Source of the DNA: Owenia fusiformis
Lineage: Eukaryota > Annelida > Polychaeta > Sabellida > Oweniidae
DNA: 64,000 nt
Direction of reading: 5' to 3'
Assembly: GCA_903813345.2 (NCBI GenBank)
Contig: CAIIXF020000002.1
Span: 18,118,813 to 18,182,812, forward strand
Positions within the stretch are counted from its first letter, which is position 1. Every line of letters starts with the position of its first letter. Below the pieces are notes generated by a model, which was given only the letters and a program-made list of their open reading frames with translations, had not been told where the DNA came from and ran no database searches. Positions 1 through 64,000 of this stretch are shown here, in pieces. Position numbers and translations under genes: made by a program.

Positions 1-217
1 GATAGAAAACCCCTGGACGTGGGTCAATTTTAGAGAAAAAAAACCTTGATGTTTGTGAATATTTTGAATATTAGCGGCATCCCTGTACAAAAACTGTTGC
101 CACCGGGATCACGGGTTATCAATTCTTGATTTATTTGTTCATTTGCATAACTTTACCATACATAAATAGCCTTATTCACATGTGGAGCCATGACCATTGC
201 ATTACATTGTATTACAG

Positions 218-3200
218 CTGTAGGCGGTATGAGGGTTGTAAAGTGCACAGCTTATGCAGGAGCCGATACGACAGGCCAATCATTGAGACTTTCTGATAGA
301 GAAGGGTGAGTCTAATGTTCATAATTGTTAATAACCAATAAAACGGTCACTTTCAATATTAAACTAAAAATGTAATTGTCATCGACGAATGGTTATAAAC
401 GGTGTATATTAAAGGCAGAATCAGATATATAGGGATGACAAAATAACAAGCAACGTGTACAATTGACCAACCAATCTATTCCTTACAATCTCAAATACAA
501 TTATTAAAAAAGATTCACGATTTTGTTATGAATTGCTGGTGAGGTGCAAAAGTGCAAAAACGGATAAAAATGTTTAATTTCTCCCAAACAGTAAGAATGG
601 TAAGCATGGATTCTTATAGACGAAAATCGACTGCTTTTGTGCTAAAATACTGTAAATGCTCACGCTTTGGACTATGTTTTTAAATGGAATTTCAAAATTG
701 CCCAAATTTAATTTTTTGTAATAATTTAAATACCAGTTGTAGGAATTTTCCAAATTCTAGAGACTTATATTGCCCTTCTCTCTCGAGGGAATTCCCTATA
801 CTGCCACTCGATTCAAAATGGCAGCCGTTATTTTTTTTCAAATATTACTATCGATGTGAACCAATGTTGGGTTCAAACCAGGCCAATGTTTTTGTGTTGT
901 AGATGTGGTACGGATCAGTACGCCAATGCAATAGGTATTCCTGAGAAAGATACGGGCCCTGTGTTTCCAGGCTCTGGCTACAGTGATGCAGTTTCTGGCA
1001 AATATTCTGGCAACTCCATTGCCTTCCCCGCCTTTAAATTCCTCAACTCGAATTCGGTGACCTTTGAATGTGTTGTTATCATGTGTACAACTTCGGAAAT
1101 AACAGGATCGAGGACTGGTACCTGTGAGGTAAATTTATGACTCTGAAATATATTTCTCGTATGGACAAGTGATACATAAGGGAGTTTAAGCTTGCATATA
1201 AAATCGAAACGCCAACCTATACGTATGACCATCGCCCATACAAATGCATCGCTTAAATGTTTTCCGTTTGCGTTTAGGTTGTAAAAAACATTGCAAGCTT
1301 AAACTCCCTATTGTTTTAGGACCACGGGTGGATCAGAAATTACAATATAGCATATATTTCCGGAATGCCTGTTTGTGAGCCAGTAGCACTACCTGAGTAG
1401 TTTCCATTCCATAACTATCTAAGCACGTATGTCACATATATGTGTACATCTACTGACAATTTATGTTTTGAAATAGTATCAGGAGTGTCAGGGACCCCTA
1501 CAGATTACAATTTTGGACCAAAAAATTATATTTTTGACGGTATCAGTAAATCGCCGGCATAATTACACCTCACACGCTTTTTAAAGAAACAAAAATCAGT
1601 GCTAGCTGTAAATCATACAATTTTCGTTTGTGGGATATTTTCTCACCATTTAAGCAAATGGGAAGTTTTGATTAGCACAACACGATCTCGATGTGCTGAC
1701 ATTTGAGAAATCTTATTTTGAACTTTGTCAATTTAACATGTATGTCTATAGCGAAATAGTAGGTTGTTTTCCCATAAGGTTTTAGAGGAACAATTACTTG
1801 ACATAAAAATGCCATTGAATGAAGTAATATAAAACGTATATGCAAATGTACGATAACACGCAATCTAAATAACAATTAAATGGGGATTTTGTTGTATATA
1901 AATTCCAAGTGAAACTGACCAGCGCCCTGTACATTTATGGAATTACTTAAAAGTATATTTTATTCCCTTCAATCGTTACCTTACTATGACAAGTATTCTC
2001 TACCTTTATCTATAGGGGGTTTCTGGTAATACACTGCAAACTGCTCGATGAATCTATACTATGGATAGAAGAACATTTGGAAGATATTTAAAATCTAATT
2101 GAGCTTCAGAAATATGGAAATAAACTCATGTACTCCATTTGCAACTGAACTGTAGCCTGTACCCCTTTTAAACGTGGTCACGTGGTTGATTAGAGTGTAA
2201 ATCTGAACGTTGAATCGGTATTACAGAGAAATAAAGACGAATAATCCACGCGATTTGTTAAAATATATTTTTTCCACATGAAGCCATGTATCGACAATGA
2301 TTCCACGGAACCCCATTGACCTTCGGTATCCAGAACACATGTCTGGAATAAATATTTCTGAATAGGTTGAGGTGCCGCGTGGTCAACTAGACTTCCATAT
2401 ATATACATGTTTCAATAATACCAAACCTGCATTTTCAGGACCCAGCCTGCAGCACTGTTAAACGTAAGAGACGTCAGGCTGTGGAAACAGACTCCAGTGA
2501 AATAAAAAAAATCGCATATGCGACCTTCAACTTCGATCTTGGTGGCTCTAAACGAGGACAAGGAAAAGGTATATACGGGTGTTACATAAACTGTGTCCCC
2601 TAGTGATTACAGTCTTTCATCTGTATACCTTAATTGAATTGCTAATATTATATACGAGTAAATAATTATCTTAAACGTCATTCAAAATTCAGTCAGAGTG
2701 ATATAATATTTTAAATCTACAGGTAAAATTACATCTAGAAGTAGTTATAAAAAGTCTTTACCCGAATTTTGAAAATTGAATTTGCTTTGAAAATGTGACT
2801 TCTGTGTCGAGGAGATAACCCATAGAATACCATGATAAGTCCACAAAATTGTTAAGTCAAATCAAGGGTCAAAATGTATTTCGATTCATTGTAACACAAT
2901 GAATTGTGAATTAAGGATTTAAGCCTTGGACTTAATGCATTGTGTGCTGCACCATTCGATGAAGATGTTGTTACCAAAGTTTAGGAAACAACATATGAGT
3001 GGAATGAAGCAGCCACAATGCATTGCGTCTTGGGCTTAAAATCTTTTCACTCATTGCAAAATATTTTTCTACAAAATCATCTAAAGGTCAAGAAAACCAA
3101 ATTCAAGTATAGTTAATCCTTTCCACGAACCTAGTTGACGACTGAGTTTAAACAGCCTTTAATTGTTTTTTTCAGGAGCCAACGGAGTGGCTGCAAAGAG

Positions 3201-3261
3201 AGCAAGTTTCACGGGGATTGCCATCGTCTTGGCCATAGCAACATCCCTTTCCTCCCAGTAG
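218..3261 (+). CDS. ZP-domain protein, C-terminal part (5' end outside window)
   Basis: Four exons join in phase: 218-305, 903-1128, 2439-2568 and 3176-3261 (stop TAG). Each has an AG acceptor, and the first three have GT donors. The product reads as the C-terminal half of a zona pellucida module: a 'LSDREGC' segment across the first junction, then 'FKFLNSNSVTFECVVIMC' with the Cys spacing typical of the ZP-C subdomain. A basic KRKRR stretch follows, where ZP proteins usually carry their furin cleavage site. The protein ends in a short hydrophobic stretch (about 18 residues, Ala/Ile-rich) that looks like the membrane or GPI-anchor signal removed on maturation. ZP proteins polymerise in egg coats and other extracellular matrices. 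The N-terminal exons lie left of the window, so the full architecture is unknown. The acceptor at 217/218 is less certain because a second AG lies at 222-223. Confidence 0.8.
1179..1309. mobile_element. 131-bp MITE, copy 1
   Basis: A short element with TIRs: AGGGAGTTTAAGCTTGCA at the left and its complement at the right. It lies in an intron of the ZP gene. A second copy of exactly 131 bp, diverged at scattered positions, is at 52696-52826. No coding capacity. The target duplication is unclear. Confidence 0.75.
2672..2745. repeat. Dispersed repeat fragment shared with 21672-21745
   Basis: The stretch beginning ATTCAAAATTCAGTCA resembles the one near 21675 over about 70 bp with scattered substitutions. 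Both are AT-rich and non-coding. Probably an old interspersed repeat. Confidence 0.4.
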
Positions 3262-3428
3262 ATGCTGCCACATATTTTGATACGTTCCGCATCGAAACAA
3301 CACAGGCTTTCATTATCTCTCACAATCCCCATAGACAATCGTTCGATGATATCTGAAAAACTATGTCATGTACATTCTTTTCTATACCTTAACTTATTAT
3401 TCGAGAAATATAGTCTGCTTCAAGCGGA

Positions 3429-3434
3429 AATAAA
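3429..3434 (+). terminator. Poly(A) signal of the ZP gene
   Basis: AATAAA about 170 bp after the ZP stop codon, at a plausible distance for the 3' end of this transcript. Confidence 0.55.
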
Positions 3435-3454
3435 ATCTATATTATGGCTGCTTT

Positions 3455-3800
3455 TATTTTGTCACCCCAAAAGTGGTGACATATTGTGGTAGTCTCCATT
3501 TTTTGTGACGGCGATCGGCGGTTGGTGGTTGGCAGTTGGCGATCGGCGTCTGTAAAAAATTCTTACAACTTCCAATAACTTAACAAATACTATTTAGACT
3601 GAATTCAATTTTTTCAAAATCATCTACAAGTTTTCTGAAGTTCAAAGCTGACTTGAGATTTAAGATTTGACCTTCAATGACCTTCTCAAGGTCAAAAATA
3701 GATTAAAAAGGTCTAAAAGGTATTTTTTCAACTTGCTTCAAATTGATCAATTATTTTGAAAATCTCTCTATATATATAGCTATAGCGATGACTGACATAT
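3455..3800. repeat. Dispersed GGTCAAAAAGG-type repeat, copy 1
   Basis: A block with a CGGTTGGTGGTTGGC motif, then GCGTCTGTAAAAA, then repeated 'gacctt...aaggtcaaaaa' phrases. The same order of motifs occurs at 17815-18310, so this is an interspersed repeat rather than unique sequence. No open frame. Confidence 0.6.
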
Positions 3801-5254
3801 TGCGTCTCTTGCGTACCATCTTCGTTTGCTTTAATCAATTTTAGCATTTATATTTCCTAAGACATCATGAAGATTCTAGGTTTTTAACAATGGTTAGAAA
3901 ATATCAATTGCCATATATTATATGTAAATCATGATGCCACGCGTACGCAATTCTCTAATTTCCACTACATCGCCTGGTATATTAAATAATATCATCTATG
4001 TATCATTTGTATCATAACTTCGAACACAAACATTGAGAGATTATAATAAAACTAGAAAAATTGTGATAGTCAATTTGATCCTCTTTCACTCTACTATACC
4101 GTGCATTTGGTGTTCATGAGCAACCCATTTGGCTTATTAGTAATGATATACGTTGTTTGTTTTTATTTGTCTGTTCCTTAGTAATGGTTTATCGGATGAC
4201 TGTTAGATGCCGATAAGGTACTTTCAAAAATATACTAAACACTACAATTAGACATTTCCAGATCTAGGGGTTAAGTTAAGTATAGTAGAGTGTATTTATT
4301 GGTCCCATTTGATTTGAGAAATGCTTAAGGCATCGAAAATAATTGGTCTGCACCATACTGCCACTGTAAATGTAGATCATGATTCACACAATTTACAAAT
4401 ATCGTCCCCTCACTACTATAAGGTTCTAACTTCCAATTTTGGTCAATTTCATGTAAGAGTAGATTTCCCCTAAATTCACCATGCTCTTATCAAAAATGAA
4501 TTGAACGTTTTATTTATTTCGGTCATTTTTTACTTCCTTTATTTTGAATGATTGTAAATGGTTGTTATAAAAACACTGATAACATAAATAAGGTACAACG
4601 TTTGGAAAATCAATTGATCAATATTCAAGGAGTCATGCAAACCATGATTCAATAAACTATTCATACTGTTAGTGCATGTGATAGGGATTTTTTTCTGTAA
4701 AAATTATTTTGCAACAATACTGTTGTTTGTGTTTCGTTATTTCTCTTATATTCTCGATTCCATACTTTTGTGGTTACCTACAGGTACTTGTTATCAAGAA
4801 GGTCTGTTTGGTTGACATTTAAAATCCACCACAAAAAAAGATTTTTCTTTTTTCATCATTTTCACTTACAAGGAGATATATTTTATATCTCAATACTTAG
4901 CCCATCTAATACCAGTTACCTCCGGATATTGCAAAGCTAACCAAACAAGAGGAAATATCAAACTGCTCCAATAATGGAGTGAGGCACCCCCTCATATTGC
5001 AATTGAATCAATTACTTAATGCAGACATGGCATGCATTGACTGGATTGCCCCATTTCGTATATTGCATATTGAGATGCTCTCAAATGACATCTGGTGTCA
5101 GAATGTACATTTTTATTAGTTACTTTTCAATTGCAATATTAGAGCATACAATTTTACCTTATTCCAGCTTTAATATGATGTATTACGTGATGGTTTTAGA
5201 TTCAAAAACTTATTTTCTGAAATAGTTCAGCATTTACTGTATATAAATGCTACA
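3801..5254. other. Intergenic, no gene seen
   Basis: AT-rich sequence between the ZP gene and the convergent 3' end of the transporter gene. I see no credible exon, RNA gene or repeat array. Confidence 0.5.
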
Positions 5255-5255
5255 A

Positions 5256-5261
5256 TTTATT
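5256..5261 (-). terminator. Poly(A) signal of the transporter gene
   Basis: TTTATT on the plus strand (AATAAA on the minus strand), about 85 bp beyond the minus-strand stop codon. Another AATAAA lies at 5329-5334 but is very close to the stop. Confidence 0.45.
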
Positions 5262-5344
5262 ACTAAAGAATCAAAATTGTTCTAATGGCGAATTTCCCAT
5301 TTTTCAAAAAAATAAATGTGATTATCAGTTTTATTATTTCCTGA

Positions 5345-8300
5345 TCATAATCGGGAGGCATCAAGATCTCTAACAGAAGCTCTTACTTCTGCATTATAAC
5401 TTTGTAGTTCTTTTAAAACAAGATCACTGTTTGGTTGTTTAACCATTTCCTTCTGTTCGCGCCTTTCAGTTTGAATCAATAGTCTAGCTCCCGCTAATGT
5501 TACTGAAATATAAAAGATGGCGCCTCCAATTACAACTCCAACTGATAAACCAATCAAGATTGGCGTTAGCGGAATGATTGCAAATGACGCAACCAAACCA
5601 GCTGTTGTCACGACGTATATAAAACACGCCAGAACGAGGCGGTGTAAGTAACTCCCGATGACTGAACCAATCGGAGCACCGCAGACCACAACAGGAATAC
5701 ATACGAGGAGATAAACCCAAGCATCTTCCGTGATATCACTCTGTATTACACCACGCCAAAAGAATGTGAATAATGAATTCATCGCCATAACAATTACCGA
5801 GCTCGGGGCAGCTGTTTTTTCAGTTACACGAAATAAAAGCGTGATTATGCTGAAACTCATTATGTCCAATCCACTGCCTCCGATTGCTGTAAATATACCT
5901 CCGATGAAACCAGTGATGAACAATACTCCTGCCTTCCATACGTTGATAAATATCACAGACGTAAATGTTCGTCTATTCCGATATCTGTTAAGTAGAAACA
6001 AGGCAAATCCAAACGAAAAACAAAATGATGTAAACATGAACTTCTTGACAGGTGGGCTTAGGTGTATGTCTAGAACTTCGAGCCCTACCACAACTCCACC
6101 TAAACCCCCGAGAGTACAGAATATGAGAGCGCTCTTATCGACTTTAAATCCCATGAAGTTAATGGTGAACATTGCAGCAGTTAAACCGAATGACTGTATC
6201 AAAATGCTGAAGTCACGCGCTGTTTTTGGAGAGATCTCTAACGCGAGAGTCATCACAGGGAACACCATAACGCCACCACTTATCCCCGTCATACCTGAAA
6301 ATAAGAGGCGATTAATCATTCAGGATAGATGAAAAGAAAGGGACAACGAGTATTATAAAGAAGGAATCTAAATACGTCATTGTATTTGGTATTAAATTTT
6401 TAGAACGTCGAAGAGCTTTGAACTATGGAAACCCTTTTGAACAATCTATCTATTGAAAACTATATAGATTGATAATAGCTTAATTGCTCATACTTTATAT
6501 ATGCTGTTTTTCGTAAATTTTCAGATGATAATATAATAAAGTTGTAAAATGGGTTTTTATTATAGGCCAAAAAGGTAAAATCTTTACTTTCGGTCGAATT
6601 AAAAAAATCAAACATTCCTGACCAATGCCAATACACACTGGGGAGTATCGTGATGCAACAACACCGTGTTGTTGCATCAAGATGGCCAGACTTCCGGTGA
6701 TAGATTTTCTTACGATATGTTGTTTCCCCAATTCAAACCCATTTCTAGGACGAGTTTCTCAATAACCATACACGTGAAGTTAGCGCACGATCTATATTTA
6801 AAGAAACTGTCATTAGTATACATGTAGCATCATCAAGAAGCAAGAAGTTCACGGTTTTAGTTCCTCACTATTGATGCAACAACACCAACCCGAAGATGCA
6901 ACAACACTCCTCTAGATTTGAGCAATGATGCAACAACACCAATTAATAGTATAATTTCAGAAGACCATTAATCTCGAGAGGAACAGATTTTTAAATGCTA
7001 CTATTGCAACACCGGGCCAGTACCCATTTGCGTTCTTCTCAGGCATTCAAAATACGCGTCCTGCGGGCGAAGATTCTTTATATGTATTTTCAAAAATTTA
7101 TACTTTTAAATATCATAATGTACTGGAAGTTGTTTTATAACATAGTTCAATCGCCTTTAACATTGCAAATTATTGTAACCCAATCTATTATCATAAACCC
7201 CTGTTCCATAGCTTGATGACCCTGATACCAGTAAGTATCATTCAAAATGTTGGACAAACATCTTTCGTTCTCGGTAAACACGACGAGCTATTGGAAATCT
7301 TGCACGGCGCACATGTAGAAGTATTGTTCTCTTTGGATTCGTTCTCCCCGATTGAGTAAAAAGGTAGGTAATAGGATTTAGGTCCCGAAAAGGTAAATTG
7401 ATAGAGGTACAGTAATCCCAGATTCCCCCTGGGCCCTCGGGAAATATCATAATGTGTCCCGGAATAAAACCAATATTGAACCTCTCTCAGTAAATAACCT
7501 CTATATAATAGCATTGTATAACTGCAATATCATTAAACCAACACTCATCGGAAGTTATGGCGCTAATCGCTAAATTTGGTGCCCCATGTTAAGTCAATGG
7601 GAAGATTTTTTTTGAAGTGTAAAATACGACATATATACGACCGAGTACAGCTTAATTTAATGAAAGCCTTTAAATGAAAGGTACCTCAAAAGCAATCTAG
7701 CTTCAAAATTTGGACACAAAAATGTCTAGGTCAAAATCTAGGTCAAATTCAAAGTTTTCCTTATTTTTGTGATTCTGACACTACACTTCAATTATATTCT
7801 TCGAAATTGTGTATTCATGTAGCCAAGAGTGTACTAAAAGTGTTAGCCTTTTGCCGTCAGAAAGTAATTTAACCCACTTTTGAGATATGGTGTCCAAAAA
7901 AGTAGGTCAAAATAAACAAGGCACAGGACGTGAACGAGATCACACCATCAAATAGGCAGACACTATGAACCAGGAAAACTGTTCTCCTATTATGTTTACA
8001 AATTTCAAGAACAAGAGAACAAGATGGCCGCCCAAAAGTTAATCAGCTCTAGTACTTGATATCCTCTATCATTTGTGTAAATTTGAAGGAAATCCAATGA
8101 GCGGTTTTCCTAAAATGGCGATGACAAGATTTTTCGAAAAACCTTCAAAATGGCCGCCAGAAAACAAGATGGCCACCCAAAAGTTGATCAGCTCTAGTAC
8201 TTTATATGCTCTATCATCTCTGCGAATTTGGAGAAAATCTGATGAGCGGTTTTCCTTAAACGGCGATGACAAAAAGCGGGACGATCACGATCACGATCAC

Positions 8301-11300
8301 GACCACGATCACGATCACGACCACGACCAGTATGACGACTATATCCCACCGATGGTGTGATAAAAATTCTCCAAATTTAATCCGACTTCCGGTTCGGAAG
8401 TTATGGCGTTTTGAAATTTCGAGAAAAATCGATCTGATGGTATCCTGATAGAAAGTCAAGAGCAGCGAAGAAAATGTTGAAAAATCCATCCATCCTTCCA
8501 TCCATCCTTCCTATCCTATCCTACTATTCTATCCATCGTTCCTTCTTATTCTATTCTATCCTTCCTATCCCTTTTATCCCTATCCCTTCCTTCCTATCTA
8601 TCCTTCATATCCTTTCCTTCCTATCTATCTATCTATCCTTCCTATCCTTCATATCCTTTCCTTCCTATCTTATCCTTCCTTGCTATTCTATCTTATCTTT
8701 CTTCTCTATTCTCTCCTATCGTTCCATCCTATTCTGTCCTATCCCTCCTTCCTATTTCATCCATCCATCTTTTTCTGGATATTTCGGCTTAAAAAAGTCC
8801 AGATCTGGAGTCTGAAATTGAACTTGTTCAATTTCCAAAGTCTAGTTATATTTAGTTCTTTGTAAACAATTTCCATACGATACGGTAAATCAAGGGGATT
8901 TAATTTAGAAAATGAATAATCTTTATTTTTCAGATACAATATCAATGAGGTTGGCTCCCGGGGATTCAATACTTAGCCTATGTATTTAGTTTAACCAAGG
9001 GAAAGATCAATACCCGGTGATTTCAGCGGGAAGTGGCGTTTCGTTCAGTGGATGAGCTGCGCGCGCACGCATAAATGTGATTATCCAATATAATTAGGGG
9101 AGGGCTATTTGAAATAGTTTTTGGTCTCAGGCGCGACCCAGGGCTGTTGTCTTAAGGACATTTCGTTGAAAATGAGCCATTCGGCTGATAATTGGTAAGA
9201 GTTTGCGATCTTATAATGTATAACTGTTACTCAGACACATATTTTGACACGATTCTGTTGGAAATAAGCTTTGAACCGAGAGATATTCACGATTGATATG
9301 CACATTTTTGATTGTGCCATTGCTTTTCCATTGCACAATCCATGTATTGATAGAAGAAACATTAATAATGCAGATTGGTTTACCTTCAATACATGGCAGA
9401 CACTACATATCGGTCTATTAATACCAGTTTGTGCCTTAAATAGTTTTATATTTCCATCCACGGCCTGGAGCCTGGGTGTGTTTGTCTCTTATGTGTATGC
9501 TTGTGCATGGACTTCTAATCACTAGCAGAATTTAACATGATGCAAACTCGACATTATAACTCATGCTGTAACATTTTGACTTCGCTGGAAAACAATCACG
9601 CGGTAGTATCTCTTCGGGACGTATCGAAACCACTCCGTCCCGAAAAACCGTTAATTTGAATTTAAAACCTACCCCAGTGTTTGAAAATCAAGGATTGTGA
9701 GTCTCACACTTTACCGTTTTTCTTCAAACTTGTTCCGTACAAAGCTTCACAGAAATACCTTTCAGTCGATACATTGTTTTCGTGTACAAAGTACCTCGTT
9801 TAGGCGACGTTTTGGTCCCAAGCTGTGAGATAAAGCAAATTTTCATAACTTTCAACTGTAAGTCAAGTTATCTCGCCAGTCTTTTACCCATTCTCGCCCA
9901 TAATTTCAGAATGGACTCCCATTACAACCTTCCATCGCTACGTCTTGATTTTTGGGCATCAAACGCAGCAGTTTCTAAATCATCCACACATCTCTTCAAA
10001 TTTGACCAATACGTCCCGTCATCTTCCACTACGCCCCGCCGAGTCTATCACTATACACGTAGAGTTGCATTCTAAAACAATTTTTCCATCGATGTGTCCG
10101 TTTGTAGGTTGCCATTGTCGATTCTAAATACCAATCGGATTGTGTTTTAAGATTTACCCATTCTTGTCCATTTTCAATATACCTATAATAGGGTGGTCCA
10201 AAATCTCCCTAAAATTTAGATTTCCCGATATTGCAATAAAAAGATTTTAATTACTGAACAATTGAAAATATTTTTAAGAAACGTTTAAAGTGCCCTATCC
10301 TTGAAAAAATGTTAAAATGCGAAAGGATGGGTGATGTCAATTATATTATTTTCAGCATAACGTTAGAAACATGTACACGTTTCATAATTAATGTAATCCA
10401 ATGGAATCATACAGAAGAAAGGTTGACTCACAACAGTTAAAATCTTTATATAACATTATCAGACCAAGTCAGTAGATGTTGTTTATATACCAATTAGTGT
10501 TGTATGATGATGCATTCTTTATATATGAATCTAGAATTGTTTTTGTGCCAATATTTCTCAATTTTGATAACATCTCCGTTATTTTGAAATTAAGCGTGGC
10601 AAAGTTTCCCGATGGATTCAGCTAAAAAAAAGTGGTGCCTGTAGGGTTATTGAAAATCATACATGATGAAGAAAAAATACATATTCCTGAAATACAACAG
10701 TTTAATTTTGAGTTATAAACCATTTATGAAAACGGCATATTTGTCAAACCAAAACTTCAAGTGAGACGCGTGGCAAAATTTCCCAGGGGTCTAGAGTGGA
10801 AATATTTGTACCAAGAGTCAATTTGTAACTAGAATCTATCAGATGACAGATTTTTGGAAAATTTTGCAGATTTGGACAACCCTAACCTATAACTTTGTTG
10901 AACCTGAAGAAACGTATCAACTTTTTGTTAAATAAAGATAGCAAATTCAGCTGTCTACTGTACCTAACGATGCGGTTTTAAGCAACAAACGCCACGGATG
11001 TCCGGCCGGTGTCCGGCCGGTGTTCGGCCGAGTTCGGTGAAAATTGCATCGCTGGCTCATCGTAACCTCATCGGCCGGGCTATGTGACTAGGCCATAAAG
11101 GACCTGTTTCAGATTCTATTACCGCCTCCCCATGAAAAAATATAAATTCATCTGATATTTCAAAATCAATGTACAGGTTTAATTATAATACATTTATGTG
11201 TACACTAGTATCCTGTTGACCTATATTCAGCACTGTATTGATGGTTAGACCATTTATTGTTGCAAAACAAGATTCCAGATTTTATTGTGTTTCAAACCAG

Positions 11301-14300
11301 ACACTTGGTTTCCTCACAAAATCAAATACAGGACAATTACATATAATTAAAGTTAAAAAGCAACATCTTCACAAACATTTAAATTATCAATTTCATGCAA
11401 TCAGTTATAGTTATACTCCGTATGTATGCTAAACTTAAGGCTGGTGTTAAGAATCGACCAAGGCCTATGTAAAATTACACAACGATGAACAAAATGTTTT
11501 AGAATACAACTCCACGTTTGTAGTCATAGACTCGGCGGGGCGTAGTGGAAGGTGACGGGACGTATTGGTCAAATTTGAAGAGATGTGTGGATGATTTAGA
11601 AACTGCTGCGTTTGATGCCCAAAAATCAAGACGTAGCGATGGAAGGTTGTAATGGGAGTCCATTCTGAAATTATGGGCGAGAATGGGTAAAAGACTGGCG
11701 AGATAACTTGACTTACAGTTGAAAGTTATGAAAATTTGCTTTATCTCACAGCTGGGGACAAAAACGTCGCTAAAACGAGGTACTTTGTACACGAAAACAA
11801 TGTATCGACTGAAAGGTATTTCTGTGAAGCTTTGTACGGAACAAGTTTGAAGAAAAACGGTAAAGTGTGAGACTCACAATCCTTGATTTTCAAACACTGG
11901 GGTAGGTTTTAAATTCAAATTAACGGTTTTTCGGGACGGAGTGGTTTCGATACGTCCCGAAGAGATACTACCGCGTGACAATGGGAATTCTTTTTCTTGC
12001 CAATCAATCATGAATCACAATCAAAATTTCAGAATGAGCAATCAGGCAATGATCCAAATCAAGTTATAACATTATATGATATTCAGCAAGAAGTCCGGTA
12101 GAAATACAGAATATTTAAACATCAAAGCTGAAAGTTAAAAGCTAATCTGTCAATTTTCTGTCTGCAAAAGAGCGTTTACATTTGACACAATAACAGACTG
12201 AGGCTTTGAAATCTAGGATTCCCCAGGAAAATATGACGTCATACTAATTAGCATAAGGATTTCCCTATTGGTTTGGGTCGAGCCTTGTTCGAAAACACAA
12301 TCCATAAATACATGCTAATTTCTAAGGAGATAGGAAGTGTATAACGTGTTTATCGATTTTGTTTAAATATTTAATCAATTATCAAATTGTTTAAGTGGAT
12401 AAAGTGGTCACACTTGCTTCAATTCATAGCGAAATCGACGGATAGAAACTGACCGAATTCCCGATATCCTACCCCGTATTACTGTAGGCTATAAGCACAG
12501 TGACCTACAGAGGGCGCTATCACAAACAAGTACTGCACGAACCGATAAATTCCCGGGTATTGTAACGCCCTTGGTTTAACTTGTATATCCTTTTAACTTT
12601 GATAAAGACAAATACATTAAGGAACCAAACAAAATACGTTTCATTCATGAACCACGCACTCACGCGTTTTATTCATGTCCCGACCAACACCTATAAACAG
12701 AACATAAAACAGTTTCTCTTGATATTCAATGATAAATTATATTGGCGTTTTTGCATCAGCGCATTGGTGTTGTTGCATCATCGATAATAAACAGAGTGGT
12801 GTTGTTGCATCAATAGTGAGGAATTAAATTTCTCGTTTCTTGATGATGCTACATGCATACTAATGAGAGTTTTTTAAAATATAGATCATGAGCTAACTGC
12901 ACGTGTATGATTATTGAGCAACTCGTCCTAGAAATGGGTTTAAATTGGGAAAACAAAATATCGTACGAAAATCTATCACCGGAAGTCTGGCCATCTTGAT
13001 GCAACAACACGGTGTTGTTGCATCACGATACCCCCCAGTGAATACAGGGAGTTAAGTAATAAATATGTATGCACTAGTGCCAAAGGGAAAGGGCCAAAAA
13101 CTGTTACAGATCACAGAAAGAAAAAGAAAACATCTAAGAGTATTTATAGGAACAGAAGTCCCGACTATCCCAAACCATGATCCAATGAAAAGAGAAACAA
13201 CGTCTAATACCCCCCCCCCCCCATTATTGAAGTACCATTATCCCTATCCAAAACCATTCAGTCATTCAGAATGGATTTAAGGTCATATAAACGTTTTCAA
13301 TGTTCTTTTATCCTATTAAGTCCCCTTGGTCTATTCCAAATTATCACGATTTCATAGTTATTTTACAATACATCCTAAAAATGCCTGTGTCCTCTCTGAA
13401 GGCAACTTGCAACGCATCCGGTGAAGTAGTTCTGACCTTACAACCCCCCGGCCTTGTTTTCCTTCTAGTATCTTGTTTCAATTCTCAACATTTGTTTTGA
13501 TAACCACGGGGATAACCTTTTGCTTATCCTGTAACCTGTTGGTAGCCTGGCTTTGTTCTACTGTATTTGGAGCTTTATTTGATTATACCATTCGAGCATA
13601 CATATTGTTATATCTCGATTTAAAGGAATCCAACACCTTGCAAAACTTCTTAACGGAGAGGAATAAGGGAAAATGCTTGCCGGATTCTGAATCTGTGTAT
13701 TTTTTAATGATTTTTCACCGTCTTAGAATTTCAATTTTTTTCCTTTGAAAAAAATGAGATTTGCATTGTTTTCCAATTAGACAAATGAGTAAACATGAAT
13801 AGCCCGAAATCTAACGGTGAGATTTTGTTTTAAAAAATCATGGATATCAAGGCTAAATATAGCTATACAATAAACATAAAAAAGCAATGCTTGGACTCTT
13901 CATATTCACACAAAAAATTAATTAGTAAATGAGGTTTGATATTTGTGAGAATAAGTTGTACGAGTCGCAATGCTCTACAAACACCAGACTACAGGGTGGA
14001 TTAGGATCAATGACACACATAAAAATTGATTCAAAAACATTTCATGATAATTATCTCAAACAAAAGCAGTTAGCGAAGGATACATTTCATTACACTCAAT
14101 AAATAGTTATCACTTTTGACTATATATACATATCTCATGGGAATGTATTTCCATCTGCTCAAGATATCATATTTTAGCTTCGAAAATCACAATCGTTGGA
14201 TAATACATTTGTCTCAGAATGATAGGCCACCCTGTAGCAATGTAGCTTTCACTTGAAGTGTACCCTTGAGAATAATGAACTTACTTTCAAATTGGTCTTG

Positions 14301-17227
14301 CTTTTGTGGTGTATGTGGCATTTTAGCAAATCTGCCACGCTCATTTCTTTCCAGAACCATCTTGTTCACATGTAACACTAGGCTATACGCGCATGTATAG
14401 ACAGATGACATAGATATACATATAAATTATATATTGCACCTGTATTTACTTACATGGGAATATTCCCTTTGGAAAAATGCAATGGATGAACATATATTTT
14501 CATCTTATATATGACTTCAAGCTAACATATTATTTCATATTTATATTTTCATAGTTAGTCTAACATAAATAATAGATCCATGAGAACAATATTCTTGCTA
14601 AAATTGATGGGTTTACTGTGAATTCAATAAATTACAATTTGCAAGGGGTAAGTATACTGTATGACCTTAGTTGCAAAGTACTGTTTATATATGCAGCTCA
14701 ATAGCATAAAATATGTTGAATGAAGCATATGGTGGGGATTAGTCGTGTGACACACAAACTGACCAATACATAAGGGGATTAGCTACTTTTCACAGAAACC
14801 AAAGGAGGACAGTGATTTTATTTCAACTGGGAGCTTACCTCCACACGACTGATCATGTGACCATGGTGTTGGGTCCCTTTAACCACCAATAAAAGGGTAA
14901 TCAAAATACAAACGCCAGAACACTGTTTAAACAATCTTATTCCTGAGCATTAGGATAAGCTCATAGTAGGCCACTTACCAGCAAATAAAGAAACAAAAAC
15001 CATGATAATTGTCATGACGTATTTTTCAGCAAACAAATGCCATAACTGTTTTTTAATCATGAAAGCCAGCCAACACGTACAGAGGAACGTTGCGGGGATC
15101 GCAGGACCGATGAACCGCCGGTTTACTACAAGGAACCGCTGGTGCCATGGTGCATTTGGTGGAAGGTTTTTCAGCGCTTCAAGTTGTTTCTGTTTCACAT
15201 GTTGACCTGAAATACAAGTGTGTAAGTGTGTGAAAATATTGACTCAATCGGTAGCCAGTGAAATAATAACAGCTTAGTGTAGTCTCAAAATCAAGAGATC
15301 CTCTGCCTTTAGTTGTTAGTAATCGTTTTATAACAGCGCAATATGAATTTCTTTATAAATCGGTTACACAAAAGTGTTCCTAGGTTAAAACGTCCTCTCG
15401 AATATAGTTCACATTTTGTGAAAATGTCAATACAGTTCATAGGAAAACAAAAATATAAAAAATATTATGAGATATTTATCATTATTCCTCGCACACAGCA
15501 AATTACATCGGACCCCGTGCAAGCCCGTCCGAGGCTCGTTGAGTCAACGGGGCCTGTAAATCGGGCCTCGAAAATGAGCTCCGTACGAGCCCGTACCAGA
15601 GAATCGTGCTCCTTTTTGTCCGTAATGACTGGTAATTCTCGAGGCTCGTACGAACTCGTACGGGACCCGATGTAATTTGCATGTGCTTTTATAGAAACTT
15701 ATCCCGTTATCACGGTGTATAACCCAAACGCTCCTACATTCACGACGGAGCGTTACATTTACGCGGAAACGCTCCGGAGCGAAATAAAATGGCGGCTAAT
15801 GAAGATTCTACTATGACCTTAAGTATTGTTTCTCTCGTTTCTCTTACATATCATATGTCATGGTGAAATATTATGTACCATTCGATGAACAATACCGTGA
15901 GCAAAGATCTTATTTATTCAACTTCTGGTGGTAATCTGTTATTTGCTTGATCAAAGCTCCGTAGTGTAGATCGAACGAATCTGAAGATGACGATTTGACC
16001 ACAAATTACGAATTAAACTAGTATTTCTATGAAAACGTTAATCTTTCTGTTTAAGTAGTAGATCACAAACTCGTATATTCTCATTTCCTAAAATCCCAGT
16101 CCAAATCCATTACTTGTTCTCGAGAAATCGCTTGTTTTCCTCGAAACGCTCCGTCGATTTAGACCACAATTTTAGAAACGCTCTTACCATTTTGTTTTGA
16201 TATCATTTTCAGATTATTAGAGAATAACTCCGAATCGAATCTATCTCTCAAAAACGTGTTGTACTTGTTAGGCAAATTGAAACATCTGAACCTGGTGGTG
16301 CTAAACGTGCAACTAGCTAATTAAAGCCTATACATTAGATGATGTCATGCCTACATATGTGCTAAATCATAAAACTATAGAAAAAAACGAAAAGTTATAT
16401 GTGAATTAATCTTTCTTCTATTGATGCCAAGGGGTATAATAGATCTTTTCTTTCTCTTCCTGAAAAGGAAAGGCAAGCTATATATTTCCTTAACTGATCT
16501 AGACTACCGGAGCGTTTCCAATTCACCGTGTTAACCAGATCGGAGCGTTTCTTGAATATGAGAATGTCATCATTTTTAAGACTGGATTTTCGGTCATCAA
16601 ATCACTATTACGATAATGTATGGTGCGTTGAAGCATTGGAATTTGACTAGAATATACGTTGGTGCTCTTATCTTGGCTCAACTTATCACATGTATCGACA
16701 AAAGGGGTTTTGACCGGTTAAATGACAAATACGTTTTTGAATTTTGATAACTATACTGCTTCGTACAGCTCTTTCTAATTGCTTCAAACGTCAACAGCCA
16801 GCCACGTACAACATGAATATCACACCCATCGAATGGTATACTCGAAATATGTAACTCATACCTCTTATTCCCATTATTGGGGAAATTGTCAGACGGCTCA
16901 TCATTCCCGCCAGACAGTTTTCCTACTCCGGAGCGTTTAATTTCAGTAATGAAACGCTCCGTCGTGCATGTAGGAGCGTTTGGGTTATACACCGTGGTTA
17001 TAACCCACTATTGTGTTTATATGTTTGAATAATCTGCAAAATAAACATGTTATCGACAAGCCATTTGTGCGGCTGCTGGAACGGAATGCTTCAAAATGAA
17101 CAAATTCAAACTGACCTGCCATAAAATATTTACGAATCCACATCGTGCATGCATTTTTCCGATGATCTTCGCTATTAATCCCTGCATCTGCTTTATGAGA
17201 ATCGGACATTTCTATGACATCGCCCAT
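5345..17227 (-). CDS. TauE/SafE-family membrane transporter, 3 exons, 429 aa
   Basis: Exons on the minus strand: 17227-17116 (ATG start), 15206-14979 and 6294-5345 (stop). Both junctions are phase 1, fall in Gly codons, and have consensus GTCAGT/GTAAGT donors and TTTCAG acceptors; the total is 1290 nt. The protein has a short hydrophilic N-terminus, a basic segment, then many hydrophobic spans. Two glycine-rich half motifs, 'GMTGISGGVMVFPVM' near residue 114 and 'GGIFTAIGGSGLDIMSF' in the second half, are typical of the internally duplicated TauE/SafE (DUF81) family. Bacterial members export sulfite or related organosulfur anions; the substrate of animal members is not established. The C-terminus is a charged cytosolic tail. 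Introns are 1.8 and 8.7 kb and packed with transposons. The gene is head to head with the gene at 19244. Start choice: first ATG of exon 1, with no upstream exon seen. Confidence 0.88.
8278..8329. repeat. ATCACG-type microsatellite
   Basis: About eight units of a hexamer ATCACG/ACCACG within the outer TIR element. The open frames over it on both strands are simple-repeat artefacts. Confidence 0.8.
8484..8762. repeat. Pyrimidine-rich TATCC microsatellite
   Basis: A long degenerate array of TCC/TATCC/TTCC units, part of the outer TIR element. The complementary array is in the second copy at 62234-62530. Confidence 0.85.
8995..12574. mobile_element. Middle nested element, 3.6 kb
   Basis: Inserted in the outer element. 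Ends share CCAAGGG, then after a short variable stretch CAATACCCGG, inverted at the right. Flanks are TTTAA on both sides (8990-8994 and 12575-12579), a 4-5 bp TTAA-type target duplication. The second outer-element copy at 61539-64000 has the uninterrupted target at about 62015, which supports a real insertion. No transposase frame is seen. A TTAA preference fits piggyBac or Kolobok types, but this is only a guess. Confidence 0.78.
9597..11977. mobile_element. Inner nested element with ~480-bp TIRs, 2.4 kb
   Basis: Inserted in the middle element. Arms 9597-10075 and 11499-11977 are near-identical inverted repeats beginning CACGCGGTAGTATCTCTTCG. Flanks are ACAAT at 9592-9596 and 11978-11982, a 5-bp target duplication. 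A 97-codon frame appears in both arms only because they are copies of one another. The 1.4-kb centre has no coding frame. CAC-starting ends plus a 5-bp duplication are compatible with Transib-like elements, but the heptamer does not match. Confidence 0.85.
13047..14978. other. Transporter intron 2 remainder, nothing seen
   Basis: AT-rich intron sequence between the nested elements and exon 2 of the transporter. It holds one short C-run near 13210 and no convincing exon, RNA gene or element boundary. Confidence 0.45.
15498..15680. mobile_element. 183-bp MITE-like inverted-repeat element
   Basis: The left end GCAAATTACATCGG is matched by CCGATGTAATTTGC at the right. The interior is rich in CGTACGAG/CTCGTACG palindromes. 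It lies in intron 1 of the transporter gene. I could not define a target duplication. Confidence 0.6.
15711..16996. mobile_element. 1.29-kb TIR element with CACGGTG ends
   Basis: The left end CACGGTGTATAACCCAAACG is repeated inverted at the right end, with further inverted similarity over about 70 bp. Flanks are GTTAT on both sides (15706-15710 and 16997-17001), a 5-bp target duplication. The motif GGAGCGTTTC and its complement recur about nine times, concentrated near the ends. The CACGGTG terminus and 5-bp duplication match the pattern of Transib/RAG-type transposons, whose ends resemble the recombination heptamer CACAGTG. No transposase is present. It lies in intron 1 of the transporter gene. 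Confidence 0.8.
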
Positions 17228-19243
17228 GGTTCGAATATTAACGATATATGACCTGTGGATCTCGAACTGTATGATTTATGAAGATGCATGAATTGCTTAT
17301 TCGCAAGCACTGTATACCATCATACAACTAATAACATGTAAGCCATGACCCCTGGCTACATAGGATTCGAGGCAGCTTCAGACAGTAAGCATAAACCATG
17401 TAAACAGCGTACTAAAGTCTTATTGAACCGAAGAGCCCTCCCTGAACAACAAATTCTATAGCCCTTTATTTATTAATGGATTGTTCAAAATTTATAATAT
17501 GATTTCATGCGAATAAAATAATATAGAATAAAATAAATAAACTCAGATCGATTACCATACCATCTTTATTTAAAAAGTATTTCTATCGACCTTCGCCTAT
17601 GAAATTAAGAATATTACCATGGACACTGGACGGGGTTTGTTTTAACTTTACTTCTAATATTTAAACATACACATACTTGGGGCAATTCCTCAGATATTAC
17701 TCATGTTTGAAAGAAACCATGCCACATCTCGATGAATAGAATAAATTATCAAAATTCCAATGCTCTATTTTTAAAAACAATTTATGATCACTTATGTTTA
17801 GAGGGGAGGGGTTGCCGCAAAAGGTGCTTGTCATTTTTCTATGTCATGTTGTTATGGTCTCCGTTTTTTGTCGACGGTTGGTGGTTGGCGGTTGGCGATC
17901 CGCGTCTGTAAAAAATGACCTTTTCAAGATCAAAAAAGATCAAAAGGCTCTTTTATCAACTTGCTTCAAACTGACCATTTATTTAAAAATCATCGACAAG
18001 TTCTCAACAGTTCAAATCTGGCTATAGATTTGACCTTCAATGACATCCTGAAGGTCAAAAAGGATTTGACCTTTAATTACATTCTCAAGGTCAAAAAGGT
18101 ATTTTTTCATCGTGCTTCAAATTAACCAATTTTTCTCAAAATCATCTCCATGTTCTCAGAAGTTTAAATCTTATTTGAGATTTCACCGTCGTGACCTTCT
18201 CAGGGTCAAAAAGGTATTTTTCCATTTGCTTCAAATTGACCAGTTTATTTTTTCAAAATCATCTACAAGTTCTCAGAAATTCAAATCTGACTTAAGATTG
18301 AACTCATAATATTGTGAGCAACTAGGTGGTGACATTTTGTCATGTTAAACCCTTGTCTTTCTATTGCAAGTCGATTTATTGTTCCAATTCTTTATTACAA
18401 AGAGTACTGTACAAAATTATGTACATTTCAAAATCGAAATTATACTTTACAATATTGGAAAAAAACATTATCAACACGGTATACACCAGCCATTTGAAAA
18501 GTAACGGGATTCAGATTAATTGATTAAATCCGTATTTGACAACAATAATTTGTCACAAGTCATGAAAAACGAGAAATTCGTCAACCTACACATTTTGTCA
18601 TTGAAATCTCACATCGATTTTTCTTTCTTTTGAATCTTAAGTGTCACAATACAAGACATTTGAGCTCAGTGTTTGCTAAGTTAAAAAGCTCTATTCTTAT
18701 CACTTAGAAACCCAAATATTAGATTTGTATTGTTGCTTACGAAGATAAAACTCTCAATTTGATAACATATTCGAGTATACAATCATACACAATCGCACTA
18801 ACTTAAACAATATTGAGATTGGTATAACATGCGTAGATTCGACTCTCGGTCAGATTTGGAGTTAAATTCAAATTATACTTTGACAGATTGAGAACAAGGA
18901 TCAATTGAGACGTGACATTTATGGGATAATGTTTGTGCCTTGAAAACAAGAATTGAAGAGGTAAACAAAACTATAAATAAGACCAAACAGAGATGTCTCA
19001 ACACCAAATTGGCAGCACGGTGGACGGATTTTATATATTTAAACCATCCAACTTAAAATACAACCGATAACGTATGAATGGGATACCTTCAGCTTAGATC
19101 TTAAGATATAAAATACTTGACTGAGTTATGAGCGATTCATCGACTCGAAAAAGATAGTTGAACACTTTAGTTTGAACACTAAACGTCAATTGTCTTTGAA
19201 CATTTTTTATTGGGATTGCAACACATTCTGAGACTTCTTCATC
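17228..19243. promoter_or_regulatory. Shared upstream region of two divergent genes
   Basis: The 2-kb gap between the start codons of the transporter (minus) and the basic protein gene (plus). It must hold both 5' UTRs and promoters, but no TATA box or initiator can be assigned with confidence. The middle is a dispersed repeat (17815-18310). Confidence 0.4.
17815..18310. repeat. Dispersed GGTCAAAAAGG-type repeat, copy 2
   Basis: Same motif order as 3455-3800 (GGTTGGTGGTTGGC, GCGTCTGTAAAAA, then AAGGTCAAAAAGG phrases), with internal tandem-like repetition of the 'tgaccttctcaaggtcaaaaagg' phrase and of 'cttcaaattgaccag'. Confidence 0.6.
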
Positions 19244-22200
19244 ATGGCAACGGGTGATGGTCATGGATCTATCCCAGTGCGGAGCAACAAGACAACCCAA
19301 CTGCGCAAAATGACGACTAGGGGAGAAAAGGATTTGGGTGATTTTACTAAGATTAGAAAAAGCGAATACGGCCATGGTGTACGTTCTGTTAACAGATCTG
19401 AAAAAATGAAAATGAAGAAAGTTGTTGATGTCATGTTTAAACACCAGAATAACTTTCTATATAATATAAATCAGAAACAGTACTTCACGTACAAAGCCCT
19501 TTGTGCCGTCACCAAGGAGAAGAAACGCCTCATGAAGGAAAAATACAAACGCCAACAAGAGCGATTACGTTTAGGATTTCAACAACAGACGACGCTATCA
19601 TTGCTACCTGAAAAATCAAAAATCAAAAAGAAGAAACCAAAGGCAAAACAAGATGTGGATAATGTAAATACAACAGAGAAGGTTGAAAATAGTAGAGATG
19701 AACCGCCTGGCCCCGAACTACCCCGAAATGACTCCCCCTATAACGCAATAGACGATAGGGTAATCAAAGAATTAAAATATACTCAAAATGAAGTAAAATT
19801 ACCTAAAATTCCAGGAATTCCAAAGCCACCTGAGAAACGTTTAGTGAAGACTGTATCACGAAATGCACTTGTACCGATAGCTGAAGATGATAGTGCCAAA
19901 ACTAACCCTGGGGAGATGCATCCTCAACCCCCTAAAACTCCCGCAAGAACCATAGGAACGCCTCATACTGTGAGGTCCTCTAGTGGTAAAGTCATTGACC
20001 TTCACCTCCATCAGCCAGAATATCCGGTTACTAGACTCAAACGCGAGAAATCTGTATCATTTGTATCTGATGAAAAGTCAAAAGAAGATGTAAAGGAAGA
20101 GTCTAATGGAGATGGACACCTTTTAGAACGCACAGATGAGTTGACTAAAAGCAATCTGGATTTACACGAAGCTCGAGTCAATGCTGATGTTTTGAAGGTT
20201 AACCACGCGGGTGACAAAACTAACGATGATGACATCATTGATATGGTCAACAGAGCAAACTCTAATGTCTCTATACCGAAATCAAGGCGAATGACAAAGA
20301 GGCACAAAACCCACTCAAAAATCAAACGGTCAAAATCAAGGTCAAAACGATCGAAATCAAGATCAAAGACTCGAAATTCAAACCACAAAGACACTGAATG
20401 TTCAGACGAAGAAGATGGGGGAAAACCAAATACAAAACGAAAACATTCAAGGAATAAGCCTAGATCTAAAGGTTCGTTTCTTCCAGAGATGTCAAACCTC
20501 ACTATTGACCCCGATATAAAGATCAAAAAGGAACTTACAGTTGCTGAGATCAACGATCGCTATGTTAAAATGAGAGACAAGATGTATGCTGATATCAAAA
20601 CTGAATTTGTGCAGAATTACAGAAAGGACAACAGTGGAAATCTGGTTCCGATCAATGGAGGTGTGGTCCGGAGAGAATTCATTGTGCCATCTGATAGGCC
20701 GAAATACTTAAGAAGAAAAGCACTACAGTATCAAAGAGATAGCATTGTAAAACAGAAGATTAAAATTGAAGAATTCTTTAATAATCTGCATGATCCATGT
20801 AAGTATACACCCTACCCCCTCAAAAAAGTATGAATAGTATGCCCCCCAGGCAGACATATACCAGAGTCTTCATAGTATGTTTCATATATCATTTTAAAGC
20901 TTACTCGAAGTTACATTGATTGGTCAGGTATCATGGTTCAACCTTCAGATGTGAAAAATACAGGCATTTCATGTTTGGCCAATTAAAATTAAGTTCAAAT
21001 TTTACACCAAATCACTAGTCAATGTGTCCCCCAGCCATCTTAAAGGGTTCCGATTAGCATCCCGTATAAAAACAATATGGCGGCTCCAGGCGAATCAACT
21101 GGATCAGTCCATTTTTAAGAAATAAGGGGAGTTCTGTAAAATCCAGTTTATTGAAATTGTCTTTGAGATAAAGTAATCCGTTTATAATGATTTTGAAAAC
21201 GTTATCCAAAGAGTGATTGCGTTCAAAGAATACATGTACAACAGCCAATATAAATCCTTGTATTAGAAACCGGTTTGTCTTGCTTTGTTTCATTTGTAGG
21301 ATATTTCATATGCCAAGCTGTGTGCTATTACGTTATGGGGAAATTTAGATGCCAATTTTTCCTTATTATACACAAATAGAAGATCCTGAAACTTCATCCA
21401 TAAATGTGGAATTGATTTGTCAAAATAAAAATCACTCTTTTATAAATGTGTGACGATCTATAATATACTTATGCTATATAACAGTTAGAGGTGTTGACAC
21501 AACGATCTCGAACCTGTGAACCCTTGAGTATTATTCCGGGATCGGGCCTTTTATACTAAACGGTGAGCAACACCAGAAACGAGCGTTCGATTTGCTAAAC
21601 GATATGCGTCACCCTTTAACAGCAACAATATATTAGATGCGAGTAGAAATAATCTTGATTTACTGATCATTGAATATTCAAAATTCAGTCAAAGTGATGT
21701 CATATTTGAAATCTGCATGTAAAAATACATCTATAAATATGTTTTCGAAAAGTGGTTCCACACCCCTATTTGATCGGCTTTTAGGGTCATATCTGAAACG
21801 AATTGCTGCTTTTACCATGACCAAAAGGGGATGACACATTGACAAGTACTGTGGTGTAAAATTCAACTCTATCTTGGCCAAACACTTTTATTCAAAATAA
21901 TTGTATTTTTCCCATTTGAGAGTTCAACCATGATACTTGGCAAATCAATATAACTTTGGATAGGCATTAACATGATATATGACACATACTACGACGACAA
22001 TGATAAATGTCAGCCTGGTTTGACATACTTTCCGGACACGCTGTATTCATATATAGAGTAAAGCTCGTTTGTATTAATCCATAGATTCTCATCAGTGATG
22101 TAATGATAATCATCGTTATTAATAAACTATATTCCAGTTGATACAACACCGATCAGAAAGCAATTCCAATAATTTGAACATTGAAATTGTGTGTAGTTTG

Positions 22201-23233
22201 AAGTGAGCTATTGTATGATATGCGTTTATACCAATATACATACAAAACGAGTTCGTGATCATGAAAACAATTTATTTGCTTCCTTTCAACATTTGGTAAC
22301 TTGAAATATTTATAGACTAAATCGCATTGTATATATATACAGACGCCGCGCGTCTGGATGCCGGTTGCCATTCTGCGTATTTGTTAAAACAAAATAGAAA
22401 TTTACAGTTCAAGATTTTGTGGGTTTAAAGAGGTTTGTTTGATTTCAATTTTGAAGGCTTGTAGAAAAAGTATGCCTTATTCGTTTAGGGAGTATACATG
22501 TAAATCAGAACGAGCACCTCTATAATAAAGAGGCGCATGGAATTACGGAGACAAACTTAACGAAAACACATTTGTCTCCTTTGTTTTTTGTAATTATTGA
22601 AAATTCAAGATATTTAATTTGTTGTTGCCTTTGTGATGTTACCAGGTATTCAGGCTGTATTTATAACTTTTGCATCATTTGATAGATGGCGTTCACTTTC
22701 AGTTCCATACTATAGTGTTCCAGAGACATATAATTTATGTTTTAATATATGTTTTACATGTCTCTGAGTATTCCTAACGAGCTCATTCAGCCGTTTATTT
22801 ATCAACCGAACATTTATTGAACGTTAGTTTCGATCGTAACCAAAAAGGACCCCAGATTTCATCTATGTATCTAAGAAGGAAGAAACTCCATCTGTATTTG
22901 ATAAAATAATACAATTTATATTTTTCCTCCCATGGAAGCTTTTGCACATGATCTATTATGCGACCCAAATACTCAATTATAAACGATGTACATCACAAGG
23001 AATCATTTTAACGACTGACTTTAGACTCAAGCTATTGATTATTTTCAGATGTACCAAAAGATGGCACCCAAGGCCATCGGGCTGGGCAGCCCCCGCATTC
23101 ATCGGATTCTTGGGCTAACAGGGACACACCTACTCATCGTCACATGGCGGGTGGACCGGGTCTCAATAGGCATGGCTGGGCACAAATGTATCAGCAACGG
23201 GCTACAATAGAAGTTTCAAATGGAAATCAGTAG
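19244..23233 (+). CDS. Basic RS/KS-rich protein of unknown function, 2 exons, 579 aa
   Basis: Exon 1 is 19244-20798 and exon 2 is 23049-23233 (TAG), joined in phase 1 with a GTAAGT donor and a TTTTCAG acceptor; the total is 1740 nt. The ATG at 19244 lies in a fair context (TCATCATGG). The N-terminal 110 residues are Lys/Arg-rich and probably helical. The middle is disordered, with Pro-rich and acidic patches. Around residues 345-385 there is an RS-like run of Lys-Ser-Arg repeats resembling a nuclear localisation or speckle signal. The segment after residue 430 (VAEINDRYVKMRDKMYADIK and following) looks folded and may be the conserved part. I do not recognise the family. A nuclear or RNA-related role is only a guess from composition. 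Head to head with the transporter gene. Confidence 0.8.
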
Positions 23234-23391
23234 TTCGCTATAGTTTTATTTGACATTTGACTAAAAAATGTATATGCCAAGAATTTACAAAAATCAACAG
23301 ACGATGTGATGACAGGCATTTACATGTTAAACATATTCACAGAACCATTCAGGCAGCATATGTATATATTAAATGTAACTTATAACGTTGA

Positions 23392-23397
23392 AATAAA
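23392..23397 (+). terminator. Poly(A) signal of the basic protein gene
   Basis: AATAAA about 160 bp after the stop codon of the two-exon gene. Confidence 0.55.
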
Positions 23398-25851
23398 ACG
23401 GAAAGGTAGTAAAAACGAATATGCTTATTCATTAATTATCATATATGAAAAATGCGCATTGCATTTAGTTGTTTTTTTCTTTTTAAATTAACGAAAAAAT
23501 ATATACACAATATTTACAGTGTTCAATGCATAAACAATTGGTTGAGCACTTAACTATTTTTTCAATTTTGGGCCAGTGTAACACCCCCGCCTTCGTTAGA
23601 AAAGCTTAGTTGATAACGAAGTAATTGAGTAGAAAATTCAACGAAGGTTAGATCCCAACGAAGCTATTTTATTGTATACTATTTATTAGTTAACTACACG
23701 TATTTTCATCGAGTTCGTATCGGATACATTTGTTACGTTAACATCGAAATCGATTTTTAGGGCCATTCGATTACATTATCGTAGCTGGGCACAACCAAGT
23801 GTCCTAAAATCGATTTCATCGTGTAAATGTAGTACGGCTCACAATATATACAGTGTGTTTCAAAAAACACAACGCACAAAAACATCGCAAAATCACGAAA
23901 TCAGTAATTACTCCATCAATTCCACTTAGTTTACTATGAAGCTATCGAGAAAGCCTCGAAACAAAGCGTTTTTGCGAAAAGCCTCGAAGTAAAACATTTT
24001 CATGCAAAAAAGCCTCGAATCAAAGCATTTTTTGCGAAAAAAGCTTTCAACAAAAAAAACATTCCAAAAAGCCTCAAAATACGAAAACGACAATACGAGT
24101 TTTTCATGTAATACGCTCCAATACGATTTATTTCCCAGGGACAATACGATTTTTTCATGTAATACGATTCAATACGATTTTTATTCCTTTATATTTCTCT
24201 GGGAATACAGTAGATTTATGGAATAAACATATTATCCTATGGTCGGTTCAGAATATTGGAATTATCCCGAGGCCAATATAATATATCTGTCCGAGGGCCG
24301 CAGGTCCCAAGGGAAAATATATTATATTTGCCTCGGGATAATCCAAATATACTAAACCTCGTATAGGATAATATCTATACATATATCCCTCAGGATATAC
24401 CCTATATCCAAAACCTCTCAGTACATAACCCTTATATAGCCCTCGGGATATTCCCTGTATAAAAAACCTCACAGTGCACGACCCCTATATACTTTAGCAT
24501 GTGGCCCATTCAAAAAGTGTTGTGACCACAAAATATTGTCAAAACGTTGAAATCTAATTGAAAATATTCAAACTATTCTTCTTGACATTTTGAATATTTC
24601 AGCATTGATGTTTTGCAAGATATTTTCGGTTTTGTCTTATTTCTCACGTATCTCCACTTTAATCATTCGGAATTATAAAACGATGCAGTCGCACTAAATA
24701 TTGTAATATTGTTAGAGTAATGCTCGGATATTTAGAAATGATTCATCAAATCGTTTTCGCGCATTTACTCTTTAGAGGGCCAGTAATTTTGAATCCTAAA
24801 TGACCCAAAATATTTTTAATAATTGATGATATGTTTTTTGTACCATCAATAAACTTTGATATAAATCTTTTTCTGTTCAAAGCTCGAAGAAAATCTCTCA
24901 TGTAGAAACTAATCGAAAGAAAAGAGAAAGAAATTATTTGCCTTGAAAAAGTAATGCTTGAGTTCAATTTAGAACTTGTTATTCTGCTCAAAAAGTAAGT
25001 TTTGACGGACAAAAAGTTTGTGCAAGTACATTGGTTAAGGAAAACACAGAATGGAAAACCTCAACACAGGATTCCATTAGATGTGTTTTCATTAACCAAT
25101 AAATTAAAACATTATGGAGACATGTTTACAATGAGCAGACATTGCGTTTTATGATAAAAAACATCGCCGTTTTACTCGTTATACTACAAAAGTGACTCAA
25201 CTATACGTGCATCCTTCGATCGTAGGGCGTCAAGGCCATTTCAATTACCAGGGACTATACTAAGATTGTAGACAAAAACAAAGATGATAAATAATCTTTA
25301 AATTCTAATTTTAAAACGGTAAGTATTATCTTCCAAATATACACTTCCGTTCAGCAGAAGCTACATTCTTTATTTCTTTTCTTTATTTCCAATTATTTCA
25401 AAACGATTTCCTGACACTAAACAAAAAATCAAAGTCCATTAGCCTTTATGCAATTATCACGTTGTTGGGAGCGAGACATGCATAATTTAATGTTTTATAA
25501 CATCTCCATCCACAGCATCTACTGATTTATAACTGGTGTCGTTATGGCTATGGTCTTGAATAGCGCAAACGAAGAAAAAACATGTTTTCTATATACAAAG
25601 GAATTCGAACGTTCAAAAGTATCAATAACTTTGACAAATACAAAAAAGTAATGACTCATGTTGCTGGCTATTACCAGTCGTGTGCAGTTTGCATAGCATA
25701 AACAGGTGTGCGAAGACATGCAAAATCCAGTCCTTCAACATATAAAATAACACCAAGGTGACGAATTGCATGACAAAAGCGAACGACAACAATTGACGAT
25801 TTGCAGAAACGTTCATGTATGCCTGGCCTACAAGTGAACAAGATGTTAAAC
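23398..25851. other. Intergenic with short degenerate repeats
   Basis: No gene seen. 23935-24190 holds degenerate repeats of AAAGCCTCGAA and of CAATACGATTT. 24240-24490 holds repeated CCTCGGGATA/TATCCCGAGG phrases, related in wording to 7430-7500 in the outer TIR element. The rest is AT-rich and featureless. Confidence 0.45.
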
Positions 25852-28800
25852 ATGGAACATAACGCTACCAAACTGGACGGTGACGAAGAAAAAAAGCGGG
25901 GAATAAGTACTTATTTTAAAAGGTAGGTCCTCTGATTGGCATACAAGACTGCAGTTTAACTATTGAATTCCAATTTACGCATGTTTTAACAATCTAAAGC
26001 TTTTGCATGTATTTGCATATTTTGACTTGCAATTAATATAGAATGAATGAAAATATCAACTGCAGTTGTAAGATCTGAAAGGAAACAATGACGGGAACAA
26101 GGTTTACGATATTCTAACATTTTAAGGGGGTGTCCCAGAATACTTATGTAGAAAATGAATAGGGAGGTTAAACAACACGTTTGAGAGAACTTGTGAGATT
26201 ACTATTTCATCTCAGCAGCTGTTTTCTCAGGAAAAAATGTCCTCAAAAGTGGGCAAGTAATTACTTCGGAGAACAATTATCATAAGAGGATTATAATTTT
26301 ACATAATTCTCGTACTTGTTTTTTTAAAACGTGGAACTGAACCTCCCTTCTAACTACCTGAATGAACATCAATTTATCATGCGCGAACGATCCAAAGACA
26401 CGTACGGCTACATGAATTGACAGTTTCATAAAATAAAACAGTGGAGATATGTATAAAAAACAATCTATTTTGATTTGATCTTTTCAAAAGTAATTCTACA
26501 TTAGCAATTTCATGGTCTATATTCAGCCTTTATGGGCAAAAAATACTTCAAGGTGAGATATTGTAAACATGTACGATGCACTGTACATGTATTGTATACT
26601 ATGCATTTTAAAAACAAAATAGAGAAAATAAATAAACAAAGAAAATATGGTTATGTATTTTGAATTAGAAATTTTAGATTAGTAAAAGCACAATAATTAT
26701 CGATTAGTAAATAAATGTTTTTCACAATGCCGTCAATCTGTTATTCCACCTTTAAATACATAATTGGCAATACATTTTGGACCAAACAGAAGAGCCGAAA
26801 AGGTTTAGTGTTCAACGATCGTTATTAATGAATATATCATTTTTAAAAACTATTTTTCAGGTACCGAAAAAAGATCAAACACGTCATTGACTCCCCATCC
26901 ATTCTAATTTTCGTTGCGTTTCTGGCCATATTGGACGCTACATTCGTTGTCTCCCAGCTCATTATAGATGTTATCATCGTTAGACGTAAGTATTAACAAT
27001 ATCATTACTTGAGAACATTTCGTTGAACGTCATTATTACATTCAATCAAAAGAAAGTCATATGATTTGAAGATCTTAGCGTAGATATAAAGCACTAATAG
27101 GTGATAATTATCTTAACTAACTGAGAAAAATAGAAGAAATAATAGTCATAGCATTAGCAGTAAGTTTATTGATCTAAAGAACAAGAGAGAAGAAATTATT
27201 AAATAGTTAGTTCAAAAACAAGATAACACGAATCTAGGGCTCATTATTTGTCTTGTAAGCATCATAAAGGAGTAATATGAGTCAAATATAGCATCAGCCC
27301 ACTTACCTTTTAGCAAATATTTTATTTATTGATCACCCTGTATACAGTTTTTGTTTTCTCCAAAATTATTCTATTGTATTTATCGCATTGTGTTGCGTTG
27401 CGTTGTACTATTGTAATACAATACGTTATATGTAAATTGCGATGCATTGCATTGCATTGAATTGTATTTTAGTGTCACGGGCATATTTTACAGATAATAC
27501 TAGTAAATCTTTCATACAGTTCAAGTGGACATTGGCTTATAAGACATTGCTTATCAAATCTATTAAATCTATTAATGCAAAAGAAATTATATGTAATAAT
27601 TCCATAGGTATCTGGCAATCATTGATGCGTACAGACAATATATATACGCAATATAGAAGTAAGAAAAAATCAGTTCCTGCAATCAGATCCTGAATATGTC
27701 TTTTAATCTACTTGAAAATTAATAATGTAATGATGATTTTAAGTCGAATCCAGCAGGGCTAAAATTTTGGAGGCATTTTTATTTTTTATTTTGATTTCCT
27801 CATTTTTCTTAACTATCATATAGTTTATATTATATCTGCGGTCAGAAACCTTTCTACGGTCGTCTTGGAATTTCTGTGATTAGGTAATAGCAGTCACATT
27901 TACCATGGCAGCCGTCCGGCGTATTTTGATTTTCAGGAGACATGCATAAAATCTATGGTTGCCATAAGGCTGATGATGTCGCACGGTCAGCGTAGGGCGA
28001 ATCTGCGGGTAAAGGCAGGGCAACCACACTGAGGCCATAGGTCAATTGTAACCCCTAAAATCCAAGAGCAGTCGCAGGTCAACTGTGGAACATTTCCGCG
28101 GTCTGACTATACGGCTTGTTAATTTTTACGGTAACTGCAGAAATGCAGTTATAACTCCCAAGTTAGATTTCTACGGCGAGCCCACCGCCAGTGAAATACT
28201 TGATACGCCGTACGGAGACCGTAAGGCGACCGTAGTTTACCTACGCTCGCAGTAGAAATTTACTGATTTCAAGGAACTACGTTCCACGTACAGTTGAGAT
28301 TTAAAACAATGCTCATAGCGTATAAAAACATGGAATAAATATTGGATTTGAATGATATTGAGATGTGAATTGCGCCTCAGCACATTTGCTCTACGGTGGC
28401 CGTATTTAAACTTCACAAAATCGATTTAGAAAATGCATGGTACTGCTTATCCCTATATTTCAGGCTGCATATTTACCTCGATTTTGGAAAGCTACAGTCG
28501 CCGTATGGTTGCCGTAGATCAAATGTGAATGCGACCTTAGATTTAGTGTTCATTGATACTATATTCCACAATTTACGGCGATTGAAACTCTTATACGCGT
28601 TAATTAAGACCGTATATCTGATGTAAATAAAATGATGTCATGTACCATTTTATACGATGCGCTTGCCACATTTCCTCCCCGCCTGTAATTTTCTACTTCA
28701 ACGCGCGTAAAATGAGCGTAAAATTAACCAGCGCATGTGATTGAACGCACGTAATAAAGGTAAGTGTTTGATGTCTTGACCCACGTAATTTATGTCTTAC

Positions 28801-31800
28801 AGGCGTAAACAAACGTCTGCATTCATCGGTTAGATTCGCCAACCATGAAAACAGGTTTCTACGATATGAAAACACATATATCAGAATTTTTCTTAAGAAA
28901 TACCTCCTAAAGAAACATAGTAGGTATTTCCCAAGAAAAATGCTGATATGTGTGTATAAAGACATTTAAAGGGTCAGAGTCTGTAATTCCGATGCTAAAT
29001 AAACCAAAAATATTATTTTTGAAATATATAATAATCTGAAACTGACTTTCTTCTCTGAAGATATTATATTTTGAAAAAATCCCCCAATAACCTAGCCAAG
29101 GTCTAAATTGAATTCATTACATGTTTTTATATTGAAAAGGTATTAATTCATGAAAAGGTTCAGTAAAAATGTTCAATGCTTCAAACATCTCATCCAGGTC
29201 ATTAATTGTTTCTTCAAATCATCCAGTCTTACATCAGTCTGGGACTACATTGAGGTTAAGTTAACGATGAGGACAAACCATCCTGACATGTTAAGATTCT
29301 TGTCTATTCATCTATTTTGCAAAAATAGTGCTTAACCTTTATATACCCAGAATGACGGATATGTCTGTCACGAATAAAATCAATTTGGAACCCAGAAGGA
29401 CATATATATGTCACAGAAGTTTTCACTAAAACTGCTCTAACTTTGGTAATTGCTATCCAATCTTCACAAATTATGTTTTAAAATGTATGTAATGGGTCTA
29501 TGTTTACTATTCTTATAATGACGTTAGTTTTTTCTGGTAAACAAATTAATAGCATGTCATTAGCATTACCATGGCATTACAGAAAGGTAAATATATTTAC
29601 ATAGTTAGTTAGTTCCATTGATCACACGCACAAAAGCTGGTCACGGTGAACCGATAAACCGCCAAAACGTGCTTGATCTTAGTTTCTTTCCAATAGGACA
29701 ACGACAGTTCAGAAATTTTTGCAAATCACTCGAGCGATCTTTGTTGAACTCGACTGGATACATACTTTAGCTTACCTTGGTTTAATGCTTGAAAACATGA
29801 ATATGTATTTTGAATAAGAATCTTACAATCTGTTTTCGAGATTTTAAACTAACTGCCTTAGCTTCTGGATTCGCCAGTGGCATCTGTAACCATTTGCAAT
29901 TGAACAGTAAAGCGATTTTCCCGAAAATATAATGACGATTTTTTTTTAACATATTATTTATTTCCTTCATAATCAAAAAATACACAAAATATCTACTACC
30001 AATCGCCATAGGCATTCTAGGTAGTTTAAATTACAATAGAGGATTAATTACAGTAATCATAATCATGAAAAGATTTAGTAGCTACCGCACGTCCAGGAGC
30101 ACAAGACGAAAACAATGTGGAATTTCAAAAAGGTGTAAAATACTTAGTTTTAGCAGGTTCTTAAAAGAATTATATAGTTTGTCAATTGATTTAATCCCTT
30201 TGAAAACTCCTGAACAATCAAATCACAACGTCCAAGAATATTCCCAAAATCCAAATGTTCTCTTTAATGTGCTAAATATGAACGACCATTTTGGATTTAA
30301 TTATTTCGTGTACCAAATGGACCTATTTTTTTATAAAAGGGTCTATACAATAATTAGTAATACGCAGAAGGTATATCACCGTAACAAATATTTATAGACA
30401 AAACTTTTCTTTATATATTTTTCAGGGCTTCTTGAAAAAAACATTGCTTCCACATGGACTTTATCAAACGCCCTGAAGGACGCATACCCTGCCGACTTCC
30501 ATTGCTTCGACGAGAATCATTACGATTTAGGGAATTTAGAGGATCTTGTATCTTTTCTCAACCACGGGGATGATAACCATGGAGACGATAAATACCAGGG
30601 AGATGGAGTCCATGAGGAAAGGAGGAAGCGCCACCTGCAAACTAGAAGTAAATACATTCAAGATAATCGAGTACTGTCAAGAGTTCTACGTGCTGCCATG
30701 CGAAACATGCATTCACAAGATAAGACAATAAACGGAATTCGGAACGATGAAGGACCTCCAAGTAGGCGTATTCAAAAACGTGGATCGGGGACAATCAAAA
30801 ATGACACTATCTTGGCGAAAAATTCGACATTTGAAAATCACGGGTGTCCAAATGTAACCGAAGACAATCACCATGACGGAGAGCATGATCTCGAACATAC
30901 TCTCGCGCATGCTTTTCATATAGGAAGTCTCGTTGTGCTCACTCTGATGGTATTTGAGGTAAGTATTTGTTTCCATGTGTTTTATTGGCTTGCCTACTCG
31001 TTGGCAGTATGATGTGTTTCTTAACAGTAGTATCAATACGTTATATATAGTTCATGACAACACAATTTACATTCATTTACATTACTTAACACACACTACA
31101 CAATCAAAAATGGCAAAGGAACTGAATGCTCGAACTGCCCGAAGTCTGATGAAATGCTATAAATATATTGCGCATAATTGCCCACGAAATTCATTATACA
31201 GTTGTCGAATGTGACCCAAATAACGTATGAAATGATTTCATTTTTAGAAAGTTCTACACATACAAGCTCACGGGAAAAAGATTTTCAAAGATAGGCTACA
31301 GGTAAGATTCGATGCCTCAAATCTCAATCTTCAGAATAGTTTAGAAGTACAATTACGATTAATGGCATCGAGCTGACCTTCGACTTTGAAAACAACCATT
31401 TTGGAGAGTTTTGGAAAATACAAGATCCGTCAAGGAATGATATGAGCAAATAAAAGTTAAACAATTACGTAAAATCACGAGAAAATGGCTGATTTCATAC
31501 ATTTACTATTATAACGCGGTAAACACGATACAAAAATATGTCATATTCCGCAACGAATATGGCATATTCACTTGCGGTGTATGACAGATTCACCTGCGGT
31601 ATATGGCATACACACTAACCAGTGAGAACGTGATACGGAAGTACGCAATTGTCAATTGCATCGATTGAACGAACAAGTATGAAACGTTATAAATTATTAT
31701 AATGACTACTGAATCAACAGTACTGTGTATCGAATATATTTACTTAGCAGAAGTCACCAGTCACCAATCTCGCGAAATAAACGTATTCAATCAATTCAGG

Positions 31801-34800
31801 ATTCATATATTAGTACTCGACGCACTAACTATATTAGTAATCCAGCGTAGTTTTACATTTAGAGTCGATTCTCGCAACCAATCAAATCAAAAGGCTTTCT
31901 GTATCACGTTTTCACCTGCGGTAAATGTCATATTCACCTGCGGTATATGGCATATTCCGCAAGTGATTATGACATATTCCGCAAGTAAGTATCGGGTATT
32001 CACTGGAATCAATGTATCGCATATTCACTGCGGAGTATCGCATACTCACCTGCGGAATATGCCATATACCGCAGGTGAGTATGGCATATTCACCCGTATC
32101 ACAAATACCGCGCAACCATGAATGTATGCCATATACCGCGTAACAACTATAAGCAAAACTGATGAAGAATGTGTTAATTCAACAATGTCATGCATCATCA
32201 CATGGCATCTTTTTTTGCATCAATGTATGTGTTCGACCACTTAATTCCTATGCAGATCGAATGAGAAATGTTTATTGTTAGTATTTTAAAGTTTAGTGGA
32301 TGATATTTGATCTAGAAATGACATGATTTGTTGGATAAAAACATTCGTTTTCGAATTACCTATCTTCGGCCATTTATAGGTAATAACGTATCGTAAACCC
32401 TGTAACTTAGGTAAAATACCACTTAGCGTAATTACAAACTACGTATAGGTATAGGTAAATGGGTTATTTACGCTAATATTAAATGTATGTTTTTAACTGC
32501 TACGCTTCTAAGATATGAAATCTATTGAAAAGGTCCCATGTTACCATTGCGTAAAAGTCAACCTTTTAGCTATAAATCAAGGAGATTGTGTCTCCATGAC
32601 CTCCTGCAAAAATCGTACGAGATCTCTCCGTGCATTGTCCGTTTTACGGGCGTAATAACTTTGAATACTATTTTGATGATTCACATTTAAGAAGAAAAAC
32701 ACTTAAAATGCTTAATAGGGTAACATATTTTTGAACCAGTGATAAACAAAATAATTAATCGTGAGACCATATGACCTCTCTTCAAGGTCGACTTCTTGGG
32801 AGCTAAAGAGACCGGTTTTCAGAGCCGGTTTCTAGAAGTCATTTGACAAAACCGGCTTTTTAGATAATGCAGGAACCGGCTTTTAACAGTTTATACCAAT
32901 TTGTCTAAATGCCTTCAACCAGTTATCTTGCTTGCGTTTGAGGATACATGGATAGTAATTTACCATGATGAATAAAACGCAATTGCTTTTAAAGGTGTTT
33001 GATGGATTTGTTGTGATCTTATCTTGGATCCTTGATCTGACTCTCATTGACGGGATCTGGGCATGGGCGGAAGTGGACGCAGCTTTGATCCTTATAATCA
33101 TTTCTCCTTGGAGGGTCATCCGTATTGTTAACTGTAAGTATAGAGTCGATATATATTTAGACCCTGTACATATATGTACACCTTACTTTTTCTTCTTGAG
33201 GAAGAAAACAGGTAAAATACATGTAAGGTCTTGCTGCAAAACGTGTTCAGTCTGTCACTGCAGAGCAAAAATTGCCAAATTTGTGCGTTTTTTAACTGGT
33301 CTTTACAAGGGTTGAATATTTTTGCAGGTTTTGTTATGACCTTCAAGGAGAGATATAAGATCCACATACGTCTTATTCAAAGGCAAGCACGGTCGAGTGA
33401 AAAGAAAGCAAAAGTAGCTACCAGCAAGATGACACGAATCGAGGTAAATATTCAGTTACAATAATATTAGAAAAGTTAAAAGGTTTAAGTTAAAAAGAAA
33501 ATGCTGAGATCAATCTATTGAATCAATCTATCAATCAAAAAATTATACCATACCATACATTCTTAAGATTCTAAATTAAATATATTCGAAAAGGTTGTAT
33601 AAAGTAATTTTTAATTGTATTGCTTTGTATATATTGTTGTATTGTAATGTTTTGTATTGTTATTGTAATGTATTGCATTGTTTTGCCCTTAGTGTTCTGT
33701 GCAAAACCCAAATTGTATTCATAAAATATTTCAAGAAAAAGACACTTTGCAATATGTTTTATTGGACACTTAATGTTTTTTATTTAGAGGGAGATATTGC
33801 ATCTTAGAGATCTAGCTGCAGATCATGGTGCAACTGATGAAGCGATTGAACTGTGCACTAACAAGAGTTCGGAAGGTAATCATGATTGTTTCAACATATA
33901 GTACACTAAATCTATTCTAAATGCTCGAATGCCTAAGGATACATAAATTCAAAAGTAAAATCCGATGGCGTTAATCACACTTAAATGTTTTAAGAGTTTA
34001 CATTTTTCTTTAAGCTTCTTTAATATTTCATCTTTATCCTCACAATTTGCAGTAGCAGATATTACCAGAAAACATCATCTGAATTGATGGCTCTCACCGA
34101 CGTGATTGTTTTTATCAAAGATTCATTGAATTCGGCAAAAGTCATTTGCCTTTTGCAACTAATGTACTATGTTTTCAAAGACCGATTGATCTTCCGCACC
34201 ACTTTAATTTGTGTTCATTTCAGATGAAATCACTCGCAAAACGGGAAAATACTTTAATATTATGTCACGCATTACGAATATTCTCCTAACGACGTTGACC
34301 ATGCGAAATGACGGAACGAAAAATGATGATGAAGACGACGATCCAGAACAGGGAGGTACGTACATAAAAATGAAGATAATGGGGGTACCCCTCCTTCTTT
34401 GGAGAGCTGTATGGAAGCGTCAAAAATGAAAATCACAATGATTTGGGGATAAAATTTCGCTAATTTGATTTGATTAACATTAAATTATATTTCTCAGGAC
34501 CATATTAAGAAATTGAATTAAAATTCAAAAATAAAGACTATCCAAACATACATTTTGTATAAATCTTTGTAGTGTATTGATTGGTTTGTCATAAGTAACA
34601 ACTCTTTGCTCTCAGTCTAGTTTGAACATAATTATTAACTCATAGTCAACAAGATGAGATCAATTCTTAAAGTCTTACGAACATTTTCTTATTATTGATT
34701 TAATTTTAGATGATACGCCTGAAACGCCTGGAATACGGAGATGTCTTTCTGCGGTGGAGTTGGAGGAAATTCAACATGACCTCAAGGAATGCAGGTAAAA

Positions 34801-36914
34801 TACTTATGCCAACTCCATTGGCAGTGTCTCGGAATATTATGTTGAAACTAGCACTCCAACGAAGTATATACTTTCTCGACATTCGCGCGTACACTAAACT
34901 TTCAGCGAATGTTTCCAAAGCGAAGATTGCTCACTTATGTACCATTTCATTTAGTATTAATTGTACTAAGACAAATCACTACTTCATGTGTCATATAGAT
35001 GTCAGATCACTTAAGGGCTGGGCTTTACTCAACGTTCCATTGATTTTTGATATTACTGTCAATATCATTTCTCTTTGAAATATTTGAAAGAATCTAAAGC
35101 CTGCTGCTTCACAAACCATTGAACTATGTGCCTTTTCTCTCCCCAATGAAATTGTAATACGGGTAACTTAACGAAATCGTCCAAATTGAATTATTAAACG
35201 TCCTTTGTCTTTCAGCATTGCTGTTGAGACTAGATTTGCACATCTTGATGAAACGAAAGTGCGCCCTGTAGAAACAATAGCATTTCCTGTGGAAACCATG
35301 GTACATTTTGGAGATACATCCGCACAGCCTGTAGTAACAACAGCAACGCAGTCTGAAGAAAAGAAAACACCCCCTGTATATACAATGGTACACTCAGCGG
35401 AGAAGACGGTGAATCCTATATTTACAGTCGTTCATTCTGGGAAAACGGCAACGCGCCAATCTAGACACCCTCTAGATACAAGGGAGCTCTCCCGAGAAAA
35501 TCTAAAGAAACTTATCTCTGACACGACGGTGAACTCTGGAGACAAGACAAGACATCCTGTATACACAATTGTTCACACAGGAAAAACGACGCCTCACCCT
35601 CCAAATAGAAGGGTACACTTTGGAGACAGTACTCTTCCGCCTGGAGATACAATGGTACACTCTGTGGAAATGACTGCACACCCTGTAGATACAATGGCAC
35701 AATCTGAAAAAATGACTGTACAACCGTTGAAGGAAAATAAGAAAATGACAGTGCAACCATTGAATGCAGTTGCAGACTCTAAGGCACCGACTGTACAACA
35801 GTTCAATTCAAATGTGCATTCTGATGAAACGCACCAGTTGGATACTATTGAACACTCTAAGGAGTCAACTGTGCAACCTTTGGATACAACTGTTCATCCT
35901 GGGAACACGACTGTGCAACAGTTGGATAGAACTATACATTCTGAAACGTCGAATGTACAATCATTGAATACAATCGAATGCTCTAAGGAGACAACTCTGC
36001 AACCGTTGAATAAAACTATACATTCTGATGAAACGACTGTGCAACCGTTGGACACAACTGTACATTCTGAGGAAACGACTGTGCAACCGTTGGACACAAC
36101 TGTACATTCTGAGGAAACGATTGAACAACAATTTGATGAAACTGTACATTGTGAAGACACGAATGTTCAACCATTGGATACAATGGAACAATCCAAGGAT
36201 ACAACTGTGCAACCGTTGGATACAACTGTACATTCCGAGGAGAAGACTGTGCGACCGTTGGATATAACTGTACATTCGGAAGAAACGAATGTACAACCGT
36301 TGGATACAACTGTACATTCTAATGAAACGACTGTTCAACCGCTGAATTTAACTGTAAATTCTGAGAAAACGCATGACCAACCGTTGGATACAAAGGTTAA
36401 CACTAAGAAAATAACTATTTCACAGTTGGATACGACTGTACATTCTGGAATGACTGAACAACAATTGGATAGAACTGTACATTCTGAGGAAACGACTGGA
36501 CAACCATTGGATACAAATGTACATTTTACGATTGAACAACCGTTGGATACAACTGTACATTCTAGGGAAATGACTATTCAACCGTCGGATACAAATATAC
36601 GCCCTAGGGAAACGATTGTTGAACCGTTTGATACAACTATACATCCTGGGGAAACGACTGTACATCCGTTCGATACAACTGTTCATTCTGAGGAAAGGAC
36701 TGGACAACATGTACATAAACTCGAACATTCTGGAGAACCGACTAAACACACTTTACAAAATGTGGATACAACGGTAAACTCTGCGGAAACTTCTGTACAC
36801 CCGGTAGATACAACGGCAAATTCTGGGAAAACGACAATACACCATTTGGATGCAACGGTAGACTCTGAGGAAACGATGGGACGCCCTGAACATACAGTAG
36901 TGTACTTTGAATGA
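25852..36914 (+). CDS. Hv1-type voltage-gated proton channel with giant repeat tail, paralogue A, 10 exons, 1013 aa
   Basis: Exons: 25852-25922, 26861-26985, 30426-30958, 31248-31301, 32995-33133, 33328-33443, 33788-33875, 34224-34355, 34710-34794 and 35216-36914. All junction phases agree (3042 nt). S1 (about 38-62) has the selectivity Asp in 'AILDATFVV' (Asp49) and Asp60. S2 has His230 and Glu243 at the human His140/Glu153 spacing. S3 'FDGFVVILSWILD' has Asp264 and Asp275. S4 reads 'IISPWRVIRIVN': Arg301, Arg304 and Asn307 match human R2, R3 and Asn214, but Ser298 replaces R1. A short coiled coil follows (to about 375), then acidic linkers and a 566-residue repeat tail. The S1-S2 loop is about 155 residues, His/Asp-rich, with RRKR at 131-134. 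The family conducts protons across membranes as a dimer. The start is set by equal exon-1 length (71 nt) in both paralogues. Confidence 0.88.
27840..28620. repeat. CCGTA/TACGG motif-rich island in channel A intron 2
   Basis: A relatively GC-rich block in an AT-rich intron where CTACGG, CCGTAG and close variants recur many times on both strands. It looks like an old degenerate element. No TIR or frame found. Confidence 0.35.
31514..32140. mobile_element. Palindrome-rich TIR element, copy 1
   Basis: Ends CGCGGTA and TACCGCG, with TAA on each side (31511-31513 and 32141-32143), a 3-bp target duplication as in PIF/Harbinger elements. Both arms are made of many copies of a phrase like CCGCAGGTGAATATG in both orientations. 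The unique centre is about 280 bp. An inverted copy is at 60394-61011. It lies in intron 4 of channel A. The frame running through it is an artefact. Confidence 0.78.
35216..36914 (+). repeat. Repeat-tail exon of channel A
   Basis: The last coding exon (1699 nt) encodes about 40 imperfect copies of a 12-14-residue unit such as 'TTVQPLDTTVHSEE'. The first units are more diverged ('PVETMVHFGDTSAQ'), the middle ones most regular (36010-36350), consistent with recent expansion there. It is rich in Thr, Val, Glu, Pro and His, poor in hydrophobic residues, and should be disordered and cytosolic. Long frames on the opposite strand are by-products of the repeat. Confidence 0.85.
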
Positions 36915-37110
36915 ACTGTACAGAAGTAAACTTTGAAGAAACGATGGTACACCCTGTAGATACAGTAGTGTACTTTGAATGAACTGTACAGAAGTACACT
37001 TTGAAGAAACGATGGTACACCCTGTAGATACAGTAGTGTACTTTGAATGAACTGTGCAGAAGTACACTTTGAAGAAACGATGGTACACCCTGTAGATACA
37101 GTAGTGTATT
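36901..37110. repeat. 68-bp tandem repeat across the channel A stop codon
   Basis: The phrase TGTACTTTGAATGAACTG recurs at 36901, 36969 and 37037, and a degenerate unit starts at 37105. The period is 68 bp, not a multiple of three. Each unit still contains tail-like coding words in changing frames. The stop codon TGA lies in the first unit. Confidence 0.85.
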
Positions 37111-37245
37111 TTTGAGAGACAACGGGCTATACCGTGGAAGAATCTTTTAACTTTTGGAGGAAACTGTATATATGAATATAAACAGGATATTTTAGCTCAC
37201 AACGAATTAATATATTACCTTAGTTAGCCTCTTCTGAAACTCGTA

Positions 37246-37251
37246 AATAAA
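37246..37251 (+). terminator. Candidate poly(A) signal of channel A
   Basis: AATAAA about 330 bp after the stop codon. Confidence 0.4.
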
Positions 37252-37544
37252 TAGTTTACGTATTAGCAGTCTAACAGGAATCATAGGAACTGACAGCTTC
37301 CTATATACATACGTGTATAAAACACCTGGAGATTCTGGGAATATTCTGATAAGACGTCGGATAGCATCATATCTTATCTATTGCTGTCTTATGAGAAAAT
37401 TGGAAGGAATACAACATTTACAAGCATGTAACACAACCGTTCTCGCCCTTTTGCACATAACACAAACTGTTTTGGCCATTTTGTACATTGAAGCATCTAA
37501 GTCTGTATACAGTATATTTATCATCAATCTGTTCTATATGGTCT

Positions 37545-37850
37545 TCGTACCCTAGGTTATTGTATGTGTACCCTGAATTAAGGTATTTGAACCCTGAGTT
37601 ATGGTATTTGTACAATAAATTGTGGTCTTTGTACCCTGGTATGTGTACCCTAAGTTATGGTTTTGTACCCTGAGTTATGGTATTTGTACAATAAATTGTG
37701 GTATTTGTACCCCGATTTATGGTATTTGTACTCTAAATTATGGTCTTTGTACCCTAGGTTATGGTATTTGTACCCTAAGTTATGGTATCCTTACAATAAA
37801 ATGTGGTCTTTGTACCCTATGTTATGGTCTTTGTTCCTTGAGAGTCAGAG
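37545..37850. repeat. ~21-bp minisatellite
   Basis: About 14 units like GTACCCTAAGTTATGGTATTT, with variants GTACAATAAATTGTGG. The frames across it repeat 'LYPELWYLY' words and are not a gene. Confidence 0.85.
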
Positions 37851-39902
37851 CCTAGTTTATACGATTAAGCAAAATTTTGGAAAAGTACGGTTTTGGTGTT
37901 TACAAGTTCAGTCTGTTTACCTGACAAAAAACAGGCAGTGTTTATTTACGAAGTCAATGGGAGGTTTTGTGATTGACAGCTATAATGGTTTATAGTTATG
38001 GTTTTAAAAATACAATTCCATTATATACTTTCTTAATTGCATTCATTTAATCTTTATCCATAAGGGATATTTGTCTTGTAATCGCAGTATCTCAAGTTCT
38101 CCTAGTTTTCAAAACATTGGCGAATCTGATATCAAACACAGAAGACACATTTGTTTATTTAACATTTGATGTTTTACACTCCCCTTCATAAGTTTGGGAA
38201 TTGAACGTTTTTTTTTTTAATAAAGACTGTCAATGTTTCGAGCGTAATCTTGTTCCCTGTTCATTACATTCAATATTTTTCAGAAATGTATGATTTTGAC
38301 GAGTTATTTTAATCGCCAAAGGCAGATTTTAATGAGTCTTTCAAATAAGGAAAACCCAGGTTGCGAAATTTATGTAGGGGGGTGTACCACACATGGCATA
38401 TCAGGTGCTATGCACATAAAGAACAGCTTAATTGCATAGGCTTTTGAACAAAAACTTCTGGGATTTGGGGTAAGGAGATAAAATCTGTTTATTTTAGTAC
38501 AAGGTACTGTATATCGATGCAATGGATCGTCATACTTTAATAGTCTCACATTGGTTTGTAACGTGGTGATTGAAACCTGATTAATTAACATTCATTATTA
38601 ATTCATGTATGGCAATCAGTATACAATAAAATATGTAACTTGTGTAAGTCCGAGTTATGTTTTGTTAAATTAATTAATAGTGGGCAATGGCATGGAATGA
38701 CTATGTATTATACTCATCCAGAGATGCCCACCGTGTGTACACCGTTGCCCATACATCTGGAACACTGAGCACTGCTCAAAAGTCAGTATGTTCACTCTCT
38801 CATGTGTAACAACTTAGCTTACATATATGTACGTTTTAATTGTATGGAAGTATGCAAAAATGGTTGTTCTAAAATGTCCAGTAAAGGAAGTTATCCCTGG
38901 TACCGTTTAACTGTTTGCGTTTATCATAATACTACCCAAAATATTCATACACAAGTCTTGATTATTTTCTAATTAACTATTTTTAGTTAGTTATTTTGTG
39001 AAAAATCACCATTAAAATTACATTATTTTCGAATTATTGAGAATTTATGAGAATTATTGGCAAATTAGTGAATATTCCAAATATATGAGCAATGGTGTGT
39101 ATTTCCTTTTAAAAGTCAACGCCTGCCTGTAAATTGTACACAGATTGGTCATTAAACGACATGTACAATCACAAAAGCAAATATTATGTCTGTGTCATTT
39201 TTGGTCCACTGAGCGCATTGAAAATAATCATACAATTACATAATTTGATTATAAAAATAAATCACAATATGTACTCTAGTATGCAATGGTGTAATTAGGT
39301 CTTTATCACGAGATGACTCATTGTTATATGTAGAAAAGTAATAAAATATGTTTTATCTAAACCATCGCAACCTTTCCACCTTTGCATCAATTACGTAACA
39401 TAATAATAGCAGCAGTGATGAGATACAGGTGAGACATCGGGACTCTCCATTTAACATTAAGAAGGGGATTTGTCTAAACAACGTTTAGTTCAACAATTTA
39501 ATGATATCAGACTTCTGTGTCACGGGTTCTTTTAAAATATAATAATTGAAATAAATAATTGGAATCCAAAAAGCTGGGGTTTCGTACAACAGGTTCTAGC
39601 TAAAACGTATCCGAGCCGCATCTCATTTTAACTGAACTAAACGCAAAATCTGGTCAATGCATCGTGGAATGTTGACGTGAGCAGAAACGTTGTGCGAAAC
39701 CTCTCTATTAATATTGCATATTTAGATGCATAAGAATGATGTATACAAATGGATTTTCGGATGTCTTTAATAACCCTCCAGATTACAACAGTTGTCACTC
39801 ACAATTTAGGATGAGACTTCAAGATTGATATTTACAAAACGTGAACGAAAAATCAGTCTCCTCAGTGAGCTTACAGTTGATATTAAAAACAAAAGAAAAT
39901 GA
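37851..39902. other. Intergenic, nothing seen
   Basis: AT-rich sequence between the minisatellite and the LINE relic. I see no exon, RNA gene or repeat array. Confidence 0.45.
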
Positions 39903-40150
39903 CAATCTTTTACCACAATATCTACGAGTGACACCCAGTTAAAGACATACATATCAAATCTTCGTTGCAATACATACAAACTGAAGGGTAGCCTTAACAA
40001 GAAATTTGGTGGCAATCCTGAATGTCCATTTTGTACAACCTCACCTATCGAGGAAGACCTATCACATTTTATTTTGAACTGTGCTTCTTTACAAAAGAAA
40101 GAGCAGAAGTGCCCAAACGTATTAATACAAATATTACTATTACCTTAAGT
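39903..40150 (+). pseudogene. LINE relic: C-terminal tail of a non-LTR retrotransposon ORF2
   Basis: About 80 codons in one frame read 'ISNLRCNTYKLKGSLNKKF', then 'CPFC' followed after 14 residues by a 'HFILNC' motif. This is the zinc-finger-like tail that follows reverse transcriptase in many LINE proteins. The frame stops upstream at 39900-39902 and downstream at about 40147, with no polymerase left, so it is a 5'-truncated dead copy. An AATAAA-containing A/T-rich stretch near 40350 may be its 3' tail. Confidence 0.65.
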
Positions 40151-40925
40151 TCAAAAGTTATTTAACAATGATCATGACTGTGTTTATAGATTTATAAAGT
40201 CAGCTTATTACCAAAGGAACTTATTATTAACAACTTGAAAGGTCTACACTTTTCCGTTATATTTTCCCACTGTTATTGATAATGTACATTCAGCTGCATT
40301 ATATGCATACAAATGTTAGGTTGTACTTGGTAAGACATATTTTGTTGTGTCAATAAACTTAAACTTAAGATATATAACACTGGTATGACAGCCCGGTCAG
40401 TTGACATCTGACATTTCTTTATTATTGAGTCGAAATATAGGATAATAAGGATAAGGATAATACCCTCTCAACAAGACGTTAAAACCATTAGGTATGTTCT
40501 CCCGTCCAAGATTGAAGGTTTAACCGGAATCTAACTGCCCTAGTTGAAAATCATTTTTAAAGACTTTTGGGAGGTGTAGAATCGAATGATCGGTCCCCAA
40601 CAGTAGCATCACATTATAGACTATGCATATACATATAGCATATTTAAAGGGAACCAACCGTATCATTTTAAGGATAATACTTTAAAGATTGCATAACCAA
40701 ATAGTTACTACTTACGAAACCGTCACATTGTGGATACTCATGACCAGTTTGTCGTGCACGCACGTGAACGAATCGGACGTACCTCTACACTGATTATTCT
40801 GAGAGATTTTTCCGACGTTAACACCCATGTGTATTAGTGTTAAAAGCTTAATATTGAAAAACATTTTCAATCATTAGGTATATGATTTAGTGGTATACCA
40901 GTACGTATCTCTGACAGCTGTTAAC
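40151..40925. promoter_or_regulatory. Upstream region of channel B
   Basis: Sequence between the LINE relic and the first coding exon of paralogue B. It presumably holds the promoter and 5' UTR. No specific element could be assigned. The frame of exon 1 is closed by a TAG at 40875. Confidence 0.3.
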
Positions 40926-43900
40926 ATGGAGCTCTATGTTGCACGATTGGAGGCAGGAGGAGAGAAATCACAGGGAGTAAAAGCTTGTTTGAAAAGGTGA
41001 GCCTTCCGGGTAAACTTTGTTTTATTTAGAGCAAGATGGTATAGGGTACATGTAATCATTAAAGTAAAGCCGTTCAATAAGAATGGTTTCATATGATAAT
41101 ATAATGGTCTACGCTTTTCAGTTTCGCACGAAGAGTTAATAAAGGTATCCTGATTATTAATTAAGGGTTAATAATTTTCTATGATGTATAGAAATTAGAT
41201 CAATTCAATGACAGTCCTACTTTTTAAAGGAAAATGCACGTCTACATCAAAGAGGGTGCCTAATTTGCATAAAAACTAATGCTCATTACATGGTTGTTTT
41301 ATTCAAGTGAAACGCAACATTGTACCCTTTTCCCATCCTGATTCGCGTGTTATAACCACCATCTACAGATGGAAGTCGAATATCCCCGTTTTCCCGTCGC
41401 AAGCGCTTTGAACTTTATGAACTCCGATCTGCCCTGCTAGTAACAAAAATGGCGTTTAATAATATAATGTTTTATTTCCCTATTGAGTATAAATTGGTAA
41501 TCTTGGCCTCCCCTGCTATTATATATTATTGTTACATATCATAGTAATACATATTTGTGTTTAATTCCCCATAAATTATAATTGGCGATAAGTGGTGGTT
41601 TTCATGTTCTGATGAGCTACCTTATCAAAAGGTTTAAGACGTTTCGTTTGCCACTCGATGAGTTTTTATCGTTTTTTATCGTTTGCCATTAAAAAGCTGA
41701 GCCACCGGAGAGATAACATCACAGCATGAATATATTATAACAACGTAGGAGAATAAAAATAATGATTATTTTATCAAAAAGATAGATGATTACATCAGGT
41801 ATGCCTACGGTTATATTACAAAACATATGAAGGATCGACCATCCGAATGCCCAGAATCACGTGTGTCAAAACTTGTTGGTAACGTGTAAACGCGCAAAAT
41901 GCCATCCAAATGGGCAAGCCTTGGTTTGGTCATTCATGCACGTTGTTGTACGTTCAGTCTCTCTGTTTTTACGGTTCTTGTGGAGTCTGAAATAAGTTAT
42001 TATCACTTACTATTATCATTTTTCAGGTACCGGAAGAAGATCTCAAACATTATAGACGCCCCCTCTATTCTCATATTCGTTGCGTGTCTGGCCATATTGG
42101 ACGCTTCATTCGTCGTATCCCAGCTGATCATTGATGTGGTCATTGTCAGGCGTATGTATAATATGCTCAACATGTACATGCCCCCCCCCCTCTCCATAAG
42201 TTTGGCAAAAAGAAGTCTCCTTGTACTGGATCGGGTGTTAAAGCCTGTGAACAAATTCTATTTGTCATTAATTTCCGAATTATTGTAATAAAGGAACAAT
42301 TAATGATTCAAACATAAAAGAGGCTTCAACAAGCTATCTGGAGAACTTCCTGTATTGAGGGGGGGGGTGCATGTGTTTTGTTTTAAGACTTCACGTTTAT
42401 ACTAATGTTTGCACGACTAACCTGGTGTTGAGGTTACAGTTATAGAGTGTAGTTCCTTATAGCGTAGAAGCAATGGTTTGACGAATTTTCATGTTTAGGA
42501 AATATACATTTCTTATAATATCCAACTTGTGAAAAATAGTTTTTTGTATATTTCATAGAATTTAACCCAGTAATGGTATTTTAATGTATTTTGTTGCATT
42601 TTGATTGCTTTGTTAGAAATCATAATAATGTCATGAACTTTTAATATAAAATATGCACTTTCATGGTTTATCTATTTTTGGATTGAATAACCCTAACAAA
42701 CGACATTTGTTCACTTTCATCCTAAAGGTCGCGCATCATATAGTTAGTTTATGTTTTCCATCGGATAACATGCATATTGAGCATGCTCAATTTTGCTTTT
42801 CATTTAAACTTTCAATGTCTCGTCACATGTTTTATGTTTCATTTGTAGCACGAAAGTCTGAAAATTATTAAACGTTGTTCCAATCACATTCCAATGAACA
42901 AACGTGCCTGGAGCGACCGCCAGGTGACACAACATGTACTTAAATTGTCAATAGTACATGCTCTTATTCCCCGCCCCTTGAATAGTAAAATCCGAACGGC
43001 TGCATACGTATTTTATTTGTCCGGTCAATTATCATTCATGATATCACACAATATCTAACATACCATTTAAATACCCCCCCCCCCCCCCCCCCTCTGTTCC
43101 TACCCCTTCTATCTGATGTCATTAATATATCTGATCAAATATCTAGAGGTTATTGAAGATTTGAGATGCAGACATGTCTGAAATTCATGAGAATTGAAAA
43201 GGAGTGTATCGTTTGTATTTTTAGTAATAAGACATGAAATGAGATAATGAGAGCAACAAATAAATCAAAATTGTGATAATCATTTCGAAACTTCTTTAGC
43301 CTACAATTAATATTCTTGAATTCGTTTTTCAGAACTTCTTGAAAAGCACGTTGCGTCTACAAAGACTTTATCAGTTGTTCTCAAGGACACATACCCCGTT
43401 GATTTCAGTTGTTATGGTGAGGACCATTACGACACCGGAAGTCTAGAAGATCTCATTTCTTTTCTCGATCATGGGAACGGTTACCATGGAGGCGGTAGTT
43501 ACCATGGAGACAGCACAAATAAAATGGATATTACCCACAGGAAGAAGCGACATCTACAGAGCAAAAGTAAACAAAGGCAGGTTAACATGATGTTGTTGTC
43601 CCCCGCATTACGTACTGCAATGCAGAGCCTTCCTTTAGGTCAACTAGAAGAATTGTGCTCGAACCCCATCCCTTTGAATTCCAAACTTGGAAGATTTCAA
43701 AGTAAGCGTATTAAAAAACGAGCATCGAGTTCAGAAAAGACTCATGACAGAAATGAATCTCTATTGAGTGATGGCAAGTGCCCAAATATAACTGAACACC
43801 ATGGAGAGCATGAACACGATCTGGCTCACACTTTGGCGCATGCTTGCCATATTGGAAGTATAGTTATTCTCACAATGATGGTGTGCGAGGTAAGTACAAT

Positions 43901-46900
43901 CATATGAATTCCCTTTATGCCCAATCGCCCAAACGTTCTTCTGAACAGGCTAAAACTGTGCGAACAGATTGAACCAAGTTAAAACATTTTTACGATCTTG
44001 TTGTTACGAACTTCATGAACGTGATCTGATTTGAGGGTGCCCCAGACATTCGAGCCTCCTCAAAATTTTCTCCCGGCCATCCGATCTACAATTAGACAGG
44101 GTGGCAACGTCGAAAACAGATGTACATGTATATGTACTCGGATATCCTACTCGGGACGTGTCACGGGGTAGGCAACATGCATGGTCGTTGGAGAATCAAT
44201 TGCAAAAGCACGTCAATAAAACTAGAAAGACATAAAAAAAGTTACAACCCAATCTATTCATACAATATTTTGGCATCATTTTAAGGAATGTAGTGTGAAC
44301 TTGTTTACCGCGCGTATCGTAGAATAATCTGAGCATGTGTTATGCCGTTGGGTTTGTTTACGAAGATGGTCTAAGATGTGTTCCCAAAGGAACTTCTTTG
44401 GTGGATGTTATTCTCAATTTCATACAGAAAAGTACAAATTGATTTCATTTTCAGAAGCTGCTTCGCATACAAGCTTACGGCAGGAAGATTTTTAAAAGTA
44501 AATTCCAGGTAAGATTTGCAAAGACCTGACATTCCGAGCTGTCATTGTATCTCATAGTGATGTTGATTGTATCGCTTTCTACAGGATGACCCAAAAAACA
44601 AAATCCTCTTAAAATGTAATAATTTCCTAAATACTAGTCCCATCAGCCTGATTTTTCATATGCACAAATTAGAATCTACGGATGATAATATAATATCAAG
44701 TTTATTACACAAAATTGATTATTTGTGAGCATATTGAATGATCTTAAAATGTGTCCGATTTTCGGAAAATCACCATTTACACAAAAACGTATCTTAAGAT
44801 TTTAATTCCAAAGAAGACTTGAAATCAAAGGTTCATTCAATATCTTAATTGAATAATGAAAAATATGCAACGCTAAAACTCTTAATAAAAAATCAGATGA
44901 CTGAAATTCCTGGCCTCTGAACGAGATCACCTCGACGCTGCACATTGGATGCATTTTCAAGAAATCATTATTTCATTTTTGGAGGGTTCTGTTTTTTGGG
45001 TCACCATCAGTGTAGGCCTTAAGGGCCGGCCTGCTGGTCATTTCCAGCTTACTTTTGATACGGACCAGTTGTTTTTATACCTAGGTATAGAAAAATAACA
45101 TTGCAACTGGTCTGTACTTCCATTTTGACCAGCAAGTTTCAGATCCTTAGGGCATACACTGGCCACTTTCTAGACTTAGACTTACTCGGCTATTTTGCGG
45201 CATATCATAGAACATACCGATAAATTGAAATAGTATAAATTGAATTATTGAATTGTAAGACGGATCTTATAATTATATCACATCGTGTACTTTAATAACA
45301 TGCAAAGCAGGTTTAGCACAAAGTATAATATTCACTAATTTAGAACTGTACGATTATCATGACGCACGATGTTCTGTTCTGATAAATCTGATCATGGCCT
45401 GTGAATGAAGTGTTTCCCCATGTTCTTTCACTCGGGTCCCCCCGTTGGTTAAAAGCAGTGAAGACTGAGGTGCGAAGATTGTATTTTCCATGCTTTATCA
45501 CGAGGTTTCAATTTTTGAACAGATGTTTGATGGTTTTGTTGTGATCCTGTCCTGGATCCTTGATCTTGCGCTAATTGATGGGATTTGGGCGCAGTCGGAA
45601 GTGGATGCTGCGCTACTGCTTATTATTCTCCTTCCATGGCGGATCATTCGTATAATCAACTGTAAGTAATTGACAGAAAAATGCAGAACTTCTGGAATAT
45701 GTGCGTATGCACAAATGTCAAATGGTTAATGGTATACCGTAAAGACTAAAAGTGATACATAACACAGCTAAATGAAACATTTCAGAGTCAAACAAGTAAT
45801 AAGGCAACCAAACCAGAAGTATCCCAAACCAAAATCTAAACGTTTTTATATTCAAAAGTTTACCATTCATATTCTGCAGTCGTGTTTATTATGAGGTCAT
45901 GGCATCAATTTTCGTAATGCCGATTTCGACTCTTTAGTGCTTGACAATTACTCTCATATTTGATGAAGACACATATAATATTTGTTACAGGTTTTGTAAT
46001 GACGTTCAGGGAGAGGTATAGGATACAAATTCGATTAATCGAAGAGAAAATGAAGGCGAGTGAAAGAAAGGCAAAAGAAGTATCTAATAAGATGATCTGC
46101 GCAAAGGTAAAATAAAACTATTAGCAACAGGGACTTAAGATAATCTATTCAAGGTAAGAGGGAGAATAGCCCAGAGTTCTTTGATGATGGACCTGTCCTA
46201 ATGTTCCTGGTTCATCTCTGAATTCAGGGTAATTTTCTCCTCTTTTTCAAGGTGCTAGCTACAAGTACTAAGGCCGCTAGAGAATTTGATTGCGCCACCA
46301 TCTTGTTCTGAACATTATTTTCGATCGTTGACGTATGATGCTTTTTACTGCGCTTAACAAACTTTCATGCAGTACCAAAAGCGTCAGTCAGTTTGGTGAA
46401 TATACATTCGTTGCATTGGTTTTTGCTAAATCTAACAAACTCAGTGGTTTTCTTGCATCAAAATTGTATTTTAAGCATATTAGATGCACATTTCGCAATA
46501 CCCACGAAAACACCAAAAACTTGAGTTCTTCGTTATGATTCTAAATCCTGAAAGCGCGAAAATGTGTCTTTCTTGACTGCGTTACGTTTACAAATGCATC
46601 ACACACATTCGTTATGCGTTACACACTGTGTGTTTGCTATTCCAGAGAGAGATAACACATCTAAGAGATTTGGCTTCAAAACATGGCGCCACCGAGAAAG
46701 CCATTGAATTGTGCATGTTACAGTAGTGAGCTACATGCATATTATATTCTACTATATTCACCTATAGTTTAATTTGTAATGTATGTTTGCTGTATATGTT
46801 GAGCTATTCTTTATTAGAGATCTTAGGTCAAGGTCACAATGACATTATACACTGTATCTTGTAAACAGAACTGAACTGAATGACTCATTAACTCTTGACC

Positions 46901-49900
46901 ATCTAGAACATTCTGAAACTTGTAAACATTTGCTCAGATTGAATCATGTCACTAAAGATGTCCAATCAAGATGTAGTTCCAGAAAATTCGTTTCTGGATC
47001 ATTCTTTCACATTATAAAAAGAACAGCACAGTGACTCTCTTAGCAGATAATTAAGTAATCATAACTGGACATCTCAAAGGAACTAAATAAAGCAGAATTT
47101 CAAAGTTTATTCAAAAGACATCTTCTTAGCAGAAAATAACAGACACATACTGTGGGAACATTTATAACACTACAAACATACAACCTGAGGACTTTATATG
47201 GACATATATTATAACACACTCTATATACGGATTATCATATACATTCGTGGATTATCATAAACATTTGTGGATTATCATCAAACATTTGTGGATTATCATC
47301 AAACATTATTGGATACGAACATTATAGGATTACAACAAACATTATTGGATTATTACAAACATTGGAGAGCTATTAACGATTATTGAATCATTTCGTGATC
47401 TGGAACATTCTCAAGGATCATCAACGACATTTATCGACATCAAGAATAAGCCGTATCATTGATTGGACATCACTTAAGTATTAAACCTCCTTTATATTAT
47501 TGTTATATTATTTAGTTTACAAAATATAAATATATTGTTATCATATTTTAATTGCTGTTTTTACTTTCTGTTATTTTCGAACGTAACAGAAATTGGGGGC
47601 TCGTCCGGGATTCAACTACAACAAGCTAAAATTCAAATATTTCAAAATTCGAAAATTGTGAATTTATATTGTGAAGACAGCAATTAACTGAAAATGAGTT
47701 TTGAGGTTGAGACATTCTTAGAAGCGCCCTCTTTGGAGGAATTTGATGATTTAAAGAAAACTGAACTTCTGGCAATTGCGAAACATGTTGGCCTGTCAGT
47801 CAAAAGCTCATACAATAAAGGTACAATTAAAAACTTTGTACTTCAATATTTGGTCGCAGAATCACTTCTGCCTGAGGAGCCAGTCCAGCATGTCGAGCAT
47901 AATGATCCTACTAGGCTTAAAGAACTTGAATTGAGAGAGAAAGAGTTAGAAATTCAAAAAGAAAGAGAAATTAGGGAATTGAGAGAAAAAGAGTTGCAAA
48001 ATGAAAAAGAATTGAGAGTGAAAGAGTTAGAAATTCAAAAAGAAAGAGAAATTAGAGAATTGAGAGAAAAAGAGTTAGAAATGCAAAATGAAAGAGAAAA
48101 AAGAGAAAATGAAAGACAAATGAGAGAACAAGAAATTCAGAGAGAAATTGAATTAAAACGTCTTGAGATAGAAGCTCAATCCAAATCTGAGGAACATGCT
48201 ACTATGCATCAACATTTTGAAAATAGGTTTGACGCTTCAAAATTTCTCAAATTTGTACCTAAATTTCAAGAGAAAAATGTTGATAAATACTTTACACATT
48301 TTGAAAAGGTTGCTCAGAGCCTAGACTGGCCTAAATCTGCATGGCCAGTTATGCTCCAGAGTGTATTCATTGGAAAAGCAAGTGAAATATTTGCCTCTCT
48401 CTCAGGAGAAGTATGCTCTGATTATGACCTAGTTAAAAATGCAATTCTTAAAGCTTATGAACTAGTACCAGAAGCTTACAGACAAAAATTTAGAAATGCC
48501 CACAAACAGAGTGACCAAACCCATGTTGAGTTTGCTAGAGAGCAAGAGCAGCTTTTTGACAGGTGGCTTGTCTCTAAAGATGTATCTGAAGAGTTTAAAA
48601 AGCTCAGAGAGCTTATGCTAATAGAACAATTTAAAAACTGTGTTCAGTATCACATTAGAACTTACTTAGATGAACACAAGGTAGAAACTTTAAGCCAAGC
48701 TGCCACCCTGTCTGATGATTATGCTCTTACTCATAAGGGTAGTTTTATCAAGGGCAATCCTAACTTTAGAGGTTATCAAGGTAACAAACCTTCATATGAT
48801 ACAAAATCAAACCAGTCCTCATCATCAAATACATCAAACAAAGCAAAAGACCAGTCTAATTCATCACAGAGTTCTAGCTCAAAATCAGATCAATCAAAAT
48901 CGTCAGGTCCAACATCAAATGTCACCTGTAACTATTGTAAAAAGCCTGGTCATCTTATTTCTGAATGCTATAGGATTAAGAATAGAAGAGAGATGTCTGG
49001 TTCTGCTCATTCAAATGGTTGTGCTACAGTTCCCATTTCAAGAAAGCCCATTGTTTGGGATTCATATACTCATACTGAGAAATCTACTCATGGTGATATT
49101 ATGGAGGATTATAAGCCTTTCATGTCCGAAGGATCTGTGTCACTGTCAAGTGATGGTACCAATTCAAAGCCAATTAAGATTCTTAGAGACACGGGTGCAT
49201 CTCAGACTTTGTTGTTAGAAGGCGTCCTTCCTTTATCTGAGGAGTCATTCACAGGTACCCATATTTTGATGCAAGGCATTGAATTAGGATTTACTAAAGT
49301 TCCCCTCCATCGTATTCATATCACATCAGAGTTAGTCAAAGGGCCAGTTATTGTTGGTGTTAGGCCACAACTTCCTGTTGAAGGAGTCGCATTGCTTTTA
49401 GGCAATGATTTAGCTGGGGGTAAGGTATCATTAGACCCCATTGTTTCTGATCAGCCTTGTTCTATTGAGGATTCTGTCCAAGAGGACTCTGATATATATC
49501 CTGCTTGTGCTGTTACTAGGGCTATGGCTAAAAAGTTAGCTGATAGCGGGGATTCGTCTGTGGGAGATGACTTTGATAGTGGGTTTTTAAGCTCCTTGTT
49601 TGATGATGAATGTCACTCACCACTTGTTAAAGATGATCCTTATCCTATTTTAAAGGCAAATTCTTCATTGAAACAGCCTTCTGTTCGAGCCAAGCAGTCA
49701 TCTATTGAGGCAAATTCTTCATTGAAAAAGCCTATTGCCAGAGGTGAATCACCTTCTGAGCAGGATCACTATTTTAATGCGGTTTCGCCCGCTCTTGCTA
49801 GTCCTGATGAAGTTCCATCTTCTTCTGCTAGTGTTCATGAGGTTACATCCTCTTCTAGTTCTGAGGTTTCATCCTCTATTTCTGATAGTGATTCTTTGAA

Positions 49901-52900
49901 AAATGATCCTCATTCTAAACACATGTTAATTTATGAACAAGAGCATGATCCATCACTCATTGATCTTCATAAAAGATGTCTTACTATTGATGAAGCTATC
50001 AAGGTCCCTGTTTGTTTCTACAAAAAGGATGGCATATTAATGCGAAAGTGGAGACCCCCTGAAGCTTCCCCTGAAGATGATTGGGCAATTGTACATCAAA
50101 TTGTTGTCCCAAAATCATATCATAAGGAAATCTTGAGTCTAGCTCATGATTTTCCCATGGCAGGTCATTTAGGAGTAACTAAAACATACCATAAAATACT
50201 CAATCATTTCTATTGGCCCAAATTAAAACAAGATGTTCAAGAGTATTGTACGTCTTGTTACACATGTCAAATGGTAGGGAAACCTAACCAGGAAATCTCA
50301 ATTGCTCCTTTACAACTTATACCTGCATTTGATGAACCATTCAGTAAGGTTCTTATTGACTGTGTTGGTCCATTACCAAAAACAAAATCTGATAGTCAAT
50401 ATCTGCTCACTATTCTATCTATGACCACACAGTTTCCAACAATAAAATCACTCCTCATGCTTAGAAATAGCAAAACCAAGTATATTGTGAAAACACAAAT
50501 CAACAATTCCACATTAGTTGAGCTACCAAAGGAGCTCATATCTGACTTACAATCTAACTCAGTGATGAATGATTTCATTTGCATTGATAAAACTACTCCT
50601 GTGAGGTGTAGAGAGCTACATATGATGAAAAGGTATGTTGAGCGTGATAAAATTTCTTTACTCAACATGAGCTTGAGCTTGTGCTCTTAGCTCGTAGGCC
50701 AAACTTGTATGTCAATGACAACTATACATGTATGTTATTCAAGAGTCAGATATTGTAAATTATAATGATTAACTCATGAAGATTATATTATATGGTAGGC
50801 AAATTAGAGATTTGTGATAACTGTCACTTTATTTTAACAATATATAAAAACATTTGCCTAAATAGTGAAATTGATATTATATGAACTACAAGAATGTTTC
50901 TAGATTATGTGAGCATTATAGGTAATCTTTAAATAGTGTCACAAGATTACTTGATAACATCAGAGTGTACTATTAGAAATACTTACATAAGATCATGTGA
51001 TAATTTAAAACATTGTACTAGTTTAGTGTTTGTCAGACTCAAAAATGTATGCTATTGTACATGTTATATGATCTATTGCGTGTATTGTATTTATGACTTA
51101 ATGCATAACTTATGTAGATACTATTGTAGTATATGATTACAAGAACATTATATGTTATTAGATTGTACTCACACTGTAACGATAGAAAGTATTAAATACT
51201 TGTAAACATACTGCACATAAAAAGACTATTGTAAACAAATATTATGTAAGTCTCAACCTCACTTTTAGAAATTGTAACGCTCGCTACTCAAGATATTATT
51301 GTAAAAGTTTTTCATTGCATTCAAAACTTTTCTTTTAAGGAGGGAGGTGTTACAGTAGTGAGCTACATGCATATTATATTCTACTATATTCACCTATAGT
51401 TTAATTTGTAATGTATGTTTGCTGTATATGTTGAGCTATTCTTTATTAGAGATCTTAGGTCAAGGTCACAATGACATTACACACTGTATCTTGTAAACAG
51501 AACTGAACTGAATGACTCATTAACTCTTGACCATCTAGAACATTCTGAAACTTGTAAACATTTGCTCAGATTGAATCATGTCACTAAAGATGTCCAATCA
51601 AGATGTAGTTCCAGAAAATTCGTTTCTGGATCATTCTTTCACATTATAAAAAGAACAGCACAGTGACTCTCTTAGCAGATAATTAAGTAATCATAACTGG
51701 ACATCTCAAAGGAACTAAATAAAGCAGAATTTCAAAGTTTATTCAAAAGACATCTTCTTAGCAGAAAATAACAGACACATACTGTGGGAACATTTATAAC
51801 ACTACAAACATACAACCTGAGGACTTTATATGGACATATATTATAACACACTCTATATACGGATTATCATATACATTCGTGGATTATCATAAACATTTGT
51901 GGATTATCATCAAACATTTGTGGATTATCATCAAACATTATTGGATACGAACATTATAGGATTACAACAAACATTATTGGATTATTACAAACATTGGAGA
52001 GCTATTAACGATTATTGAATCATTTCGTGATCTGGAACATTCTCAAGGATCATCAACGACATTTATCGACATCAAGAATAAGCCGTATCATTGATTGGAC
52101 ATCACTTAAGTATTAAACCTCCTTTATATTATTGTTATATTATTTAGTTTACAAAATATAAATATATTGTTATCATATTTTAATTGCTGTTTTTACTTTC
52201 TGTTATTTTCGAACGTAACAGAAATTGAATTTTCTGGAACTACATCTTGATTGGACATCTTTAGTGACATGATTCAATCTGAGCAAATGTTTACAAGTTT
52301 CAGAATGTTCTAGATGGTCAAGAGTTAATGAGTCATTCAGTTCAGTTCTGTTTACAAGATACAGTGTATAATGTCATTGTGACCTTGACCTAAGATCTCT
52401 AATAAAGAATAGCTCAACATATACAGCAAACATACATTACAAATTAAACTATAGGTGAATATAGTAGAATATAATATGCATGTAGCTCACTACTGTAACA
52501 TGCACTAAGAATTCCAAAGGTAGGTCAACCTACGTCGGCTGATAATGCATTCAATAAATACTATAGTATACACGTCTTTCGTATATACGCACACAAAGAT
52601 ACAGTAGCTCGGCCCATGGCTGCCTTTGCAGTGCCATCTTTGTGTCGCCTTGTTCATTATTCATACGCAAGGCGAATTCGTTTTTTTCAGCTACAGTGGG
52701 TTTAAGCTTGTATGTAAAATCGAAACGCCAACCTATTCGTATGACCAATCGCCCATACAAATGCATCGTTTAAATATTTTCCGTTCATGTTAAGGTTGTG
52801 AAAAACATTGCACGCTTAAACTCCCTAATCATTTGTAGCCGAGACGGCCATTGTATTTTGTGTACATTTCAGATTCACTCAGTCGTAAAACTGGAATGTA

Positions 52901-54586
52901 CCTTCATAGCATGTCGATGATTACCAATATTCTCCAAACAACGTTCTCTCACCATACAGATGAAACAGAAGATGAACATAATGACTCGAAACCATCAGGT
53001 GTGTACAAAACGTCTGAAACCCAAATTGTCAAAAATTGTCGGTTTTCAGTCAAGGGGATGCGATCGCGGCATAAGCGAGCCAAAAACAGATATTTGTTTT
53101 GAATTTTACAAAGAGTGGTGCAACTTCCTTCAAAATTGAGCAAGAAGCGTCAAATAAAAAGGATTTTAAAGTTATTTTATTTTATCTAGTGGTTGTATTT
53201 TGGTTATTTTGGGGGGTTATTTTCGCACCCCTCGCCTCCCCTGGCTACGCCTATGATATGTTATAATATATCTGTTGTGGGATCCAAAGTCTCTACCATC
53301 CCTTGTAATAGAGAACTTAAGATAAACTGATAAAGAGACTCTGATTAATAAAAATCTATGTATATCTTTTCTTAAGAGAAATTGTACGTAAACCTATATA
53401 GCTGAGGTCCTGTATTTACTTAACATAATTATGAATCTGTGCACAAGTCCTCTAAAACATGAAGCTTAAATCGGTAACATCATATAAACGTATCTTACGA
53501 TTTTATAATGTCCGAGTCTGTTCTTTTCAGAAGGTACGCCTAAGTCTATTATACAACCTGAAAAGCATCGGGAAGAAATTCAAAATGGATTCAAGGAGAT
53601 ATGCAGGTAAAACAATTGTTACATTGGCATGGAGTTGTCAACAATTCACATTATGAAAGATGTTATATGACTATCGACTGAACTGAATTCGAAGCAAAAA
53701 CGTACCTCTATGTTTAAACAAAGAAAGCATTTTCAGTAAAAAGTAAATTTTCACGTGAAATTCGTCTTTGTTTTTCAGTATTGGGGTAGAGACTTCAGTT
53801 GTACATGTTAATGAAACAAGTGCACATCCTGACGAAACAATAGTGCAACCTGATAAAACAATGGTACAACCTTCTGAAACAATGGTACAGCCTGACAAAA
53901 CAATGGTACAACCTGATAAAACTATGGTACAACCTGATAAAACAATGGTACAACCTTCTGAAACAATGGTACAACCTGACAAAACAATGGTACAACCTGA
54001 TAAAACAATGGTACAACCTGATAAAACAATTGAAGGACCTTCTGGAACAATGGAACAAACTGTGGAAACAAGCGTAAAACCTGCAAAAACAATGGTTCAA
54101 TCTGTAAAGACAATTGAACAACCTACAGAAACAACGTTTGAACCTGTAGAAACGACGGTTCAACCTTTAGAAACAATGGTTCAACCCCTAGACGCAATGG
54201 AAGAACCTATAAAAACAAACTTAAAACCTATAGAAACAGCGATGCTGCCTGTAGAAACAATGATTCAACCTGTAGAAAAAACGGTTCAACATGAAGACAC
54301 AATGGTAAGACCTTTAGAAACAAAAGTAAAACCTGAAGAAACAGCGATGCAGGCTGTAGAAACAATTGCTCAACCTGTAGAACCAATAGAAAAAATGATA
54401 AAGCCCGTGGAATCAATGGCACAACCTTTAGAAATTATGACACAATCTGCAAAAACACCAGTAAAACCTGTAGAAACAATGGGCCAACCTGTAAAAACAA
54501 TTGAACAGCCTTTACAATCAACGGCACAACCTACAAATGCAATGGCACAAACTGCAGAAACAACAGTGCATTCTGGAAACAAATAG
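40926..54586 (+). CDS. Hv1-type proton channel paralogue B, exon 7 interrupted by an LTR element
   Basis: Exons: 40926-40996, 42027-42151, 43333-43889, 44455-44508, 45523-45661, 45991-46106, 46646-46715 plus 52505-52519 (one exon split by the insertion), 52873-52998, 53531-53606 and 53779-54586. Every phase matches paralogue A; without the insertion there are 2157 nt (718 aa). Key residues are conserved: S1 'AILDASFVV', S2 His238 and Glu251, S3 'FDGFVVILSWILD', S4 'ILLPWRIIRIIN', where Leu306 takes the place of R1 and Arg309/Arg312 are kept. The extracellular loop has RKKR at 135-138. As it stands, reading from exon 7 enters the LTR and meets TAG after three codons, giving about 380 residues: the full voltage sensor and coiled coil but no tail. 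Whether that product is made is unknown. The allele may not be fixed. Confidence 0.85.
43074..43092. repeat. C19 homopolymer
   Basis: A run of 19 cytosines just upstream of exon 3 of channel B. Another C run lies at 42181-42190. Length is likely variable and hard to sequence. Confidence 0.9.
45008..45161. mobile_element. 154-bp fold-back MITE
   Basis: The left end CAGTGTAGGCCTTAAGG pairs with CCTTAGGGCATACACTG at the right. Inner segments 'ctgctggtca...ttccagctt' and 'gaccagttg' are also mirrored, so nearly the whole element folds into one hairpin. It lies in intron 4 of channel B. No target duplication found. Confidence 0.65.
46646..46715 (+). CDS. Channel B exon 7, left part
   Basis: Starts after a TTCCAG acceptor and encodes a coiled-coil segment ending 'AIELC', parallel to 'REILHLRDLAADHGATDEA' and following residues in paralogue A. 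The last four bases, TGCA, are the left target duplication of the LTR element. Confidence 0.85.
46716..47588 (+). repeat. Left LTR
   Basis: 873 bp, TGTTACAG...CGTAACA. It contains a TATAAAAA box at 47013-47020 and AATAAA at 47086-47091, placing R between them, and short tandem repeats of 'GGATTATCATCAAACATT' type at about 47230-47360. Confidence 0.92.
47594..47611 (+). other. Primer binding site, tRNA-Pro type
   Basis: TGGGGGCTCGTCCGGGAT, five bases after the LTR. This 18-mer is the well-known complement of the tRNA-Pro 3' end used by several retroelements. Confidence 0.88.
47694..50690 (+). CDS. Retroelement gag-protease-integrase fusion, RT/RNase H missing, 998 aa
   Basis: One open frame. 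Residues 1-75: N-terminal domain. About 80-165: coiled coil of Glu/Arg/Lys/Leu heptads. About 180-350: capsid-like domain with the helical pattern of Gypsy gag. A CCHC zinc knuckle (CNYCKKPGHLISECYR) lies near 412-427. The aspartic protease motif DTGA is near 499. Normally reverse transcriptase and RNase H follow the 'ACAVTRAMAKK' linker. Here a Ser-rich stretch leads directly to the integrase HHCC zinc finger (near 825-865) and the first part of the integrase core around one acidic residue near 889, after which the sequence diverges and ends. The polymerase and most of the catalytic core are absent, so it depends on other elements. The frame has no internal stop. Confidence 0.85.
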   Translation: MSFEVETFLEAPSLEEFDDLKKTELLAIAKHVGLSVKSSYNKGTIKNFVLQYLVAESLLPEEPVQHVEHNDPTRLKELELREKELEIQKEREIRELREKELQNEKELRVKELEIQKEREIRELREKELEMQNEREKRENERQMREQEIQREIELKRLEIEAQSKSEEHATMHQHFENRFDASKFLKFVPKFQEKNVDKYFTHFEKVAQSLDWPKSAWPVMLQSVFIGKASEIFASLSGEVCSDYDLVKNAILKAYELVPEAYRQKFRNAHKQSDQTHVEFAREQEQLFDRWLVSKDVSEEFKKLRELMLIEQFKNCVQYHIRTYLDEHKVETLSQAATLSDDYALTHKGSFIKGNPNFRGYQGNKPSYDTKSNQSSSSNTSNKAKDQSNSSQSSSSKSDQSKSSGPTSNVTCNYCKKPGHLISECYRIKNRREMSGSAHSNGCATVPISRKPIVWDSYTHTEKSTHGDIMEDYKPFMSEGSVSLSSDGTNSKPIKILRDTGASQTLLLEGVLPLSEESFTGTHILMQGIELGFTKVPLHRIHITSELVKGPVIVGVRPQLPVEGVALLLGNDLAGGKVSLDPIVSDQPCSIEDSVQEDSDIYPACAVTRAMAKKLADSGDSSVGDDFDSGFLSSLFDDECHSPLVKDDPYPILKANSSLKQPSVRAKQSSIEANSSLKKPIARGESPSEQDHYFNAVSPALASPDEVPSSSASVHEVTSSSSSEVSSSISDSDSLKNDPHSKHMLIYEQEHDPSLIDLHKRCLTIDEAIKVPVCFYKKDGILMRKWRPPEASPEDDWAIVHQIVVPKSYHKEILSLAHDFPMAGHLGVTKTYHKILNHFYWPKLKQDVQEYCTSCYTCQMVGKPNQEISIAPLQLIPAFDEPFSKVLIDCVGPLPKTKSDSQYLLTILSMTTQFPTIKSLLMLRNSKTKYIVKTQINNSTLVELPKELISDLQSNSVMNDFICIDKTTPVRCRELHMMKRYVERDKISLLNMSLSLCS
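50691..51335. other. Retroelement 3' non-coding stretch
   Basis: AT-rich, no frame. The region between the truncated integrase and the polypurine tract. Confidence 0.6.
51336..51347 (+). other. Polypurine tract
   Basis: TAAGGAGGGAGG-type purine run ending at the base before the right LTR, the usual plus-strand primer. Confidence 0.85.
51348..52220 (+). repeat. Right LTR
   Basis: 873 bp, same length as the left LTR; one substitution seen (TATAC versus CACAC context, near 46859 and 51491). Confidence 0.92.
52227..52500 (-). repeat. Inverted LTR fragment (first 274 bp of the LTR)
   Basis: Reverse complement of LTR positions 1-274, joined to the right LTR through GAAATT with GAATT-like microhomology at the join. 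It ends CTGTAACA followed by the TGCA duplication. Confidence 0.9.
52505..52519 (+). CDS. Channel B exon 7, right part
   Basis: Fifteen bases from the right target duplication to a GTAGGT donor. Together with 46646-46715 they form an 85-nt exon with the same phase as the 88-nt exon 7 of paralogue A. Confidence 0.8.
52696..52826. mobile_element. 131-bp MITE, copy 2
   Basis: Same element as at 1179-1309 and the same length, sharing e.g. AAAATCGAAACGCCAACCTA. It lies in intron 7 of channel B. Confidence 0.75.
53779..54586 (+). repeat. Repeat-tail exon of channel B
   Basis: The last coding exon (808 nt, stop TAG). It begins like that of paralogue A (Ser-Ile-x-Val-Glu-Thr) and then runs into about 38 seven-residue units such as 'TMVQPDK', 'TMVQPSE' and 'TTVQPLE' (21-bp unit). 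It ends 'TTVHSGNK'. The Thr-x-Val-Gln-Pro core is shared with A, but the unit is half as long, so the two tails expanded separately. Confidence 0.85.
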
Positions 54587-54759
54587 AAAAATTGGTACAC
54601 CCTGTAGAAACAGCGGTTCGATTTAGACAAGTGCAAGCACTACTACTAAGGGTGCAGATATACACCCACAAAAGGTTTAATCGGGCGAAATAAGTAGGGA
54701 TAATCTTGCGATTAAATCACCGGGTCGTGTAGAAAATCACCCGGGCGTGTAGGTAAAAC

Positions 54760-56188
54760 CGTAAGCCTCTTCCCAGGAGATTTCGGGCTCATATTTTAGG
54801 GTCCTGGGGTAGAATTTTGGCAGTTTCCAGTGGCTGATCCAGGAACCAACAAGGGGGGGGGCAAATTTGCGGTCAGAGGAAAAAACGACCGAAGATTTTG
54901 GGCCCCTAAAACCGAAAAGTGGGGCCAAATTTTGAAAATTTGAGGCCCATTTTCTTCAAAATTTGGCCTGAAATTACGGTGGTATTCGACCGTGACCCGG
55001 GTAACCTCTTCCCGTTAGAGCGGGGGAGGAGTCTGCGTCCCGAGTCTACTCCATATAAACCATACATAATCGTCGAATAATTCACAAACAAACAACACTT
55101 CTGAATTAGTCTCGTGTTAAACATTATATTTACAAACTTCGAATTATATAATATCGATACACTTTCATTATGGGTCTAACATTATTTTTTACGTACATCC
55201 GATGCGATTATACGATTTTATTTTTTCAACTATACCCAACCTAGCGGGCGGGCCTCAACACAGTGAAATATATTCGGAAAAAGTCTTATTTTTTTACAAA
55301 ATAAAATTAAGTCGTTATTTACAGTTTTTTAGTCGCCCTTATGTTTACTGTTTACATACATTATGTTTAACTCTTTATACAGTGTTAATACGTTTAGTCA
55401 AACATTTTTGTCCCCTCTTAGTGCATTTAAAAATGTTGTTTGAATTTCCGATAACTTAATTTGTCGCGGTTTCTAAGAAAAAATGCGGCAGTCTGACTTC
55501 GTCCAAAATTGATTTTAGGGAATTTGAAGAACCTAACCTCACCAAGTGATAGAATATGCCTAAATTTGAAAAAGGTTTTCGAAACAAAAAGCAGGAATTT
55601 TTTCAGAAAATAATTCTTGAGGCAAATCCAAATACGACCAAAGAAAAATAATTTGTACTAGATCGTAGATATAAAATTTATCGGCGCGACTCAAATGTTC
55701 GCAAAAGTATAGGAATGTTTCTGAACTCTTTCTTTATCACATATTTATGGGAAACATTCTCCCACCTTGGAGTTGTTTCGGGCGTGTGCTGTATAAAGGC
55801 TTTGATAAACTTTGACTTTGAACAGATAACATGTCGACTACTTAAATCTACATGAGAGTCAATTGAAACCTTATCAAAATTCCAATTTCCGCCATATTCA
55901 ATATTAAGATGTTATTGAATTTCCGATAATCAATATTTGAATTAAAGATCGTGTAATATTCAATATGTTTTCCACCCGCCCATGGAAGAAAAAATAGATT
56001 TTTTGATAAGGTTCGAATCGATGGACTTACGTGTAGATTTGAGTAGCCAACATGTTTACAGTCAAAGTATATCAAAGCGTTCGAGCATCGAACATTACAT
56101 ACCTGACACGTGTAAACATGCGAGATGCGAAAAAACATATTTCAAATCTATATATATATGGAGTTATTTCTACATTTTGTTGAGCAAT
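54760..56188. other. Left half of the 4.3-kb element, nothing recognised
   Basis: Contains G-rich stretches near 54850 and several short frames on both strands, none with recognisable motifs. Confidence 0.4.
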
Positions 56189-56270
56189 CAAACACTGTCT
56201 CAAGCATCTTTAAGATAAACATTTATACTTCTCGTTGGGAGGGATCACCAGATGCTTGAGACAGTGTTTG
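56189..56270. repeat. Hairpin with 21-bp arms
   Basis: CAAACACTGTCTCAAGCATCT (56189-56209) is repeated inverted at 56250-56270 with a loop of about 40 bases. It sits at the 3' end of the minus-strand gene of the 4.3-kb element. Confidence 0.8.
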
Positions 56271-56530
56271 TCTTAAAGTCGATACGGCCACCGCCGCTTG
56301 AGCGGCGCTTGAGGGGCTATTGTTTGGTACGCTCAAAATCGGGCTAACGTCCTCTGATTGAACGGACCCGCGTCCGTGGTTGTATTCAGTTATAACAGCC
56401 CCGTCGTTTCGTGGTCGTTTACGTTCGGCGGCGCTCGTTGTTTCCGACTTAACAAAAGACGCGGGGCGTTTTAGTCCAGCTTTTGATTTTATCTTTGGCC
56501 TCTTTTTATCGGAGCTGCCCTTGCTTTTTA

Positions 56531-58830
56531 CTAGTGTGTTAGGCGGGGGGCGTTCCTGGCGTCTTTATCACTTTCTTGCCGTATTGCGGCGATCATCTCT
56601 TGTACCCCGCTCATATCGAAATCCTGAAATAAGATTTTTTTAAAGATAATACATAAACAAAATATACCATAACGAGATAGGCATGTTAGCACAATAATTT
56701 TTAAAAAGAAAACTCAAATTATTGTCGGAACGTGTAATAACTAAACAGGAGCGTCTGAAAGTAAATCCTTTTTTTAAATTTATTATCGCTAGTATACGAT
56801 GTTAGTAAAGACGAAAGAATTATATATTGAATCGTACTTCATTTTGGCATAGATTAACCACTAACTACGGTATTACACTCACCGAATTCCACGAGTCTTT
56901 ACTCTCGTCTCCCGAGTTCTCCTTTCCCGTTTCAATTTCAGGAATTAACGGTAATATGTTTGGTAGGTCCTCCGAGCTACTGCTAGAGCTACCGGGTGCT
57001 GTGTCGGTTAGTAACTGCAACTAAAAAAAGAAAGTTTCAGTTTTTTCAAATATTTTTTTCGGCATGAGAAATAACTAAAAGCAACGCTTTATGGGAACAA
57101 AATAAATTCGAAACATACGAAATTGTGTTTGATATTTTACCGCCATTTTTTAAGTTTTTTTCATTTCAGCAGAATTCATCATTGCCTGTTGAGTACTAAG
57201 AGACCTTAAATTTAAACTAATCGGGTTCTTCCTAACAGAAAAAATATAATACAATTAAGAGTATGACAGTTTGCCATTTCTAAACACGATTCGGACCCTT
57301 ACTAAAAGTAAACTTTATCACTCAGTATAGAATTATGAAAAATGTATCATTCTAAAGTAATAAAATTCACGAAAATCAACTTACTGTAATGGGTTTTTCC
57401 ACCCAGCTATTCTTTTCGGGAGGTCCGGTTAAGGAGCTGGAAGGGCGCTGAGGTCCTGTTAATGAGCTGGAAGGGCGCTGAGGTCCTGTTAATGAGCTGG
57501 AAGGGCGCTGAGGTCCTGTTAATGAGCTGTAAGAGCGCTGGGATCCTGTTAATGAGCTGGAAGGGCGCTGAGGTCCTGTTAAGGAGCTGGAAGGGCGCTG
57601 AGGTCCTGTTAATGAGCTGGAATGGCGCCGAGGTCCTGTTAAGGAGCTGGAAGGGCGCTGAGGTCCTGTTAAGGAGCTGGAAGGGCGCTGAGGTCCTGTT
57701 AATGAGCTGGAAGGGCGCTGAGGTCCTGTTAATGAGCTGGAAGGGCGCTGAGGTCCTGCTAATGAGCTGGAAGGGCGCTGAGGTCCGGTTAAGGAGCTGG
57801 AAGGGCGCTGAGGTCCTGTTAATGAGTTGGAAGGGCGCTGAGGTCCTGTTAAGGAGCTGGAAGGGCGCTGAGGTCCTGTTAATGAGCTGGAAGGGCGCTG
57901 AGGTCCTGTTAATGAGCTGGAAGGGCGCTGACTCCGCTGAGGTCCTGTTACGGAGCCGGAAGGGCGTTGAAGTCCTGTTAATGAGTTGGAAGGGCGTTGA
58001 GGTCCTGTTAATGAGTTGGAAGGGCGCTGAGGTCCTGTTAATGAGCTGGAAGGGCGCTGAGGTCCTATTAATGAGCTGGAAGGGCGCTGGGGTCCTGTTA
58101 AGGAGCTGGAAGGGCGCTGAGGTCCTGTTAATGAGCTGGAAGGGCGCTGAGGTCCTGTTAATGAGCTGGAAGGGCGCTGAGGTCCTGTTAAGGAGCTGGG
58201 AGGGCGCTGAGGTCCTGTTAATGAGCTGGAAGGGCGCTGAGGTCCTGTTAATGAGCTGGAAGGGCGCTGACTCCGCTGAGGTCCTGTTTCGGAGCTGGAA
58301 GGGCGCTGAGGTCCTGTTAATGAGTTTGAAGGGCGCTGATGTCCTGTTAATGAGCTGGAAGGGCGCTGTGGTCCTGCTAAGGAGCTGGAAGGGCGCTGAG
58401 GTCCTGTTTAGGCGCTTCTCCGCTTTTTTTTGTTTTTTTTGGCGTAAGCCACTCCTGCGATGAGTGAGCGAGGGAAAGGGTAACATCCATACGTTCCAAA
58501 ATCATTGGCATATGGTTTTGTAGGTTTGTGAGCGCCCTCTCGGAAATATAGAAACTCTCGACTACCTTCTTCGACAAACCGCCGACTCTCAAACGTGCAG
58601 CAATTTTTCCTGAGGGCCACACGAAGCAAAGGCTCCAAAGGAATGTAATTGGTGTTGAGCGAAAGGCTTTGCCCCAGTCTTCTCCTCATGCTGCCCACCC
58701 TCCTTCCTAGATTAGACGCAGTCATGCTGGATATATTGATCTCCGTTCTAGCCATGGTCAACTTCAAATAAATATTGTTCTTTTTGCTTATTTTGTTTCC
58801 TCTATTGACGCCAACTATTGACCCAGGCAT
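56531..58830 (-). pseudogene. Minus-strand gene of the 4.3-kb element, unknown function, frame broken at homopolymers
   Basis: Three exons on the minus strand. 58830-57385 starts at an ATG and ends at a GTAAGT donor; 57014-56883 has a TTGCAG acceptor and GTGAGT donor, 44 codons in phase 0; 56623-56531 has a TTTCAG acceptor, 30 codons plus TAG. In the frame that reaches the first donor, the minisatellite encodes TGPQRPSSSL units, then 'EKNSWVEKPIT'. Upstream, that frame is closed by TAA at 58408-58410. Coding character appears to shift frame at an A5 run (58604-58608) and again at two A8 runs (58424-58440). A C6 run (56545-56550) separates exon 3 from a further open frame rich in Lys/Arg to about 56226. 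Either the gene is decaying or homopolymer lengths are wrong. The products are basic and low-complexity; no family recognised. Confidence 0.5.
57417..58411. repeat. 30-bp minisatellite, ~33 copies
   Basis: Unit AGGTCCTGTTAATGAGCTGG plus AAGGGCGCTG. Two units carry a 9-bp insertion (ACTCCGCTG). Because the unit is a multiple of three and stop-free in several frames, long frames exist on both strands ('GAEVLLMSWK' on plus, 'SAPFQLINRT' on minus), but only the minus frame giving TGPQRPSSSL runs into a splice donor. Confidence 0.92.
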
Positions 58831-58947
58831 TACGGTTTTACCTACACGCCCGGGTGACTTTCTACACGACCCGGTTATTTAATTCCTAGATTATCCCTAC
58901 TTATTTCGCCCGATTAAACCTTTTGTGGGGGTATATCTGCACCCTTA

Positions 58948-59087
58948 TGCCTTGGTCACATTTGCTCCGATTTTCACTACGGCGCCCGACCGATTGAGTA
59001 TTTTGTTCAAAATTGAAAAAAATATTAAACAAAACACTCAATCGGCCGGGCTCCGGCCGATGGATCGGGGCAACTGTGACCAAGGCA
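58948..59087. mobile_element. ~140-bp fold-back MITE next to the 4.3-kb element
   Basis: TGCCTTGGTCACA at the left and TGTGACCAAGGCA at the right. Inner arms CCGATTGAGT... and ACTCAATCGG are also mirrored. TA lies on both sides. Its left TA is also the right TA of the 4.3-kb element, so the large element inserted at the edge of this MITE. Confidence 0.75.
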
Positions 59088-59090
59088 TTA

Positions 59091-60393
59091 GTAATGCAAG
59101 CAACAGTACACGATCAGATAATGTAGATGCAGTGTTATATTCTGAATCTGAGATGTTTAACTATTGTGATACCTAATTGATTATAAAACTACACATCGGA
59201 ATATTAATGTTACTTTTGTAACAATGCTGATATTACTAAAGATGGACAAATCGAAAAGAAAAACAAGATGTTTTGGAAGGTTGTGTTTTCTGTACTTTTT
59301 TATTTGCACTGTATGAAATGTCCCTATGTTTTATTTTTTGGAATACACGTTCATTAAAAAATATACATTGACATCTTTTGTGATTCCAATGGGAAATGTG
59401 TTTGGCTTACCAAAATTCAGATATTCTTGAAGTCGTGACTCGTTTGTTTCTGAATCCTTGCTACAACATATACAACCCTATACAAAATGTTTATATAGCC
59501 AACAAAAAGTTCTTGTAAAAACCAAGCTGAATGTCCTGTTTAAGAACCCCTATTCTTACTATTGAAATGGATTCTAGCAATATATAATACTATCCAACAT
59601 GAATCTACTTGTTGAGACTCTATCAACTTGAGTTCTTCTGAGAAAATGAGGATTTCAGCAAGGGTGCAATTGACTTGTAATGGGGATGCAATTGATTTCA
59701 TCCTTCATATTTACTGTAGATATGCAGGATAAAATAAATTGCATCCCCATTATATCACTTGACCAGAACCAAATGTAGCAAAATGCACCATTGGCATTGT
59801 CTAGGTTATATAGTCAACCTTCATTTTTTTGAAAATGGTGTACCTTTTTTTATTCTGTGTAATTCATTATTCAAATTTGGTATTCAAATTCTAACACCTA
59901 ACTTTTTGTACACTAAGTGTTTAGTTTACTTGATGAATACTAAAGTTTCAAAGTCATTTTTGAGAATCACTTTCGCCTCCTGTGTTATTTTAATGGGAGA
60001 GGTTTTTTGAAAAACAATTTTGAATTTAAAGACCTCTAACTTTGTTGAGCCTGAAGAAACGTATCAATTTTTTGTTAAATAAAGTTAACAAATTCAATTG
60101 CCTCCCTAACTTGTATTTTTTGCAAGGACTTGGATGGATGGCTATTCTGTCATATGACTTATGGCAAACCTATCATTTCCCATTGGTTAACATGGGAATG
60201 TCGATTTTCAAAAATTCATCGAATTTATCATCAATTTTCGACCTATTGTAATCGAGGGAAATATTGAGAAAATTTGGAGGTTTTGTAAAGAAAGTCAAGT
60301 TGCGTTCCCATCAATATTATAAGTTTTTTCTATCGCAGTTTAGTAAATAAATATTCAAACGGAATGAAGCTAACACTTAGTTCCAGAGGGTGT
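59091..60393. other. Intergenic, one repeat fragment
   Basis: No gene seen. 60035-60110 shares about 60 bp (GTTGAGCCTGAAGAAACGTA, then TTTTTGTTAAATAAAG) with 10900-10970 inside the inner nested element, so this part is a dispersed repeat. The rest is AT-rich. Confidence 0.5.
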
Positions 60394-61011
60394 TACGCGG
60401 TATATGGCATACATTCATGGTTGCGCGGTATTTGTGATACGGGTGAATATGCCATACTCACCTGCGGTATATGGCATATTCCGCAGGCTAGTATGCGATA
60501 TTCCGCAGTGAATATGCGATACATTGATTTCAGTGAATACCCGATACTCACCTGCGGAATATGTTATACTCACTTGCGGAATATGCCATATACCGCAGGT
60601 GAATATGACATATACCGCAGGTGAAAACGTGATACAGAAAGCCTTGATTTGATTGGTTGCGAGAATCGACTCTAAATGTAAAACTACGCTGGATTACCAA
60701 TATAGTTAGTGCGTCGAGTACTAATATATAAATCCAGGATTGATTGAGTAAGTTTATTACGCGAGATTGGTGACTGATACTTCTGCTAAGTTAATATATT
60801 CGATACACAGTACTGTTGATTCAGTAATCATTATAATAATTAACGTTTTACTTGTTCGTTCAATCTATGCAATTGACAATTGCGTACTTCCGTATCACGT
60901 TCTCATTGGTTAGTGTGTATGCCATATACCGCAGGTGAATCTGTCATACACCGCAAGTGAATATGCCATATTCTTTGCGGAATATGACATATTTTTGTGT
61001 CGTGTTTACCG
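60394..61011. mobile_element. Palindrome-rich TIR element, copy 2 (inverted)
   Basis: Reverse-complement copy of 31514-32140 with small differences. It starts CGCGGTATATGGCATACATT after TTA and ends in TTTACCGC. Many CCGCAGGTGAATATG-like words on both strands. Confidence 0.78.
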
Positions 61012-61538
61012 CAAAACAGAGGGGAGCTAATTATAACGTTGCCAAACTTATGGAGGGAAGTGTACACCGAACATCGTCCACTTAAAGTCTATAAATGTCA
61101 ACACGTGTGGTTCTGACATACTGGAATAAACATTTCTCGAACAATTCCAAGAACAACAGTGTCCGAAAATCAATCAATTCAGGCGTTACCTTTACCAGTT
61201 TACTGTGAAGTACGGCGGGTCAACTATATTACTGACTTAAGTTAGTCTTTAACACTGCTTCAAAGCAACAAGTTGGTTGAACCTAAAAATAAGAGATTGA
61301 AGGATTATTGTGCAATAACATATTGAAAAATATATTCATACCGTGCACACGAAGTTGTATATTTCAGATTATTTAGTGTTTAGTGCAATAAGCCTGCGCT
61401 CTCTTGTAATCTGAAGTGTATCCGCCATGTTAACACTTGGCAGGAGAATAATCAAAATATAAGAAGTTACATAATTTATAAGCCAACCACGTGGTCACGA
61501 GCAATCCACGATATGCAAATGTCATTCCTGTGCAATAT
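61012..61538. other. Spacer between two elements, nothing seen
   Basis: AT-rich sequence with no frame or repeat that I can recognise. Confidence 0.4.
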
Positions 61539-64000
61539 CACTGGGGGGTATCGTGATGCAACAACACCGTGTTGTTGCATCAAGATGGCAAGACTTCCGG
61601 TGATAGATTTTCGTACGATATTTTGTTTTCCCAATTTAAACCAATTTCTAGGACGAGTTGCTCAATAATCATACACGTGCAGTTAGCTCATGATCTAGAT
61701 TTAAAAAAAACTCTCATTAGTATGCATGTAGCATCATCAAGAAGCGAGAAATTCGCGGTTTTAATTCCTCACTATTGATGCAACAACACCACTCTGTTTA
61801 TTATCAATGATGCAACAACACCAATGTGCTGATGCAAAAACGCCAATATAATGTATCATTGAATATCAAGAGAAACTGTTTTATGTTCTGTTTATAGGTG
61901 TTGGTCGGGACATGAATAAAACGCGTGAGTGCGTGGTTCATGAATGAAACATATTTTGTTTGATTCCGTAATGTATTTGTCTTTATCAAAGTAAAAAGGA
62001 TACACAAGGTAAACTAAATACATAGGCTAAGTATTGAATCCCCGGGAGCCAACCTCATTGATATTGTATCTGAAAAATAAAGATTATTCATTTTCTAAAT
62101 TAAATCCCCTTGATTTACCGTATCGTATGGAAATTGTTTACAAAGAATAATATAACTAGACTTTGGAAATTGAACAAGTTCAATTTCAGACTCCAGATCT
62201 GGACTTTTTTAAGCCGAGTCATCCAGAAAAACATGGATGGATGGATGGATGGATGGATGGATGAAATAGGAAGGAGGGATAGGACAGAATAGGATGGAAC
62301 GATGGGAGAGAATAGAGAAGAAAGATAGGATAGAATAGCAAGGAAAGGATAGGAAGGAAAGGATAGGAAGGATAGATAGATAGGAAGGAAAGGATATGAA
62401 GGATAGATAGGAAGGAACGGATAGGGATAAAAGGGATAGGATAGGAAGGATAGGATAGAATAAGAAGGAACGATAGGATAGAATGGTAGGATAGGATAGG
62501 AAGGAAGGATGGATGGAAGGATGGATGGATTTTTCAACATTTTCTTCGCTACTCTTGACTTTCTTCGCGCGCTACTCTTGACTTTCTATCAGGATACCAT
62601 CAGATCGATTTTTCTCGAAATTTCAAAACGCCATAACTTCCGAACCGGAAGTCGGATCGAAATTTGGTTTGCAGATTCTGATTTCTGAGAAAATTCTATT
62701 CTTCATTCATAACTCAAACGTTAATTTTGGAGAATTTTTTATTTTGAACTACTTTTTGGACACCATATCTCAAGGCTAACACTATTAGTACACTCTTGGC
62801 TACATGTATACACAATTTCGAAGAATATAATTGAAGGGTAGTGTCAGAATCACAAAAATAAGGAAAACTTTGAATTTGACCTAGATTTTGACCTAGACAT
62901 TTTTGTGCCCAAATTTTGAAGCTAGATTGCTTTTGAGGTACCCTTCATTTAAAGGCTTTCATTAAATTAAGCTGTACTCGGTCGTATATATGTCGTATTT
63001 TACACTTCAAAAATTTTTTTTTGCCCATTGACTTAACACGGGGCACCAAATTTAGCGATTTTGAGTTTTCAAAACGCCATAACTTCCGATGAGTGTTGGT
63101 TTAATGATATTGCAGTTATACAATGCTATTATATAGAGGTTATTTACTGAGAGGGATTCAATATTGGTTTTATTCCGGACACATTATGATATTTCCCGAG
63201 GGCCCAGGGGGAATCTGGGATTACTGTACCCCTATCAATTTACCTTTTCGGGACCTAAATTACCTACCTTTTTACTCAATCGGGGAGAACGAATCCAAAG
63301 AGAACAATACTTCTACATGTGCGCTGTGCAAGATTTCCAATAGCTTGTCGTGTTTACCGAGAACGAAAGATGTTTGTCTACCATTTTGAATGATACTAAC
63401 TGGTATCAGGGTCATCAAGCTATGGAACAGGGGTTTATGATAATAAATTGGGTTACTATAGCTTGCAATGTTAAAGGCGATTGAACTATGTTATAAAACA
63501 ACTTCCAGTACATTATGATACTGTATTTAAAAGTATAAATTTTTGAAAAAATACATATAAAGAATCTTCGCCCGCAGGACATGTATTTTGAATGCCTGAG
63601 AAGAACGCAAATGGGTACTGGCCTGGTGTTGCAATAGTTGCATTTAAAAATCTGTTCCTCTCGAGATTTATGGTCTTCTGAAATTATACTATTAATTGGT
63701 GTTGTTGCATCATTGCTCAAATCTAGAGGAGTGTTGTTGCATCTTCGGTTTGGTGTTGTTGCATCAATAGTGAGGAACTAAAACCGTGAACTTCTTGCTT
63801 CTTGATGATGCTACATGTATACTAATGACAGTTTCTTTAAATATAGATCATGCGCTAACTTCACGTGTATGGTTATTGAGAAACTCGTCCTAGAAATGGG
63901 TTTAAATTGGGGAAACAACTTATCGTACGAAAATCTATCACCGGAAGTCTGGCCATCTTGATGCAACAACACGGTGTTGTTGCATCACGATACTCCCCAG
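61539..64000. mobile_element. Outer TIR element, copy 2 (inverted, without nested insertions)
   Basis: Begins CACTGGGGGGTATCGTGATG and matches the reverse complement of 13040-12575 followed by 8994-6636. The right TIR reaches the window end (last bases GATACTCCCCAG), so the final few bases and the right target duplication are outside. Left flank CAATAT. The join near 62015 is the empty site for the 3.6-kb middle insertion of copy 1. Confidence 0.88.
62234..62530. repeat. GGATA/GGAT purine microsatellite
   Basis: Complement of the array at 8484-8762, within the second copy of the outer element. It differs in unit number, as expected for slippage. Confidence 0.85.

Follow-up and report, generated by a model that had tools for sequence, protein, structure and literature searches.

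Two tandem genes, A and B, in a 64,000-nucleotide stretch (the window, G000:C2:18118813-18182812) of the 498-Mb genome of Owenia fusiformis form a real pair belonging to a known, unconventional family of voltage-gated proton channels, and each ends in a repeat tail of a kind that was not found described. It appears fairly probable, as a joint reading of the sequence, that A and B are tandem, paralogous HV3-type channels, their current being a prediction, and that their tails are loosely constrained cytosolic bulk. The tail merits less excitement than the initial annotation gave it, while the long loop between the first two transmembrane segments merits more. No role is assigned to the large loops and intracellular parts of HV3 channels in the available part of a review of the family (PMC10377628), and testable readings are offered here for both.

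Gene models and channel family

Gene A comprises ten exons at 25843-36914 on the plus strand, with gt-ag boundaries at every intron, and encodes 1016 residues. Exon 1 (25843..25922), which carries the start codon, a gt donor, and an open frame, is also present on contig C124; the start previously placed at 25852 is the second in-frame ATG. Exon 2 (26861..26985) encodes S1 with the selectivity-filter Asp (AILDATFVVSQ), as placed by alignment to the structures 3wkv and 5oqk. Exon 3 (30426..30958) encodes the long S1–S2 loop (Cys, RRKR, QKR, Cys-NVT, and a His-rich stretch) and most of S2, exon 4 (31248..31301) the S2–S3 link, and exon 5 (32995..33133) S3 and S4, with SPWRVIR at 33103-33123. The end of S4 and a presumed coiled coil lie in exon 6 (33328..33443), which is followed by exon 7 (33788..33875, 88 bases) and by two linker exons, exon 8 (34224..34355), with a homologous exon at loci L016 and L017, and exon 9 (34710..34794). 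Exons 6 and 7 look helical by eye and had no sequence match in PDB. Exon 10 (35216..36914) encodes the repeat tail of 75 heptads and stops at TGA.

Gene B (40926-54586, plus strand) has ten exons homologous to those of gene A, with equal phases and similar, not identical, sizes, and the gene models thus bear out the matching structures first noted for the pair. Exon 1 (40926..40996) is followed by exon 2 (42027..42151), encoding S1 with its Asp (AILDASF), exon 3 (43333..43889), encoding the S1–S2 loop (RKKR, KKR, Cys-NIT, and a His-rich stretch) and most of S2, exon 4 (44455..44508), exon 5 (45523..45661), encoding S3 and S4 (LPWRIIRIIN), and exon 6 (45991..46106). Exon 7 is interrupted and lies at 46646..46715 (5′ part) and 52501..52519 (3′ part). 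It is followed by exons 8 (52873..52998) and 9 (53531..53606) and by exon 10 (53779..54586), which encodes a repeat tail of 37 heptads and stops at TAG.

The genome search returned at least eight HV-like loci besides C124, among which A, B, and L016–L019 carry a PWR motif and L031 and L032 lack it. In the tree, A groups with B at 87/88, which is moderate support; no branch reaches the tree's own mark for strong support. The closest solved relatives of A are the Hv1 structures 3wkv (E 5.6e-8) and 5oqk (E 1.1e-5), and the channel part scores 18.1 bits against Pfam Ion_trans, under the 25-bit cut-off. The S1 Asp is kept in both genes (AILDATF in A, AILDASF in B), that of A being aligned with the Hv1 S1 Asp. 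The RxWRxxR of conventional Hv1 S4 is absent from A and B, and the S4 motif is xPWRxxR, namely SPWRVIR in A, LPWRIIR in B, and LPWRVIR in L016, L017, L018, and L019. The first S4 Arg (R1) is therefore lost, with Ser in A and Leu in B, and Pro precedes the Trp. At the R1 place (window 33103-33123), Ser is seen in A alone and Leu in the other five HV3-type loci. A Met in A is aligned to the human gasket Phe, which we take to be number 150, and Met also occupies this place in B, L016, L017, L018, and L019, where the exon-3 ends were read by eye. A and B have in common with conventional Hv1 (HVCN1; 3wkv, 5oqk) a pore-less voltage sensor, the S1 Asp, the S4 Trp, and the second and third Arg, and they differ from it in the absence of R1, the Met for Phe150, the length of the loop (over 150 residues), and the presence of a long tail.

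With regard to size, exon 3 encodes 177 (A) or 185 (B) residues, of which the last 22 belong to S2, and the S1–S2 loop exceeds 150 residues in both. The three N-glycosylation sequons in the loop of A and the two in that of B are consistent with an outer loop. The intracellular part is also large, with about 705 residues after exon 5 in A; that of B is large on C124 and shortened on the window haplotype. Protein A is 1016 residues long and protein B, as encoded on C124, 696, compared with 200-250 for the small proteins of the molluscan conventional HV group, as described in the available part of PMC10377628.

According to the same part of that review, unconventional HV3 channels are characterized by xPWRxxR, very large S1–S2 loops, and large intracellular domains; AcHV3 of Aplysia leaks protons in the closed state and is weakly voltage-dependent, and in human HV1 changes of the hydrophobic gasket cause leak (PMC10377628). 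A and B share with AcHV3 the S1 Asp, xPWRxxR, the very large S1–S2 loop, and the large intracellular parts, and we infer that both would leak protons and respond weakly to voltage. The contrast drawn in the initial annotation with known Hv1 proteins as short is not supported, because a very large loop and extensive intracellular domains had already been reported for the HV3 family. Compared with AcHV3 by description, A and B differ in ending in heptad repeat tails, and A in having Ser, not Leu, at R1. The lancelet HV channel likewise has a large C-terminal extension, a domain of unknown function, for which the description reports no repeats; the word "repeat" occurs 0 times in the review (PMC10377628).

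Two haplotypes of the gene pair

Contig C124 is a second haplotype of this region, since aligned blocks keep the same order across it; a neighbouring 1.6-kb frame matches C124 at 98%. It was tacitly assumed at first that both genes are intact; however, on the window haplotype gene B is broken by an LTR retrotransposon in exon 7 (46716..52500, plus strand), for which C124 has the empty site. The element is 5.8 kb long, with LTRs at 46716-47595 and 51348-52227 (880 bp each, 1 mismatch), and this near-identity points to a recent insertion. It contains a long frame at 47688-50690 and, at its 3′ end, an extra inverted LTR piece (52219-52500). TGCA is present at both edges, its repeated copy forming the first four bases of the 3′ part of exon 7. 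When the long frame was read by eye, gag and a CCHC knuckle could be made out along with parts resembling a protease and an integrase, but no reverse transcriptase was evident in between.

The frame of gene B in the window ends in ...AIELC MLQ*, ahead of exons 8-10, at a stop brought by the element. On C124, exon 7 is uninterrupted, with 85 bases, and the gene has an open frame of 696 residues, tail included. By these gene models, the B tail is joined to the channel on C124 and severed on the window haplotype, unless splicing rescues it; skipping exon 7 would shift the frame, as the intact exon has 85 bases. The window haplotype would yield at most a tailless channel from gene B, the other haplotype being whole, and the insertion thus provides a natural allele pair, one with the B tail and one apparently without. 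Intron 6 of gene A is longer on C124 than in the window, by about 6.8 kb of extra sequence (C124 ~359619 to 366429).

The repeat tail

The tails comprise 565 (A) and 268 (B) full codons plus a split codon, exon 10 being entered in phase 2, in agreement with the 566 and 269 residues first counted. Both tails are built of heptads in one register, T-x-V-[QH]-[PS]-x-[DEK], with 75 units making up 93% of tail A and 37 units 97% of tail B. The 14-residue unit first proposed for A stands as a dimer of the heptad, TTVHSEE-like units alternating with TTVQPLD-like ones, and the proposed difference in unit between A and B is one of level; the units of B are TMVQPVE-like. The tails are acidic and Thr-rich, as had been described, with pI 5.2 (A) and 4.6 (B), and 14 of their first 28 residues are identical, which upholds a shared start followed by separate expansion. 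His occurs 39 times in the 565 residues of tail A and 4 times in the 268 of tail B. Pfam matches of the tail, to coiled-coil and other families, all fell under the family cut-offs, and a single-sequence structure model of tail A (mean pLDDT 33.9, many short strands at very low confidence) was uninformative and gave no support to the disorder first proposed for the tail.

In a DNA search that skipped very common words, tail DNA was found solely at A and B, on both haplotypes (C2 and C124), and the idea that it is a dispersed repeat was rejected on that ground. The last exons of the other HV3-type loci were located by eye: in L016 and L017 the coding sequence stops soon after exon 8, with no repeat seen, and in L018 and L019 the C-terminus is of a different kind in the part that was read. 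On this distribution, the tail exon was probably acquired by the ancestor that A and B share. As a side observation, L018 (with L030) and L019 have a common C-terminal motif, RRDSFDG..FWVDPE, a possible basophilic-kinase site.

Heptads of this kind are more widespread at the protein level. A search with a 76-residue composite of tail heptads gave at least 133 matches (150 of 440 candidates scored); among the 133 listed, 33 fall in A and B and 100 elsewhere, at 16-47% identity and with a best E of 2.5e-8 for those elsewhere. The heptad runs IQPSTQ(A), TSIQPTQ, and STQAIQP occur in three other frames, at L034 (G000:C10:12591900-12592500), L035 (G000:C12:5309000-5310100), and L036 (G000:C10:33791700-33792600), partly followed by a hydrophobic, membrane-like segment. 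Runs of 7-residue Thr/Gln/Pro units thus recur in the genome, and we take those outside A and B to be separate expansions.

In the fairly probable reading stated at the outset, the tail would follow the presumed dimerising helix into the cytosol and serve as an entropic spacer or tether through its bulk properties, namely length, acidity, and richness in Thr and Pro. It would not be a row of precise binding sites; frame and make-up would be selected and residues hardly at all. The main rival is mere tolerance, in which the ancestral C-terminus was extended and a 21-bp unit amplified in frame, giving a by-product with no function; this is somewhat unlikely.

Several findings favour the first reading or speak against simple tolerance. 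The tail frame has no stop, compared with 27 and 47 stops in the other two forward frames of A and 26 and 23 in those of B. The units are off consensus at 528/1575 sites in A and 171/777 in B, yet no in-frame stop has arisen, for which naive estimates are 1.6e-8 (A) and 9.6e-4 (B). Both genes keep the tail frame open on both haplotypes (open frame of 574 for A on C124). Exon lengths, compared between haplotypes for all exons except A exon 1 and B exon 7, differ in four cases, all in B, by 18, 3, 84, and 3 bases, each a multiple of three. Moreover, the two genes on C124 differ by a dS of at least 1.07 in all five regions compared; both tails have therefore long been open, and the tail has been retained in both paralogues at such divergence. 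Finally, the tail A units have a pN/pS of 0.73, whereas neutral simulation gave 0.97 and none of 100 runs came out as low, which indicates weak purifying selection, and thus the residues of tail A are not entirely free. The heptad segmentation behind this ratio favours similar residues, but tail B gave 1.01 under the same procedure.

On the other hand, other findings suit tolerance. In tail B the pN/pS of 1.01 comes with no codon-position signal. The length of tail B differs between haplotypes by 84 and 3 bp. Between haplotypes, the tails show 17.5 non-synonymous and 4.5 synonymous substitutions in A and 35.5 and 7.5 in B, whereas the bodies show 2 and 10 in A (exons 2-9, exon 1 being left out of the codon counts) and 10 and 11 in B (body taken as exons 1-6). 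The tail and body ratios differ in a pooled Fisher test (p 3.5e-5, halves rounded to whole numbers), while the 53 of 65 tail substitutions that are non-synonymous do not differ from the neutral expectation of 77% (p 0.46); these counts suit the reading as loosely constrained bulk as well. Amplification also runs past the stop of gene A, where tandem 68-bp units, whose length is not divisible by 3, span and extend beyond it (36858..37112, plus strand), with more matches downstream of the stop on C124.

Two further points count against the reading as cytosolic bulk: repeat turnover might by itself keep stops out, and heptad growth, being seen elsewhere in the genome, is not special to these channels. 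The runs in other frames slightly lowered our confidence in that reading and raised that in a tolerated by-product. Taken together, we infer that between haplotypes the openness of the tail is kept and its residues mostly are not, with frame and general make-up under selection. Entropic bulk or a tether is compatible with these data.

It is improbable that each heptad serves as a binding or kinase motif, making the tail a multivalent scaffold or a phospho-platform. Such a role would suit the 75 and 37 near-periodic units, in which Thr, Val, Gln/His, Pro/Ser, and acidic residues recur at set positions, as well as the weak residue constraint in tail A, but the B units look neutral and residues turn over neutrally between haplotypes. 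The kinase-target or precise binding role suggested in the initial annotation is weakened by this turnover, weak constraint being confined to the older units of tail A. It is very improbable that tail A buffers protons locally or senses pH through His placed near acidic residues beside the proton pathway. Alternate heptads of tail A do carry His, at position 4 in 29 of the 75 units, but tail B is so poor in His that buffering would not be the function common to A and B. Least probable is that exon 10 stands outside the channel messenger, as a separate gene or untranslated, and the former was rejected because the same phase 2 and canonical acceptor recur in two paralogues and two haplotypes; the open frame and in-frame indels also oppose it.

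The S1–S2 loop and other features of the window

The loop before S2 comprises 155 residues in A and 163 in B. Five complete HV3-type loops were available from the six loci, at window 30428-30958 (A) and 43335-43889 (B) and at L016 1761-2339, L017 1197-1844, and L019 8027-7452 (minus strand). In all five, two multibasic, convertase-like sites lie between two invariant cysteines, one Cys before the first site and one after the second. The first site reads RRKR, RKKR, RKRR, RRKR, and RSRR in A, B, L016, L017, and L019, and the second ends in IQKR, IKKR, SARR, IQKR, and LTKR in the same order, with two invariant Arg at each site. The two sites enclose a segment of 50 to 69 residues, in the middle of which lie an invariant Leu-Ser and an invariant Ala.

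Pairwise identity between the loops falls as low as 36/153. Of 117 gap-free columns, 19 are invariant among A, B, L016, L017, and L019, the Arg and Cys named above being included, in an alignment that also contains the C124 B loop, not counted separately, and that is possibly drawn to the basic motifs. The pattern R.[KR]R followed by [KR]R at least 35 residues on is present in 5/5 loops and in 0.2 to 3.5% of shuffles, loop by loop; the test takes homologous loops singly, and the product of these values, which overstates the case, was not used. Outside the five, the loop model of L018 (C4) is incomplete, with RR at the first site and the second site not found, and L032, a locus without the S4 Pro, carries a single RDKR close to the second site and lacks RxKR at the first. 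A structure model of the loop from two sequences (pLDDT 38.2) was uninformative.

Sequons adjoin the second loop Cys in four of the five, those of L017 lying elsewhere, and His-rich stretches precede S2 in all five, the weakest being in L016. Both features fit an extracellular, glycosylated loop, possibly sensing metal or pH. Convertases use multibasic sites of this kind, and the arrangement suggests an excisable segment. A tentative proposal, which we consider possible although on the doubtful side, is that the HV3 S1–S2 loop is a propeptide-bearing domain from which two-site convertase cuts would excise the 50-69 residues, with the Cys pair holding the halves together, and that the heptad tail of the tandem paralogues is kept for length and make-up and not for residues. 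Processing of the loop would in that case act as a switch for a leaky proton channel or tune it, or would release a peptide. An analogy may be drawn with ENaC, an unrelated channel, in which a protease removes inhibitory tracts; the likeness to A and B, in two basic sites flanking an extracellular segment, is one of motifs. A literature search combining proton channels with furin or convertase gave no relevant paper among the matches listed, and loop processing, if true, would be a mode of proton channel regulation not found in the literature searched.

Some other features of the window were also recorded. A frame at 5348-6319 (minus strand) matches the TauE/SafE sulfite exporter family, and a Lys/Arg/Ser-rich frame of 533 codons at 19232-20830, with no Pfam match at E 0.01, is found on C124 at 98%. 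A 30-bp tandem array of about 32 copies at 57379-58407, open in several frames on both strands, is likely a minisatellite. In addition, 22-bp repeats with CACCTGCGG-type units occur in both orientations at 31557-32066 and 60469-60997, and near-identical frames of 124 codons at 9701-10072 (plus strand) and 11502-11873 (minus strand) form an inverted repeat about 1.4 kb apart.
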